From NCBI GenBank assembly GCA_903813345.2, contig CAIIXF020000012.1, forward strand, positions 23,448,184 to 23,512,183: DNA of 64,000 nucleotides, in the 5' to 3' direction. Positions 1-64,000 of this stretch are shown here, piece after piece; positions within the stretch are counted from its first letter, which is position 1, and every line of letters begins with the position of its first letter. Under the pieces are notes generated by a model. The model saw nothing but the letters and a program-made list of their open reading frames with translations, searched no databases and was not told the DNA's origin. Origin of the DNA: Owenia fusiformis. Taxonomy: Eukaryota; Annelida; Polychaeta; Sabellida; Oweniidae. Both the position numbers and the translations under genes were made by a program.

Positions 1-479
1 AGGTTGCAATGCTATACTAACTATGTATACTGACTAGTACTATTGGAGATTAATTTATGAAATTGAGATTGTAGTTGCATTTTTTATGATCTCTCTGCCT
101 ACAATGTAGCAGATAGCACCTATATAATGAATAATGTAAATGGATGGTGAATAGCCAGTTGAGAAATTGTAGTTAATAATTTGCATCAACTATATCCCAT
201 TGTCTCTCTAAGGAGATGTCTCTCAACCTGGGTTGGTTCTTTTTATTTATTTCATATAAGTCTCCCTTGACTTTAATACCCTATAGTGTCAGAGTCTACT
301 ACATGCAGATAAAGCTCTCTTTTAAGGAAGAAAAAAGGGTAGACTGTAAATCTTGTAAATCTTGCAAAACTTGTAAATCTTGTAATATCTTGTAAAGTTT
401 TAAGGGACTATTCATTTGATATCAATGTCAGTCTTTATGAGGAGTATTGGGATATAGTTCTTTAAAAAGAGCAATGCAT

Positions 480-560
480 TATTATCCCAACGAACGAAGT
501 TCAGTAGGGTAGAGTGAAACCCTCCGCCTGTCCATCCATCCATCTGGAAAAAACATAGAA
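480..560 (+). repeat. Fragment of TATCCC/GTCC repeat family
   Basis: TTATTATCCCAACGAACGAAGTTC followed by CCATCC units; the same start as at 22628. A truncated copy upstream of the TRANK1-like gene. Confidence 0.55.
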
Positions 561-1208
561 TAAATAATATATCTCACCAAAGAGTTAGATAAAGTTAGAC
601 TGATGAATCAGATCGAATGGTTTATTGCATATCAAGAAGTAAGGTCATTTCCCATAAAATTATAAAGGGTGCATGTAGATCGCAAAGATGAGTACCCAAA
701 CCATGCTATCAAATACCTGTTAAAAAATGCCATACCTGCATTAAAATTCAGAGTCATTCCTTTCATCAAATAATCAATATACAAAATTATACCAAAATTT
801 GCTGATATAATAATGGCTTTAAACTATTAATTACAATTAAGGAAAAAATTGTTGATTAAATACGTAGCCATTTTTTAATAAAGGGTTTCAATGAAATGGA
901 GATTATATAACACATCTAAAATGCCATTACTTGAGACTTACCCTTTATCCTACAGTTCAACACTATTTTATCATCTTCTTCCAAAAATATTTATGTAAAC
1001 ATCTGATGAGAAGTTTTTTGATAATTTTCCAAAATTATCTGGTACATGAGAGTTAACTTTAGGCTGGGTAAGGAATATATCATAATATAAACATAAATTG
1101 AAAGCATTATAGAAATATACTATCCTTTATGTATACTAGGGATAAAGCAAATAGATCAATCAGTTGTCTAGTCTAGCTCTTCCCCTTACTGCAGAATTTG
1201 ATTGTGTT

Positions 1209-2195
1209 TTTGGCTCACACAGTGAGCCTATGGGATCGACCAGGCGTCCGTCCGTCCGTTGGTCCGTCCGTCCGTCCGTTGGTCCGTCCGTCAACATTGG
1301 CCGCACAAATTAAAACTGCTATTCGGATTGAGTCATATCCACATTCATTTTATGCATATCCATAATGCCTATTTGACCTATCATCGCCATTTCCCAAGTT
1401 CGCCCGGTTTCCGAGAAATTGCTGATTTTGACGTCAAAAAGTCAAATTTTCTGTAAATACTAGACACTTTGTTGAAGTAGAACTTTCAAATAACTTGTAG
1501 TAGTTGCTGTATATGCAACTTATGTCCTCTGAAGATTTCAAAGCTCTTGGAATTACAGCTTTTGGTGTTTACTCTATAAAATTTGACAAAAAGTGGGACT
1601 TAGTCATTTTCAGGAAACTTTCTTATGTATAAAGTCAATGGCAGGTTTTGTGATTGACAAGTTTTTCAAAGTTTGCCTTATACTTGATCATTTCTTGCAA
1701 TGAATTACATCATAACTAGATTTAAGCATTCCCTACATATTGCTCAATATATGTCAGCATCAAATTTTTACCGTTTTTGAGATATTTGACGTCAAAAAAC
1801 AGTAAAAATAAGTTATTTTTCAACTTGCTTCAATTTGACCAAATTTTTTTTTGAAAATCATCTACAAGTTACAAGGAATTCAAATCTGACATTAGTTTTA
1901 GGATTTGACCATTACCTGACCTTCAGTGACCTTTGAAAGGTCAAAAAAGTTGATTTTTCAAATTGATTTTTGGATGTAAATTTTTGTCAGCTTAATCACA
2001 AAAGACCTTACTGAGCTCTAAATAAGTAAAATTTTCAAGGTCAAAGGTCATCAAACTAGGTCACACAACTGTGCTGTCTAAGTTTCTCAAAGTTCGAGAC
2101 CACAAATTCAAATCAATATTTTTGTTTGAAAGTCAGGATATACATTCCTCTGAAGGTTCCAAACTGTGTGAGCACAGGACCGTGGGTCCTATTTT
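1209..2195 (+). repeat. Composite repeat with GCTCACACAGT ends
   Basis: Left end GGCTCACACAGTGAGCC, right end ACTGTGTGAGCAC in inverse orientation, (GTCC)n at 1246-1290 and an interior with blocks such as TCATCTACAAGTT and AAGGTCAAAAAAGTTGA that recur in 16280-16800. Non-coding; the frame at 1259 only translates the GTCC run. Confidence 0.6.
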
Positions 2196-3458
2196 TATAT
2201 ATTATTTCTTGGGGTTTGTAAAAATCAACATTTTGAAATTGTCAATTATCCATTTCCCATTGGAACTTCTACAAATATTGTCAATTAAACAGCATCGCCA
2301 AACAATAAGCAACAATTAGTAAATTATCTGATTATCATTCTGATACTCATATCATCTTTCTGTTTCACCTGAAACATGAAACCTGAAACCCCATCTCAGG
2401 GCTGAGAAGATTTGAGATGTCATGGTTTATCATGATGTCTGATTATAAGCATTATAACATTTTGCATGGGAAAACGAAGCCTAAAATGTTAAGATGGTAC
2501 CATTGTCCCCTTCAGTCCTTTAAATGTCTTGCTTAATTTGTTTGTTAATATAGCATGCTTCTTGGGTGGGTTGTGTATGACTCACCAGATATAAGAATGC
2601 CAATTCGGACCACACTCTGCGAAGATGAAATATTGGGGGGGGGGGGTTGTATGGCAATGCTAATTTAAAATAATTAAATAAAAGGAGATGGATCTATCTG
2701 GAGAAAATCTACTTTTCAATTTAAGAAAAAGTCAGTATTTTGTGTAATGTAATTTCTGGAGTTTCATGAAAGTGTTCCTATCAAAATAACTCACCAGATA
2801 TAAAGGTCTGCCCCTAAATATGCTTAATGTCATACTCCATTGAATCTGAATGCCCTTAAATGTGTTTAGGTCATGCATACATCACAATATAACTTCTATT
2901 CATACATTCTAGTTCAATTTCATGCATTCTTGTGTCAGTTACTTACATTCTTGCATAACTTGAATCTATTGTATTGTCATCCTGAATCATAGCAAAGTGA
3001 ATGCTTAAACTATAGTAAAAGTTCATCCAGCTCAGAGAAGGCATAGCTGTGTGGGAAATTGGACTAATACATGTAGTAGCAATAGTATTGAAAGGCAAAT
3101 AAGCTAAAATAAATCACTTAAGTATTGTGGATAAGGTGAGGTTTAACAAAGAAAGTGTAAGAGCAAAAAAAATTTAGAGCATTATTTATATTCACTGTTC
3201 TCAACAAAAATGAAGATGTTGCGAGTATCAAAGAGTATGTTTGAGTAGCATCATCTACATATATTTTTAAACATACATGTCCATGCAGTTAATGAAAGAA
3301 GCATGATACCATAGAATAAAAAGCTTAGTTTAACCTTTGTGCGACGTACATTGTATATACTGTATATATGTGTCTTTTTTCAGAGTGCTTGCTTGCCTAT
3401 ATGGCAGGATGGTATCTCTATGACAGGATGTGATGATCAGTGACATCAAGTTATCACA

Positions 3459-6400
3459 ATGGCACAATCTCCACTGACAGCTGGTGTATTGAAGGTAATC
3501 AATTATTGCATTATTTAATGCTGCAAAGGGAGGTGGAGGGGAGCATGAGGGAGGGGAGGTTTAAGAAATAATCCAAGTGAAGACAATGAGTAATAAGTGT
3601 AAGCATTTATTGATCGCCATATTATTTATCTAACTAAAAGCAAAATTCTTTTACGAGTAAAAAATTTAGGAAAATGTTCAAAATTGACACAAATACCACA
3701 ATTTTCAAAATTCTGAACAGCAGTTAATGCTATCAAGTTTTCAACTCTGTGGAGATTCTTCAATGCAAAGAAGATTGCAGTTGCATATTACCTTGTTATT
3801 TCAGGACCTGTTCAATGGTTTGAAACCTAGGCGTCCAAGACTTCAAGTCTTGCAGCATGATATTGACCATAATAGAGGCCTCATGGAACTGCACAGGATT
3901 ATACTCTCAGATGGGGTCTTTTCAGACTCATGTGAGTATTGCTGAGTTGTGGCATATGAGTTGAGATGTCATATAAGTATTTATTCAGTAATTTACTCAG
4001 TAAATATGTCATGTGAGTATTTACTCATTGGTCATGTATTGTGAGTTTACTCAGTAGAGATGTGTTGTAAATATACTCAGTAGACATGTCACATGAGTAA
4101 TTACTCATTAGATAAGTCATTTGAGTATGACAGTACTTATTCAGTAGAGATCATATGTGCATATTTTTTACCTGTAGTAAAGATGTCATATTATTTTCTC
4201 ATTACAGTTTGTTAGATGTACCATGTTCTACAGCCAATTGACTTAAAAAAAACACTTTAAGGCAGCCATCTTGTTTTCTGGCAGCCATATTAGTAGTATC
4301 ATCTCACAAGTCACAGTATGTATTGTCTATGATTGTTATTTCCAGCAATACTCATTGGTCATGATTTAGTAATGGATTTGTACCACAACCCACTGCCACC
4401 TGGCTTGGTCATTGAACTGCTGCAATATGAACTCTTCCAATGGCCACCTACTGGACCCCCAACGGGGCAGTAAGTTTTTATTAAATTATTTGAAAACATT
4501 CATTTTTAAGTACATACGTATGAATGTTTTTTTGTGGGAGTTCGAATTATAAATGAATCAATGAATTGACTGATTTTCAGGCTGTTTCAATGGATTGACT
4601 GATTTTCAGGTTGTTTCAATGAATTGACTGATTTTAAAGGTCGTTTCAATGAATTGACTGATTTTCAGGTTGTTTCAATGAATTGACTGATTTTAAAGGT
4701 CGTTTCAATGAATTGACTCATTTTTAGGTTGTTTCAATGAATTGACTGATTTTCAGGTTGTTTCAGTGAATTGACTGATTTTCAGGTTGTTTCAATGAAT
4801 TGACTGATTTTCAGGTTGTTTTAATGAATTGACTGATTTCCAGGTTGTTTCAGTGAATTGACTGATTTTCAGGTTGTTTCAATGAATTGACTGATTTTCA
4901 GGTTGTTTTAATGAATTGACTGTTTTTCAGGTTGTTTCAATGAATTGACTGATTTTCAGGTTGTTTCAATGAATTGACTGTTTTTCAGGTTGTTTCAATG
5001 AATTGACTGATTTTAAAGGTTGTTTCAATGAATTGACTGATTTTCAGGTTGTTTCAATGAATTGACTGTTTTTCAGGTTCAAGCTGATGGTTGGGGATAT
5101 CAGGATACTCTTTCAACCTGGAACAATTGTTGGTAATTATTGATTTTAGTTATTTTTCCATCAACGATTGGGGAATATAAAGAATGTCTCTGTCCATCTG
5201 CAATGTATCTGTGGTTCCATTTTTAAATCCATCCATGTGTCCATCCATCCATATATTCACCCATCCATCCAAATGTTCGTCCAGCCATCCATCCATCAAT
5301 ATATTCACCCATCCATCCAAATGTTCATTCAGCTATCTGTCCATTTGTCCATCCCATCCTTTCCAAAAACCCACCCACCAATCCATGTTTTACCTTGAAA
5401 AGTTATAGAGCGATTTTGTTGATATTTATATGCCCAGTATTTTAGTACAAGTTGATGCTCAAAATTGGTTTTGAAAATGGCAACTGAGTTGAAAATGGCT
5501 GCCATTCTAGTGCCATTTTAAGTAAAATTTAGTAAACTTATTAACAATCTTTTAATGCAAAAAATAGTTTATGATGTTGATTAAGGTTTTTATGCAATTG
5601 GTTGTTGTAGGTGCACCAGGATTTGACAGACAAGGAAGACCAGCTGCATATACCTCAGCACCAAAACCAATGCCAGTCCCGAACAAGGCAGGTCCGATGA
5701 AAAATGATCCCAGAAATTTCTTTAAAGCCAATAAACCTCAAAATGATCCATCCCCAATGAATCGATCTGGGCCACCCACAGGAAAGAAAATGACAGGTCC
5801 CAAACAAACCCAACATGATCAACCAGATGGTCTGCTAGAGAGGGTTCAGAGTGCACATAGAGAGGGCAAGAGGGAGCAGATTAATAATTCCCAGAATCAG
5901 GGCGCTGTGGGTCAAAAGTCCCAAAATCAGAACCAAGACCAAAAGTCCCAAAATCAGGCTCCTGCAAGTCAAAAGTCCCAAAATCAGGCTCCTGTAGGAC
6001 AAACAGCTCAAATGCAGGCCTCTGGTGGAAAAAAGCCCAATAAGGGAAGAAGGCCTTCCATTGAAGGTACATTATATGCCTTTTGTATTCACAATTTATT
6101 GAACATTTATTAATTGAACAGAACTAGTTTCAACCCAATACAAACAACTTCATGAAATGTCTTATTGTAATTAACAAATGCATTAAACAACCTTAATTTG
6201 CAAAATGATTTATTTACTTAGAAAAAAATAAATAAATAATACCTGGTGAAGCAAGTATTTGTGATGCCACTTTGTATCTCCTTGCTAAGTTCAAGAAAAG
6301 TTTATCAATATTTTGAATTTCAGATAAAACTGATATTGTATAAGATGACATATGTTAAAGTGTTAGCTATGGTGCATTAACTTACATCATACATTGTGTT

Positions 6401-9400
6401 TTAGCTGAAGAGTTTGTACCACGCTGGAAAACTTTGAAGCTTGAAGGGAAAACAGCTGTTGAGAAAAAGGACTATGCAACTGCATTACAGCTATATTCAC
6501 AGGCAATTGAGGGTAAGCATGTTCTTAACAATTCTGCTATTATTGTTGAATTAAGATATTTTATTCATCATTTTAATAATTTAATAAATTTTAATAACGC
6601 AAATGCGAGTAGGTAGTTACCAGTTTCACCACCAGGTGGCTCGCTCGGGTCAGATAGCATGGCGGGTATCGTAGAAAGTTCCCTTTAACTTAAATTACAT
6701 CTGTTTTAGTGGTTCAATTTTTATATAGCCCTTATGTATCAAATAGTTATGCAAATTTAAGTATGTCCAGTAAAGGAAAATGTTATATGTCCAACACAAA
6801 AAAGATATTTCACTTTTTGGGATTTTGTAATATGGGGCCTATGGGGAATCAACCCGAACTAGAAGTCCCATTTTCAAAAAAGATTAAATTTTCAAAGTTG
6901 ATAAACAATTTTCGAAACCATATTTTTGAATGTATTTTTACATGTAGATTTCAAATATGACATCACTTTGACTGAATTTTAAATATTTAATGACGTAAAT
7001 CAAGATCATTTCTACCCGCATCTTGTCTATTGGGTTAAATGTTCTGGATTAAGATTATGTTTTGATAATGGTTATAATTTTAAAGTTCAAGTGGTAGAGC
7101 ACCTGACATGTAATCGGGAGGTTTTGGGTTTGATTTCCACCAGGGTGGAGTGACTTTTTCACATCAGCCCTTAGCATAGGATTTGATCCTAAGTTTTCAG
7201 ATTAATGGTTATATAATTTTAAAACATTAATTTCATACATTTTTTTAGTATACCTGTCGCTAATGAAAACTGAATATTAGCATGATTCATCTGCATCTGA
7301 TATCTTCAAATATTATGTTTGACAATAAAAGCAATCAAAAATATTCAAGGCTCTATTTCAGGAATTCATATTTCTGTTGATGTTTTAGGAGTATATATTA
7401 GTTTTCTGTTCATATTTCTATCTGTGTTTCAGGAATTCATATTTCTGTCTATATTTTATTCCATGAATTTGTAATTGTGTCTGTATTTCAGGAATCCATA
7501 TTTCTGTCGACATTTCAGATGGGTATATTTGTCTATATTTCAGGAATCCATATTTCAGATGGGTATATTTGTCTATATTTCAGGAATCCATATTTCAGAT
7601 GGGTATATTTGTCTATATTTCAGGAATACCTATGAGTGAGAGGAAAGAACGTGCAATACTTAAAAGTAATCGGAGTCTCGTGTACAGTAAGCTTGATTTC
7701 CCACATGAAGCCCTTGAAGATGCTCTTGAAAGTATTCGTTTAGATAAAGACTATAGTAAGGTAAGCAAGATTGGAGATCTTTTCTGACATATAGAGTTTG
7801 TACATGTACAAAAGATTATATGAGGGGTATACATACACAGTGTCTTCTTTCTTTCCTGAAAAAATGAACACAATTAAATTAGTATTTTCCAAGATATAGC
7901 GATTTTCCATTCACGTTTTTTTTTTGATTTTTCTAATACTAATGTTTTTGAGCCGGTGTCCAAGACATCATGTTTTACAACTAACTTACAACAGGAGCTA
8001 TACATACATTGTCTCTTCTTTCATTGCTGAAAAAATGAATACAATATTTTTGGATATTAGTATTTTCCAAAATATAAAGCGATTTATTTGGGTTGCGTTT
8101 TTTTGAATACCCTGTATTTATATTAAATGACGAAGAGCCTTAATAAAATGTATGATTTCTACTTGCAGGGATACTGGCGAGCAGCTTCAATATTCCGTCA
8201 GCTAAACCAGAAGTTTGATGCTTTAGAATGCTTCTACGATGGTTCCTGTGTGGTGAGTCATGATGATCGAACCACCAAATGTGAGTTTCTCACAGAGATT
8301 GTGGTGCTCTGCTATGAGCTGAAAGGTATGTTCATGCTTATGTGCTACTCTTCATATTCCATTATCTCTAGCATATGATTATTACACTTTTGTGATTGCT
8401 ACTACATGTAGGTGGTGGCATTTTATCACATTAATGTTTTGTTTTTGTGATGAACTATGTCCTTAGTCTCAAATATGAATATTTTACCACTTTCCAAAAC
8501 AAAACACAGAACAATTATAATCACTTGTTATGTCACCACCAGACTTATGGTGTTTGGCATCCGTAACAGCGGTTGTTGTTTGGTGTGTAAATAAATGGTG
8601 TCTGTAACAAATGCCAGGTGGTGACATTTTTCAAGTAAATGCCTTGTATTTATATTTTGTTCCTTAGACTGGAAGAGAGTGAAGAGTGGAGACATTAAAG
8701 CATCCGATCAGACTTGGTCCCTTGTCATACTGGCACTTTCACGTAACAACAAATGGCGCGTTATGGCAACATTGCTCTATGGGAAGGATGGGAAATCTGG
8801 AGGATATGCAAGAAACTTAAGTGGTCGGATAGCAAAGATTGATGCTAGAAATGTGGAACTGACTAAACTTCTGACGGTATGTTCAGTAGTTTTAAAGACA
8901 ACATATGCTTATCGTTACAATTGCATACCTATATTTTTAAACTACAGAGCACATTTGAAATTCAGATTTTTCTTCCACTGTACAAGTTGCAGTTTTGCTC
9001 AGGCTTACATGTACTTCTCCATCCTCTACTACATTTTATCACTCTCAAAGCAATTGTATGATTTGTCAACAGTTGGCCATAAAATATAAGGCCATAGTCA
9101 TTGGTCATCAAATTCAAATTGCACAGGTATTTAACTCAATAGAATAATTATGTCATCACCAGAAGTGACATATTGTTATTGTCTCCCAACTTTTGTGGAC
9201 AGTGTTTGGCATCTGTAATATGACATTTGTAACAAATTATGGCATATGTAAAAAATGGCTGGTGCTTTTTCTCTGTCATTGGGTTTTTGGGTTTGACCTT
9301 TATTTAAATCAATTTTACAAAAAGTTTAATATTTTAAGATGTCAAGTCAGATTGGCAAGTGACATTCAGATTTAATTCTTGATGCAGATGACGTCTGCTA

Positions 9401-12400
9401 ATAATGTTGCATTATGGGACATAATTTATATTATTGTTTGATTGTAGGTTCCTCAAGAGGATCAGATTGTTCAGACATTAGCAGTGAGACTTCTAGAATG
9501 TGGGGCTAGTATAAAATCCATTACTCTGACATCTGAAGATACACCTTTACATGCAGCCCTTGAGTTAGCTTTCAAAACAGGTCAGTGAAACACTAAGCAG
9601 TCAATTTTTTAAAACAATTGTTTGTCAGCTACATTCAAAGGAATCCAGAATACATGTAGAATATTAAGGAATTGTCATAGGTCGCACTGTTTATAAGGAA
9701 AAATATGATAACTTTTTGCTAATTTTGAAATCCCTTATTCTGTAAAAAATATTGACACCTCTGAAATTTCTTTCAGGTAAACCAATTCTGCTGAAACATC
9801 TCCTTGAGAAGTATTACAAAACCAATGAGGAGAAAAACACGCTTGATAAGAATGGAGACTCACTCCTTCATGTTGCTGCAAAGCAATTCCGGAAAACACC
9901 AGCTGTTAAACTTACAGGTACATTTTATTATGAGTGCTGCACTGACTTGCTTTAATGTTGGGGAGATCACTGGTTTTAAGAATTTAATGCTTTCAGTCAG
10001 TTTATTTCATGTTGCACAGACTTCAACTTACTGTATATGAGGCAGTTGGGGCAAGTGCCTTTCCAAAATTTCACAGAAAGTATTTAATGTCCTACCAAGA
10101 AGTGATTAGAGGTTATAATGACCTTCATTGTTGTGACTGGCATTTGACATTGGAAGTGGCATCATTTTAGCATTTGCAATTTTCTACACAATGGTGATAT
10201 TGGCTTTAATCCAGAAAGCTAGTAAAGTAAATCAAATAGACTTGTCTAACATTCAGATTCGACTATGACAAAACAAACTTGAGTTTTGGACATTGTGAGC
10301 TTTTATTTACAGGAATTCTCTTAGATAATGGCTTAGACCCATGCCTGAGTGATAAATGTGGTAGACTGCCACTGGACCATGTTCCCAAGGGAAATGAAAG
10401 CTTTCAACTTCTGAATAAAGCCATGCAAACACAGCAAAGTAAGTCTTAACCTATAAATTGAAATTAAGTCAGTAAAACCAGTAAAGTGGAAAACTACTGT
10501 AAGTGGATATAAATAACAGATATAAATATACCACTGTTTGTTCTATTGTGCACCATATCTACACAAGACAATTCAAGAATATTCAACCAAAATTGAGAAA
10601 ATTACTCTTAAATTAGTGGGTTTCATTTTTTGGGATCACTCTGTAATACAATAATATATGAATACTTTTTAAGGTAAAAAGAAGCCAAAGACTCCAGCTA
10701 CAGAAAGTTCTACCCGTAAGCAGGAGACGAATAACAACACAAAGCCTAAAACAAATACATGTCCATATCCAGCCAGACTACCCTCTGGAGACACCCTCAG
10801 AGCAGCTAATGAGGCCGCAGCTAAGTCTCAACAGTCAGCTAAACGTAATGAAACTTCTTCTGGTAACTTGACATTCCTATTTTTCATGTGCTGCCTATTT
10901 CAAAATTAACTCATTATTTATGTCACCACCAGGAGTGATGGTGTTTGGCAGTCAGTGGTTGGTGTTCAATGGTTGGTGTTGATCGTTTTGCATCTGAATA
11001 AATGTTCGGTGTGGGCATTTTTCATGTTAATGCCTTGTTTAGAATTATGATGTTATTGGTAGACTTTCATTTGATTTTGTGGCATGGGTATGGTCCTTTG
11101 ATAAGTCTGCATAAAAATAGATAAAAGAAATTACCATATTCCAATCCATATAAGCATTGACACTTCGTTTGTAACCCAAACTCTTAAGTACAAATGAAAA
11201 GTGTATTAAAAAGGTATGACACTTGTCTTATCTGCACATATTTAGACACAACTCATCAGTTTTAAATATCATACAAAATCATTGACTGTGTGCCATGTTC
11301 TTAATAGGTGGAGCTAGCAAGGAGAGTGAAGACCCAAATCAAATCAAAGTGAAAAGACCAGATTGTAAGTCCAGTTTACTATGAGTGAAGACTAAATTAA
11401 ATTCAACTAAATTTGTACATAAAGAATGACAAGATTTAATCAATACTTAATTTCTGTACCTACATTTAACCTAGTCTCAATATTAGTTCAATTCCACTAA
11501 AAATACACTTTCTGTCTATATACAAGTATCCATTTGAAACCAAAATCTAAAATTTTATTTTGATTTAATACAGTCTCTACACCATTCTTGGACCAGATCA
11601 GAGATGAAATTGGGGCTTTTAAACATGTCATCGCAGATTTCTTAGAGAAAGAACGACATCTGACAATGAGGCTGAATCTAGCTGGGGAGCAAATTGTGTT
11701 AAGCGATCACGGACCCATAGAAACAAAACAAGCCATCAAGGCCACTCAGAATCGTAGAATTGACATGGAACGCAATGTGAAACTTCTCAATAAGGTATAC
11801 ATAGAGAGAGAGAGGGATTGTATGTTGTGTTTCTTCAGAGGGATGATACGATATCTTCTGAGGGACCAAGAATCATTCTGAAGGACCCAATTTACAATCT
11901 GACTAGAGGATGCCTTTTTCATACCACCATGATAAAATGTCCACATTGAAATTAAGATTTTTTATCAAATTAAAAGTTGCATTGGACGAACATGTAACCA
12001 AAGAAAATAGGTCAGTCAAATTAGTGAATGAATGAGGCAAAATTATAAGTTTAAGGCCATACTACTTTAAGTCTTCATACATATTCTTTGTCTCAATGAC
12101 ATTAATGTTTCCCTGTAAAATTCTGACTTGCCTCAAATTTTCAGTTGCTGTCTCTCCATAGAACTTTGGACCAGAGAATATTCAAGGTGACATGTGGTAG
12201 TGGCAAAGACTCAATGGTGAACAATCCTCTTGGGGAAGATATGAAAGAATTATCTGAAGACTGGGAAAGGAAGTTCCATGAGGCTATGAGTCCCAGAGAT
12301 TCTGCCCTTTTGAATGAGCTACTCCAGATGAACACAAAGCACGAGATGATGCAATCTCTCATATCATGCATTGAACATTATGTATTTGCATACCAGTATG

Positions 12401-15400
12401 CTTTAATCGAACACCAAAAACAAACAAAGGATGGGCCGGTGAAATTGAAAAAAGAAACAGCTTCAGATTTCTTCCAACATGGCCAAAATTGTATGATGAT
12501 TCAGAATTATGCACTTGGTTTACAAAAATTTGTGCTGTGCTTACAAGAGGTCCGTATGAAAGACTCATCAGATGTGAAGCTGATAGAGCCTTGTTTGACA
12601 TTCATACTCGACAAAATCATTCCGGAACTTCCCAGTGAGTATTCTCTTGAGTGTCTGAATGAATGCTGTTATTTCTAACATTTCAATTCTCAGTAATTTT
12701 TTCATTTTATAAACTTTACACCCAAAACTTCTAAATTTATTTAGGCATTTCAAGGAAATAAATCGTAACTTCCAAAGGCTGTCCATATTGTTTTTTCTTT
12801 CATTACATCAAATTGTGAGAAATAACAGCTTCAAAATCTAAAAGTATAAGGTTTCCTATGTTATGGACTAAACTAATTTATATTTTATGTAAAAGCATCT
12901 TTAGATCCAGACTCTAATTCAAGGCATAACATTTAAAGCATACATGAATGTGAGATTTTAACTGAATACAGAAGCTTACAAATAAAATTGTGTATCCCCT
13001 CTCTTATAGCCTTGTTAAGATGACTCTAATTATAATACAGTGAAAGAATCATGACATCAAACCCTTGCTGTAATGAACACAGTGAATGTTTTTCTCAGCA
13101 AAAGATGTTCACTATACTCAGGTTTTACTGTACATTGTTTATTTTCCAAATTCGCAGGCATTCCAGAAGACACCAAACTGAACTTGTCCAGGCTGAAATG
13201 TGAGGAATGGATGGCAGAGAAGTTGAAGAAATTGTCTGAGGCTAACAAATGGAAAGTCATTGTGAACCTTGTCCTTGGTGGAGGTAGGTCATTATGTGTG
13301 TTCATCTTAAAAGGGAACTTTGTGGTCAAATATCAAATTTTGGGGAACCTAATTTGCAGTAGGGGCAGTGGGGGAAAAGCTATGTTAATATCCTCACCAA
13401 TATTTGTTATTAATTGTTCATTATTCTGTTCAACAAAGTTATATTAAACTCACCATCATGTGAATCAAGCTTATTAATGCAAATGCAACATTATATCATT
13501 TTAGGAAATGGTCACAAGAAGTCTGAAGGTGGACTGCTGACTGATAGTGATCTATCAACCGTCTCTCTTAGTGCCTTCATGGCAAGTGTGGACTACAAAC
13601 AAATGCCATTTGATATGAGAAACAAGTTTATACAGATCCTGATAAAGGTAGAGAACCCTTTACATATTGATTTGAGTGATGGAATATTAGTTGTACATGA
13701 ATGTCTTTGTTTTCTGTTTCAGTAATGTTGATTTCTTAATTTGAAGGAAATGATTTTTTACATTATTATGCAGGGTTTGAGCTAAGGTTCTGAGAGCAGC
13801 CAGTCAAAAGGACACTATGGATCAGTTGCTATGTTATTTATCTATACCTACTGAAAATACAACTGGACCGTATCAAAAGTGGCCTGGCAAATAATCAGTG
13901 GACCGGCCCTTACCTCAAGCCCTGCTTATGTATGTCTCACCTGGGAGAAGTGGTTGTTAAATGAACTGAGGTGTATTTTGCTAAGTTAATTGAAACTCTT
14001 GCATGATGTAGAATAGACGGCATTTTTTAATCCACAAAATGAGAAAATTATATTTATGCTAACACACAGAATGGCGCAAATCCTAATGGTACTGAGAAGT
14101 TCCGTCCAATCAGAAAAGCCCTCGAGAGTGAAGATTACAAGATGGCTGCCATGCTTCTTGATCTCGGTGCAGATCCCTCGTTCATCACTCTTCATGAAAT
14201 GGATAGTCCACTACATTATGCCCTGAAAGTTGGTCTTAACAAAATGGAAGGTAAGTAACAAATGTTCTAAATTGATAAGTGAATTCTCATTCAATCTTTG
14301 CTACATGTATATTTGCAGATATGAGATGATTTCTATTCCTATAAGTAGAATGGTCCATATTCAACAAATGTAATGATTTTTATAGAGAGGAGTAAACAAA
14401 TTGTTTCCCTTATTCTTGATCAATCAAGTATGAAAGATACTCATTTTTAGCTCACATGGTGAGCATTTGCAATGCAATCACTCACTTGTTCCAATCCTAG
14501 GAACATTACTTTTAATGTCACCACCAAAAAGTGGTAACATATTGTTATGGTCTCCGTTTTTTAGCTCACATGGTGAGCTTTTGCAATCACTCACTTGTCC
14601 GTCTGTCTGTCCATCCGTCCGTCCGTCCGTCCGTCTGTCCGTCAACAATTGTGGCACGTTTTAAAACCTCTGTCGATAGGATTCCTGTTTTAAGTTATTT
14701 CTGTTCAACATCAATACAGAAAACCCCCCTATGACTCCTGGTTCAAAAGCTCGCCTATTTTCAAAATGGCCGTCACTTTTGTCTCGCGAAATTCACTTTT
14801 AGCCCATTTCCTAGCTAACCTCTGTCGATAGGATTCCTGTTTTAAGTTATTTCTGTTCAACATCAATACAGAAAACCCCCCTATGACTCCTGGTTCAAAA
14901 GCTCGCCTATTTTCAAAATGGCGGTCACTTTTGTCTCGCGAAATTCACTTTTGGCCCATTTCCTAGCTTTACAAATAATTTCAGGTGTCCTACATTGTAA
15001 AAATCCATATCTATGTAAGGATTAGATATATGAAATAATTTTGTTACAAAAAATCAGCGAAAAATTGTATCCATTTTTTTATTTTCAGCCATTTTAGTTA
15101 ACATTGATTTGTCTATCTGACTCGCGAAATCCACTTTCTGTGGCACGTTTTAAAACCTCTGTCAATAGGATTCCTGTTTTAAGTTGTTTCTGTTCAACAT
15201 CAATTCAGAAAACTCCCCTATGACTCCTGGTTCAAAAGCTCGCCTATTTTCAAAATGGCCGCCATTTTTGTCTCGCGAAATTCACTTTTTACCCATTTCC
15301 TAGCTTTGCAAATAATTTCAAGTGTCCTACATTGTAAAAATCCATGTCAATGTAAAGAGTAGATGTATGAAATAATTTTGTTACGAAAAATCAGCGAAAA

Positions 15401-18400
15401 ATTATATCCATTTATTTATTTTCAGCCATTTTAGTTAACATTGATTTGTCCATCTGTCTCGCAAAATCCACTTTTGGACCATTTACCTTAAACCCTCTGT
15501 CGATAGGATTCCCATTTTAAGTTAATTTTGTTCAACATCAATACAAAAAACTCTCCTATGACTCTTGGTTTAAAAGCTCACCTATTTTCAAAATGGTTGC
15601 CATTCTTGTTTCGCGAAATTCACTTTTTGCCAAGTTCCTAGCTTTACAAATAATTTCAGCTGTCCTGCATTGTAAAAAGCCATGTCACTGTAAAAGGTAG
15701 TTGTATGAAATAATTTTGTTACAAAAAATCGACAAAATATTATATCCGTTTTTTTTTATTTTCAGCCATTTTAGTTAACATTGATTTGTCCATCTGTCTC
15801 GCGAAATCCTCTTTTGGACCATTTGCTTAAAACCTCTGTCGATAGGATTCCAGTTTCAAGTTATTTTTGTTCAACATCAATACAAAAAACTCCCCTATGA
15901 CTCCTGGTTCAAAAGCTTGCCTGATTTCAAAATGGTCGCCATTTTTGTCTCGCGAAATTCAATTTTGGCCCATTTTCTAGCTTTACATATAATTTCAGGT
16001 GTCTTGCATTGCAAAAAGCCATGTCACTGTAAAGAGTAGTTGTATGAAATAATTTTGTTACAAATTATTGGCAAAAAATTATATCCGTTTTTTTTTTCAG
16101 CCATTTTAATTGACTGAGAGACAGATGGCTTGAAATAATTTTGTAACAAAAAATCAGCAAAAAATTATATCCATTTTTTTCTGTTACCATGTGAGCCCAG
16201 TACCCATGGTACTAATTTTTTGTTGTGGTGGTTGGCATCTGAAACAAATTCTTAAAACTTCCAATAACTTAAAACTTCCAATAACTTAACAACTGTTTAG
16301 ACTGACTTCAATGTTTTTCAAAATTATCTACAAGTTTTCAGAAATTCAAATCTGACTTTATATTTAAGATTTGGCCTTCAATGACCTTTTCAAGGTCAAA
16401 AAAGGTTAAAAGGTCAAAAAGATTTCTTTTCAACTTGCTTCAATTTTTTTCCAAAATCATCTACAAGTTTTCAAAAGTTCAAATCTGACTTTAGATTTTG
16501 AGATTTGACCTTCAATGACCTCCTCAAGGTCTAAAAAGGTCAAAAAGGTTTTTTTCAACTTGCTTCAAATTGACCAATTTTTTCTTTCATAATTGTCTAC
16601 AAGTTTTCAAAACTTCAATTCTGACTATAGATTTGACCTTCAATGACATTCTCAAGGTCAAAAAAGATTTTACCTTCAATGACCTTCTTAAGGTCAAAAA
16701 GGTCTTTTTTCAACTTGCTTCAAATTGACCAATTTTTTTTCAAAATCATCTACAAGTTCTCAGAAATTCAAATCTGACTTAAGATTGAACTAATAATATT
16801 ATGAGCAACTAGGTGGTGACATTTTGTCACGTTAATGCCTTATCTATAAATAGAATAATCCATATCCAATCCTTAATCAAGTACCATTGACACTCCTCTA
16901 TCCTAGCTTCATAACATCCATTTTCTAACAATGCAATGATGCATGTTGTTAAAAAGGGGAGTTAACATGTCTTCTGCCTTATTTCAGGCAACTTTGATCT
17001 CCTGAAACTGCTGCTCAAACTGCATAGCCACGATTCTGAGAAGTACAAGTTCTTACATCGCAATACTCAAGACAATCATGGAAATACTCTCTTCCATATG
17101 GTAGTGAAACCTACAAAGTGTACCCATGAACTTGTAGAAGCTGTCAAACTGCTTGTTCAATATAAGGTAATGAAAACTGGATCAAGCATATGTACTATAT
17201 CTAGTACATGTATGATTTCAGTCCTGAAATGTATTAATTGTTTATGTGTGAAACCATGATAAAAGATTTCCCACACAAGTTATGAATGTCCAATATACAT
17301 TTTGAGGTAACTGAAAAACAGCCACGGAGTGTGATTTAATGTATAGAGTGGTCAAACAATGAAATCATAGGGATGTCCTATTGGCACTTAGATGTTTTTC
17401 TCTTGTACACAATTAACCTGTAGATTCTAGAGTGAAATTATGATATTAAACATATTAATATTACACAAAACAATGACTTGACCTTACATTTACTTTTCAC
17501 AACAGGTGAACCCAAAGATATTGAATAGTGAGGGCAAAGATGCGATATCCTACTTGAAGAAAAATGATCGAAGAATGCCATACACTTTAAATGCAGCCAC
17601 TCACTACTCCAAATATGTGCCAGTCAAGTTCAAAAAGAAGAAGAAAACGAAACTTGATCCCAAAACTGCTGTCTCAGAATCTGAGGTGGATGACAATCAT
17701 TCCAAGATGGCCACATCAGAATCCAATATGGCCGAATCCAATATGGCTGGAGGTGACAACCATCTTAGCCAACAATCTACATTTTCCAAAGAGAAACACA
17801 ACCAAAACTCAGGACTGTATATAAAAAGCAGTAAAGAGGAGTGTAAGAGAAACATCCAAGATTTAATCGAGTCTCTTCCTGCTATCATCCTCACTCAACA
17901 ACCATCTCCGTCCAAAAAATTTGAAAATCGTCCGCATCTGGACTCTGAATCAGATTCAAGGTCAACTACACCTGATATTGAGGTTGTAGGACAATTTGAT
18001 GAAGTTGATGATGATGGCGATGATGATGAAGACGAGGAAGATGTTGAAGCCAATGAGAAGATAGATGATGCAAATGAAGTGGATCTCAATATGCTCAAGG
18101 TTTGAATCATTTTAATACATGAGAAGCATAAAGTTTGAGTGCCAAAATCAAGACATATAGTATGTGGCAATTAACATCAATGGAATGCATTAAAAATGTG
18201 TAATTTCTCATGTTTATTGACTTTGATTTAAATGTTTGTTGACTGAAATTTAAATGTTTGTTGACTGAAATTCAAATGTTTGTTGATTATGATTTAAATG
18301 TTTGTTGACTGTGATTTAAATGTTTGTTGACTGCAATTTAAATGTTTGTTGACTGTGATTTAAATGTTTGTCGACTGAAATTGAAATGTTTTTTGACTGT

Positions 18401-21400
18401 GATTTAGATGTTGGATGACTTTGTCTGGGAGGTGGAGTGTACTGCCAATGTTTGGAAAACATTAAGAGACAAGAGGGTGAATCGTAAGCTCAAACTACGA
18501 ATCATCAACAAAATCAAGCAGCTTGCCAAAGGAAACTGGCGTCCAAGCCTAGCTAAAAAATTGGATGGTCAGCCTAGGTAGGCCTTATCTCGTGTAGGAT
18601 TTTACCAGAAAATTTTATTTTACATTTTAAATCTAGCAGTATTGCTTTCCCTTTTAACACTTCCTCATGAATCTTTTTCAGAAATGAGCATGTCCAGCTG
18701 TATGAAGCAAAACTATCCAAGGGCTCGAGGATTATCTGGGAGTTAGCGATAGCATTTTCCCCACGGTGCAGCGAGAACCCTGAAAAGCTGTTAGGGGTGG
18801 GGGAGGGTAATGACCCAGCCAGCTCCACTGGGGGTAGGATCTATTCTGAGGTGATTAGAGTTTGGGATATTGTGTTTGATCACAATAAGATCTACCACAG
18901 TGTGGAGAATATCTGCAGGAGCCACAACAGGGGAGAAGACTGTATCATCAGGAAAAACTTGCAGGTATTTTCACCCTTATCTCCCTTTGTTTTGTAATGG
19001 AATTGTCCATGTTTGAAAAATGGACTAGTTCATGTTGAAATATAGGGGTGTTTATTTAGTGTCATTTTTGGATTTGGGCATTGAAAGGGTATGATAATCA
19101 ATGCGGGGAACCCCAACTAACAGATTTTGAACCTCTACTAAACATACTGACCAAAAGCCAGTGAACCGTGGAGCACAAGAATGCATTAAAGGTTCAAAGT
19201 GAATTATCTCTAACCTTCAACATGATAATTATATATTCCTAGGGAATGAAGCGTAAGAAGTTCAAACATGGAAACACCTCAGACCAACGTGTACCAATGT
19301 ACTACAGAGAAGTCACTCCAGACAAGTCCTCAACTGTATCTAAAATGCAGCAGTTCTGTCCCCCTGCGTCTTCCAATGAGACGGAGTATCATATCCTCAA
19401 GTTCTATGCATTTAATAGTCCAATGGTGAACAGTGTGCTACAGAACCCAGATATAAAAGTAAGTCATAAAATGCCTGGGTCACATTTGCTCCGATCCATT
19501 GGCTGGTGCCTGGCCGATTGAGTGTTTTGCTCAATATTGTATTCAATTTTGAATAAAATACTCAATTGGCCGGGTGCAGTAGTGAAAATCGGAGCAAATG
19601 TGACCAAGGCATTAGATACACCATCTTGCTTCCACTTCATTTCTACACATAATTTAGATTCACCATCCTCCTAAGTAGGTATCCAGAATCTGTACCTCCT
19701 TCTTCCCCCTGCTATAACCAATTTGGAAGTACCCGATTAAACTGAATCACGTGATCTAATTATGCACAATGACTTATGCATGATTTCTGTCGCAGTGTTG
19801 CGACAGCCAATCAGATTGAGAGTTCTAAATCGGGGAAATGCTAACTGCTTATCGCAGGGGGTAAAAAGAAAGTTTATATTCTGAATTTTGAAGCCCTGTG
19901 AATGGAGGATGAGATTCACTTGCATACAATTTCAAGAGGGCCTAATAGGCCGAAGGCCTTTTGGATTTGCTGGATAAATTAAGACAACTGGGACATGAAC
20001 TAACATCTTTTTCTTTATAATACTTAATTCTACCAATAATTGTTATCTGCAAAGGTTCTGGGCCGATATAAAGATGACAGCACCAACAGAATCCAGTATT
20101 ATCTTTTTCTCAAAGAGAAACATAGATAAACACGAACTCCTATGCAGTGTCTCGGTATAGACACTGCGGCGGGCAGATTATGGAATCCCCAAAATTTGGG
20201 GAAGATAGTCCCCCTTTTACTCACAGATGTACTTGTTTTTCACACAACTTATAAAATATATGTTCTTTTATGTTCACCAATAATTATTTTGTCGAAATAT
20301 TCCAAAATCAATGAAATATAAGAGGAAATCCCCGCGGAAGGAATTCTGAGTAAAAGTTGTGTTGATAAAAGTTTACCGCACGTGTTGTTTATTAGTTAAT
20401 ACGCGCAATTCAACCAACGAAATTGTCTAAATTTTACAATCACGCGACCTGAGCATGGGACTAGAACCAATCACGTCAGTTGTTTATTACGATGTTACCA
20501 TGCTTACGGTGAGATGCCTGCCCGCCGCAGTGATATATCACTGCACAGGAGTTCAAGATAAACACAGATCGATTACCATGCCATCTTTATTTAAAAATGA
20601 TTTCTATCACCCTAAGCCTATGGTTATCCAATTGCTGTATCATAAAAAGAAGGTTATAATCTGTATTTTGACTATTTTTCTTCATTCTTAAATTACAATT
20701 ATTTTCCAACATTGCAGGTTGATTTTCCATTCAGAGTTACTGAACTTGAACATGCCATCATCAACCTTGACCCCACACCACCACAAGCCTTGCTCTTGCT
20801 TGGGCGAAGTGGCACTGGTAAGAAGATTAAAAAGTGTTAATATAAGGCCATGTGAAAAATGTATAGATATGTGTTTGTAATCACTGCTGCAAATTGATGT
20901 CATCCCTTTTATGCCCATAAAATGAAGAGATTTCTCAGCAAATGAGTTTGTGTTTTTTCTTGAGTTTGTGCTTGCATGATTTGGATTTTGCCAGGACGCA
21001 AAACAAAAAATCAACTTTTTATGGCCTAACAAGCTCATTATAAGCTACATGTACATGATTTTGTCTCTAAATTCAAAATCTGTCTTTTGATCAAGATTCC
21101 CTTGTAAGCTGTTAGAAGATTGTGCATTATTAAAAAATATATTTGGGTTTTGCAGTATATTTATATTTATATTTAAAATCTATTTTCCCATCATACCGGA
21201 ATGAAATGATTCAAGTATAAATTGTTTGACTAATTGCAAAAGTAAAACTCATTACCATAGACTAGAGGTGTGAATTTTTAATCGATCATCGATTAATTGA
21301 TCGACACGCATTTAATCGAATAAGATTCTTATTACTCAATTAACTGATTCTCAAAAAGTTAATCTTCAATATCCCGCTGCGAGTAAGCTTACATGACGTC

Positions 21401-24400
21401 ACTGACTGATTGAGCTAGCAGTGAATGTCAGGTTGCCACGCCAAGCTCAAACTACCAAACAAACTAATTACCCTAAGACTGACGCTTTCCTGTGACCTTT
21501 GTTGTTTTTGAGTTTAATACTAATCCAATACATCCCATTTGTTTATTCAGTAGAAGTATGCGATCAAATTCAAGGTGAATAGTGGTGTAGCCTATAATTT
21601 GAATGCAACCGTCCCAATTTTATTCAGTTCAGAAGCGGTCGAAAAATGGCGACAACACCAGGAAAAAGAAGTTATGTATGGAAATATTTCAACAAAGAAG
21701 ACGACGATCGCGTCAAATGTGTGCTCTGCAATACTAAATACAAATATTCAAACAATACATTCACTCTAAGCTAACTTCATTTCTAGTCAGAAAGTCGGGA
21801 CCCGTTTCTAAACTTGCCGCTGAAGATATCACTAATAAAATTATCAATATGATTGTGGTTTATAATATTTTCACCACTGTTGTTTTAAGTATCTTGTAAC
21901 GGACCCCTGGTTCCATTTAAGTTTCACCCACAATGCAATGCGTGATAACGAAAAAAGTAAATATTGAAATAAAATCTTTTATTGTAAAAATCGTCTGAAA
22001 TACAGAAATATATACCTTGATACTACCAATACACTACCAATACACCTGAATGGGAATTTACTAGGAAAACTTGAGAAAAGGTGTGTGAAAATAACTCTCG
22101 AATTATCGATTTATCGCCCACAAGAAAGTTGCCGAAAAATCAAGTTTGTGTCAGATATCCATGCATACTTTATCAGTTTATGTTGGGGTCGATTAACCGA
22201 TGATTAATCGATTAATATGTTTCGTTGATCGATTAAGTAATGTGCCATCGGTGCACACCTCTACCATAGACAGATAAATATTGTTATAAAAATGCCTTAA
22301 CTCTTGTAACATAAGTTCATTTTTGAGTGACTGTTGTCTAAAGTATAATATATCCTTCCAGGGAAGACAACAGTATGTCTGTACAGACTGTGGACATTCT
22401 TTGTACGCTATTGGGAGCAAGCAGCCATGAATGGGTATGATCCATTGATTCATAGACACATTGTGTTCATACACCAAGATTCTGCAGAGGATGTTGAACT
22501 GGAAGGTAATTATATAAGTATGTCCTATACTGTAATTTACTGCTTCATAGATTGACATACACTGTTGCTCATAAATATGGAATATTAGATTTGGCAGCTC
22601 AGAATTCAAAGTTTGGAGTAAGAGAACATTTATTATCCCATCAAACGAAGTTCGGAGGGATATAGGGAACGCCTCCGTACGTACGTCCGTCCGTCCGTCT
22701 GTCCGTCCGTCTGTCCGTCCGTCTGTCCGTCCGTCCGGGCAATAACTCAAATACCGTTGGCCCGATTTTGTTCATATTTTGTACACATATACCCTATGGG
22801 GGTAGAAGTTCTGCTTAAAAGCCGATTTTCAAAATGGCCGCTCATTTAAAAATGGCGGCCATTTTAGTGCCGATTTTACAGTAATTTAGGTGCAATATGT
22901 AAAACTGTGATAGCATTATGTTTGAAATGTAAAAAAATTATATAGGACATTGATAAAGCTAGAAATGTAGAAATTTAAATAGCACATGGCAGCCATCTTG
23001 AAAAATGGCGGCCTTTACTCGTTATTTTACGATTTTTGCTGTAACTCAAGAAGTATTGGAGCGATTTTGTTCATATTTGGTATGTGAATACTATAAGCAT
23101 GGCTCACTGTCTAATGACACTTTTGGTAGGAGGAGGCCATTTTGAAAATTTGCCGCCATTTTGAAAAATGGTCGCCATTTTAACATATTTTACTTTAACT
23201 CAAAATGTAGTGGAGCGATTTTGTTCATATTTGGTTTGTGAATACTATAAGCATGGCACACTGTCTAATGACTTTTCTGGTAGAAGGCGGCCATTTTGAA
23301 AAATGGCCGCCATTCTAACGTATTTTACTATAACTCGAAAAGTAGTGGAGCGATTTTGTTCATATTTGGTATGTGAATAATATAAGCATGGCACACTGTC
23401 TAATGACACTTTTGGTAGAAGGCGGCCATTTTGAAAAATGGCCACCATTTTAAAGTATTTTACTGTAACTCGAAAAGTAGTGGAGCGATTTTGTTCATAT
23501 TTGCCATGTGAATACTATAAAAAAAGCATATTACTTCTTCTGATGACAAAAAATGGAATTTGAAAAATGGTCGCCATTTAAACGTATTTTACTCGGCCTT
23601 TACTCGTTATTTTACGATTTTTGCTGTAACTTGAAAAGTAGTGGAGCGATTTTGTTCATATTTGGTATTCGAATACTATCAGCATGGCACACTGTCTTAT
23701 GACACTTTTGGTAGAAGGCGGCCATTTTGAAAAATGGCCTCCATTTTAAAGTATTTTACTATAACTCGAAAAGTAGTGGAGCGATTTTGTTCATATTTGG
23801 CATGTGAATACTATAAAAGAGCATATTACTTCTTCTGATGACAACTTTCTTATGTATGTTATTTTATGATATTTGCTATATATTTCGTTTTAAAAAATGC
23901 CAGCTATTTCTGTTCGATGGGATTCGCTACGCTTTGGCGTTGCCGTTGTTCTGGTTTGGAGTTGGCTCAGACATTTATTTTCTAGGCAAATCATAACCAC
24001 ATATTTCACCTACAATTCAACATTTTTTAGGGAAAAAACATTAACATTTAAGTTTAGAAAATTACTGTTACTTAAACAGGGGTGCACTAAGAATTTTTGC
24101 ATTTTCAAAACACCCCGATCCAAATCGTCATGTAAAACAGATCAAACAAAATAAACATCTGGTCATGAAGATTGAAGTATCCTCTATCCAATGATAGCAC
24201 TAATATGTGTTATGTCCTCTTTGTGCTGCAATCAGAGCATCAACCCTACAGGACCAGCATTGAATGAAACATCTGACCTTGAAAGTGAAATAAGGCCCCA
24301 TTCCTCAATATGGGCAGTGCGTAATGTGTCTAAATTTTGAGAAGGGGGTCAAAGTTACGAATCTCATTACCAAGGTCGTCCTACATTTGCTCTGCATTAG

Positions 24401-27400
24401 CCTGATTAGCTTACTTTTGTGCCCATGGTAGCTGGTCCACATTGCCTGCCCTGGTGTAATCCATCACGATGCCACTAGCATATGTAACAGCATGATCATT
24501 CTGCAGTTGAATGTTGCCCCAAAACACTCTGTTTACATGTGGTACTTGATGGAGGTCCAAAAGGTCAATTTACTCTGAAATTTTGTTTGGGAATCACCAA
24601 GGGGGTGCAATTTCTGTAGTACTGCTCCGAACAACCTCTGTAATACTGCTCCAAACATAAATAGGGTCGCCTTCATGGACTGCCACATCAGTAAGTGTCT
24701 TTATTGTCTCTTCCCCCTGGTCTACGACAGAAGCGAACACAATTATCAACTTTGTGGAGGACACATCTTATTTCTTCAAATGCTGTCATATGACACCAAC
24801 GATTATAGGTCCAACGTTTTGGTGCTTTCCTGCCCATTGAGGGCACCTTTCTTTCTTATGATCAGTCAGTTGTGGTCTCTTTAAAGATCTCATGGCCTTG
24901 CATCCGTTATAAAGAAATCACTGGTTGTCTATAGCTCTGGAACACGGGTTTTGGGGTGAGACAGCCATTCATCTCGTAGACTACTAGTTGACTTAAAGCG
25001 ATTTTGATGACATAAATGCAGCAGGTGGTGGTCGTTTCTTACATTTTTCCCTCTAGGGCTACTATTGCCGTGACCTGGAGTTCTATTCCAGTGCCTTTGG
25101 TACCACTGCAAAATTTTAGAGACTGTTCCTGACACAGCCCTAGGGTCCTGGCAATAGCAGTGTGTTTCATGCCAGAGAGCGCCATCCCTATGACCTGTCA
25201 TGCTCTTTTTCGCTTATTCTATGGGGCATGCCTTCTAAAAACTCTTCCAACTCTAAATTAAATTGTTATAAAATGTGTACAATGATTACAACTAAGATTT
25301 GGACACCTCTTTCAAGTTACCAATATCATGAGGTCATGGGGTCACCTGAGTGAATACAAGTTTAATCAACCATAAATGTTTTAACTTTTCATACCAATCA
25401 GTTTTATATGCAAAACTGATGAGGGAATGAGAACACATTACAAATTTTCATCAAAATGTTATCATTTTGTTGAAATTCCATCAAACAGTTCGTATCTATA
25501 AAATATTCCATATTTATGAGCAACAGTGTATGATTGACAGTAATATATGGTCGTATCTCATACTTGAGTGGGTTTGGGGTAGATATCACCCGGGAATATA
25601 TATCGTATCTGAGGAGCGGGCAGGATATATTGTATATGTCCCGCTCCAGGCCAAATGCGGGCAGATATAATATATCCATCCCGCTCCCGGGAATTTTTCA
25701 AAAGTTTAAAAAAGTTTAAATATCAAAAGTTTTAATTTTTTAATTTTAAAATTTAATTTTGTTTTAGTTTAAATGTTACAATTTCATTGTATTGAACAAA
25801 AAGAATATTACGAAAATGTTAAATATAAATATCTTATCATTTGAAAAAGGTGGAAAAGGTTATATCTACCCTAAACCCACTCAAGTATGAGATACACCAG
25901 TTATGCACGATCGGTTTGGATACATGGAATATCCCTTGAGATATACAATACATCTTCCCTCGGTCCCTTCGGTCCCTCGGGAAGATATATTGTATATCCC
26001 TCGGGATATTCCCTGTATCCAAAACCTCCCAGTGCATAACCCCTATATATGCAATCATCTTATATATCTTTTCGCATGAAATATCCAATGAATCTAATTA
26101 GCCCAAAATGCTGTTGGTTGCCTCAAATATATTTCGATTATTACATTGATGTTTTATCTTAGTTCTAATCATCATTACAATAAAAATTCATAATAGAGAA
26201 ATGATATTGCAAGAATATAATAACATAGTTCAAAACTCCGAACTGCCTGTCTGCCATTATGGCAATTACTTTTCTCTCTTGGCAATGAACTTTTTGCCTA
26301 TTGGACAGTGGACTCAATGCCAACATGTTAAAATGGCCAATCCTATTCTCAACCCTTGTCATGAACACTGTATCATAATAGTGAGAATATTGCAATATTT
26401 GAATATTCCAGAATTAGAGGAAGACGCCGTAGAGAATAAGCCAGCAGGTGCAACTGGGACCCTTGCCAAGGTTTGTCATGACAATCATGTTGATGAAGCT
26501 GATGAGTTTACTGCTGAACATTGTCTCAAAGCTGCTGCTGCTGCTGCTGCTGCTGGGGAGGAGGGAGATGATTATGAGGAAGACAATGAAGAAGATCAGC
26601 CACTTTATGAACATTTACATCAAGTAAGTAACCTGGTGAAAATTGCAATGGTGTTACCTCAAAGATAGTTTACATGGGTACTATTAAGCCAGGCCTGTAG
26701 CCTGAGATTGCCAACATTGTTCACTTTTCAAAACAATACTGGTTGGTTCATATTTGACAACTTTGGACCAAAATCACTTGAAAGTGCTTAGAATGGTGAA
26801 AACTGCATGATTTTGAAACAATTTTGGGCCTGGCTACGAGTTTGTATTTGACAACTTTGGACCAAAATCACTTGAAAGTGCTTAGAATGGTGAAAACTGC
26901 ATGATTTTGAAAGAATTATGGGCCTGGCTACGAGTTTGTATTTGACAATTTTGGACCAAAATCACTTGAAAGTGCTTAGAATGGTGAAAACTGCATGATT
27001 TTGAAAGAATTTTGGGCCTGGCTACGAGTTTGTGTTTGACAACTTTGGACCAAAATCACTTGAAAAGTGCTTAGAATGGTGAAAACTGCATGATTTTGAA
27101 AGAATTTTGGGCCTGGCTACGAGTTTGTATACTCATGCTGTGTTTGGTTTGCTCAGTAGCTAGTTAGGCATGGGTATAGTGATGAGTCTATGTGTTTCAG
27201 CACATATGATGGTATCAGTCCAACATGGTTCCTAAAAATGCTCATGGTTATTACTCATGGTTGAACAAGTTTGACTCATTCCTAAATATTCATATTTGAG
27301 TCGATTAAACTTCAAGAGATTTACAAGTACATATTGTCTTGAGCCACTGATATAAATTCATCAATATTTGAGGAAAGAGTGATTTACTATTAAATGCAGT

Positions 27401-30400
27401 TAGTTTTGTTTTCGTTTTTATGCATAAGTTCATTTTTTTTATGTCATTTCAAGGTGTTTATTACTAAGAATGGCGTATTGTGCAATGAAGTGCAGAAGAA
27501 TTTTAAGGAACTCAGCCATGCCTTAGAAGTTGCCAAGCTCCATGTAGAGACAGAAGATCTTCCTATACCTAACAGGCAAGTTCAGAACTTTTGAATAGTT
27601 TTCGACTCAGACATCTGTATTTTTAAAGATACACATTTTGATTAAACTACGATTGATATTCTGTTAATGTATTTGTGCAAATATAAAATGGAATGAAACT
27701 ACATGTTATAGCGCTATAAAGTTTAATGAAATACACATGAAAAAACATAATATTTAAGAATATACTATTTGTATTTTTTTTAGACTTCAAGATGCCCACC
27801 CAGCCCAATTCCCACTTTTCCTAACCTCAAAACAATGGCTGTTACTTCTTGATGCATCCCTCCCTAATCCATATTTCCCACGCAATGCGGATGGAAGCCT
27901 GAGACGTGCAATACAAGGATGGGGTACTAACGATGGTCCACTTGCATTTGTGTCAATCATTGATGATAGTGATGATGAGCTTGATGATGTCACAAAGGAT
28001 GATGCGGAAGATGAACACCTTGATGCTCCTGTGAGGGAGTTTGACCCCAGACGAGAAGTCACGTAAGTAGTCTGTATTGCACAAATGAAACACCAGAATG
28101 ATCAAAACAATTTTGTGGTTTGTGTTATCATTCAGTGCAAACTTGGACTGAATTTCACCACTTATGAACGGCTTTTCACACTTATTTACAGGTATGACGT
28201 TTTTGTCAATGAACTATGGACCAAGGTGAACAAGACCAAAGAGAGCTACCACCCAACATTAGTGTGGACAGAGATCAAGTCATTCATTAAGGGGTCCATT
28301 GAGGCCTTACACAGTCACTCAGGAGTCCTCTCCCAGGGGGATTACCTTGACCTTGGGAAGAAACGAGCTCCAAATTTCACGGCTGATCGCAGAGTTGTTT
28401 ATCAGATGTTTGAGCGCTACCAACATTTGAAGCATCAACGAGGATTGTTTGACGAATCAGATCTTGTGTTTAACATCTACACGCGTCTCAAAGACATGCT
28501 GGAGCTTGATTGGTCGCTTCATCAGATATATGTGGATGAGACCCAGGATTTCACGCAGGCTGAGTTATCGTTGTTCATACGTTGCTCTCAAGATCCAAAT
28601 GCACTCTTCTTAACTGGTAAAGACTCTATCAATTTTCATTAAGTTCTTTTATACATCTGGTCTTCAATTCTGTTCTTTGCATGTTACTGGACATTTACTG
28701 CTTACATTTTTTTCGTTTATAAACCTAATATCATAAACAGCTTAGACTTTTTAACTCTCTAAGTCTGACTAGTTTAATCATTGTAAAGTAGTAATATTTT
28801 CTCAGATTAATTACTGATGTGCGATAAATAAATAAATAAATAAATAAAAGAAAAAAATGTACGATCATATTAAATATAAATTGTTTAAGAGTTGATTGTC
28901 GCAAGATGAATGTTTATGGCAGACACAAGCGATCGTGAGTGGTTTAACCCCACATAGTACAATATAACGATTATAAGTACCATACAGTACAGCTTTTAAG
29001 TACCATGTGTTATAGGAGACACTGCGCAGAGTATAATGAGAGGGGTAGCATTCAGGTTTGGAGACCTCAAGTCACTGTTCCACTATGCACACAAGACGTT
29101 CAAAGCAGTAGGCAAGCAATCTGCAATTACTGTCCCTAAGAAGGTAACGCACATACAATTATTATTACTCAGTGAAGATAAATGTGTATTTTCTTTTAAT
29201 CTTCACTAGATATATAAATATATTTGTTTATATATTTTTTAATCATCAATCATTAGAGGGGGAACACACCAGAGTTTAATGATGACATACGCTTATAATG
29301 TTATACTGTATTTGGAAGACATGCATATGTGATTGGTCAAATTTTTACAAACAAATGACATCATCAATGGTGGCATCAACATTTTAAAATATGCTTTGAA
29401 TAATATTATATGTTAATTTCAAGGAGGTTTACCTAATATCATAGCTTTATTTCATATCAAGATTAAGAAATGTGTACAGAATATTCCTACATCGATTAAA
29501 ACCTCAGATCGAAGTGTAGTATTTGGAAACTAGACGTTGAAAATTTTTACAAACCAAGGTTGTAAGCAAGAGACGTAATTATGTCTGTCATCACTTAAGC
29601 TCTGGGTTTTCCCTCCTCTTATCAACCATCATATACTCTTGGAGAATTCTCTAAAATTCACTTCATCTTCAGCGATAATATTGTGCTATATTTCCTTGTT
29701 AATTGTCATTTAGGTGCACCAGTTAGTCCACAACTACCGCTCACATGCTGGTATACTGAATCTTGCCTCTAGTGTAGTAGACATCATGGTCAAGTTCTTC
29801 CCAGAGTCATTTGATAGGTAGGTAAATACATAGTATAGTGTTACCTAGAAATTGCCTTCAGTAAATGATGCTTCAATTGAGTCAAATACAAGTGAAAATC
29901 TGATATACCTATCTGCTTGGACTGCAATGAAATTCATTTAATGGTATTTGTTGATTAAATTGTAAAAAGCAATAGAAATATGATGTGAATTTTTACAACA
30001 ATGAATGAAATTCATCTAAAAGGATGAGTTTATACATGCTATATTAGAGGAATTGGTAACCTGTTTAGTTTGGATGTAGACAAAAACTGGCAAAACGTAC
30101 TGCACTTGTTATTCAAAATGTAAAATTTATTGTGATTGCATGCACTGAAACTAATTAAAATGATTTGTTTTAGGCTAGAGAGAGACCAGGGTTTATTCCA
30201 AGGACCAAAGCCAGTCCTCTTAGACTCCTGTAGTTTCAGTGACTTGGCCTTGATACTCCGAGGCAACAGGCGCAAAACATCAGAAATAGAGTTTGGGGCA
30301 CATCAGGTAGAGTTATTTCATAGCTTGTGGAATACTGCACCAGGGTTATCTTGGCTCTATTATGTCACCACCAGAAGTGTTGAAGTGGTGAAATGTTATT

Positions 30401-33400
30401 ATAGTCTCCAACTTTTTTTTTGGATAGTGTTCGGCTTTCAGTGTTTGGTGTCTGTTACAAATTCTTACAACTTCCAATAACTGGTGGTAATGCTAATTCT
30501 TCGTTTTTTGCAATTTAAAACTTGAGCAGTGTAATTAAATAATGCATTGTTATTATTGTCTTGTGGTGATAGTTGTTCATGTGTTTTGTCGAGCACCACA
30601 TGGATCTTATTTTACTTCAGTTCAAATAAAAAGGTCTTTCTTTATTTGAACTAACTATAATTTGCTACAACTTGTAACCTAAACAAGTGTTACTCATTTA
30701 ATCATAGATTTACACAATCTAATACAGTTAAACCTAAAAAGTGGAACACCTCTGAGTGTGGAACACCTCCCAAGTGGAACGTTAATGGACTAGATGCACA
30801 TAGAAATTGTTTTTATTTCCATCATTATATATTCAAAATTCAGTCATCATGATATCATACACTGTATTTGAAATCTACATTTATCATTCTAACTAGAAAC
30901 TGTTAACTACCTATTGGCATCTGGGTTATTTGAGGTATCTAAGATTTCCACTTCCACAGGATTTTCCTGTCTTTAATTTCCTGCGTAATTTATAAGTAAT
31001 TCTATTTAAAGGTAATTCTCGTGGCCAATGAGGCAGCTAAAGCAGAGATCCCTGATGAGTTGAGTGTTGGACTGGTGCTTACTATATTTGAGTCCAAAGG
31101 GTTGGAGTTTGATGATGTGCTGCTGTACAACTTCTTCAAAGATTCACCAGTAAGTGTCATGTTAACATTATGTATTGAAGCAAGGGCTATAACTCAACCT
31201 TAATCAAATAATGTTGCATATGGAAATAATTCAAGTTATCTTGGGTATCCCCATTATTACAATGATGATGTTGAAGCAGTGAAGGTTTTGCAGACACAAT
31301 AATGAAAGACAACACTTATATATATGTAATTCTGTGATATTTTACTTTGAGTGATTCATGACAATCATCATTCCTTGTTGGAGTGATACATTTATAAACA
31401 AAGTTATTTTCAGTTTCACCATCCAATGCATCAAGAGATGTGGAGCATCCATGAAATTATAAAAGTGCTTAGTATAGACTATTTATCATATCATATGCAC
31501 TCAGTGAACCCTTTGTACAAAATCCTATATAATTTAGGCCTGCAAAGAGTGGAGAGTCATATGCACTCAGTGTACCCTGTTTACAAAATCCTATTTTATT
31601 TAGGCCTGCAAAGAGTGGAGAGTCGTGACAAGTTATCTGGAGGAGCTGATTGAAGAACACAGGAATTCCAGAGCTCTAGACAAAGAAACACTCATAGAAC
31701 TAGATATAGGTAAATATTTTAACAACATGACAGAGAGTAGACATTTTAAATTTTCAAGTCAACCATGAAAACAATTTTCAAATTTTGATATTTTGGTCAA
31801 TTTACACCAACATTACATTATAATATTCATTCATTTTTCATTTTGACCTGCTTGTTTGTTATTAAGACCACTTACATTTGTTTCTAGATGATGTCAAAGG
31901 GAACTCCAATAGACCACGTCCACTTCAGTTCGACCCTGATAAGCACAAAGTGCTGAATTCTGAGCTTAAATTCCTCTATACGGCTCTTACAAGGGCTAGG
32001 GTGAATATATGGATCTTTGATGAAGATCTGGATACAAGAGCTCCCATGTTTGAATATTTCACACGAAGGAAGCTAGTTGAGAAAGTCACCGTGAAAGATG
32101 ATGAGAGTGAAGAAGGTGAAATGTGTGCGATATTATGTATTTGCTATTACATGAACCATTAGAAACTTAAGAGAGGTCAGATTTATAATCTAAGTATATC
32201 ATGCTTTCCAATGGTATAAAATGAATTTCATATCATTCAATTTATAGGAAATATGTTTTTACCGACATGCTAATTTGTTACGAAAACAAATTTTAAGTTT
32301 TAATAAATGAGTGGAATCTAAGGCCACGAAAATTAATTGTTTGCATGCATTTTTTGTCGCCATTTCAGAGCATAAATGAATTTTTTTTTTTCAAGGACTG
32401 AATGAGGCAATATTTGCTCATACATCTACTCAGGAAGAATGGTTGAAGAGAGGGGACTACTACATGTCACACAAACTTTATGAAGTTGCAGCCAAATGCT
32501 ACAGAAAAGGTACATAAAGCTATTATATGTTTCATATTCTGAGAAAATATGGAGGTCAACATTGGCAGTTATTAACATTTAAAACTTTGAATTATATCAG
32601 CTGATTCTATTTTGTTATATGCATGTAGTCATTAAAATCATATCAAGACTCATTTCATAGTTGAGGTTAGAAATACAGATATAGAAGTATGCAAAACTCA
32701 AAAAATCAAAAAGTGTCATTTAAGGACATGAAATAAACTATTGATGAATTGCATTATTCTAAGCTGATTGATTGTATTTAAAATACCTGGCACTGTTAAA
32801 TTATAGGAAATAGTTCAGAAAAAGAAATGCTTGCAATGGCCCACCACAAGGCAATACAAGCAGAGCAATTACGTAACAACCCTAAGAAGATGAGAGAAGA
32901 GTTTCTGTTGGCTGCTGAAAGTTTCTTGAAGTGTGAGCTGGCGCTAGAAGCTGCCAAATGTCTGTACAATGCCAAGGAATTTCTTATGGGAGCCCGTCTG
33001 TTTGAGAAGCTTCAGAAGGTACATGGAATGTGCAATTTCTTTAAAGGGTGACTCATATCGTTTAGCAAATCGAACGCTTGTTTCTGGTGTTGCTCACCGT
33101 TTAGTACAAAAGGCCCGATCCCGGAATAATACTCAAGGGTTCACAGGTTCGAGGTCGTTGTGTCAACACCTCTAACTGTTATATAGCATAAGTATATTAT
33201 AGATCGTCACACATTTATAAAAGGGTGATTTTTATTTTGACAAATCAATTCCACATTTATGGGTGAAGTTTCAGGATCTTCTATTTGTGTATAATAAGAA
33301 AAAATTGGCATCTAAATTTCCCCATAACGTAATAGCACACAGCTTGGCACATGAAATATCCTACAAATGAAACAAAGCAAGACAAACCGGTTTCTAATAC

Positions 33401-36400
33401 AAGGATTTATATTTGCTGTTGTACATGTATTCTTTGAACGCAATCACTCTTTGGATAACGTTTTCAAAATCATTATAAACGGATAACTTTATCTCAAAGA
33501 CAATTTCAATAAACTGGATTTTACAGAACTCCCCTTATTTCTTAAAAATGGACTGATCCAGTTGATTCGCCTGGAGCCGCCATATTGTTTTTATACGGGA
33601 TGCTAATCGGAACCCTTTAAATGCTAGTAAATAGTAGAAAGTTATGAACTGGACGTGATAATGATAAACCAGATAATGCTTTGATTTGGTTAAATGTTTA
33701 TGATCTTAACTAGATGTAATCAATGCCACTTACATCAATTTTTTGCTTGTTATTGAAAAACTGCATTAGGTCAGAAAATTATTCACTTGAATAATAGAAA
33801 ATAATGGAATTTTAATTTTGAAAATTACTGGTAGCTCAGTCCCGGAAAATATTAAAGTGTCACAAATTATTATGAGAAAAAAGTGTAATATGAATGTAAA
33901 ATGTTTCAGTACAACAACGCTGCAGTCTTGTACCAGAAGGCAAAGTGTCCAGGAGAGGCGAGCATGTGCTATGAAATGTGCTAAATGAATTAATGTAAAT
34001 GTTTCAGTACAACAACGCTGCAGTCTTGTACCAGAAGGCAAAGTGTCCAGGAGAGGCGAGCATGGGCTATGAAATGTGCTTAATGAATTAATGTAAATGT
34101 TTCAGTACAACAACGCTGCAGTCTTGTATCAGAAGGCGAAGTGTCCAGGAGAGGCGAGCATGTGCTAAATGAATTAATGTAAATGTTTCAGTACAACAAC
34201 GCTGCAGTCTTGTACCAAAAGGCGAAGTGTCCAGGAGAGGCGAGCATGTGCTATGAAATGATGCATGACTACAAAAGGGCAATTGAATCATTCGTCAGCC
34301 AGGAGCTCTATGATAAGGCAGCTGATGTGGTGGAAAGATACCATATGAAAAAACAAGTAGGTTACATCAAAATATGCCAGACTATTATTCACTTGTATAT
34401 AATCAATGTATTTGGTCACCTGTCAGCTTTTTCCTTCTACATCTTTTTCTTTCTACGAGGGTTGTCCCAGAAGTAATGCACTATATGCTCTAACTTTATC
34501 AATAATTGATATTTTTCGATGAAATTTTCAGTAAATGTTCCTTAGAGACATTTTGATGATTCTACAAATTTTCATGTTAATTACTAAAACAATATCGATG
34601 TTATAATAAAATCAAGTTGGTGAGTTTGGGTAGGGCGGGGCAGGTTATACAGTCACGTCAAAAGGAATAAAAAAATTGAAAATATGAAATAATTAATCAA
34701 CAAATACCATTTTGTGTAGCTATAAGAAGTATGCTCAAAAATACATATGAAGATGTTTAATTACCATGAGCACATCCTAGATTTAATGGATGTATACTGC
34801 ACAGTGTCCCATTTCACATTTTCTCAAAATATTGCCCTTTGCATGTTATGTATTTTTGATGCCTGTCAGGTCAAACAATCTTGGCAATTTCTTCCACTGT
34901 GACTTGTGGAGTTTTTGCCTACCATGCTTGGAGTTGTCATCCAGGGTCAAATCATCTCTTTTAAATCTCTTCTGCCACCTCATAAGTGTAGTTCTTTCTG
35001 GTATATACTCCTTATATACTTTCTTCATGGTAGCATACGTTTTGCTTGGCTGTGAGTCCAAGTGAAGTATGAAATTAGGCCACCAAACGCTAGGCTTTCT
35101 GTTATCAGGTGAGAATTGCAGCCATTTTTGCAATTTCTTGACTGCGACTGTATTTGAATTTGTGACTATTGAAATGTGGTATTATGAAATCACAGTGCGT
35201 AATGTCATTATTTGTACTCGGTTAACATCATGCTGAATAAATTTAACAATTTTCCAAACATTTTGACCATTTAAAAGAAAGAAATATTCATAAAATAACA
35301 CTTTAGATCTTTTCATAATTACAAAAGTCGGTACCTGCCCCACCCACCCCTACCCCCATGTTGCTATAGCAACCATATTAAGACTTAATACTAATAATTG
35401 ATGCTGAAACTTCAGGATATAATAGATAAAACTTCAATTGTTATATACACAAAATTTCAGCTTATTTGAAGAATATTGTAGAAAGTTAAAGTATATAGTG
35501 CATTACTTCTGGGACAACCCTCGTACATCTTCTGTATAAATGATTATTATTAGATTGTATTGTCATTTGAAATGACTGTGCCAAACATTGAATAAGAGTA
35601 TCACTGTTTAATGACTAGCTTCAATGATCTAATTTTCATTTTAATACATGTAGATGTCTAGCTGTGGTAAAGTTTGTACTCTCATGCATGTATTTACTTA
35701 TTAAGGAGTATGTATCCACTGGCAGGAGAGTTCCCCCTGAACTATTGCAGAACCCTCCAGGATCTCTTCAGAGCATAGAGCATCTCTGTTTCCAATCTGC
35801 AAAAATTCACTTTCACCGGAGAAATGATGTTGAAATGAAAGGTGCTCTGTCAAAGTTGCCATTTGAGACACAGATTGATTTCCTCAAGAAACATGGCAAG
35901 GTCGACCTTGTGGCTGAACTTTATGAGAAAGAAGGTATATAGATATTTTTATTTTATTATTTTTAGCACAATGAACAAAGTTTGAAAGGATATGGTGAAG
36001 CCACCTAAATAAGGGTATAACTCCACAAGTATTCCAACACTAACTGGAACACACCATCCACATAAAATTTAGAATTACACACATATATAATCACTAGTGG
36101 TGCAACTCGAATGCCAGTACTCGCCACTCACTCGTTGAACCTGTCCAAGATAGTTACTCGAGTACGTTTTTTCAAACTCGAGTAGGCATGTTTTATTATG
36201 AAGTGTTTTAAACCCCGGGAATGATGATTTTTTTGTATGCAATGAACGAAATAAAGTATCGATTCCGGAAACAAAATGAAAATATTTAAAAACAAACAAA
36301 CACAATTATGGCATGAATAACTACATTTATTCTCACTAAATTGATACAAACTATATATAACATCAATAACATATAGAAGAAACGAAGAAATTGTATCTAT

Positions 36401-39400
36401 TTGGTCTTCAAACAGTCGACTACTGAGGTGAGTTTTTTTTAAAAAATTTTTCCCTCATTTTTGCGAGTGGTACTCGATTACAGTGGCATTTTCACACTTT
36501 CTACTCGAGTAGCATTTTTCTTGCGAGTTGCACCACTAATAATCACTCACCAAAACACCACCCATGTAACATCAATATTCGATAGTTACTCATCAAGACA
36601 CACAGCATCAAGAGTTACTCACCAGAACGCACAACATCAACAATTACTCACTAAGACACACAGCATCAATGATTATTCACCAAAACCTAACACATATCAG
36701 CAATTACTAACCAAAACACACAACATCAACAATTACTCACTAAAACCCACCATCAACAATTACTCACCAAGCCACACAACATCAACAATTACTCATCCCG
36801 GCACACAATATCAATAATTACTCACCAAGACACACAACATGAACAGTTACTCACCAAAAGACAACATCAACAATTACTCACCAAAACTCACAACATCAAC
36901 AATTACTTACCAAGACACACAACATGAACAGTTACTCACCAAAAGACAACATCAACAATTACTCACTAAAACTTAAAAATTCAGCAAGAATGCAAGTTGT
37001 CAATGTTTGTTTTAGGACAACTTCTGAATGCTGCGAAATACTTACGTGATATTGGCCAATTGAAAAAGGCAATTAGATATGCCCAAGGCCAAGCTAATGA
37101 GGATAAACAATTCCGAGCTGATTGCCTGCTGACCTACTGCAAGACAACCATGGACTTGCACAATGGACCAGTGAAATTTGAGAAATACAAAGCTGAGTCA
37201 AGTGAACGAGAGGAGTTGATAGGATATCTAACTGAAGCAGTTCATCTTTTCTCAACTTCTAAGGATATTATGGGACTAGGTGATGATTCTATCCAGTTTT
37301 CTGATTTCGCAAAATTTGACTCATCAGTGTACATGTTCATTCTCTTTTGACCCATATAAATTTATTGTGTACATTAACCCTTTGCTTGTTTAACAGGTGA
37401 TGCATATCTGCTGCTCTACCTTGTGAAGCTAGATGAAAAACTCTTGAAGCCAACATTTGAATGTTTTGGCCAATGCAACAATGTGGTTGGTCAGCTTGAA
37501 TTCCTTGTAGCAGTAGAACAGACAAAGGGCCTCCATTCTGGAAACATTTCAATGTGTTACCCAGTCTTCAAGCAATTGATTACTCTACTGGTTGTCCTAG
37601 GCAAGGATGAAAACTCAGATTATAGGACCCAAGCAGAAAAGGCAATGATTGTAACCTGTGAGGGATTTCTAGGAATATCACAAGGCCAACGTAGAAGCAA
37701 ACGCAAGATCAAAAGAAATCAAGGTAGCAGAGGCGAAGTATTCTTGAAGCACCTGATTACTCAAGAAATGTCTAAACTAGGAGAATCCTACAAAGATGAG
37801 GTACTTAGTTAGTATAGCCTTTTTTCATGACATATATTGTGTTATTAGTACAAGCAGACAAGCATGAGACATTTCTGTACATTTTGTTATCCTTTATTTT
37901 TAGATTGATTTCTTACCATGCAGGAAAGAAATGAAAAGTTATCTTCTCGAAATGTTTAAGAGTTTGGTGAAAACATTCCGGAGAATTCTGTCTGCAGAGA
38001 TAGAAAAGCTGACACTGTGCCCTCAATTCAAAATCGGTTTGTATTATGGAATTCTTATAGTCATGATTTAGTACTAAGAATATGCACAAGTACCATATGA
38101 GTAAGATAAGACCAAAAGAAATACAGAAAGAAAAGGAATGTTTAAAGCACAATGAGAAATATGATCTTTACAGATTCTAAGCATCCCAAACAATGATTAA
38201 GCATACAAAGAAGCAGTGTCTTACCCATCCTCTTCCCCTAACAATGTGTGTTATATTATAATTGAATTATAAATCCATTGTAGGTAAAGATTGCGAGGAT
38301 TTAAACAAATGCAAAGGCATTAAGCGGCATTATCAGAGAGAAGATCTACAGCACCTTGTTGATAGAACTGTGAAGCTGCTCACGCTTGATGCTATCATCC
38401 ATGAGGCAACAACAATGAAATACCATGAGCAAAATGACTCCAGAATAGGCATTGTAAGCCAGCTAAAGAAGATCATTGCTAAACCGTTTGCTTCATGTGA
38501 GGCCCTGTATGAAATCCTTTTCCCCAGTGGTGGCCATTCTGTGATGCTTAGCTCTAGTCCCATTGCAGGAGTTCAAGTCCTGGCAGCAATAAAGTTTGAG
38601 ATGGTTACATCACATCTTCAGAGATGGGCAGAACATATATGGTCCACCGAAGAAAACCGTCTGAGCAGTGCAGATGCTTTCCTGAAAGTGTCCAACATCC
38701 ATCGCTTGATAGGGCTGTCAAACAAGAAGATGGATGATATGCTTTGCAAGGCTGCAGATGAATACAAGCGTAGTGTGATGAAGAAAGCCCATCCAGAGAA
38801 AATTCCTAAAACTGTTGGCATCATATGTGAAGAGAAGGAAGCTAGAGAAATACGTCATATGTTACAGAAAATGAAAGGGAAGATTCCCCAGGCTGAGAGG
38901 TACATGTTCTTGAGTGTCATGTGCCGTTACCATAACTACGTCCAATGGCTTCACTTTACCTCAAATCCAGTTAGTGCCATGCTGCAGATGAGCAAGTTCA
39001 TAAACACCCTATCACGAAAAGCTACACTGCCTCTGATACCATCCATTGCAAATGCCATATTGTGCCTTGAACTGGAAACAACTCTCCTTTTCACAATTCG
39101 TTGTGCCTTTGATGCTCACGTTTGCAAAACCAGAACGTCTGTCCTACTGCCCTCAAGCTTTCTAAGTCAAATGAACTGGCAGGACACTCTGGCTAAATCA
39201 CAGAAGTCTGGGAAATCTACATGCGAAGCTGTGTTGCAGGCAATAAGATCTCCAAATGTCATCAATAAAGGCAGAATTGAAACTGCAATGAAGGAATTTT
39301 GCCACTCAATCAAAATTCTCTGTGGTGTTACAGAATTTGACATCCTTCAAGATGCGTTTGACCCAGAGTACCATGTATACATTCCATCTGGTGAAGCAGA

Positions 39401-40888
39401 GAGATGCCTTGTTCTAGCCCTTGTTCTCCTTAGCAATGTGAATCTTGTTGTTCCCATCGAACAGGAAGTTAATCTCATGTGTGCTTTGAAACAAATCAAG
39501 CCCCATCTCGGTCTGCCAAAACGTCTCAGAAATGCAATTAAAGCTGTACATGATGCAGATGGGATCAAAGATGTTGTCTTTGCTCTTCATAATTTACTCT
39601 GGGAGAAAAATGAGAAGCTACTCTTGTGCAACTGGGAACCAACAGATGGAATTTATGCCATGAAGGGATCCCCAGCTAAGCCTGCATCATTTCCAAGCAC
39701 CTTTTACAACCCTGGGCTGGATTATGAAATGGTTAATGAAAATGGGTATGACATGGATGAGGAAGAACCCGAAGAGTATGATGGAGGCATGTCTCATACG
39801 GAGCAACAAGTTGCTCAGGAAAATTCAGAGAGGGTTGAACAAGAGAATAGAGCAGCAAAAATCATTTTGAAGCAGTTACTCAAGTTTCGATTGATTGCCA
39901 AATTGTACAAGATCCATTTGATTAGAAATAAAGTTGAGGAAAAGAAAGTTCAAGATCAACAGCTGCAAGAGTTGGAGACATATGGAGTCGATGATTCAAT
40001 GTGCTCAATATGTGGAATACAGTTTGTGCAACCATTGAACCCTAATCTTCCGGAAGCAGTTGGCTTAGCAGCTAGATCTTATATGCTCCCAGTGCCAGTT
40101 GGTCAAACGTGGGTTACTGAAGAAGAAACAAAAGTCCAGGTTTTGGAAACATCTCATACAAATACAGCTGAAGGAGCCCCTAATATGAATGGTATGACCA
40201 AGAAAAGTCACATTGCAACATTTGAGCATATCCAAGCGGCACTATCTTATAAGATATACACAAAGGTCTTCAATGAAAGGATCATCCCAGCTTCTACTAG
40301 ATTTACAAATTTGAAAATAATGGTTGGGAAGGTGAACAACCCCAAAATGGTAAGACTTAAGGAGTTGGATGTAGGGACATTGGAAACTAAGTACGGGGCT
40401 CTTATGGATTTGTTTGGCCAAACAACCAATGCAAGGCAGTGGACAAGGGTGAAGGAATTGGAAGATGGTGTTGGTGTTATTGAGAGTGAACTGAGCAGGA
40501 TTGGGAAGATCTATCAAGAAGTTCTCCAGGAAATGCACAATCAAAAACAGGTACAGTACATAAATATCTTCTGGAACTTTTAGGGTCTATGCAATATCCA
40601 CATTAGTATTGTCCTTAAATAGTCAAATCACTGTGGTATGTCATATTTCAGCAGTTTTGATCAGCATAGTGTTTTGAAATACATTTTCAGGCTTCTCAGA
40701 CTCCTGCCCATGTGATGTTTGATGAACGGGATGAGCGATCACTTCCTCCATCTGTACACGCCCAGGACCTTGAGGAAGAGTTATCCCATGCACCATATGT
40801 TGAGGATGAAGCTGGTCATTTGTTACAAGTCACAGAGAAATTTAACAAACCCAAAGGTCGAGGCCGTGGTCGGGGTAATCGAAAGTGA
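3459..40888 (+). CDS. TRANK1: TRANK1-like TPR/ankyrin/SF1-helicase giant protein, 45 coding exons
   Basis: The spliced product is about 3587 residues. Vertebrate TRANK1 (TPR and ankyrin repeat-containing protein 1, also lupus brain antigen 1) is near 2900, and its molecular role is poorly known. What is seen: every exon joins the next in a compatible phase and the total (10764 nt) is a multiple of three ending in TGA. All introns are GT-AG except intron 28 (GC-AG). Parts in order: N-terminal segment (1-115), Q/N-rich stretch (115-266), TPR-like (267-470), ankyrin block 1 (471-603), linker (604-1012), ankyrin block 2 and acidic tail (1013-1330), pre-helicase (1331-1553), UvrD-type helicase (1554-2259), helical repeats (2260-2766) and a long C-terminal region ending GRGRGRGNRK. 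The ATG at 3459 follows a likely 5'UTR splice acceptor at 3383, with short upstream ORFs between. All helicase motifs are intact, so ATP-driven nucleic-acid translocation is plausible but inferred. Exon coordinates are in the block entries below. Confidence 0.87.
3929..4165 (+). repeat. Array related to the exon 2 splice donor
   Basis: The junction TCAT/GTGAGTATT at 3932 is echoed downstream by GTCATGTGAGTATTTACTC (4007), GTCACATGAGTAATTACTC and GTCATTTGAGTATG, spaced about 35-45 bp and joined by TCAGTAGAGATGT-like links. Copies are diverged but several keep a donor-like GTGAGTAT. Confidence 0.7.
4554..5076 (+). repeat. ~18-copy array including the exon 4 splice acceptor
   Basis: 29-30 bp units, TTGACTGATTTTCAGGTTGT-TTCAATGAA, some with TTTTAAAGG in place of TTTTCAGG. 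The last copy supplies the TTTTTCAG acceptor of exon 4 of the TRANK1-like gene at 5076/5077. Confidence 0.92.
5184..5560 (+). repeat. (CCAT)n minisatellite and related repeat in intron 4
   Basis: CATCCATCCATATATTCACC-type units up to about 5390, then GAGCGATTTTGTTGATATTT and AAAATGGCTGCCATTCTAG blocks shared with 22628-23860. Short open frames here only reflect the repeat. Confidence 0.7.
7078..7200 (+). mobile_element. tRNA-derived SINE head
   Basis: AGTGGTAGAGCACCTGACAT resembles an A box plus anticodon arm with TGT in the loop, and GGTTTTGGGTTTGATTTCCA a B box, spaced as in a tRNA-Thr-like gene. The acceptor stem does not pair and the sequence continues into non-tRNA DNA, so it is a SINE, not a working tRNA gene. 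Confidence 0.65.
7364..7623 (+). repeat. Array including the exon 7 splice acceptor
   Basis: Repeated TATTTCAGGAATCCATATTT; the last three units are exact 40-bp periods and the final TATTTCAG is the acceptor at 7623/7624, with exon 7 opening GAATACC. Older, more diverged copies at 7364, 7428 and 7489. Confidence 0.9.
8531..8647 (+). repeat. Short MITE, TGTCACCACC family, intron 8
   Basis: TGTCACCACC (8531) to GGTGGTGACA (8617-8626) and a shared tail ending AATGCCTTG. Other members at 9151, 10921, 14516-16840 and 30363. Confidence 0.7.
9151..9260 (+). repeat. TGTCACCACC-family copy, intron 9
   Basis: TGTCATCACCAGAAGTGACA followed by the family's GTGTTTGGCATCTGTAA core. The right end is not clear. 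Confidence 0.55.
9448..10438 (+). other. TRANK1: TRANK1-like exons 10-12: first ankyrin block
   Basis: Exons 9448-9580, 9777-9917 and 10313-10438. Ankyrin signatures are visible: TPLHAALELAFKTG, NGDSLLHVAAKQF and ILLDNGLDPCLSDKCGRLPL, i.e. the TPLHxAA turn and the following LLxxGxDP helix end. About three repeats are present over residues 471-603. Introns split individual repeats, as is usual in ancient ankyrin genes. Confidence 0.83.
10674..13647 (+). other. TRANK1: TRANK1-like exons 13-18: linker between ankyrin blocks
   Basis: Exons 10674-10862, 11308-11364, 11574-11794, 12145-12634, 13158-13283 and 13505-13647. Exons 13-14 encode a short Lys/Thr/Asn-rich stretch with no fold I recognise. 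Exons 15-16 are strongly helical with heptad-like spacing (DQIRDEIGAFKHVIADFLEK), then a TPR-like pair (FFQHGQNCMMIQNYALGLQK). Exon 16 is large (490 nt). The exon 13 donor is the least certain junction: the alternative GT at CGTAATG would shorten it. Phase closure and lack of stops support the rest. Confidence 0.75.
10921..11037 (+). repeat. TGTCACCACC-family copy, intron 13
   Basis: TGTCACCACCAGGAGTGATG to GGTGTGGGCA (11009-11018) with the tail TTAATGCCTTG. Confidence 0.65.
13770..13925 (+). repeat. Small inverted-end MITE, intron 18
   Basis: GCAGGGTTTGAGCTAAGG and, at the right, CCTTACCTCAAGCCCTGC form 18-bp inverted ends with two mismatches; 156 bp, non-coding. Confidence 0.72.
14070..18099 (+). 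other. TRANK1: TRANK1-like exons 19-21: second ankyrin block and acidic tail
   Basis: Exons 14070-14250, 16988-17166 and 17506-18099. Ankyrin features: KMAAMLLDLGADPSF, DSPLHYALKVG, HGNTLFHMVV and LVQYKVNPKILNSEG. Exon 21 then leaves the repeat fold: a Lys run (FKKKKKTKL), a small repeated segment rich in Met, Ser and Asn, and a Glu/Asp run near 18000-18060. The 2.7-kb intron 19 is filled by a composite repeat. Acidic low-complexity segments such as this often diverge quickly between species. Confidence 0.82.
14516..16840 (+). repeat. 2.3-kb composite repeat filling intron 19
   Basis: Bounded by TGTCACCACC (14516) and GGTGGTGACA (16812). Inside: AGCTCACATGGTGAGC and (GTCC)n at 14563-14645, about five ~330-bp units with GATAGGATTCCTGTTTTAAG and TCTCGCGAAATTCACTTTT (14665-16130), a closing ACCATGTGAGCCC (16188) and three to four ~120-bp units with CAACTTGCTTCAA and TCAAGGTCAAAAAAGG (16280-16800). 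No coding region. Confidence 0.75.
18215..18407 (+). repeat. 8-copy array including the exon 22 acceptor and exon start
   Basis: About 22-bp units, GATTTAAATGTTTGTTGACT. The exon junction itself reads GATTTAG/ATGTTGGATGACTT, so unit and junction correspond base by base except that the upstream copies have AA in place of the acceptor AG. Confidence 0.88.
18408..19458 (+). other. TRANK1: TRANK1-like exons 22-24: conserved pre-helicase region
   Basis: Exons 18408-18577, 18682-18964 and 19243-19458. The peptide includes VWKTLRDKRVNRKLKLRI and ELAIAFSPRCSENPEKLLG, then EYHILKFYAFNSPMVNSVL. This matches my memory of the segment that lies directly before the P-loop in TRANK1 and related UvrD-like proteins, where a small helical domain precedes motif I. 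Exon 22 begins ATGTTGGATGACTT, the sequence that has been amplified in the intron before it. Confidence 0.78.
19470..19615 (+). repeat. Palindromic MITE next to exon 24 donor
   Basis: ATGCCTGGGTCACATTTGCT and its inverse AGCAAATGTGACCAAGGCAT enclose a near-complete palindrome of about 140 bp. It begins only about 12 bp after the exon 24 splice donor (19459). Confidence 0.8.
19655..19922 (+). repeat. Diverged foldback element, intron 24
   Basis: Arms include CCCCCTGCTATAACCAATTT / TGCTAACTGCTTATCGCAGG and GATTCACCATCCTCC / GGAGGATGAGATTCAC; several mismatches, so older than its neighbours. Confidence 0.55.
20132..20566 (+). repeat. Foldback MITE, intron 24
   Basis: Ends GAACTCCTATGCAGTG...CACTGCGGCGGGCAG and CTGCCCGCCGCAGTG...CACTGCACAGGAGTTC, each end being itself a small hairpin. 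435 bp, non-coding. Confidence 0.75.
21263..22263 (+). mobile_element. Non-autonomous hAT transposon with BED-finger remnant
   Basis: Ends TAGAGGTGTG and CACACCTCTA are inverted, and the perfect 8-bp duplication CCATAGAC flanks both sides (21255-21262, 22264-22271), diagnostic of hAT. Length 1001 bp, far below an autonomous hAT. Lies in intron 25 of the TRANK1-like gene. Confidence 0.9.
21646..21774 (+). pseudogene. Truncated hAT transposase start (BED zinc finger half)
   Basis: 42-residue frame with SYVWKYFNKEDDDRVKCVLC, the N-terminal half of a BED finger (aromatic start, C-x2-C), then a stop before the His pair. Typical first domain of hAT transposases; the catalytic region is missing. 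Confidence 0.7.
22628..23860 (+). repeat. GTCC-rich end plus ~145-bp tandem array
   Basis: Starts TTATTATCCCATCAAACGAA, then (CGTCCGTCTGTC)n at 22680-22737, then about six units of roughly 145 bp carrying GGAGCGATTTTGTTCATATT and self-complementary AAAATGGCGGCCATTTT-like blocks. Same family as parts of 480-560, 5184-5560 and 14740-16130. Confidence 0.75.
24290..25201 (-). pseudogene. Fossil Tc1-like transposase
   Basis: The minus-strand frame 25201-24929 reads VSGTVSKILQWYQRHWNRTP and SSLRDEWLSHP, matching the paired helix-turn-helix part of Tc1 transposases (the LRNRFxxxxxLRDEW segment). Further along, near 24350-24520, shifted frames give ASGIVMDYTRAGNVDQLPWA, like the xVxDYLxxxxIxxLxWP stretch before the last catalytic acid. 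Several stops and frameshifts: inactive. Confidence 0.68.
25553..25895 (+). repeat. Foldback MITE, intron 26
   Basis: ATCTCATACTTGAGTGGGTT at the left and AACCCACTCAAGTATGAGAT at the right. Sits just outside the Tc1-like element. Confidence 0.75.
25896..26044 (+). repeat. Palindromic MITE abutting the previous one
   Basis: AGTTATGCA...GGTTTGGATACATGGAATA and TATTCCCTGTATCCAAAACC...GTGCATAACC, with a central GGTCCCTTCGGTCCC hairpin. About 149 bp. Confidence 0.7.
26754..27130 (+). repeat. 4-copy, ~94-bp tandem repeat in intron 27
   Basis: Units begin TTTGACAACTTTGGACCAAA and end GGGCCTGGCTACGAGTTTGT, nearly identical to each other. No tie to either splice site is visible. Confidence 0.9.
28617..31011. 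other. Introns 30-33, no further genes
   Basis: Between exons 30 and 34 the introns 28617-29015, 29144-29713, 29818-30173 and 30307-31011 hold only an (AAAT)n run near 28828-28850, the repeat copy at 30363 and unremarkable AT-rich DNA. Confidence 0.6.
30363..30490 (+). repeat. TGTCACCACC-family copy, intron 33
   Basis: TGTCACCACCAGAAGTGTTG, the core GTGTTTGGTGTCTGTTACAA, and a degraded right end CTGGTGGTAATGC. Confidence 0.6.
31493..31603 (+). repeat. 66-bp duplication of the exon 35 acceptor and exon start
   Basis: Two copies of TATGCACTCAGTG... TTTAG followed by GCCTGCAAAGAGTGGAGAGT. The upstream copy has its exon-like part at 31538; the real exon starts at 31604. Confidence 0.9.
33901..34191 (+). 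repeat. Three extra copies of the exon 39 acceptor and exon start
   Basis: ATGTTTCAG plus exon-like sequence starting at 33910, 34008 and 34106, with the true exon at 34192 (spacings 98, 98, 86 bp). The first copies carry the first 22 or so codons of exon 39 nearly unchanged and then a stop (TGCTAA). Confidence 0.93.
34456..35523 (-). mobile_element. Mariner-like element, 1.07 kb, truncated transposase
   Basis: Inverted ends of about 40 bp (CGAGGGTTGTCCCAGAAGTA), flanked by TA (34454-34455, 35524-35525). Carries only the start of a transposase on the minus strand. In intron 39 of the TRANK1-like gene. Confidence 0.88.
34846..35133 (-). pseudogene. Mariner-like transposase, N-terminal DNA-binding part only
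   Basis: 95-residue frame with SKTYATMKKVYKEYIPERTT and LMRWQKRFKRDDLTLDDNSK, matching the mariner helix-turn-helix region (the TYxxLxxVYG...WxxRFKxG pattern). No DDE catalytic domain follows, so it cannot move itself. Confidence 0.75.
36095..36538 (+). mobile_element. hAT-type MITE, 444 bp
   Basis: Inverted ends TAGTGGTGCAACTCG / CGAGTTGCACCACTA and a perfect 8-bp duplication ATAATCAC (36087-36094, 36539-36546). Interior has inverted ACTCGAGTA motifs and no coding capacity. In intron 40 of the TRANK1-like gene. Confidence 0.88.
36547..36990 (+). repeat. ~33-bp minisatellite in intron 40
   Basis: About 13 imperfect units of CAACATCAACAATTACTCAC-CAAAACACA. It starts right after the hAT-type MITE and ends about 25 bp before the exon 41 acceptor region, but does not include that acceptor. 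Confidence 0.85.
38284..40888 (+). other. TRANK1: TRANK1-like exons 44-45: long C-terminal region and RG tail
   Basis: Exons 38284-40550 and 40691-40888. Exon 44 is 2267 nt, by far the longest, and mostly helical (for example LNKCKGIKRHYQREDLQ at its start). It carries an acidic patch (DMDEEEPEEYDGG), a coiled-coil-like segment rich in Lys/Glu/Gln and a CSIC pair that might be half of a zinc site, though no second Cys pair is obvious. The final exon ends KGRGRGRGNRK then TGA at 40886-40888; RG-rich tails often bind RNA, but here that is inference. Confidence 0.84.
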
Positions 40889-41349
40889 CACTATGAGAGG
40901 ATATTAAGAACAATAGAAATATTGATTTGACCCACTGAGAAACATCCATATTGGGTACAGTTGTATAGAGTGGATGTAAAGAGCAGAAAAATTTCTCATT
41001 GGACATTTAAACTGCCACATTTGTCAGTTATGGGCTGTTCCATCTGCCTTCCATACCCAATTGTGCCATTGCTGGGATATTCACAAATCAATACCCTTGA
41101 TTAGGGAACGAGGAAATTTTTTCTAATGAAATGTACATTCCTGTTTATGTCATTTAAAAGTTAAAGTTGCAGTATAAGTTTGGCTGATCACATGAAAACT
41201 TATATTGAAAGCGTTCTATTTTATCATAAATGTATTAATAACAATTTTTGAGGAGAGTGCCTTGTGAATAGGGAATAGCCAGGAATGATCTGATGTATCG
41301 AGAAACACAACTAAATGGTTAAACTATGCTTTTCATTGAATTGCTTCCA

Positions 41350-42340
41350 GAGTTAAGGTGAAATTAAAGTTAATCAAAAGTACAAAAAGATGGCAGCCAT
41401 ATTTCTTGATAAAGTCAGAAGATTTTGTATAATGTTTTCCTTGTATGTGCATGCATTTCCTGACTAAACAGACACGTCAAAGAAAACATCACATTTAAAC
41501 GCATTTTTCAAAACTATGAATTGGAGGTGCATGGACCCCCAAAGCTAGCATCAAGAGTGTGAAGTGAGGCTAATTTTTGAAAGTTTCAAGGAGTTGCCTT
41601 GCAACAGTCACACATTTGCAAGAATCCAAAATTACCACAAATCATCTTACCTTACCAAGGAACATTGAAGAAGCATGAAAATGTGCACTTCTTGCTTTGT
41701 TAGAGTTTGATAAAACTCAAACCATAGTTTCTTATAAATATTTCATGTCCACCATTTTGTTTGCTGGAACTACTTCTAGACTTCCCGATTAATCCTCATA
41801 CAAGTTTTGTGACTTCACCAAGTGGCATGGATTATCATAAGTATATTTTATCTATAACAGTATAATTATCATGATAGATACATCATTGAGGCTTTATAAA
41901 TGATGTACAATGGATACATGAGTTAGGATTACTTTGGACTAGAAAATAGTCACAGAAAACAAAATGGTGGACATGAAATATTTAGAATTCACAATGGTTT
42001 GAGCTTTATTATACTCTAACAATGCAAGAAGTACACATTTTCATGCCCCTTCGATGTTCCTTGGTAAGGTAAGATGATTTGTGGAAATTTTGAAGTCTTA
42101 CAAATGTGTCTCCATTGCAATCCTACTCCTTGAAATTTTAAAAAGTTATCCTCACTTCACTGTCTCCATGCTAGCTTTAGGGACCCATGCACCTCCAATT
42201 CATAGTTATAAAAATGCGTTTTAATGTGAAGTTTTCATTAACATGTCTCTAGTCAATCAGTGCATCTGGTGACTTTATCAAAAAAATATGGCTGCCATGT
42301 CTTTGTACTTTTGATTAATTTTAGCATTACCTTAATCAAT
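41350..42340 (+). repeat. ~1-kb foldback with ~400-bp arms after the TRANK1-like gene
   Basis: Arms 41350-41770 and 41950-42336 are inverted: TTAATCAAAAGTACAAAAAG versus CTTTGTACTTTTGATTAATT, GGAGGTGCATGGACCCCC versus AGGGACCCATGCACCTCC, and ACCATTTTGTTTGCTGG versus its inverse near 41955. Mismatches are scattered. It starts about 460 bp after the stop codon, so it may be in the 3'UTR. Confidence 0.82.
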
Positions 42341-42954
42341 ATTTACCTTTTTTGTTAGAACGTGTATATGCTTCATTAAAACAATTGTCAAATATACCTT
42401 ATTTAAAATTTGGATCAAATTTTAAGAACCTTCCATTTTCAAATTAGCTAGCATTTAGTGCATATTTTTGCATGATACATCGCTACCTAGAAACATTGAC
42501 ATACATCTGATCAATAAGTATCGTATTATCTAGTACAGTTAAGCATGGAAGGGTTAATGGGAAAGGAATGTTATTTTTCCATTGGGATGAATAGTTAAAA
42601 GTTAAAATGCTTCTGATATGTCTCATGTACACTATTATCCCTCTAAAAGAAGTTCGTGAGGAATTTTGAGAAGCTGTCTATTTGTTTATTCGTTCAATTG
42701 TCTAGGAGATAACTCCAATACTGGTTGATCATTTGTGTTAGGAATTAATGGGCTAAAGTCCTATTGGCATAGAATCTCGCAAACGATTTGCAATATGGCC
42801 TCTTAATTAAAAATTGGCTGCAATATTTTTTCAAAATGAAATCTTTGATCATTGAAATTCCAGTTGACATTTACTAGTAATATTTTGATGTCCTAAGAAA
42901 ATTTTCAAGTTGTTCATTTGATATCAAAATTGCCACCATTTTCACGATTTGGTC

Positions 42955-43657
42955 TAAAGGAGCACGTAGGTTATCACAAACTATTTCAGACGGTTATATC
43001 TTGGATTAAGACTATTTTCTGACAATGATGACAGGTATATCTTTTAGATCCAATCATTATCTCAAAGAAAATTATATACAGTAATAATAGAGTCAAACAG
43101 ACTCGGAGATATTTAACTAGCAATCAACCCATTGCCACACTTTTCAAAGATTTTGACCTCATTTCCACCAAAAAATGCAATCATTTTTTTTACATTGTTT
43201 AACATGTTTAATGCATTACTATTCTTTATTTTAATGTATCAAATATTTCTTGAAAGAAAAATTGCTGATAAGTGTTCCCCATGTTATTTTTCCATTGAAA
43301 AATCTCATGCTATCCATTGGTTTCAGAACATTTTGGTCATCCAAATTCAGTATCTTTAAAGTCCCCCGAGCAATTCATGGCCACTTTTCCCCTTAGGATA
43401 TAGAACATGTCTCAAAGCACATAAATAAAAGGTTGCATTTTTGGTGAAAATAAGGTCAACATTTGAAAAAGTATGTTGATTTGTCCATTGCCCCTTCAAT
43501 ATCACTTAAGTCTAATTAACTAAATTATCATTATATATACTTTTCTCGAAGATAATGAATGGATCTAAAAGATACACCCATGTTCATGACCAGAAAATAT
43601 TCATAATTCAAGTTAGAATCGTTTGAAATTGTTTGCGATAACCTACGTGCTCCTTTT
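42955..43657 (+). repeat. Foldback element, 3' flank
   Basis: AAAGGAGCACGTAGGTTATC at the left and GATAACCTACGTGCTCCTTT at the right, with arms alignable for about 200 bp (both keep GATCCA..CATTATCT and TTTTTGGTG/CACCAAAAA blocks). No coding region. Confidence 0.8.
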
Positions 43658-44238
43658 ATAGAAATATAATTGCTGATAGGCTAACTGAAATATCAGTTAG
43701 TAGATTTGGTCCACGTTTTATAGCTAATATCTCACGGAATATGACCTCTTCTGAAGAAAGGAACACCAATTATGACTGCTCAATTAAATTGCATGCCTTT
43801 TTTGTAAAAATATTTTTTCGAAGAACTATGATATTTGTAAACTGAAATACCTGTTATTAGATTTGGTCCGAATTGTATATGCTCCTATTTGACAAGAATA
43901 GAACCCCTTTCTAATAATTTAAGGAATGTCAATTATGGCTGCTGATTTCAAAATGGGTAAATAGAGGGTGACGTTTCCAGAAAGTGCAATCTTTGGTAAA
44001 CCATTGTTTGTCATGCCTACATGTTCAAAAGTTTACAATTGCAGATAAATGCGGATGTTTAGTCCGTTGCTTTGGTAAAATAATACATTCGTGATAGTGT
44101 GTACATTTGGGTATCGATGAAACTGATTGCAATTACTGAAGGTCCTCAAGCAATGACATGTATCATTTTTAATGAACCTTCTATGTTTGTAAAGCTGACC
44201 ACTAATAACCAAGCCATAAATATTTGTTTGCAATAATT

Positions 44239-44255
44239 TTTATTTGAAATTTATT
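44239..44255 (-). terminator. Candidate poly(A) signals of the minus-strand olfactomedin gene
   Basis: Two AATAAA hexamers on the minus strand (44255-44250 and 44244-44239), 130-150 bp after the stop codon at 44387. Either could end the transcript; both are common motifs in AT-rich DNA. Confidence 0.4.
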
Positions 44256-44386
44256 TTTGTTTTCACTATATTTGATATAACAATAAATTTTGAAACTTTA
44301 TCTCGTGTTATATTTAATTTATAAGAATGTCTGAATGTTTTAATTTCACTTAGATATCTCATATAGCAGACATGTCCATAATAGTA

Positions 44387-47300
44387 TCAATTAAAGAACA
44401 CTTTGTATGATACAATGTGCCCATTGTCATAGGCGAACAGCATTTGCTCCCTGGGATTGTATGACATGGAATACATGCTCCTGAACAATGCTGGAACTGT
44501 CAGCGGGGTGAAAATCCTTTGGTTGCTCTTGGTGTCGAAGCCCCACTGGGTCTCATCTGGGCTTGGATCAGTATAGGTATTCATGGTGTACATAACACCA
44601 CAGATGAAGTACACATTGCTCACAGATTTCTTTGAGATAGTGCTATCCCATGTTTCTATCGTATGTAGGTCAGTTGGATCAAGTCGGGCTATCATGATAT
44701 TGCTGTGGGTAGCATCTGATCCATTGGTGTATGCAGCCCATAAGCCCTTTTCGTCCACGTTGATATCAATGTAGGTGTAGTCGTTTCCACGGTTGTAGTA
44801 CCTTGAATTCAAAGAACAAACTATCCCATACTTAGGAAATATGAGGATTGGGTTCTCTAGCAGTAACAATATCAATACATGTTAATAGTATATAATTATT
44901 TTAATATTGCAAATTTAACACTAGAGTCAACTTTCATTTAATTACTCACAAGTTAGTGTGGCCACCTGCAATCTTTGCCCTTGCTTTGTATGAACTTCCA
45001 TGGTCATTCCAAATATCCTTTCGCACAATTTCACCCGAATTATCCAAGTAATAGAGGTTGCTTTTGTACATCGCAATATTAGCTCCATATAGATAATCGG
45101 GGTGGATCCTGTTGATTTGGTTACCAACGTAATCTTTTAAAAGTTCTTTATGGTTATTCCATTGATGGATATAAGGATTCCCAACATGACCCTTCAGTGC
45201 AAATATGTGAGTTTTGTTTTCTTCTGAAGGAAGTGCATCTTTGAACCAAGTCCCAGTTACTCCAAAGTATTGGTGAGTCACAGGTTGTCCGATTTTAATT
45301 GGTCTCTTTGTTTCACATATTTCTAAAAGGAATAACAATAAAAGAGACATGATATTGAATATCATGTACTTGCATAATGATTTTCATATCAGGATGTTAA
45401 TATTTCTTTTGACTATTTTATATCTAGTGCTAAAACGTGCAATTGATAAATCATAACCATTTAATGTGTAAACAATTTGATATGCTATAAAAGAAAGAGC
45501 AGAGCAGATCAAAGCAACTAAATGTATGTCCTAAATCCTGGCATAGACAAATGATCAAATTCAATAATTGACCAACATTTAGAAAATATTTAACAAAATA
45601 AGATAGACTTGGGATCTTTTCCCGGCGTCGGGGTTTTATTTACCATCATCTAAGGCATCCTTTACTGAGGTCAAATCTCCAGGGAAGATATAGCCATCTT
45701 CAATGTTGTCCCCTAGGTCTCCCTTTAGCTTGGCCAATTGAGCTCTCAGCTGGGTTATCTGAATTAAAAAAAACATGTTAAAGTTTAATAATCCCAAAGA
45801 ATGAAGTTTGTTCGGGAAAATAAGACAATTCAGGTAATGAATGAAGTCAATCTAAATGCCATACTTGATTTGGGAATCATATCTTGTAGAAGATTGTTCC
45901 CTACCTCCATTGACTTTACATTATATAAGCCTTGTAAATGATTGGAACTTTTAATTATTTCTAATTCAGTCATCATGTCTCATATCAAGTTAATAATAGC
46001 CAGAGACATATAAAACAGTATGTCTCTGTTATAACCAAGCATATAGTTTGAAGAACAATTTTTCTAAATTATTAAAATTCTTATTCTCATTGATGGCGAA
46101 AACATCTTTATTATGTAATGATGTAGCAAGAAAAACTCATATAATTATTATATTTCACCTCTGCCAACAGGTCGGTGTCACTATCAACTGGATCCTGCCT
46201 AAGGAAGTGTTCAACAATAGATGACATGTTTGCGATCTCCTCCCTCATCTGTATCAATGTTGCATTGTTCTGGGCTGTTACTGGGATATGGTCAATTAAT
46301 CCAGACATGATATCCAACTCAAGTCGAAGCACTGTAAGGTTCTGAAATGTGAAATTTTAATAAATGTTGGTGTTTTAGCTCCCCTTACTGTTTACAGACA
46401 GGACATTCCCATGATTTATGTACACAGGGAGATATGCCGAGTACTATAATAGTATTCATGACATTTTAGCACTAATTGACACGAGTACTGATTTATTGCA
46501 TGTTTTAGTACTAAATGAGTACTCATGATGAGTGATAAAATAGCAGTAATTTCATTGATTTTTTAGCGCTAAATTGGTACTCATATCATGAATCATCAGT
46601 GATAAAATACTAATTTAGTACTAATTGAGTAATCGGCATATCTCCCTGTGTATGTGGTTTCCATGTGTGTCTCCTGTCTAAATACTTGAACTGAGCATAT
46701 GAAATTTAAGTAGGAAGCTGGATGGCAATTCGGACAGAGGAATAATCATTGATTGTTACACTTTTTATCTGTTTATCAAAAATTTCAGCTCAGTTTTAGG
46801 CTTGTTAATGTTTTATTCAAATGTTCCTTGTCATATTTCCAATTTCCTCAATATCTCTGCATTACTTATAGCTTTACTTAGAGGATAATTGAAGCTAACA
46901 AATACCTGAAAAAACATGCAAGAGTGGCAGTAAAAATATACCTGAACACTGACTGCCACCTTTAGGTCATCCATCTTAGAATCAACAGCATCTACTCTAG
47001 CAGTGAGTTCTACTACCTTGTCTTTCAGCCCCTTTGTGCTCAATGTCTTGAGAAATTCTGGAATGTAAATAGTATTCTGCACCTAGTATTCTGCACTTAT
47101 AATATGAGCATAAGTGTTAATATAGGGAGAACCATAGCCTTGCCCAAGTGGGTAATTTTTTACCTATCTGATCTTGAATTATTACCGGTCATAATAAAAA
47201 TCTAGAGAAAGAGAAGAGACCGACTTCGGCAAGGCTGGGAGGACCAAAACATATTCCCCAAAAATATGGTTAAAAACATCCAAAATAATAAAATCGCCCA

Positions 47301-47932
47301 TACATAAGGCAACCAAATCTAGCCCTCCAAATAAAGATCTAACATACAAAGAAACAGAGTCTAATGTCCCCGTCATGGGTGTCTTTCATTCCTTAAATGA
47401 TATAAGTAACAAATAACAAGAATTCAGTTTTAGAACTTATCAGATTTGAACTTATGTAATGCATTACTACTGTACCTATTAAGCTGGCAGCTGTCGCCTT
47501 TAGTTCCTCAAGTTTGTCATATTTTGCTTGAGGAGTACACATGTCTGCTGGTCGTGACACTTCTGGGGACTTCACCATACACTCACACGAATCTTTTTTA
47601 GCAGTAGTCACCAACTGGTACCTACTGTAGTCTATAGTCTGGAAAATTAAATTGGATATTCACATTAAAGTTGATGCAGTTCAGTTTGTTACAAATAGTC
47701 TTCTGATTACCTTACACAATTTGACTTAACTTGATTCATGTTAAAATTAACTTGTAATATTTAATTTTTTCAAGAAACAAATCAAAAAGACATATGGGTA
47801 CATTTGCTTTCAAACAATAACATACGTAATTATAATGTCCAAATGGCAAACTGAACAAAGTAAACCGAATACCTGCGCGTATGAAAGTGCCATGAGGCCA
47901 AACAGCATCACCAATGGAAGCAGAGTCTTCAT
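44387..47932 (-). CDS. Secreted coiled-coil olfactomedin-domain protein, complete, 7 exons
   Basis: Exons (minus): 47932-47873, 47638-47476, 47057-46942, 46341-46159, 45758-45644, 45322-44950 and 44801-44387; 1425 nt, 474 residues, all phases consistent. Residues 1-20 form a signal peptide (MKTLLPLVMLFGLMALSYAQ). Exon 2 has two close Cys (CEC) and exons 3-5 form a heptad-rich coiled coil (VVELTARVDAVDSKMDDLKV), so oligomers are likely. Exons 6-7 encode an olfactomedin domain: QPVTHQYFGVTGTWFKD, LYYLDNSGEIVRKD, YIDINVDEKGLWAAY, VYFICGVMYTM and a final DNGHIVSYKVFFN. The pair of Cys (ETC-like start, FICG) is the conserved disulfide of the fold. Such proteins act outside the cell in matrix, mucus or cell-surface binding. 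A TATA box lies about 70 bp upstream and AATAAA signals about 130-150 bp past the stop. Its divergent neighbour at 53218 is a paralogue. Confidence 0.9.
46421..46652 (+). repeat. Foldback MITE in the minus-strand olfactomedin gene
   Basis: TACACAGGGAGATATGCCGA and TCGGCATATCTCCCTGTGTA face each other, possibly TA-flanked; interior has several ATGAGTACTCAT-like palindromes. In intron 3. Confidence 0.82.
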
Positions 47933-47998
47933 AATTGTTGTTATTGATCTTGTCAACTTTGCTTTTCAGTAATGTTCTTGTTAACTTTCTAAATCCAA

Positions 47999-48006
47999 CT
48001 TATATA
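47999..48006 (-). promoter_or_regulatory. TATA box of the minus-strand olfactomedin gene
   Basis: TATATAAG on the minus strand, about 67-74 bp before the start codon at 47932, which places a start site near 47970 and leaves a short 5'UTR. It mirrors the arrangement at the plus-strand paralogue. Confidence 0.6.
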
Positions 48007-48534
48007 GTATTTGTCAACCATTTGCAACACTTGTTCCACTGCAAGACTTGCTAATGATTAATCAAATTGATTTTAATTGTTCAATTAAGGATTAATATGC
48101 CTAATTAAGTAACAATTAGCAACACCAGTGTTTCATTAATTTGGTTTAAATGCATTTTTTTTCATGCTTCGACATATTAGTAATTGCTTACAATAAAATG
48201 GTATCAAATTCACTTTGCTGTTTCAAGATTCTTTAAAGATAATGTAACGAAAACATAATTAAGAATTATTTACTTATAACTCATGCTAATGGGTCATTAT
48301 TGGAATGTGTTACTTGTAAATGCAATCTTGTGAGCAACAGTTTTATTGAATAAGGTAAATAGTAACTAAATCAAATAGTTTTAAACTTGCAGTTCACAGA
48401 ATGTAAGCAATATGCATTTAGATATAAAATAATATACAATGTACAATATGAGGAACATCATGAAAATGGGAAAGATCGATGAAATCAAATTGATTTTTAT
48501 TAGACCTATATTTATAGGGCCTTAAACTAGATAT

Positions 48535-49240
48535 TGTTGGACCCCTGGGTCGGTCCAATTCATTCTTAAAAGTTTATCTAATTTTGTAAAGAATGACAAA
48601 CTAGTCAATTCCTTAATACTCATACTTTATTTAATAATTTTGAAGTTTAGTCCAAACAGTTACAAATTACAATACATCTTCACAATCTAAAGCCAAGCCG
48701 AAAAGGTGACTACAATGCTTTACAAGTGCTTTTTATTCTAAGACCAAGTGAGGAAAGCAATAAAATACAAAAACAATTAATCATCTTCATTACAAAAGTA
48801 TTTGAGACTCGGCCCACTGATCTTTCCTCAGTCGGCTCAGTAAGGTCAACTCGGGGACACAGTGAGTAAAACAATAAATTTGGAATAAATGACACAAGGT
48901 CAGTAAAAGTCCAGAGTGAGAAAAACAATTAAAAAGATAACAGAAATGAGTCCAGTCTCACTGAGCCCTACCTCACTCTGTTACTGGGTCAATAAAATGT
49001 CATGCAAGAACACTGAGTGAGGAAAACTATCAATCTGTCAACATCTTTTTGATGCCTGAGTTTCAACTTTTTGGGAGAAACCCATAAATCTCATAACATG
49101 ACATACTGAACTTTTAAACCCATATAGGTGAAACAAGTTGTTCCTTGACCATTCAAAACTGTCAACCAAATGATAAGTTCCATGCAGCAAATATTTAATC
49201 AAAATATAAGTTTACAGTGTGCTCCTGAAAATGTCCAACA
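48535..49240 (-). repeat. 3' LTR of the non-autonomous element
   Basis: 706 bp, TG...CA ends with 7-bp terminal inverted repeats. Near-identical to the copy at 51480-52185. Confidence 0.9.
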
Positions 49241-49253
49241 CACCACCCTCCCC
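49241..49253 (-). other. Polypurine tract of the LTR element
   Basis: Minus-strand GGGGAGGGTGGTG abuts the 3' LTR, the expected place for plus-strand priming; one T interrupts each G block. Confidence 0.65.
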
Positions 49254-51460
49254 AGTTCAAATTTACTCCTGGAAATTTTACACTGATTGAAACCTTACAA
49301 TTGTTGCTAAAAACTGTCACACATAAAAAATAAAATAAAACCTATAATCAATTTCAAATGATACAACTTAAGTAAAATTATATCTACATAATTAAATCAA
49401 TCCATAGTATAAGTACAGGCTATTACTACTTCAAATGTCAACAACAACATTTACCAGAGGCTAAAATTCTTCCACCTGTTTAAGGATGGGTCAATTATAA
49501 GGATAAAATCCTTATTTCTAACACACAACAAGTATATTTAGTTGCAGGGATCTGTTACCAATGTACTGTCTTCTAATGTTCTCACAGTTCCAACTTAAGG
49601 TCATTTAAACATAATAGAACTGTCTGTATCAAATCTAAGGGAACACTGTTAAATAAGGAAACAGTAGATTTCAACTTCACAAAGCTGCAAAATCATTAGA
49701 AATAAATGTCCAAAATATTTCCTTAAACAAAACTACAACCAAAATTGTCAAAACATCAATTACAGCATTTCTCTGCTTCTCCAAAACATTTTCATGTGCA
49801 CTTTAATCGATCAATGTCACTTGCAAGATCCCTACACAGTAGCGTGAATATTCAGTGTTCTCAAAGGGGCCCTTCACCCAACAGCTAGGTTACTCTCCCA
49901 AAATACGAATCACTGCACGTTATACCCGTACTCCAAAATGGCCATTCAGAATCTTGCATCACACGAGAGATGACAGCTACACATGTTAATAAATCAACCA
50001 CAGCTTGTCTTTTCAAAACAAGTGATCGCATCAGTATCACAGACATAATCCTTGTTCTCCCTGCATTAAGTCTTCACATACCTGATGCTGAGGTTATTAG
50101 TTGTGTCTTTGTTTGGCTACTCTGCATCGAGATGTGACACATGTGCACGAAACACACCTTTTGAGAGTCTGCATTCTAAAGCCTTAGAACCTTATACGAA
50201 AACAGCCCTTGCCAACAACAAGGATACACTAAACACTATCACACTAATTGTCCCTCAATATCATCTCTGTATAACACGTATCACCATCAGTAGATATACA
50301 GTTCATCCTAACACTCAGATAGTCTCTGGGCCCTCTTATCTGAGTTAAAACACAATATTTCCGGAAATCGATCATCAATCACATCTGCGTGATTGGAACT
50401 TGGGTACCGCAATACGCTAAACATCCAGCTTTCCTTTGGCTGAAGTCACCAACAAAAGTCAGGTATAGGCATACTCGTCTATATGCCTTTCTACAAGATA
50501 TGGGCTGATATACGAATTCTACAAGTGTAACGACCTGCCAAGAACCATCAGCTTGCATATCTCTACCCGATGTAGCACAATAAAACTCAAAATGCCTGTA
50601 CAATGAGGAATGTGCCCTCTCATTGTTATCGGTCTTCACGAAGCAACTTCTATATCCCAGATATCAAATTGCTATCTCCATGATGCAAGGTCCTCAAAAC
50701 AAAAGTCATAATAAGCAGAGACACTTAACATCTCTGATACCACAGTGATTGTTCCTTACTCGACATCACACATAAATCGACTAAATGGTTATGCAATGTC
50801 TCGTCTCTGAGTCCATACAACTATGTGAAGCTGGATATCGAAGCAATTCATATCCCGAGTTGACATCTTCAGATATGTAAACACATAAAACGAGTACTTT
50901 ATCCAAAAGTCTATCTTGTTCACAAGAATATATCCTTTAATTTTGAGAAATGTCCGCGTCTGTCCAATCAAATCCAACATCAAATACATGAGCCTGACAA
51001 CTCGTTTTCCGTTCTGATGAAATTGTTCAGCATTGTCTCAAAATAATAGCATCCTAATCATGTGCAACAATCTCTTCAAACACTTCCAAAGCAGCCATGC
51101 TTTTTCCTGCTTTTCTCTCAAAATTTTCCAAGTTCAAATTTTTCCAAAACAAAATAATGGTCACTGAAAGTTCATCAGCTGGCTTGCTGATAAACAGCAA
51201 CTGAAGCAATGGTCAGTAAGTCCATTTGTTTACCTCAATCAAAGCAACTCAAAATAATGTTCAATCTTAGTTTCTTGTTTACATCATATTTCCAGATCTA
51301 AAAATTCCAATTCCATCTGTTTATGAATCAATAGATCAATTTGACCAGTTCCAATCCTAAATAATACATTCACTGAATTCGGTAGCGTTTTTCAATCAAA
51401 AGCATGTTAAAGTCCGTAATTATAAGTCTCCAGAAATCCTTATGAAATGTTATATAAAAT

Positions 51461-51478
51461 CCTACCAGGCTGCCACCA
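51461..51478 (-). other. Primer-binding site of the LTR element
   Basis: Minus-strand TGGTGGCAGCCTGGTAGG starts one base after the 5' LTR. The TGG start matches the complement of a tRNA CCA end, and TGGTGGCAGC is a PBS form I know from animal gypsy elements. The cognate tRNA is not identified here. Confidence 0.65.
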
Positions 51479-51479
51479 G

Positions 51480-52185
51480 TGTTGGACCCCTAGGTCGGTC
51501 CAATTCATTCTTAAAAGTTTATCTAATTTTGTAAAGAATGACAAACTAGTCAATTCCTTAATACTCATACTTTATTTAATAATTTTGAAGTTTAGTCCAA
51601 ACAGTTACAAATTACAATACATCTTCACAATCTAAAGCCAAGCCGAAAAGGTGACTACAATGCTTTACAAGTGCTTTTTATTCTAAGACCAAGTGAGGAA
51701 AGCAATAAAATACAAAAACAATTAATCATCTTCATTACAAAAGTATTTGAGACTCGGCCCACTGATCTTTCCTCAGTCGGCTCAGTAAGGTCAACTCGGG
51801 GACACAGTGAGTAAAACAATAAATTTGGAATAAATGACACAAGGTCAGTAAAAGTCCAGAGTGAGAAAAACAATTAAAAAGATAACAGAAATGAGTCCAG
51901 TCTCACTGAGCCCTACCTCACTCTGTTACTGGGTCAATAAAATGTCATGCAAGAACACTGAGTGAGGAAAACTATCAATCTGTCAACATCTTTTTGATGC
52001 CTGAGTTTCAACTTTTTGGGAGAAACCCATAAATCTCATAACATGACATACTGAACTTTTAAACCCATATAGGTGAAACAAGTTGTTCCTTGACCATTCA
52101 AAACTGTCAACCAAATGATAAGTTCCATGCAGCAAATATTTAATCAAAATATAAGTTTACAGTGTGCTCCTGAAAATGTCCAACA
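51480..52185 (-). repeat. 5' LTR of the non-autonomous element
   Basis: 706 bp; should hold the element's promoter in the minus direction. One difference from its partner suggests a recent insertion. Confidence 0.9.
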
Positions 52186-52189
52186 ATAT

Positions 52190-53135
52190 TTACTGTGATT
52201 TTTGTTCACTCAAAAAATTAAGAAAGGATAGCTAGATATTTCTAGTTGTATCGTATAAGCCCCCTCCTTATTGAAGTCTTACTATCTATTGACTGGAGTT
52301 CTGTGTCTCTGTTCTACTTAGTGCTAAAGGTCTTTCACACTCATAAGTAAGTTAGAAACATAGTTGCCAATTGTAATCCTACCAGACTGACAATTAGTCT
52401 ATTGCGCCCTAGTTAGCAATTGATGCGTTTTTACCTCTGGAGTATAAAAGACCATTCAGAAATTAACAGGAAATGAAGTAGAGATGATGAACAGGATAAG
52501 TGTCAGTGGAAACAATGCTTAAATTGACTACTATTGTGGCAAATCGTGCAAACTATCTATTTCCCCGTTGGGAATGATCCGGTCCACTGACTTTTGCATA
52601 CCAAAAGTTTTTTAACTTTTTTGATTGATTGTACTGTTTGTTGTTTTTGGTTTCAAACAAAATTAATGGCACCTTTAAAGCCATGTTTTGTTAATTGCAT
52701 CAGATAATTATTTCTTTAAGATTAAAAATCACTTAAAGTTTCAACTTTTCTGTAACACATTTTGTTAATAAGGGTTATTTATAAAATAAATATTCTCTTG
52801 AAAGCATGTTCACGATGTTATGCTTTATGATTGAACATTATGGTGAAGCGATTAGGCATATTTTCTTGATTTTTAAGAAAAGAAATCTACAAATAATGAA
52901 AATAATTAATTGTGTAACATGTTTTCAAAATCACAACAGAACAAAATTAAATAAATGCTTGTGTGATGGTGTAGATTAACATCAATAACCAATTTGCCTC
53001 AGATTTTCTTAATTTGAAAACTTAGTGAAATTTTACAAATGATAATTGACATGATAGAAATCATATAGAAGAAGCATATTTTACTAATTTCAAGAAAAAC
53101 AAGAATATTAGTGCGATAAATTACCAAGCACATTG
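52190..53135. other. Spacer before the plus-strand olfactomedin promoter
   Basis: About 950 bp between the LTR element and the TATA box. No coding frame or repeat recognised; likely holds regulatory DNA of the plus-strand gene. Confidence 0.45.
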
Positions 53136-53143
53136 TATAAAAG
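53136..53143 (+). promoter_or_regulatory. TATA box of the plus-strand olfactomedin gene
   Basis: TATAAAAG lies 75-82 bp before the ATG at 53218. TATA promoters with short 5'UTRs in both paralogues suggest strongly tissue-specific or inducible expression, which is an inference. Confidence 0.65.
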
Positions 53144-53217
53144 GGAAGGAAATTGACAGAATATTTACCATATTGCGCACCAGACATCAAACTACTTTGC
53201 TGTGACAAGAAAGAAAA

Positions 53218-56200
53218 ATGAAGTTTGTGTTTCTGTTGCTCGGTGTATGTGTAGCCTATATGGCAGCAGAGGTAAGTTTATTTGTTGCTTAATTTTACTG
53301 TAACCATGACACCCGCTGCCTGGGTGAGTTTTTCTTTGAATACCTGTTGATTTTGAAATAACTATAGTATTTTCACAAAAGGTTTGTACATGCAAGTTTC
53401 AAGATATTCTGAATTAGGCGCATTTGAATAAGGTTAAAAATTGAATAAATTGTGAATTGTTCCAGCACATTTAATAATGGTTCAAAAATGGAAACCCTGC
53501 ATTTTCATGATATCTTTGTCACTTTAACTTACTCTCTGATTTGACATGTTAGTACATCATTCAGTTTTCTACCAGACTACCATATTCCATGCCCATCTGA
53601 GTAATGGTCACAATGTTATAGCCCTTTGACCAAAATGCCCAAGGTGTGCATGTGGCAGACCCGGACAAGTTGCCAATGGCCCGACTGAATTCCTCAGCAG
53701 GTATGAGGTGAATGACAAAGATGATCTCGCTTTTGAGGTCTGTAATTATCCTGAGGTCACATAGAGACATTTTAGACGATATGAGCAGGTTTGCCTACAG
53801 TGCAATAGTGGTCATTGGATCATGTTGTGTTGTTTTCTACCCTACATTCTGATGGTCAAATGGTAGGTAGACTTGTAGAAAATTAGATGATTTACATATG
53901 TGCTAAAAACATGTATCAAGGAGTATCCTTTTAAAATGATAAAGATATGAGGAAAATATCAACAGAGTTTCCACTTTTTTACCACCCTGTCTGATTCAGG
54001 AGAATCAAAAGAAATTAACGTTGGTGAATTTTTATTTGTTCAGGATTCAGTGAGATTTAAGAGGCAGATGACCCCACCCCCAACTACTATATCTAGTACT
54101 CTCCCCACCACAATGACCGCCAAGCCACCTACAACACCCCCTATTCCAACCACCAAGATAGCAACTAATCCGGCACCAACCACAACAGCCAAGGCACCAA
54201 CAACTATTGGTCTACCAACAACGACACCAGATCCAGAAGAATACAGTGTCCAGGCAAGCAAAACTGATGACCATTGCACATGCAGCGTTCGTGGACCTGA
54301 GATAACAGAGGAATCGATTTGCTACATTGAAAGAGATTTCCAAGGTAAGCAGCATCTTTGCCGAACTTAAAACATAAAATATAGTTGATTGTTTTGCTTT
54401 ATGTACATACAGTACAACAAACCATAAAGTTATAATGTTTTAAGGCGACTAGCAGTTTACCAAATAAAACAGAAATCCAAAATGACCTTAATTATTCAAT
54501 TGTCATAACTTCATGTATGCTCTATGAGTAGTAACAGGTTTTAGTTTCTTTACTGTCTTTCTATTTCCACAGGGTTGCTCGATCTTGAAGCTACAATTTT
54601 ATCAATTGTGGCCAAGGCCGATGGACTAACAGCTAGCACAGTGGGCAATGAGTTAGTTAGCCTTGAGACACTTATTGAACATTTAGAATTGAACTACCTC
54701 AGTCAGTCTATGAATATTAATTATCAGGTACGTGGTTTTCATTACTTGTCATGTAACAATAAATGACTACAAGGAATTGCAGTATTTCAAGAGAATAAGC
54801 AGAATAAGCAGACAATGAAGAACATGACTTTGTAATGAGGGAGGTTTTTGTACCTGTTGAATTTTGGGTTTAGTTGCAACTGCAGAAAAACCTGTGTAAT
54901 TAATGTACCAGCTTTTGTTATTTAGTAAACAACTACTGTATAAATTAAAACTGATTTATCCAACCGAAAATTACATTCCTCATTTACCAGGCAAATTTCA
55001 AGTGAATTGGTTGAAAAATAATGAAATGGCTGATAAATTTCCAGAACTTAGTGATCACCCTGTATAACGTAGATTAAAATCTCATGAAAATAACTGCAAC
55101 TAGACACACCTTTTTTTTAAATTTCTACTAAACTTCAGACATATATGGATTCATTTATTTCCTGAACATGTAGGCTTTAGACGATATTAAAGTAAAACTG
55201 CAACAACTCACATTTCTTGTGGAAAACCTTGATGTTAACAAGACAACAGAGGCCCTAGTGAACCAGATGACGGCTGATATGTGGATCGCTTCAGAAGAGG
55301 TGGATGGACGCTTGGAACTCAACAGTGTTTACATTCATAAGGATTTAGTGAACCAAGTAATAATTTTAATAGTTTTTTGTTATTTAATTTTCTGTTATAT
55401 GTGTTCCTCTTTATGATGATATGCTATATACATTTATTTTACTCATCTTAAACAAGATGATCTCTTCTATTGGATATATAAATGTGAACTTTTATATGCT
55501 CCATGCAAATGTGCAAAGCTTACAAAAATATTTCAAATTACTGACTAGCATTCCTTATTTTTGGAAATTCCCACTAAGAAGAGTATTGAAACTTTTGGCA
55601 ACAACATAAGTCTTTACTCTTTTTGTGAATACATATTGGTAATAATATATTGAGTTGTTTTATGATTTTTCTTGACTATAGAGTCCCATACACAACAAAT
55701 AATTTCCTTTAGATTTGAACCTGGAGACCAGGGCAGCTATAGAATCTGTCCCATGGTCTCATACAGAACTGATTTATTTGTTTCTGTCTTCAAGTCTAGA
55801 GATTTTGAGCTGAACCCCTTGTTTCTCCTAGATTGCAGACCAGGGGACCAAGGCATCTGGCTGTTCTGTATTTTCATACAACACTGAAATCTTTGTCTCT
55901 CCTAGATTGCAGACCAGGGAACAAAGGCAGCTGGCTGTTCTGTATTTTCATACAACACTGAAATCTTTGTTTCTCCTAGATTGCAGACCAGGGGACCAAG
56001 GCAGCTGACTGCTCAATATTTTCATACAACACTGAAATCTTTGTTTCTCCTAGATTGCAGACCAGGGGACAAAGGCAGCTGGCTGTTCTGTATTTTCATA
56101 CAACACTGAAATCTTTGTTTCTCCTAGATTGCAGACCAGGGGACCGAGGCATCTGGCTGTTCAATATTTTCATACAACACTGAAATCTTTGTTTCTCCTA

Positions 56201-59200
56201 GATTGCAGACCAGGGGACCAAGGCATCTGGCTGTTCAATATTTTCATACAACACTGAAATCTTTGTTTCTCCTAGATTGCAGACCAGGGGACAAAGGCAG
56301 CTGGCTGTTCTGTATTTTCATACAACACTGAAATCTTTGTTTCTCCTAGATTTATTTTTTTATTTTTTATTAATTTATTGTAATCACTTTTACATAATTG
56401 CAGACCAGGGGACCAAGGCAGCTGGCTGTTCTATATTTTCATACAACACTGAAATCTTTGTTTCTCCTAGATTGCAGACCAGGGGACCGAGGCATCTGGC
56501 TGTTCAATATTTTCATACAACACTGAATCTTTGTTTTTCCTAGATTGCAAACTAGGGGACCAAGGCAGCTGACTGCTCAATATTTTCATACAACACTGAA
56601 ATTTTTGTTTCTCCTAGATTGCAGACCAGGGGAGAAAGGCAGCTGGCTGTTCTATATTTTCATACAACACTGAAATCTTTGTTTCTCCTAGATTGCAGAC
56701 CAGGGGACCAAGGCAGCTGGCTGTTCTATATTTTCATACAACACTGAAATCTTTGTTTCTCCTAGATTGCAGACCAGAGGACCAAGGCAGCTGACTGCTC
56801 AATATTTTCATACAACACTGAAATTTTTGTTTCTCCTAGATTGCAGACCAGGGGAGAAAGGCAGCTGGCTGTTCTGTATTTTCATACAACACTGAAATCT
56901 TTGTTTCTCCTAGATTGCAGACCAGGGAACAAAGGCAGCTGGCTGTACTGTATTTTCATACAACACTGAAATCTTTGTTTCTCCTAGATTTTTTTTTTTT
57001 TTATTAATTTATTGCAATCACTTTTACATAATTGCAGACCAGGGGACCAAGGCAGCTGGCTGTTCTATATTTTCATACAATACTGAACTCTTTGTTTCTC
57101 CTAGATTGCAGACCGGGGACAAAGGCAGCTGGCTGTTCTATATTTTCATACAATACTGAACTCTTTATTTCTCCTAGATTGCAGACCAGGGAACCAAGGC
57201 AGCAGGCTGTTCTATATTTTCATACAATGCTGAATCTTTGCTTCTCCTAGATTGCAGACCAGGGACCAATGCAGCTGGCTGTTCTATATTTCCATACAAC
57301 ACTGAAATCTTTGTTTCTCCTAGATTGCAGACCGGGGACCAAGGCAGCTGACTGCTCAATATTGTCATACAGCACTGACATCTTTGTTTCTCCTAGATTG
57401 CAGACCAGGGGACAAAGGCAGCTGGCTGTTCTGTATTTTCATACAACACTGAAATCTTTGTTTCTCCTAGATTGCAGACCAGGGGACTAAGGCAGCTGAC
57501 TGTTCTGTATTTTCATACAACACTGAAATCTTTGTTTCTCCTAGATTACAGACCAGGGAACAAAGGCAGCTGACTGTTCTGTATTTTCATACAACACTGA
57601 AATCGTTGTTTCTCCTAGATTGCAGACCAGGGGACTAAGGCATCTGGCTGTTCTATATTTTCATACAATACTGAATCTTTGTTTCTCCTAGATTGCAGAC
57701 CAGGGGACCAATGCAGCTGGCTGTTCTATATTTTCATACAACACTGAAATCTTTGTTTCTCCTAGATTGCAGACCAGGGGACCGAGGCATCTGGCTGTTC
57801 AATATTTTCATACAACACTGAAATCTTTGTTTCTCCTAGATTGCAGACCAGGGGACAAAGGCAGCTGGCTGTTCAATATTTTCATACAATACTGAATCTT
57901 TGTTTCTCCTAGATTGCAGACCAGGGGACCAAGGCATCTGGCTGTTTTGTATTTTCATACAACACTGAAATCTTTGTTTCTCCTAGATTACAGACCAGGG
58001 AACAAAGGCAGCTGACTGTTCTGTATTTTCATACAACACTGAAATCGTTGTTTCTCCTAGATTGCAGACCAGGGGACTAAGGCATCTGGCTGTTCAATAT
58101 TTTCATACAACACTGAAATCTTTGTTTCTCCTAGATTACAGACCAGGGAACAAAGGCAGCTGACTGTTCTGTATTTTCATACAACACTGAAATCGTTGTT
58201 TCTCATAGATTACAGACCAAGGGACCAAGCCAGCTGGCTGTTCTATATTTTCATACAATACTGAATCTTTGTCTCTCCTAGATTGCAGACCAGGGGACCA
58301 AGGCAGTTGGCTGTTTTATATTTTCATACAACACTGAAATCTTTGTCTCTCCTAGATTGCAGACCAGGGGACCAATGCAGCTGGCTGTTTCATATTTTCA
58401 TACAATACTGAATCTTTGTTTCACGTAGATTGCAGACTAGTAGACCAAGGCAGCTGGCTGTTCTATATTTCTTACAACACTGCAATCTTTGTTTCTCATA
58501 GACTGCAGAACTGGAGACCAATGGAGCTAGTTGTTCTATATTTTCATACAATACCGAATCTTTGTTTCTCCTAGATTGAAGACCATGCATGGAACCAATG
58601 CAGCTGGCTGTTCTATATTTTCTTACAACACTGCTATCTTTGTATCTCCTAAATTGCAGAACCGGAAACCAATGAAGCTGGCTATATTCAATATTTCCAT
58701 ACAACATTGAACTCTTTGTCTCTTCTAGATTGCAGACCTGGAGACCAAGGCAGCTGGCTGTTCCATAGGTGGCGAGAGCATTGATGAAATAGGGGCATCA
58801 TATTTCCCAGGAGATTCAAGACCCATAGGAGATCTTGATCAAAGTATGTATAATTAAGGTAGTATATACCTATAACATGAAGTTACTAAAGTATAATACT
58901 AAAGTAGTCTTTTCAAAGCATCTAAAAGACAATCCAAGACTAATACAATGGAGCAAATCAAGAGCCATATTATAATTTACACTTATGTTATGATTGACAA
59001 ATGTCTGTATGCTCTAATTTTTCAGGCTTCTGTGAGCGGAACACATTTACAGGCGTTGGTTGGCCAATGACACACACCTCTGAGTCTGGAGTGGGGTGGT
59101 GGATGAAAGACCCAATACCCGACTCTCCTGAGAATCGCACTGCCATCTATTATGTGGCCGGACATAGTGGAGCTCTGTACATGTACAAGTGGAACAACTA

Positions 59201-62200
59201 TCATTCTATGTGGACCCGTGCTTCAAAGACTAGCCTCGGCCGCACAGCAAAGTATGTTTTTAAATTTTTATAAACAGGGTACATAAAATTTTCAGTGTGT
59301 ATTATACAAACACAGAATTGTAATTCAGACCCATGCTCCAAAGACATTTATTGGCTGTTTTTTATTTTTCATTTACAAGAACATTTCAACATGGTATTGT
59401 ATTATAATGCAAACATTCAAAATGGTGACCACTTTTATGGTGGAAAATTCAGGTTTTAGCTCATTTTTGGTCCACAAGTGTTCCCTCAATTTGCTAGAAA
59501 TTATAGAGGTACCTTTATTTTTCGATTATCAACAATGCCTACAAGTTTCGTTCAAAATAACTGCCATTTCTTTTTAATACCAACACCATGTGTGCCCAGT
59601 ACCCATGGTACTATTTATGTAACGTTAATGCCTTGTTTGCACATCGTGTTGTATATGTATACGATTCATACACATAATTATATGCAATGTGAGGACATGC
59701 TTAAAAGATGAACCTCGGCTGCACTCACAGTTGAAAATTATTTATAATTTATCCAACACAACCATTCATGAGCTAGCAGTGATTTAGGAAATAATAGTGA
59801 TAAATCTCAGTCCTATTGAATAATATAAAATGGTTTGAAAATATTATTTTCAGCTGAATTTTCTTTTTTGTTTCAGACACATGTACGGGACAAACCATGT
59901 GTTGTTCAATGGATCCCTCTACTACTATTCAAGTCAAAAGACCATTGAGAGGGTTGACTATAGAACATGGTCACCAAAAGCATCGGTAATTAGGGTTTCT
60001 TCTTACTGTATTTTATGATCAATTTGAAACAGTATTGATTGAATAAGAAAAACAAAACCGTCCTTAAAGTCCCCGTCTAAAGTTTGAAAATATTTTTTTA
60101 TCATTCATTTACTATTTGTCAGGACTTAAAAAGTGATTTTAGAGATTTTTGAACAAAAAAAAATTTTTGAAAAAAAAGTTGTGAGCATTTCATTTCTCAA
60201 ATATTCAAATTTCCCGCCATTTTTCAAAAAAAGTTGAAATTTCTTAATCATCAAATATTTCTTAATGCATTTCAAAAAAGATTATCTTTTTAACACCAAT
60301 GCAAAGATTGAACAAAAGACACACTATTTCAATAATAAAATGTCATATTTAATGGGCCACTTCAATGTTTTAGTTTATCAAAAATATTTTGAAACATTAG
60401 TGATGTCACTAAGGTAACAAAAACTTTTTGAAAAAAATTGAATTTTTTTTTTCGATGTCAATCTTTTCTAAATATGCTAGATTTTCATAAAAAAACCAAT
60501 GTTGATTGTCTAACCAGGTTAAAAGGAAGAATAAATTATGTTTTAGATATCATTGTACCATTGGTTTCTATGAGAACTAAAATTTTGAAATGCATTTTTC
60601 TTAGAACCATTTTCATGCACTGATAAGTTCATTTCTCGTTTGTTTATCAACCGATTTTCTTAATTTTTTCGGCAAAAAACATGGGAGGATGAATGCTATG
60701 CATTGGTATGAATTGTGGCTAATTAGAAGATATGAGTGACCTCTTAAAGTTGGTTTTAAATAAATTCACAAATTTTGGAACAAAAAGTCTATCAAAAACC
60801 ACTTTTTGAAATTTAAAAAAAAAGTTTCACATATCACACTTTGATAACATTGGGTAAGACTACAATATAAGCCAAAGTGGTTTTAACTTTACACGGGGCC
60901 TTTAAAACAAAAAACCAAGGTTTTAAGTAAAAGTGAAATCAATAATAAGTTTGAGGAGTCAGTATTAAATATCAAATACAAGTTAAAACTGTTTTTAATA
61001 TAGACGTTAATAAAGTTGTTTATTAGATGATCCGAAAACAAATATTACATAACATTGTGATTGCCACGCCCGGTGATCGTACAAAATGGATGGAGGCGGG
61101 GATTAGGCGATTTCTGCAAGTAAACTCAACAAAGGAAGATTTATTTTTTCAAGAGAAAATTTACAACTGAATTGCTAAATGAATAGGCGCAGTTATGTGT
61201 TAGGTCATCTAGTGTTTTTTGAACTGATACCCTTCTAAGATATGAGATCTATTAAAAAAGGCGCATCAACCAACGTGCAAAAGTCAATTTTTTCGCTATA
61301 AATCGGGCAACAATGGTGTACACGACCTGTAATAAATAGGTATAAGGGACGTTATTATCACAATACTAATGACATTGCTCACTTTTTAAAGTTAGTTTCC
61401 ATGCGTTATACAAAAAACAATCGAAATAAATTAATATTGAATGGAGGGGGGATTTATTATCTTACTGGATGACCTAACAAATTTTGCAATGCACTGCGCC
61501 TATTCATTTGGCAATTCAGTTGTAAATTTTCTCTTGAAAAAATAAATCTTCCAAATTTGTTGAGTTTTCTTGCAGAAATCGCCTAATCCCCGCCTCCATC
61601 CATTTTATACGATCACCGGGCGTGTGTATGAAAGGAGGGGATCTTCAATTGCAGAATCTTCTCTTAAAGTTACCTCATGCTCATTTAGGCAAACCCTTTG
61701 ATGGATTGATTAAGAATTTTGAAAGATATTCCATGGTATCACAATCTAAAAGTGGTTAGATATTGGGCAAGCTGGGTTTATCTCTTGGGTTAACTTTGAC
61801 ACATATGTACCCATCATTTTAACTGCACATTAATTAGTAATTTACATGTACTTTTCACAAATGTGTCCATTTATTTCGCTATTCTAAACAGCATCTAGAT
61901 TTAAACCCTATAGTGTAATACAATGCATGGATCACCTCTACAGTGTGTCTCAAAAAAATGTTACACTTACAAAAAGTTCAATATCTTTCATGATTTTGAA
62001 TTTTCCCCTAAAATATACTTAGATACCAAAAGACCAGTCTTTTTCAAATAAATCCACACTATCAGATTCAAAATCCGTCCATGATTGGCTGCACAGGTCA
62101 GATTTTACAGACGCATATGAAATCTGATTTGCGCCAACTTCTCAGTGGTTGGACATGTAGTAATCAATTCTTTTTTGGTGTGAACTCTGTGGACAGTTAT

Positions 62201-64000
62201 ATCTTAATATGATCAATGATCCAGGTGTTTTTTCCTGGATAGTAATACAAGATTCCATTATCAGGTACCAGGTATTCAATTTTGTTACGTATGATGGCAA
62301 CAGGATGGTGCAAAGACCTATGGCAGATCGTTTGGTAGAACTCTTTGGAAATCAGAGGATAGCATTGAATTACCCAATACAGGAGTTTAGCCTAGCTAAA
62401 TAGTTGAAAATACTCTATATTAAAACAGCCAATAGATGTCTAGCCCATTTTCAGGAAAAGAATCTTAGGCCTAAAGCAGTTCCCCATTGAACCAACATGT
62501 AAAACATCACATTTATACTATGATTTTAACATCATAATGCTACCATTTCTGTTTCCTCATTCATTCAGAAAATCAATAGATCTTTAGGTAAGATCTTATA
62601 TATCATCATTGGTATGAAGTTTTTTAGTCTTTTAAAAGAACATAAATAATAGAAAATAAAGATGAATATTGGCTATTTTGTTTAAAATATTTGGCTTGAT
62701 GTTGGTCAGCTTAAATCACCAAAATGACCTGGGGTCAATAAGTTTACATAGCCACCAGTAAGATACTGCTTGTTTTAAGTTCAGCTTGAATTGTGTACAA
62801 TGTTTACTATTGTCCACATACTGATACAGGATAAAAGGTTAAGTTAACTAGATAGTTAGAGATCATTCAGATATTTGATGCAGGATTTGAGAGTTTACAT
62901 TCAAACAAGTTTTATAACTAATCCCAAATAATTTATTCGCAGACTCAGAAACTGATCCAATGTGCCAACTTACACTTATATTTGACATCATTGAAAATGT
63001 TTCTAAAGTTTTTTCTCCAGACATTATTATTAACGAATACTACAAAATGTAATTATAGATGTTAGATATCTTGTACTTTCATAAGAAATACTAAGAAGAA
63101 AGTAGATTAACTAATTCACATGTAATGTATGGCCCTGTAGTGACCCTTGACCAATTAGTCAGTTTCCAGTTATATAACAGTTGGAAAAGATATTTCTTTG
63201 ATGTCTTTAAATAGATAACAATCTTATCATGACCTATGGCCCAAGAATCTTTTAAAATAAAAACAATTTTTTCAAAGAATCGAAGAAAAGGGTGAAAAAT
63301 CTAGAGAATCCCCATACCTTCTATGTTATCATTTCCTGAATTTTTATCATATGACTGCCATCTATATGGAATTAGCTTAGGCTAAAAGGGCTTATTGATT
63401 GGCCCCGTTGTCATGCCACTTTGCACCCTTGATATTTTGAAAGGCCTCTGAATGCGCTTTACAGCATCAAAAACTGACCTAAATGAACTTCTGCCAAAAT
63501 AATTGATGGAATCAGTGTGATATTACAATGCATGCGTGCATGGGCAAGGGTACCTCAGATTTGCTTTGGAGAACATGTTGAGGGGACCACATGTTTATGT
63601 GGATAGACCCAATGATCATATGTAAGACAAATAGGAAAATTACATAATGACTCAGTTAAATTTCAAGCTTCAACTCAGAAGAAAGTTAAATGTTAAAGAA
63701 ACTGTTCCTCTTTTGTCATTTGGTCCATCCAATTACTTAGAATTTGGCGCAAGTCAAATTTTACCATGGGACACTAAAAGCTGCCCTGTGCAGTCAATCA
63801 AGGACAGATTTTGAATCTGATGGTGTCAAATTATTCGAGAAAGATTTGTATTTTGATATCCAAAGTATATTTTAGGGAAAAGTCAAAATTATGAAAGATA
63901 TTGAACTTTTTGTAAGTGTAACATTTTTTTGAGACACACTGTATAAGGCATTTGCCCTTTAAATCCTACAGGTGTCGATTCCCGAGGTAGAGGCCGTGCC
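53218..64000 (+). CDS. Olfactomedin-domain protein with Thr/Pro-rich linker, 3' end outside window
   Basis: Exons: 53218-53271, 54044-54344, 54573-54727, 55174-55356, 58729-58843, 59026-59251, 59877-59985 and 63972 onward (cut at 64000). Residues 1-18 or so are a signal peptide (MKFVFLLLGVCVAYMAAE), followed by RFKR, a furin-type site. Exon 2 then encodes a Thr/Pro-rich, mucin-like stretch and a CTCS motif; exons 3-5 form the coiled coil. Exons 6-8 start the olfactomedin domain: GVGWPMTHTSESGVGWWMKD, YVAGHSGALYMYKWNNY, HVLFNGSLYYYSSQKTIERV. Exons 4 and 5 (183 and 115 nt) match the minus-strand paralogue exactly in length and phase; the olfactomedin domain here has extra introns. Exon 8 is short evidence (VSIPEVEAVP) but aligns with the paralogue's KARAKIAGGHTNL region. 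Intron 4 holds a 3-kb array of exon 5 acceptor copies. Confidence 0.85.
55710..58728 (+). repeat. ~38-copy array of the exon 5 splice acceptor and exon start
   Basis: Units of 73-74 bp, each with TTTGTTTCTCCTAG, then 34-35 bp close to the first bases of exon 5 (ATTGCAGACC..AAGGCAGCTGGCTG), then TATATTTTCATACAACACTG. The last unit runs straight into the real exon at 58729. Two units (near 56345 and 56990) have a T-rich insert before the exon-like part, 640 bp apart, which points to a larger duplication. A diverged copy at 55713 marks the array's old edge. Confidence 0.93.
59986..61059. other. First part of olfactomedin intron 7
   Basis: AT-rich DNA with A/T runs and no exon I can support. The stretch 60060-60900 looks like an old repeat (AAAGTCCCCGTCTAAAGTTT start) but I cannot define its ends. 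Confidence 0.5.
61060..61625 (+). repeat. Foldback element in intron 7 of the plus-strand olfactomedin gene
   Basis: Arms of about 160 bp: CACGCCCGGTGATCGTACAA...GGCGCAGT...TTAGGTCATC at the left and the inverse from 61466 to 61622 (GATGACCTAA...ACTGCGCC...CGATCACCGGGCGTG). Over 90% match by eye. Confidence 0.85.
61941..63941 (+). mobile_element. 2.0-kb TA-flanked element with ~215-bp inverted ends
   Basis: Left end CAGTGTGTCTCAAAAAAATG and its complement at the right end; the inverted arms stay alignable for about 215 bp with scattered differences. Flanked by TA (61939-61940, 63942-63943): IS630/Tc1/mariner type. Its right edge is 30 bp before exon 8 of the plus-strand olfactomedin gene, so it forms part of that splice acceptor's upstream region. 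Confidence 0.85.
62209..62403 (+). pseudogene. Possible transposase fragment in the 2.0-kb element
   Basis: 64-residue frame containing DGNRMVQRPMADRLVELFGN, which resembles the DGAxPHxxxxVxxxLxxxFGN stretch before the last catalytic residue in some mariner-type transposases. The PH pair is replaced and the frame stops soon after. A weak but well-placed match. Confidence 0.42.

What the first reader, a model, noticed from the sequence alone, without database searches (positions are those of the whole stretch)
3929..58729. Seven introns carry tandem arrays built on a splice site of the adjoining exon
In exons 4, 7, 22, 35 and 39 of the TRANK1-like gene and exon 5 of the plus-strand olfactomedin gene, the repeat unit contains the 3' splice site, in four cases with the first bases of the exon, and the array ends exactly at the real junction. 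At exon 2 the unit contains the 5' splice site. Unit lengths differ (22 to 98 bp) and so do sequences, so this is not one repeat family but a recurrent process acting on junctions. Tandem duplication of AG/GT-containing segments is a proposed route to new introns; here we may see many intermediates. It could also alter splicing through decoy sites.
Basis: partly seen in the sequence, partly recalled or inferred. Interest (0 to 1): 0.88.

Follow-up and report, generated by a model that had tools for sequence, protein, structure and literature searches.

The report
Tandem repeats spanning splice junctions ("mirages")
In a marine worm (Owenia), several introns carry tandem copies of a short piece that includes the exon's splice site, a phenomenon already named in amphioxus; the evidence points to tolerated repeat growth rather than the birth of new introns.

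Summary
The arrays are real. A 45-exon TRANK1-like model (identical to the public Owenia fusiformis protein except at one donor) and an olfactomedin gene show six tandem arrays whose unit spans a true 3' splice site (exons 4, 7, 22, 35, 39; olfactomedin exon 5); the exon 2 donor case is weaker. They are not one repeat family. They match "mirages", exon/intron-boundary minisatellites described in amphioxus. Junction-spanning arrays exceed chance in this window (7 of 16 arrays, 2.0 expected). In 12 myosin loci of the same genome they occur, but without excess (2 of 18, 2.4 expected). A kinesin gene carries 18 copies of a 159-bp acceptor-plus-exon unit. Best reading: a minisatellite-rich annelid genome where duplications that happen to span junctions are tolerated and grow. 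New here: the lineage, the density, and one intron that is about 200 bp in paralogues but 3.4 kb here.

The parts
3459..40888 (+). TRANK1-like helicase/ankyrin gene, 45 exons, 3,587 aa (CDS)
   Evidence: spliced model without internal stops; public Owenia fusiformis protein P0002 identical except at the exon 28 donor
3932..4146 (+). degenerate array (about 26-28 bp unit) starting at the exon 2 donor; weaker case
   Evidence: TRF 3991-4128; copies from 3928 on; donor self-similarity 26, control maximum 30
4558..5079 (+). 29-bp unit x 18 spanning the exon 4 acceptor at 5077; 17 decoys, all AG
7351..7627 (+). older copies of about 27 bp and a perfect 40-bp x 2.9 array spanning the exon 7 acceptor at 7624; 8 decoy positions, 7 AG
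18210..18420 (+). 22-bp unit x 9.6 spanning the exon 22 acceptor at 18408; all 8 upstream positions examined read AA instead of AG
31491..31624 (+). 66-bp unit x 2 spanning the exon 35 acceptor at 31604 (21 exon bases)
33893..34260 (+). 98-bp (86-bp) unit x 4 spanning the exon 39 acceptor at 34192 (69 exon bases)
53218..64000 (+). plus-strand olfactomedin gene, exons 1-8 seen (exon 8 runs off the window)
   Evidence: spliced model; Owenia protein P0001 90% identical over 54%
55819..58767 (+). 74-bp unit, 41 copies incl. the true one, spanning the olfactomedin exon 5 acceptor at 58729; 40 decoy positions, 37 AG
55686..55785 (+). diverged relic copy at the 5' side of the olfactomedin array; keeps the exon's CTGGAGACC, which the consensus of the central copies has lost
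   Evidence: local alignments
45759..46158 (-). homologous intron 4 of the minus-strand olfactomedin paralogue, no TRF array
   Evidence: exon 4 183 bp and exon 5 115 bp, same phases as in the plus gene; no TRF row there

Best explanation
These are mirage-type minisatellites. A short segment that happened to include a splice junction was tandemly duplicated at an already existing intron; the extra copies then multiplied by unequal exchange or slippage. All copies but one lie in the intron. The spliceosome still uses the authentic junction, so the arrays are tolerated, drift and lengthen introns. Shown: junction-spanning units, copy divergence pattern of one array, one intron older than its array, recurrence in unrelated genes of the same genome. 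Inferred: unequal exchange/slippage as the growth step, correct splicing in the animal, and neutrality (no clear sign of selection on the decoys was found, which is not proof).
For: Six acceptor arrays far above control. Units local, not shared between sites in the sequence examined. Exon share of the unit 0.10, 0.10, 0.59, 0.32, 0.70, 0.53, compatible with random breakpoints (KS p 0.57, n=6). Olfactomedin array: central copies 0.91-1.00 like the consensus, first copy 0.78, last three decoys 0.81-0.85 (36 of 40 decoys examined), the pattern of homogenised centre and excluded edges reported for amphioxus BflGb6 (PMC3087553, passages). Intron 4 is 201, 195 and 212 bp in three paralogues, each with two diverged acceptor copies, but 3,372 bp with 41 copies in the window gene. 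Recurrence: myosin loci with donor arrays (34 bp x 4 at a homology-validated exon; 41 bp x 4 at a predicted one) and a 2-copy acceptor case at a predicted exon; kinesin with 18 copies about 159 bp apart. Public protein uses the authentic junctions. Myosin sample without excess: 2 of 18, 2.40 expected.
Against: In the window itself founding units span junctions more often than random placement gives: 7 of 16 arrays with unit >=20, 2.04 expected, P 0.0014, and 6 of 58 acceptors against 0 clear cases of 54 validated myosin acceptors (Fisher p 0.028); pooled with the myosin sample 9 of 34, 4.45 expected, P 0.023. So a modest real junction preference is not excluded. In the 74-bp array the AG columns are among the best-conserved quarter of intron columns, and in the 29-bp array all 17 decoys keep AG, so constraint on them is not excluded either. 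No RNA reads were seen.
Confidence: 0.72

Rival explanations
1. A mutational process prefers splice junctions, above all 3' splice sites (for example breaks or slippage at polypyrimidine tracts or at paused, R-loop-forming intron ends), so arrays are born there more often than elsewhere.
For: Window: 6 of 11 non-dispersed arrays with unit >=20 span an acceptor, 0.54 expected, P 3.4e-6; with all 29 non-coding TRF arrays 7, 1.20 expected, P 8e-5; introns only, 6 of 10, 0.66 expected, P 9e-6. The narrow class was my own, made after seeing the data.
Against: 12 myosin loci elsewhere in the genome: 2 of 18, 2.40 expected, P 0.72; validated exons only 1, 1.11 expected. There the clear cases at validated exons are donors, so the acceptor bias does not replicate. 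By coverage there is no excess: arrays fill 13.5% of intronic bases but touch 6 of 115 junctions, and 122 of 626 probes set inside introns reach 36 (60 of them in one intron) against 6 of 58 acceptors and 0 of 57 donors. The window was picked because it showed the pattern.
Confidence: 0.2
2. Junction arrays are not born more often but survive longer: deletions remove arrays in the middle of introns, while exon-adjacent ones are shielded because a deletion reaching the exon is harmful.
For: Would give an excess near exons with random breakpoints, as in the window. Not tested directly.
Against: No excess in the myosin sample. No decayed intermediates at the other 52 acceptors of the window: best 24 against a control maximum of 28, although relics exist in olfactomedin paralogues.
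Confidence: 0.15
3. The arrays work: rows of decoy acceptors regulate the gene by unproductive splicing or add protein diversity.
For: 65 of 77 decoy positions keep AG; in exon 39 all three decoys score as high as the true site. AG columns of the 74-bp array lie in the best-conserved quarter of intron columns.
Against: Of 65 AG decoys 60 lead to a stop inside the extension, 3 shift the frame, 2 stay open, so hardly any diversity. Exon 22's array lacks AG in all 8 positions examined. Arrays do not sit at weaker or stronger acceptors (leave-one-out p 0.99). Copy number differs widely between paralogues.
Confidence: 0.07
4. The introns are young and were made by tandem duplication of AG/GT-containing exon pieces; the arrays are intermediates of intron gain.
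For: Tandem genomic duplication is a published route to introns (PMC4974935, seen as search listing with start of abstract); mirages were proposed as a source of new introns (PMC3087553, passages).
Against: Donor side and acceptor side of the six introns are no more alike (12-15) than unrelated pairs (median 13, 99% 21). Olfactomedin intron 4 is shared by the distant minus-strand paralogue (exons of 183 and 115 bp, same phases) and by three near paralogues. The age of the five TRANK1-like introns was not tested against relatives.
Confidence: 0.05

Closest known systems
[quoted passage not shown] PMC3087553 and PMC3902484, passages read; the original Adh paper is not held)
   Same: Unit spans an exon-intron boundary at either end; unit length differs by locus; many copies carry AG/GT signals; homogenised centre with divergent edges (one array tested); authentic junction annotated as the one used
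   Different: Annelid host instead of a cephalochordate; up to 41 copies; six clear cases in 64 kb; an array whose examined copies have all lost AG; one intron's length compared across paralogues
Intron gain by tandem genomic duplication (PMC4974935, search listing with start of abstract only)
   Same: Tandem duplication of segments with splice signals
   Different: No donor/acceptor homology in the six introns; one intron shown to be older than its array
Human interferon-induced 6-16 (IFI6) minisatellite with repeated splice donors (recalled; no paper describing it was read; searches are listings only)
   Same: Minisatellite unit containing a splice site at an exon end (recalled)
   Different: Donor side, single locus (recalled)

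Membership tests
mirage (exon/intron-boundary minisatellite) | tandem repeat unit spans an exon-intron boundary | tested here: met
   six acceptors; exon 2 donor weaker
mirage (exon/intron-boundary minisatellite) | many, not all, copies carry the splice signal | tested here: met
   AG at 65 of 77 decoy positions, 0 of 8 in exon 22
mirage (exon/intron-boundary minisatellite) | regular splicing is not disturbed | tested here: inconclusive
   public protein P0002 uses the authentic junctions of exons 2, 4, 7, 22, 35 and 39; no reads or RT-PCR
mirage (exon/intron-boundary minisatellite) | central homogenisation, edges excluded | tested here: met
   74-bp array only: edges 0.78-0.89, centre 0.91-1.00; the 29-bp array shows no such gradient
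mirage (exon/intron-boundary minisatellite) | copy number differs between haplotypes, somatic instability | not testable with these tools
   one assembly only; copy number differs between paralogues
intron gain by tandem duplication | donor-side and acceptor-side sequences of the intron are homologous | tested here: not met
   six introns score 12-15; control 99% is 21
intron gain by tandem duplication | intron absent from relatives | tested here: not met
   olfactomedin intron 4 only: present in four paralogues; not tested for the TRANK1-like introns
transposed/dispersed repeat family | unit found at unrelated sites | tested here: not met
   blastn of 7 units against window plus 299,635 bases: own site only, plus olfactomedin paralogues; a whole-genome DNA search did not complete

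The most novel reading that the evidence does not exclude
Splice junctions of this annelid are preferred birthplaces of minisatellites, so that junction-spanning arrays form a genome-wide engine of intron lengthening that has run in lineages as far apart as annelids and amphioxus; the window's excess is real and the myosin genes are a cold class of genes.
Probability: 0.2. Interest if true: 0.75.

Novelty: new member of a known kind. Interest (0 to 1): 0.42.

Why it matters
In the held papers, mirages turned up only in amphioxus. An annelid with several in one gene, plus cases in myosin and kinesin genes, suggests that they are what a minisatellite-rich genome produces, not a cephalochordate quirk. 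It gives a natural test bed for how the spliceosome passes over up to 40 close copies of an acceptor, and a likely route by which introns lengthen. It also warns gene predictors: repeat arrays can be taken for exons.

Tried and rejected
Weak-acceptor idea: with a matrix trained without the array acceptors four of six ranked in the weakest ten of 58; leave-one-out removed this (p 0.99), so it was dropped. Ab initio gene finding on the 200 kb beside the window: predictions fell into satellite-like arrays (21 of 203 predicted acceptors and 20 of 203 donors at >=36) and were not used. First gene-finder settings over-predicted (130 exons predicted where 53 are true). In cross-validation exon penalty -11 found 40 of 44 acceptors with 2 false, penalty -9 found 39 with 10 false; in the myosin loci I used -9 with a still lower site threshold and cheaper open ends, which was not cross-validated as such, so counts there are given for homology-validated exons too. 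My early reading that the olfactomedin array arose after the paralogue split was corrected: diverged copies are shared by the three near paralogues. Column test: the figure for the 29-bp array (three quarters of intron columns at least as conserved as AG) is lowered by the alignment of copies ending AAAG; by position all 17 keep AG, so this array gives no evidence that AG is free to change. One search also gave a pooled test with the narrow window class (9 of 29, 3.54 expected, P 0.005); the like-for-like one is used. Script failures: error; printed, then failed on saving.

Rows dropped: in the narrow count I left out microsatellite-like, short-unit (<20) and dispersed-repeat arrays; counts with them are given beside it. 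Four TRF arrays inside coding exons were left out of all array counts. Myosin: 92 matches were listed; 54 of them lie in the 12 loci fetched; I had asked for 20 regions, and the other 8 and the row of repeated exons at C9:37986009-37994334 were not fetched. With units >=14 the myosin count is 3 of 26, 2.93 expected. Four of 40 decoy copies of the 74-bp array with an inserted T-rich piece were left out. Exon 22 decoy positions were set by the 22-bp period. Kinesin: 18 copies come from the match table; three were read as letters (L041). A whole-genome DNA search for the 98-bp and 66-bp units and a dynein family search were asked for and never answered.
Full report
What and where. The window is from the annelid Owenia fusiformis. 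The spliced 3,587-residue TRANK1-like protein read from 45 exons matches the public protein P0002, named 'unnamed protein product [Owenia fusiformis]', in 3,555 of 3,587 columns; the only difference is in exon 28, where my model uses a GC donor. The genome held as G000 places the window at C12:23448184-23512183, in a contig of 36,706,527 bases, the same length as the contig listed for P0001 and P0002. The paper on the Owenia genome (PMC9977687, passages only) says that 31,678 of 31,903 transcripts have RNA-seq support; that P0002 stems from that annotation is my inference.

The observation. TRF and the gene model give six arrays whose unit spans an acceptor: exon 4 (29 bp x 18), exon 7 (40 bp x 2.9 on top of older copies of about 27 bp), exon 22 (22 bp x 9.6), exon 35 (66 bp x 2), exon 39 (98 bp x 4) and exon 5 of the plus-strand olfactomedin gene (74 bp, 41 copies). 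The exon 2 donor array is degenerate and only probable. A probe of 45 bases across each of 58 acceptors, compared with its own upstream intron, gives 48-90 for these six, 24 or less for the other 52, and at most 28 for 2,550 mismatched pairs with array junctions left out. At the 57 donors the best is exon 2 with 26 (control maximum 30). The array ends do not lie at the junction: they reach 3 to 69 bases into the exon, and the exon share of the unit is compatible with an even spread (KS p 0.57 with n=6).

Chance, inside the window. Placing units of the same length at random outside exons, 16 arrays with unit >=20 should give 2.04 spanning a junction; 7 do (P 0.0014; 6 without the weak donor, P 0.008). 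For acceptors alone the narrow class gives 6 of 11 with 0.54 expected (P 3.4e-6) and all 29 non-coding arrays 7 with 1.20 expected (P 8e-5). Against this, arrays of the narrow class fill 13.5% of intronic bases but touch only 6 of 115 junctions, and of 626 probes set inside introns 122 reach a score of 36 (60 of them in the olfactomedin intron 4) against 6 of 58 acceptors and 0 of 57 donors. The excess is one of founding events, not of coverage.

Chance, outside the window. Myosin-head exons (PF00063), a family chosen without regard to repeats, gave 92 exon matches. In them 54 predicted exons lie in frame on such a match. Of these 54 validated acceptors none reached 36 (one at 31); of 54 validated donors two did (68 and 48); among junctions of the other predicted exons one acceptor of 76 and one donor of 64 did. 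Cases read as letters: L030, 34 bp x 4 starting at a donor; L038, 41 bp x 4 with about 30 exon bases and a GTATGT donor; L031, degenerate copies of a donor; L032, a doubled acceptor. So such arrays recur elsewhere in the genome. But 2 of 18 arrays with unit >=20 span a junction and 2.40 are expected (P 0.72); with validated exons only, 1 and 1.11. Pooled with the window, like for like: 9 of 34, 4.45 expected, P 0.023; without the weak donor 8, P 0.062. Junction rates of window and sample do not differ significantly (6 of 115 against 2 of 108, p 0.28); acceptor rates taken alone do (6 of 58 against 0 of 54, p 0.028).

A striking further case came from the kinesin family: 18 of the 144 matches hit the same 38 motor positions at C2:23266359-23269174, 158 or 159 bases apart, none with a stop. 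The three copies read (L041) consist of an acceptor-like CCATAG followed by the exon piece [42 protein letters not shown]; in the two complete ones VAL and an in-frame TAA follow. I take it as an acceptor mirage with about 120 exon bases per unit; which copy is the true exon was not determined.

Do the arrays make introns? No sign of it. For none of the six introns do donor and acceptor sides resemble each other (12-15; unrelated pairs median 13, 99% 21). Olfactomedin intron 4 is at the same place and phase in the distant minus-strand paralogue, between exons of 183 and 115 bp as in the plus gene, and in three close paralogues about 29 to 70 kb beyond the window's end, where it is 201, 195 and 212 bp long. 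These three carry two diverged acceptor copies each, so the first duplications look older than the paralogues, while 41 copies and 3,372 bp are found only in the window gene; that this is growth there and not loss in three paralogues is the simpler inference. A relic at the 5' side of the array keeps the exon's own CTGGAGACC, which the central consensus has lost, so the exon was the likely source. The age of the TRANK1-like introns was not tested.

Do the copies work? Of 77 decoy positions 65 read AG; in the exon 22 array all eight examined read AA. Using a decoy would hit a stop within the extension in 60 of 65 cases, shift the frame in 3 and stay open in 2. In the 74-bp array the AG columns lie in the best-conserved quarter of intron columns, no more than many others; the 29-bp array keeps AG in 17 of 17. 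Acceptors with arrays are neither weak nor strong. The public protein uses the authentic sites. Neutral growth is the simplest reading, but weak constraint on decoys is not excluded.

What is known. [quoted passage not shown] The globin paper also proposed them as a source of new introns. In the held library, searches on minisatellites or tandem repeats with exon/intron or splice terms returned no such case in an annelid or other animal outside amphioxus; most subscription papers are not held, so this is no proof that none is in print. I therefore file the arrays as mirages in a new lineage, with high density and with one intron whose length can be compared across paralogues. The excess at junctions in this window stays as an open, modest anomaly.

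Noticed in passing
window 27454-27575: Exon 28 of the TRANK1-like gene is best ended at a GC donor (AACAG|GCAAGT); the public protein P0002 lacks 32 residues there.
   Followed up: partly
window 48535-49240 and 51480-52185: Two nearly identical direct repeats, start-to-start spacing 2,945 (one search shows 300 nt of them; by eye they run on to about 700), look like the ends of an LTR-type element.
   Followed up: partly
window 36586-36972: 29-bp x 13.5 array in intron 40, 43 bp short of the exon 41 acceptor; its reverse strand reads TTTTGGTGAGTAA, a donor-like motif; whether an antisense gene exists was not examined.
   Followed up: no
window 30988-31019: A 16-bp x 2 repeat spans the exon 34 acceptor; too short to tell from chance.
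   Followed up: partly
G000:C2:23266359-23269174 (L041 holds 23268730-23269290): Kinesin gene with 18 tandem copies, about 159 bp apart, of an acceptor-like site plus about 120 exon bases.
   Followed up: partly
G000:C9:37986009-37994334: A row of at least 11 matches to one myosin-head exon (model positions about 25-83) at irregular spacing, perhaps mutually exclusive exons of a muscle myosin gene.
   Followed up: no
G000:C12 about 23615000-23634000 (within L025-L027): Satellite-like arrays, unit roughly 330 bp by the spacing of predicted sites, that an ab initio gene finder reads as many exons.
   Followed up: no
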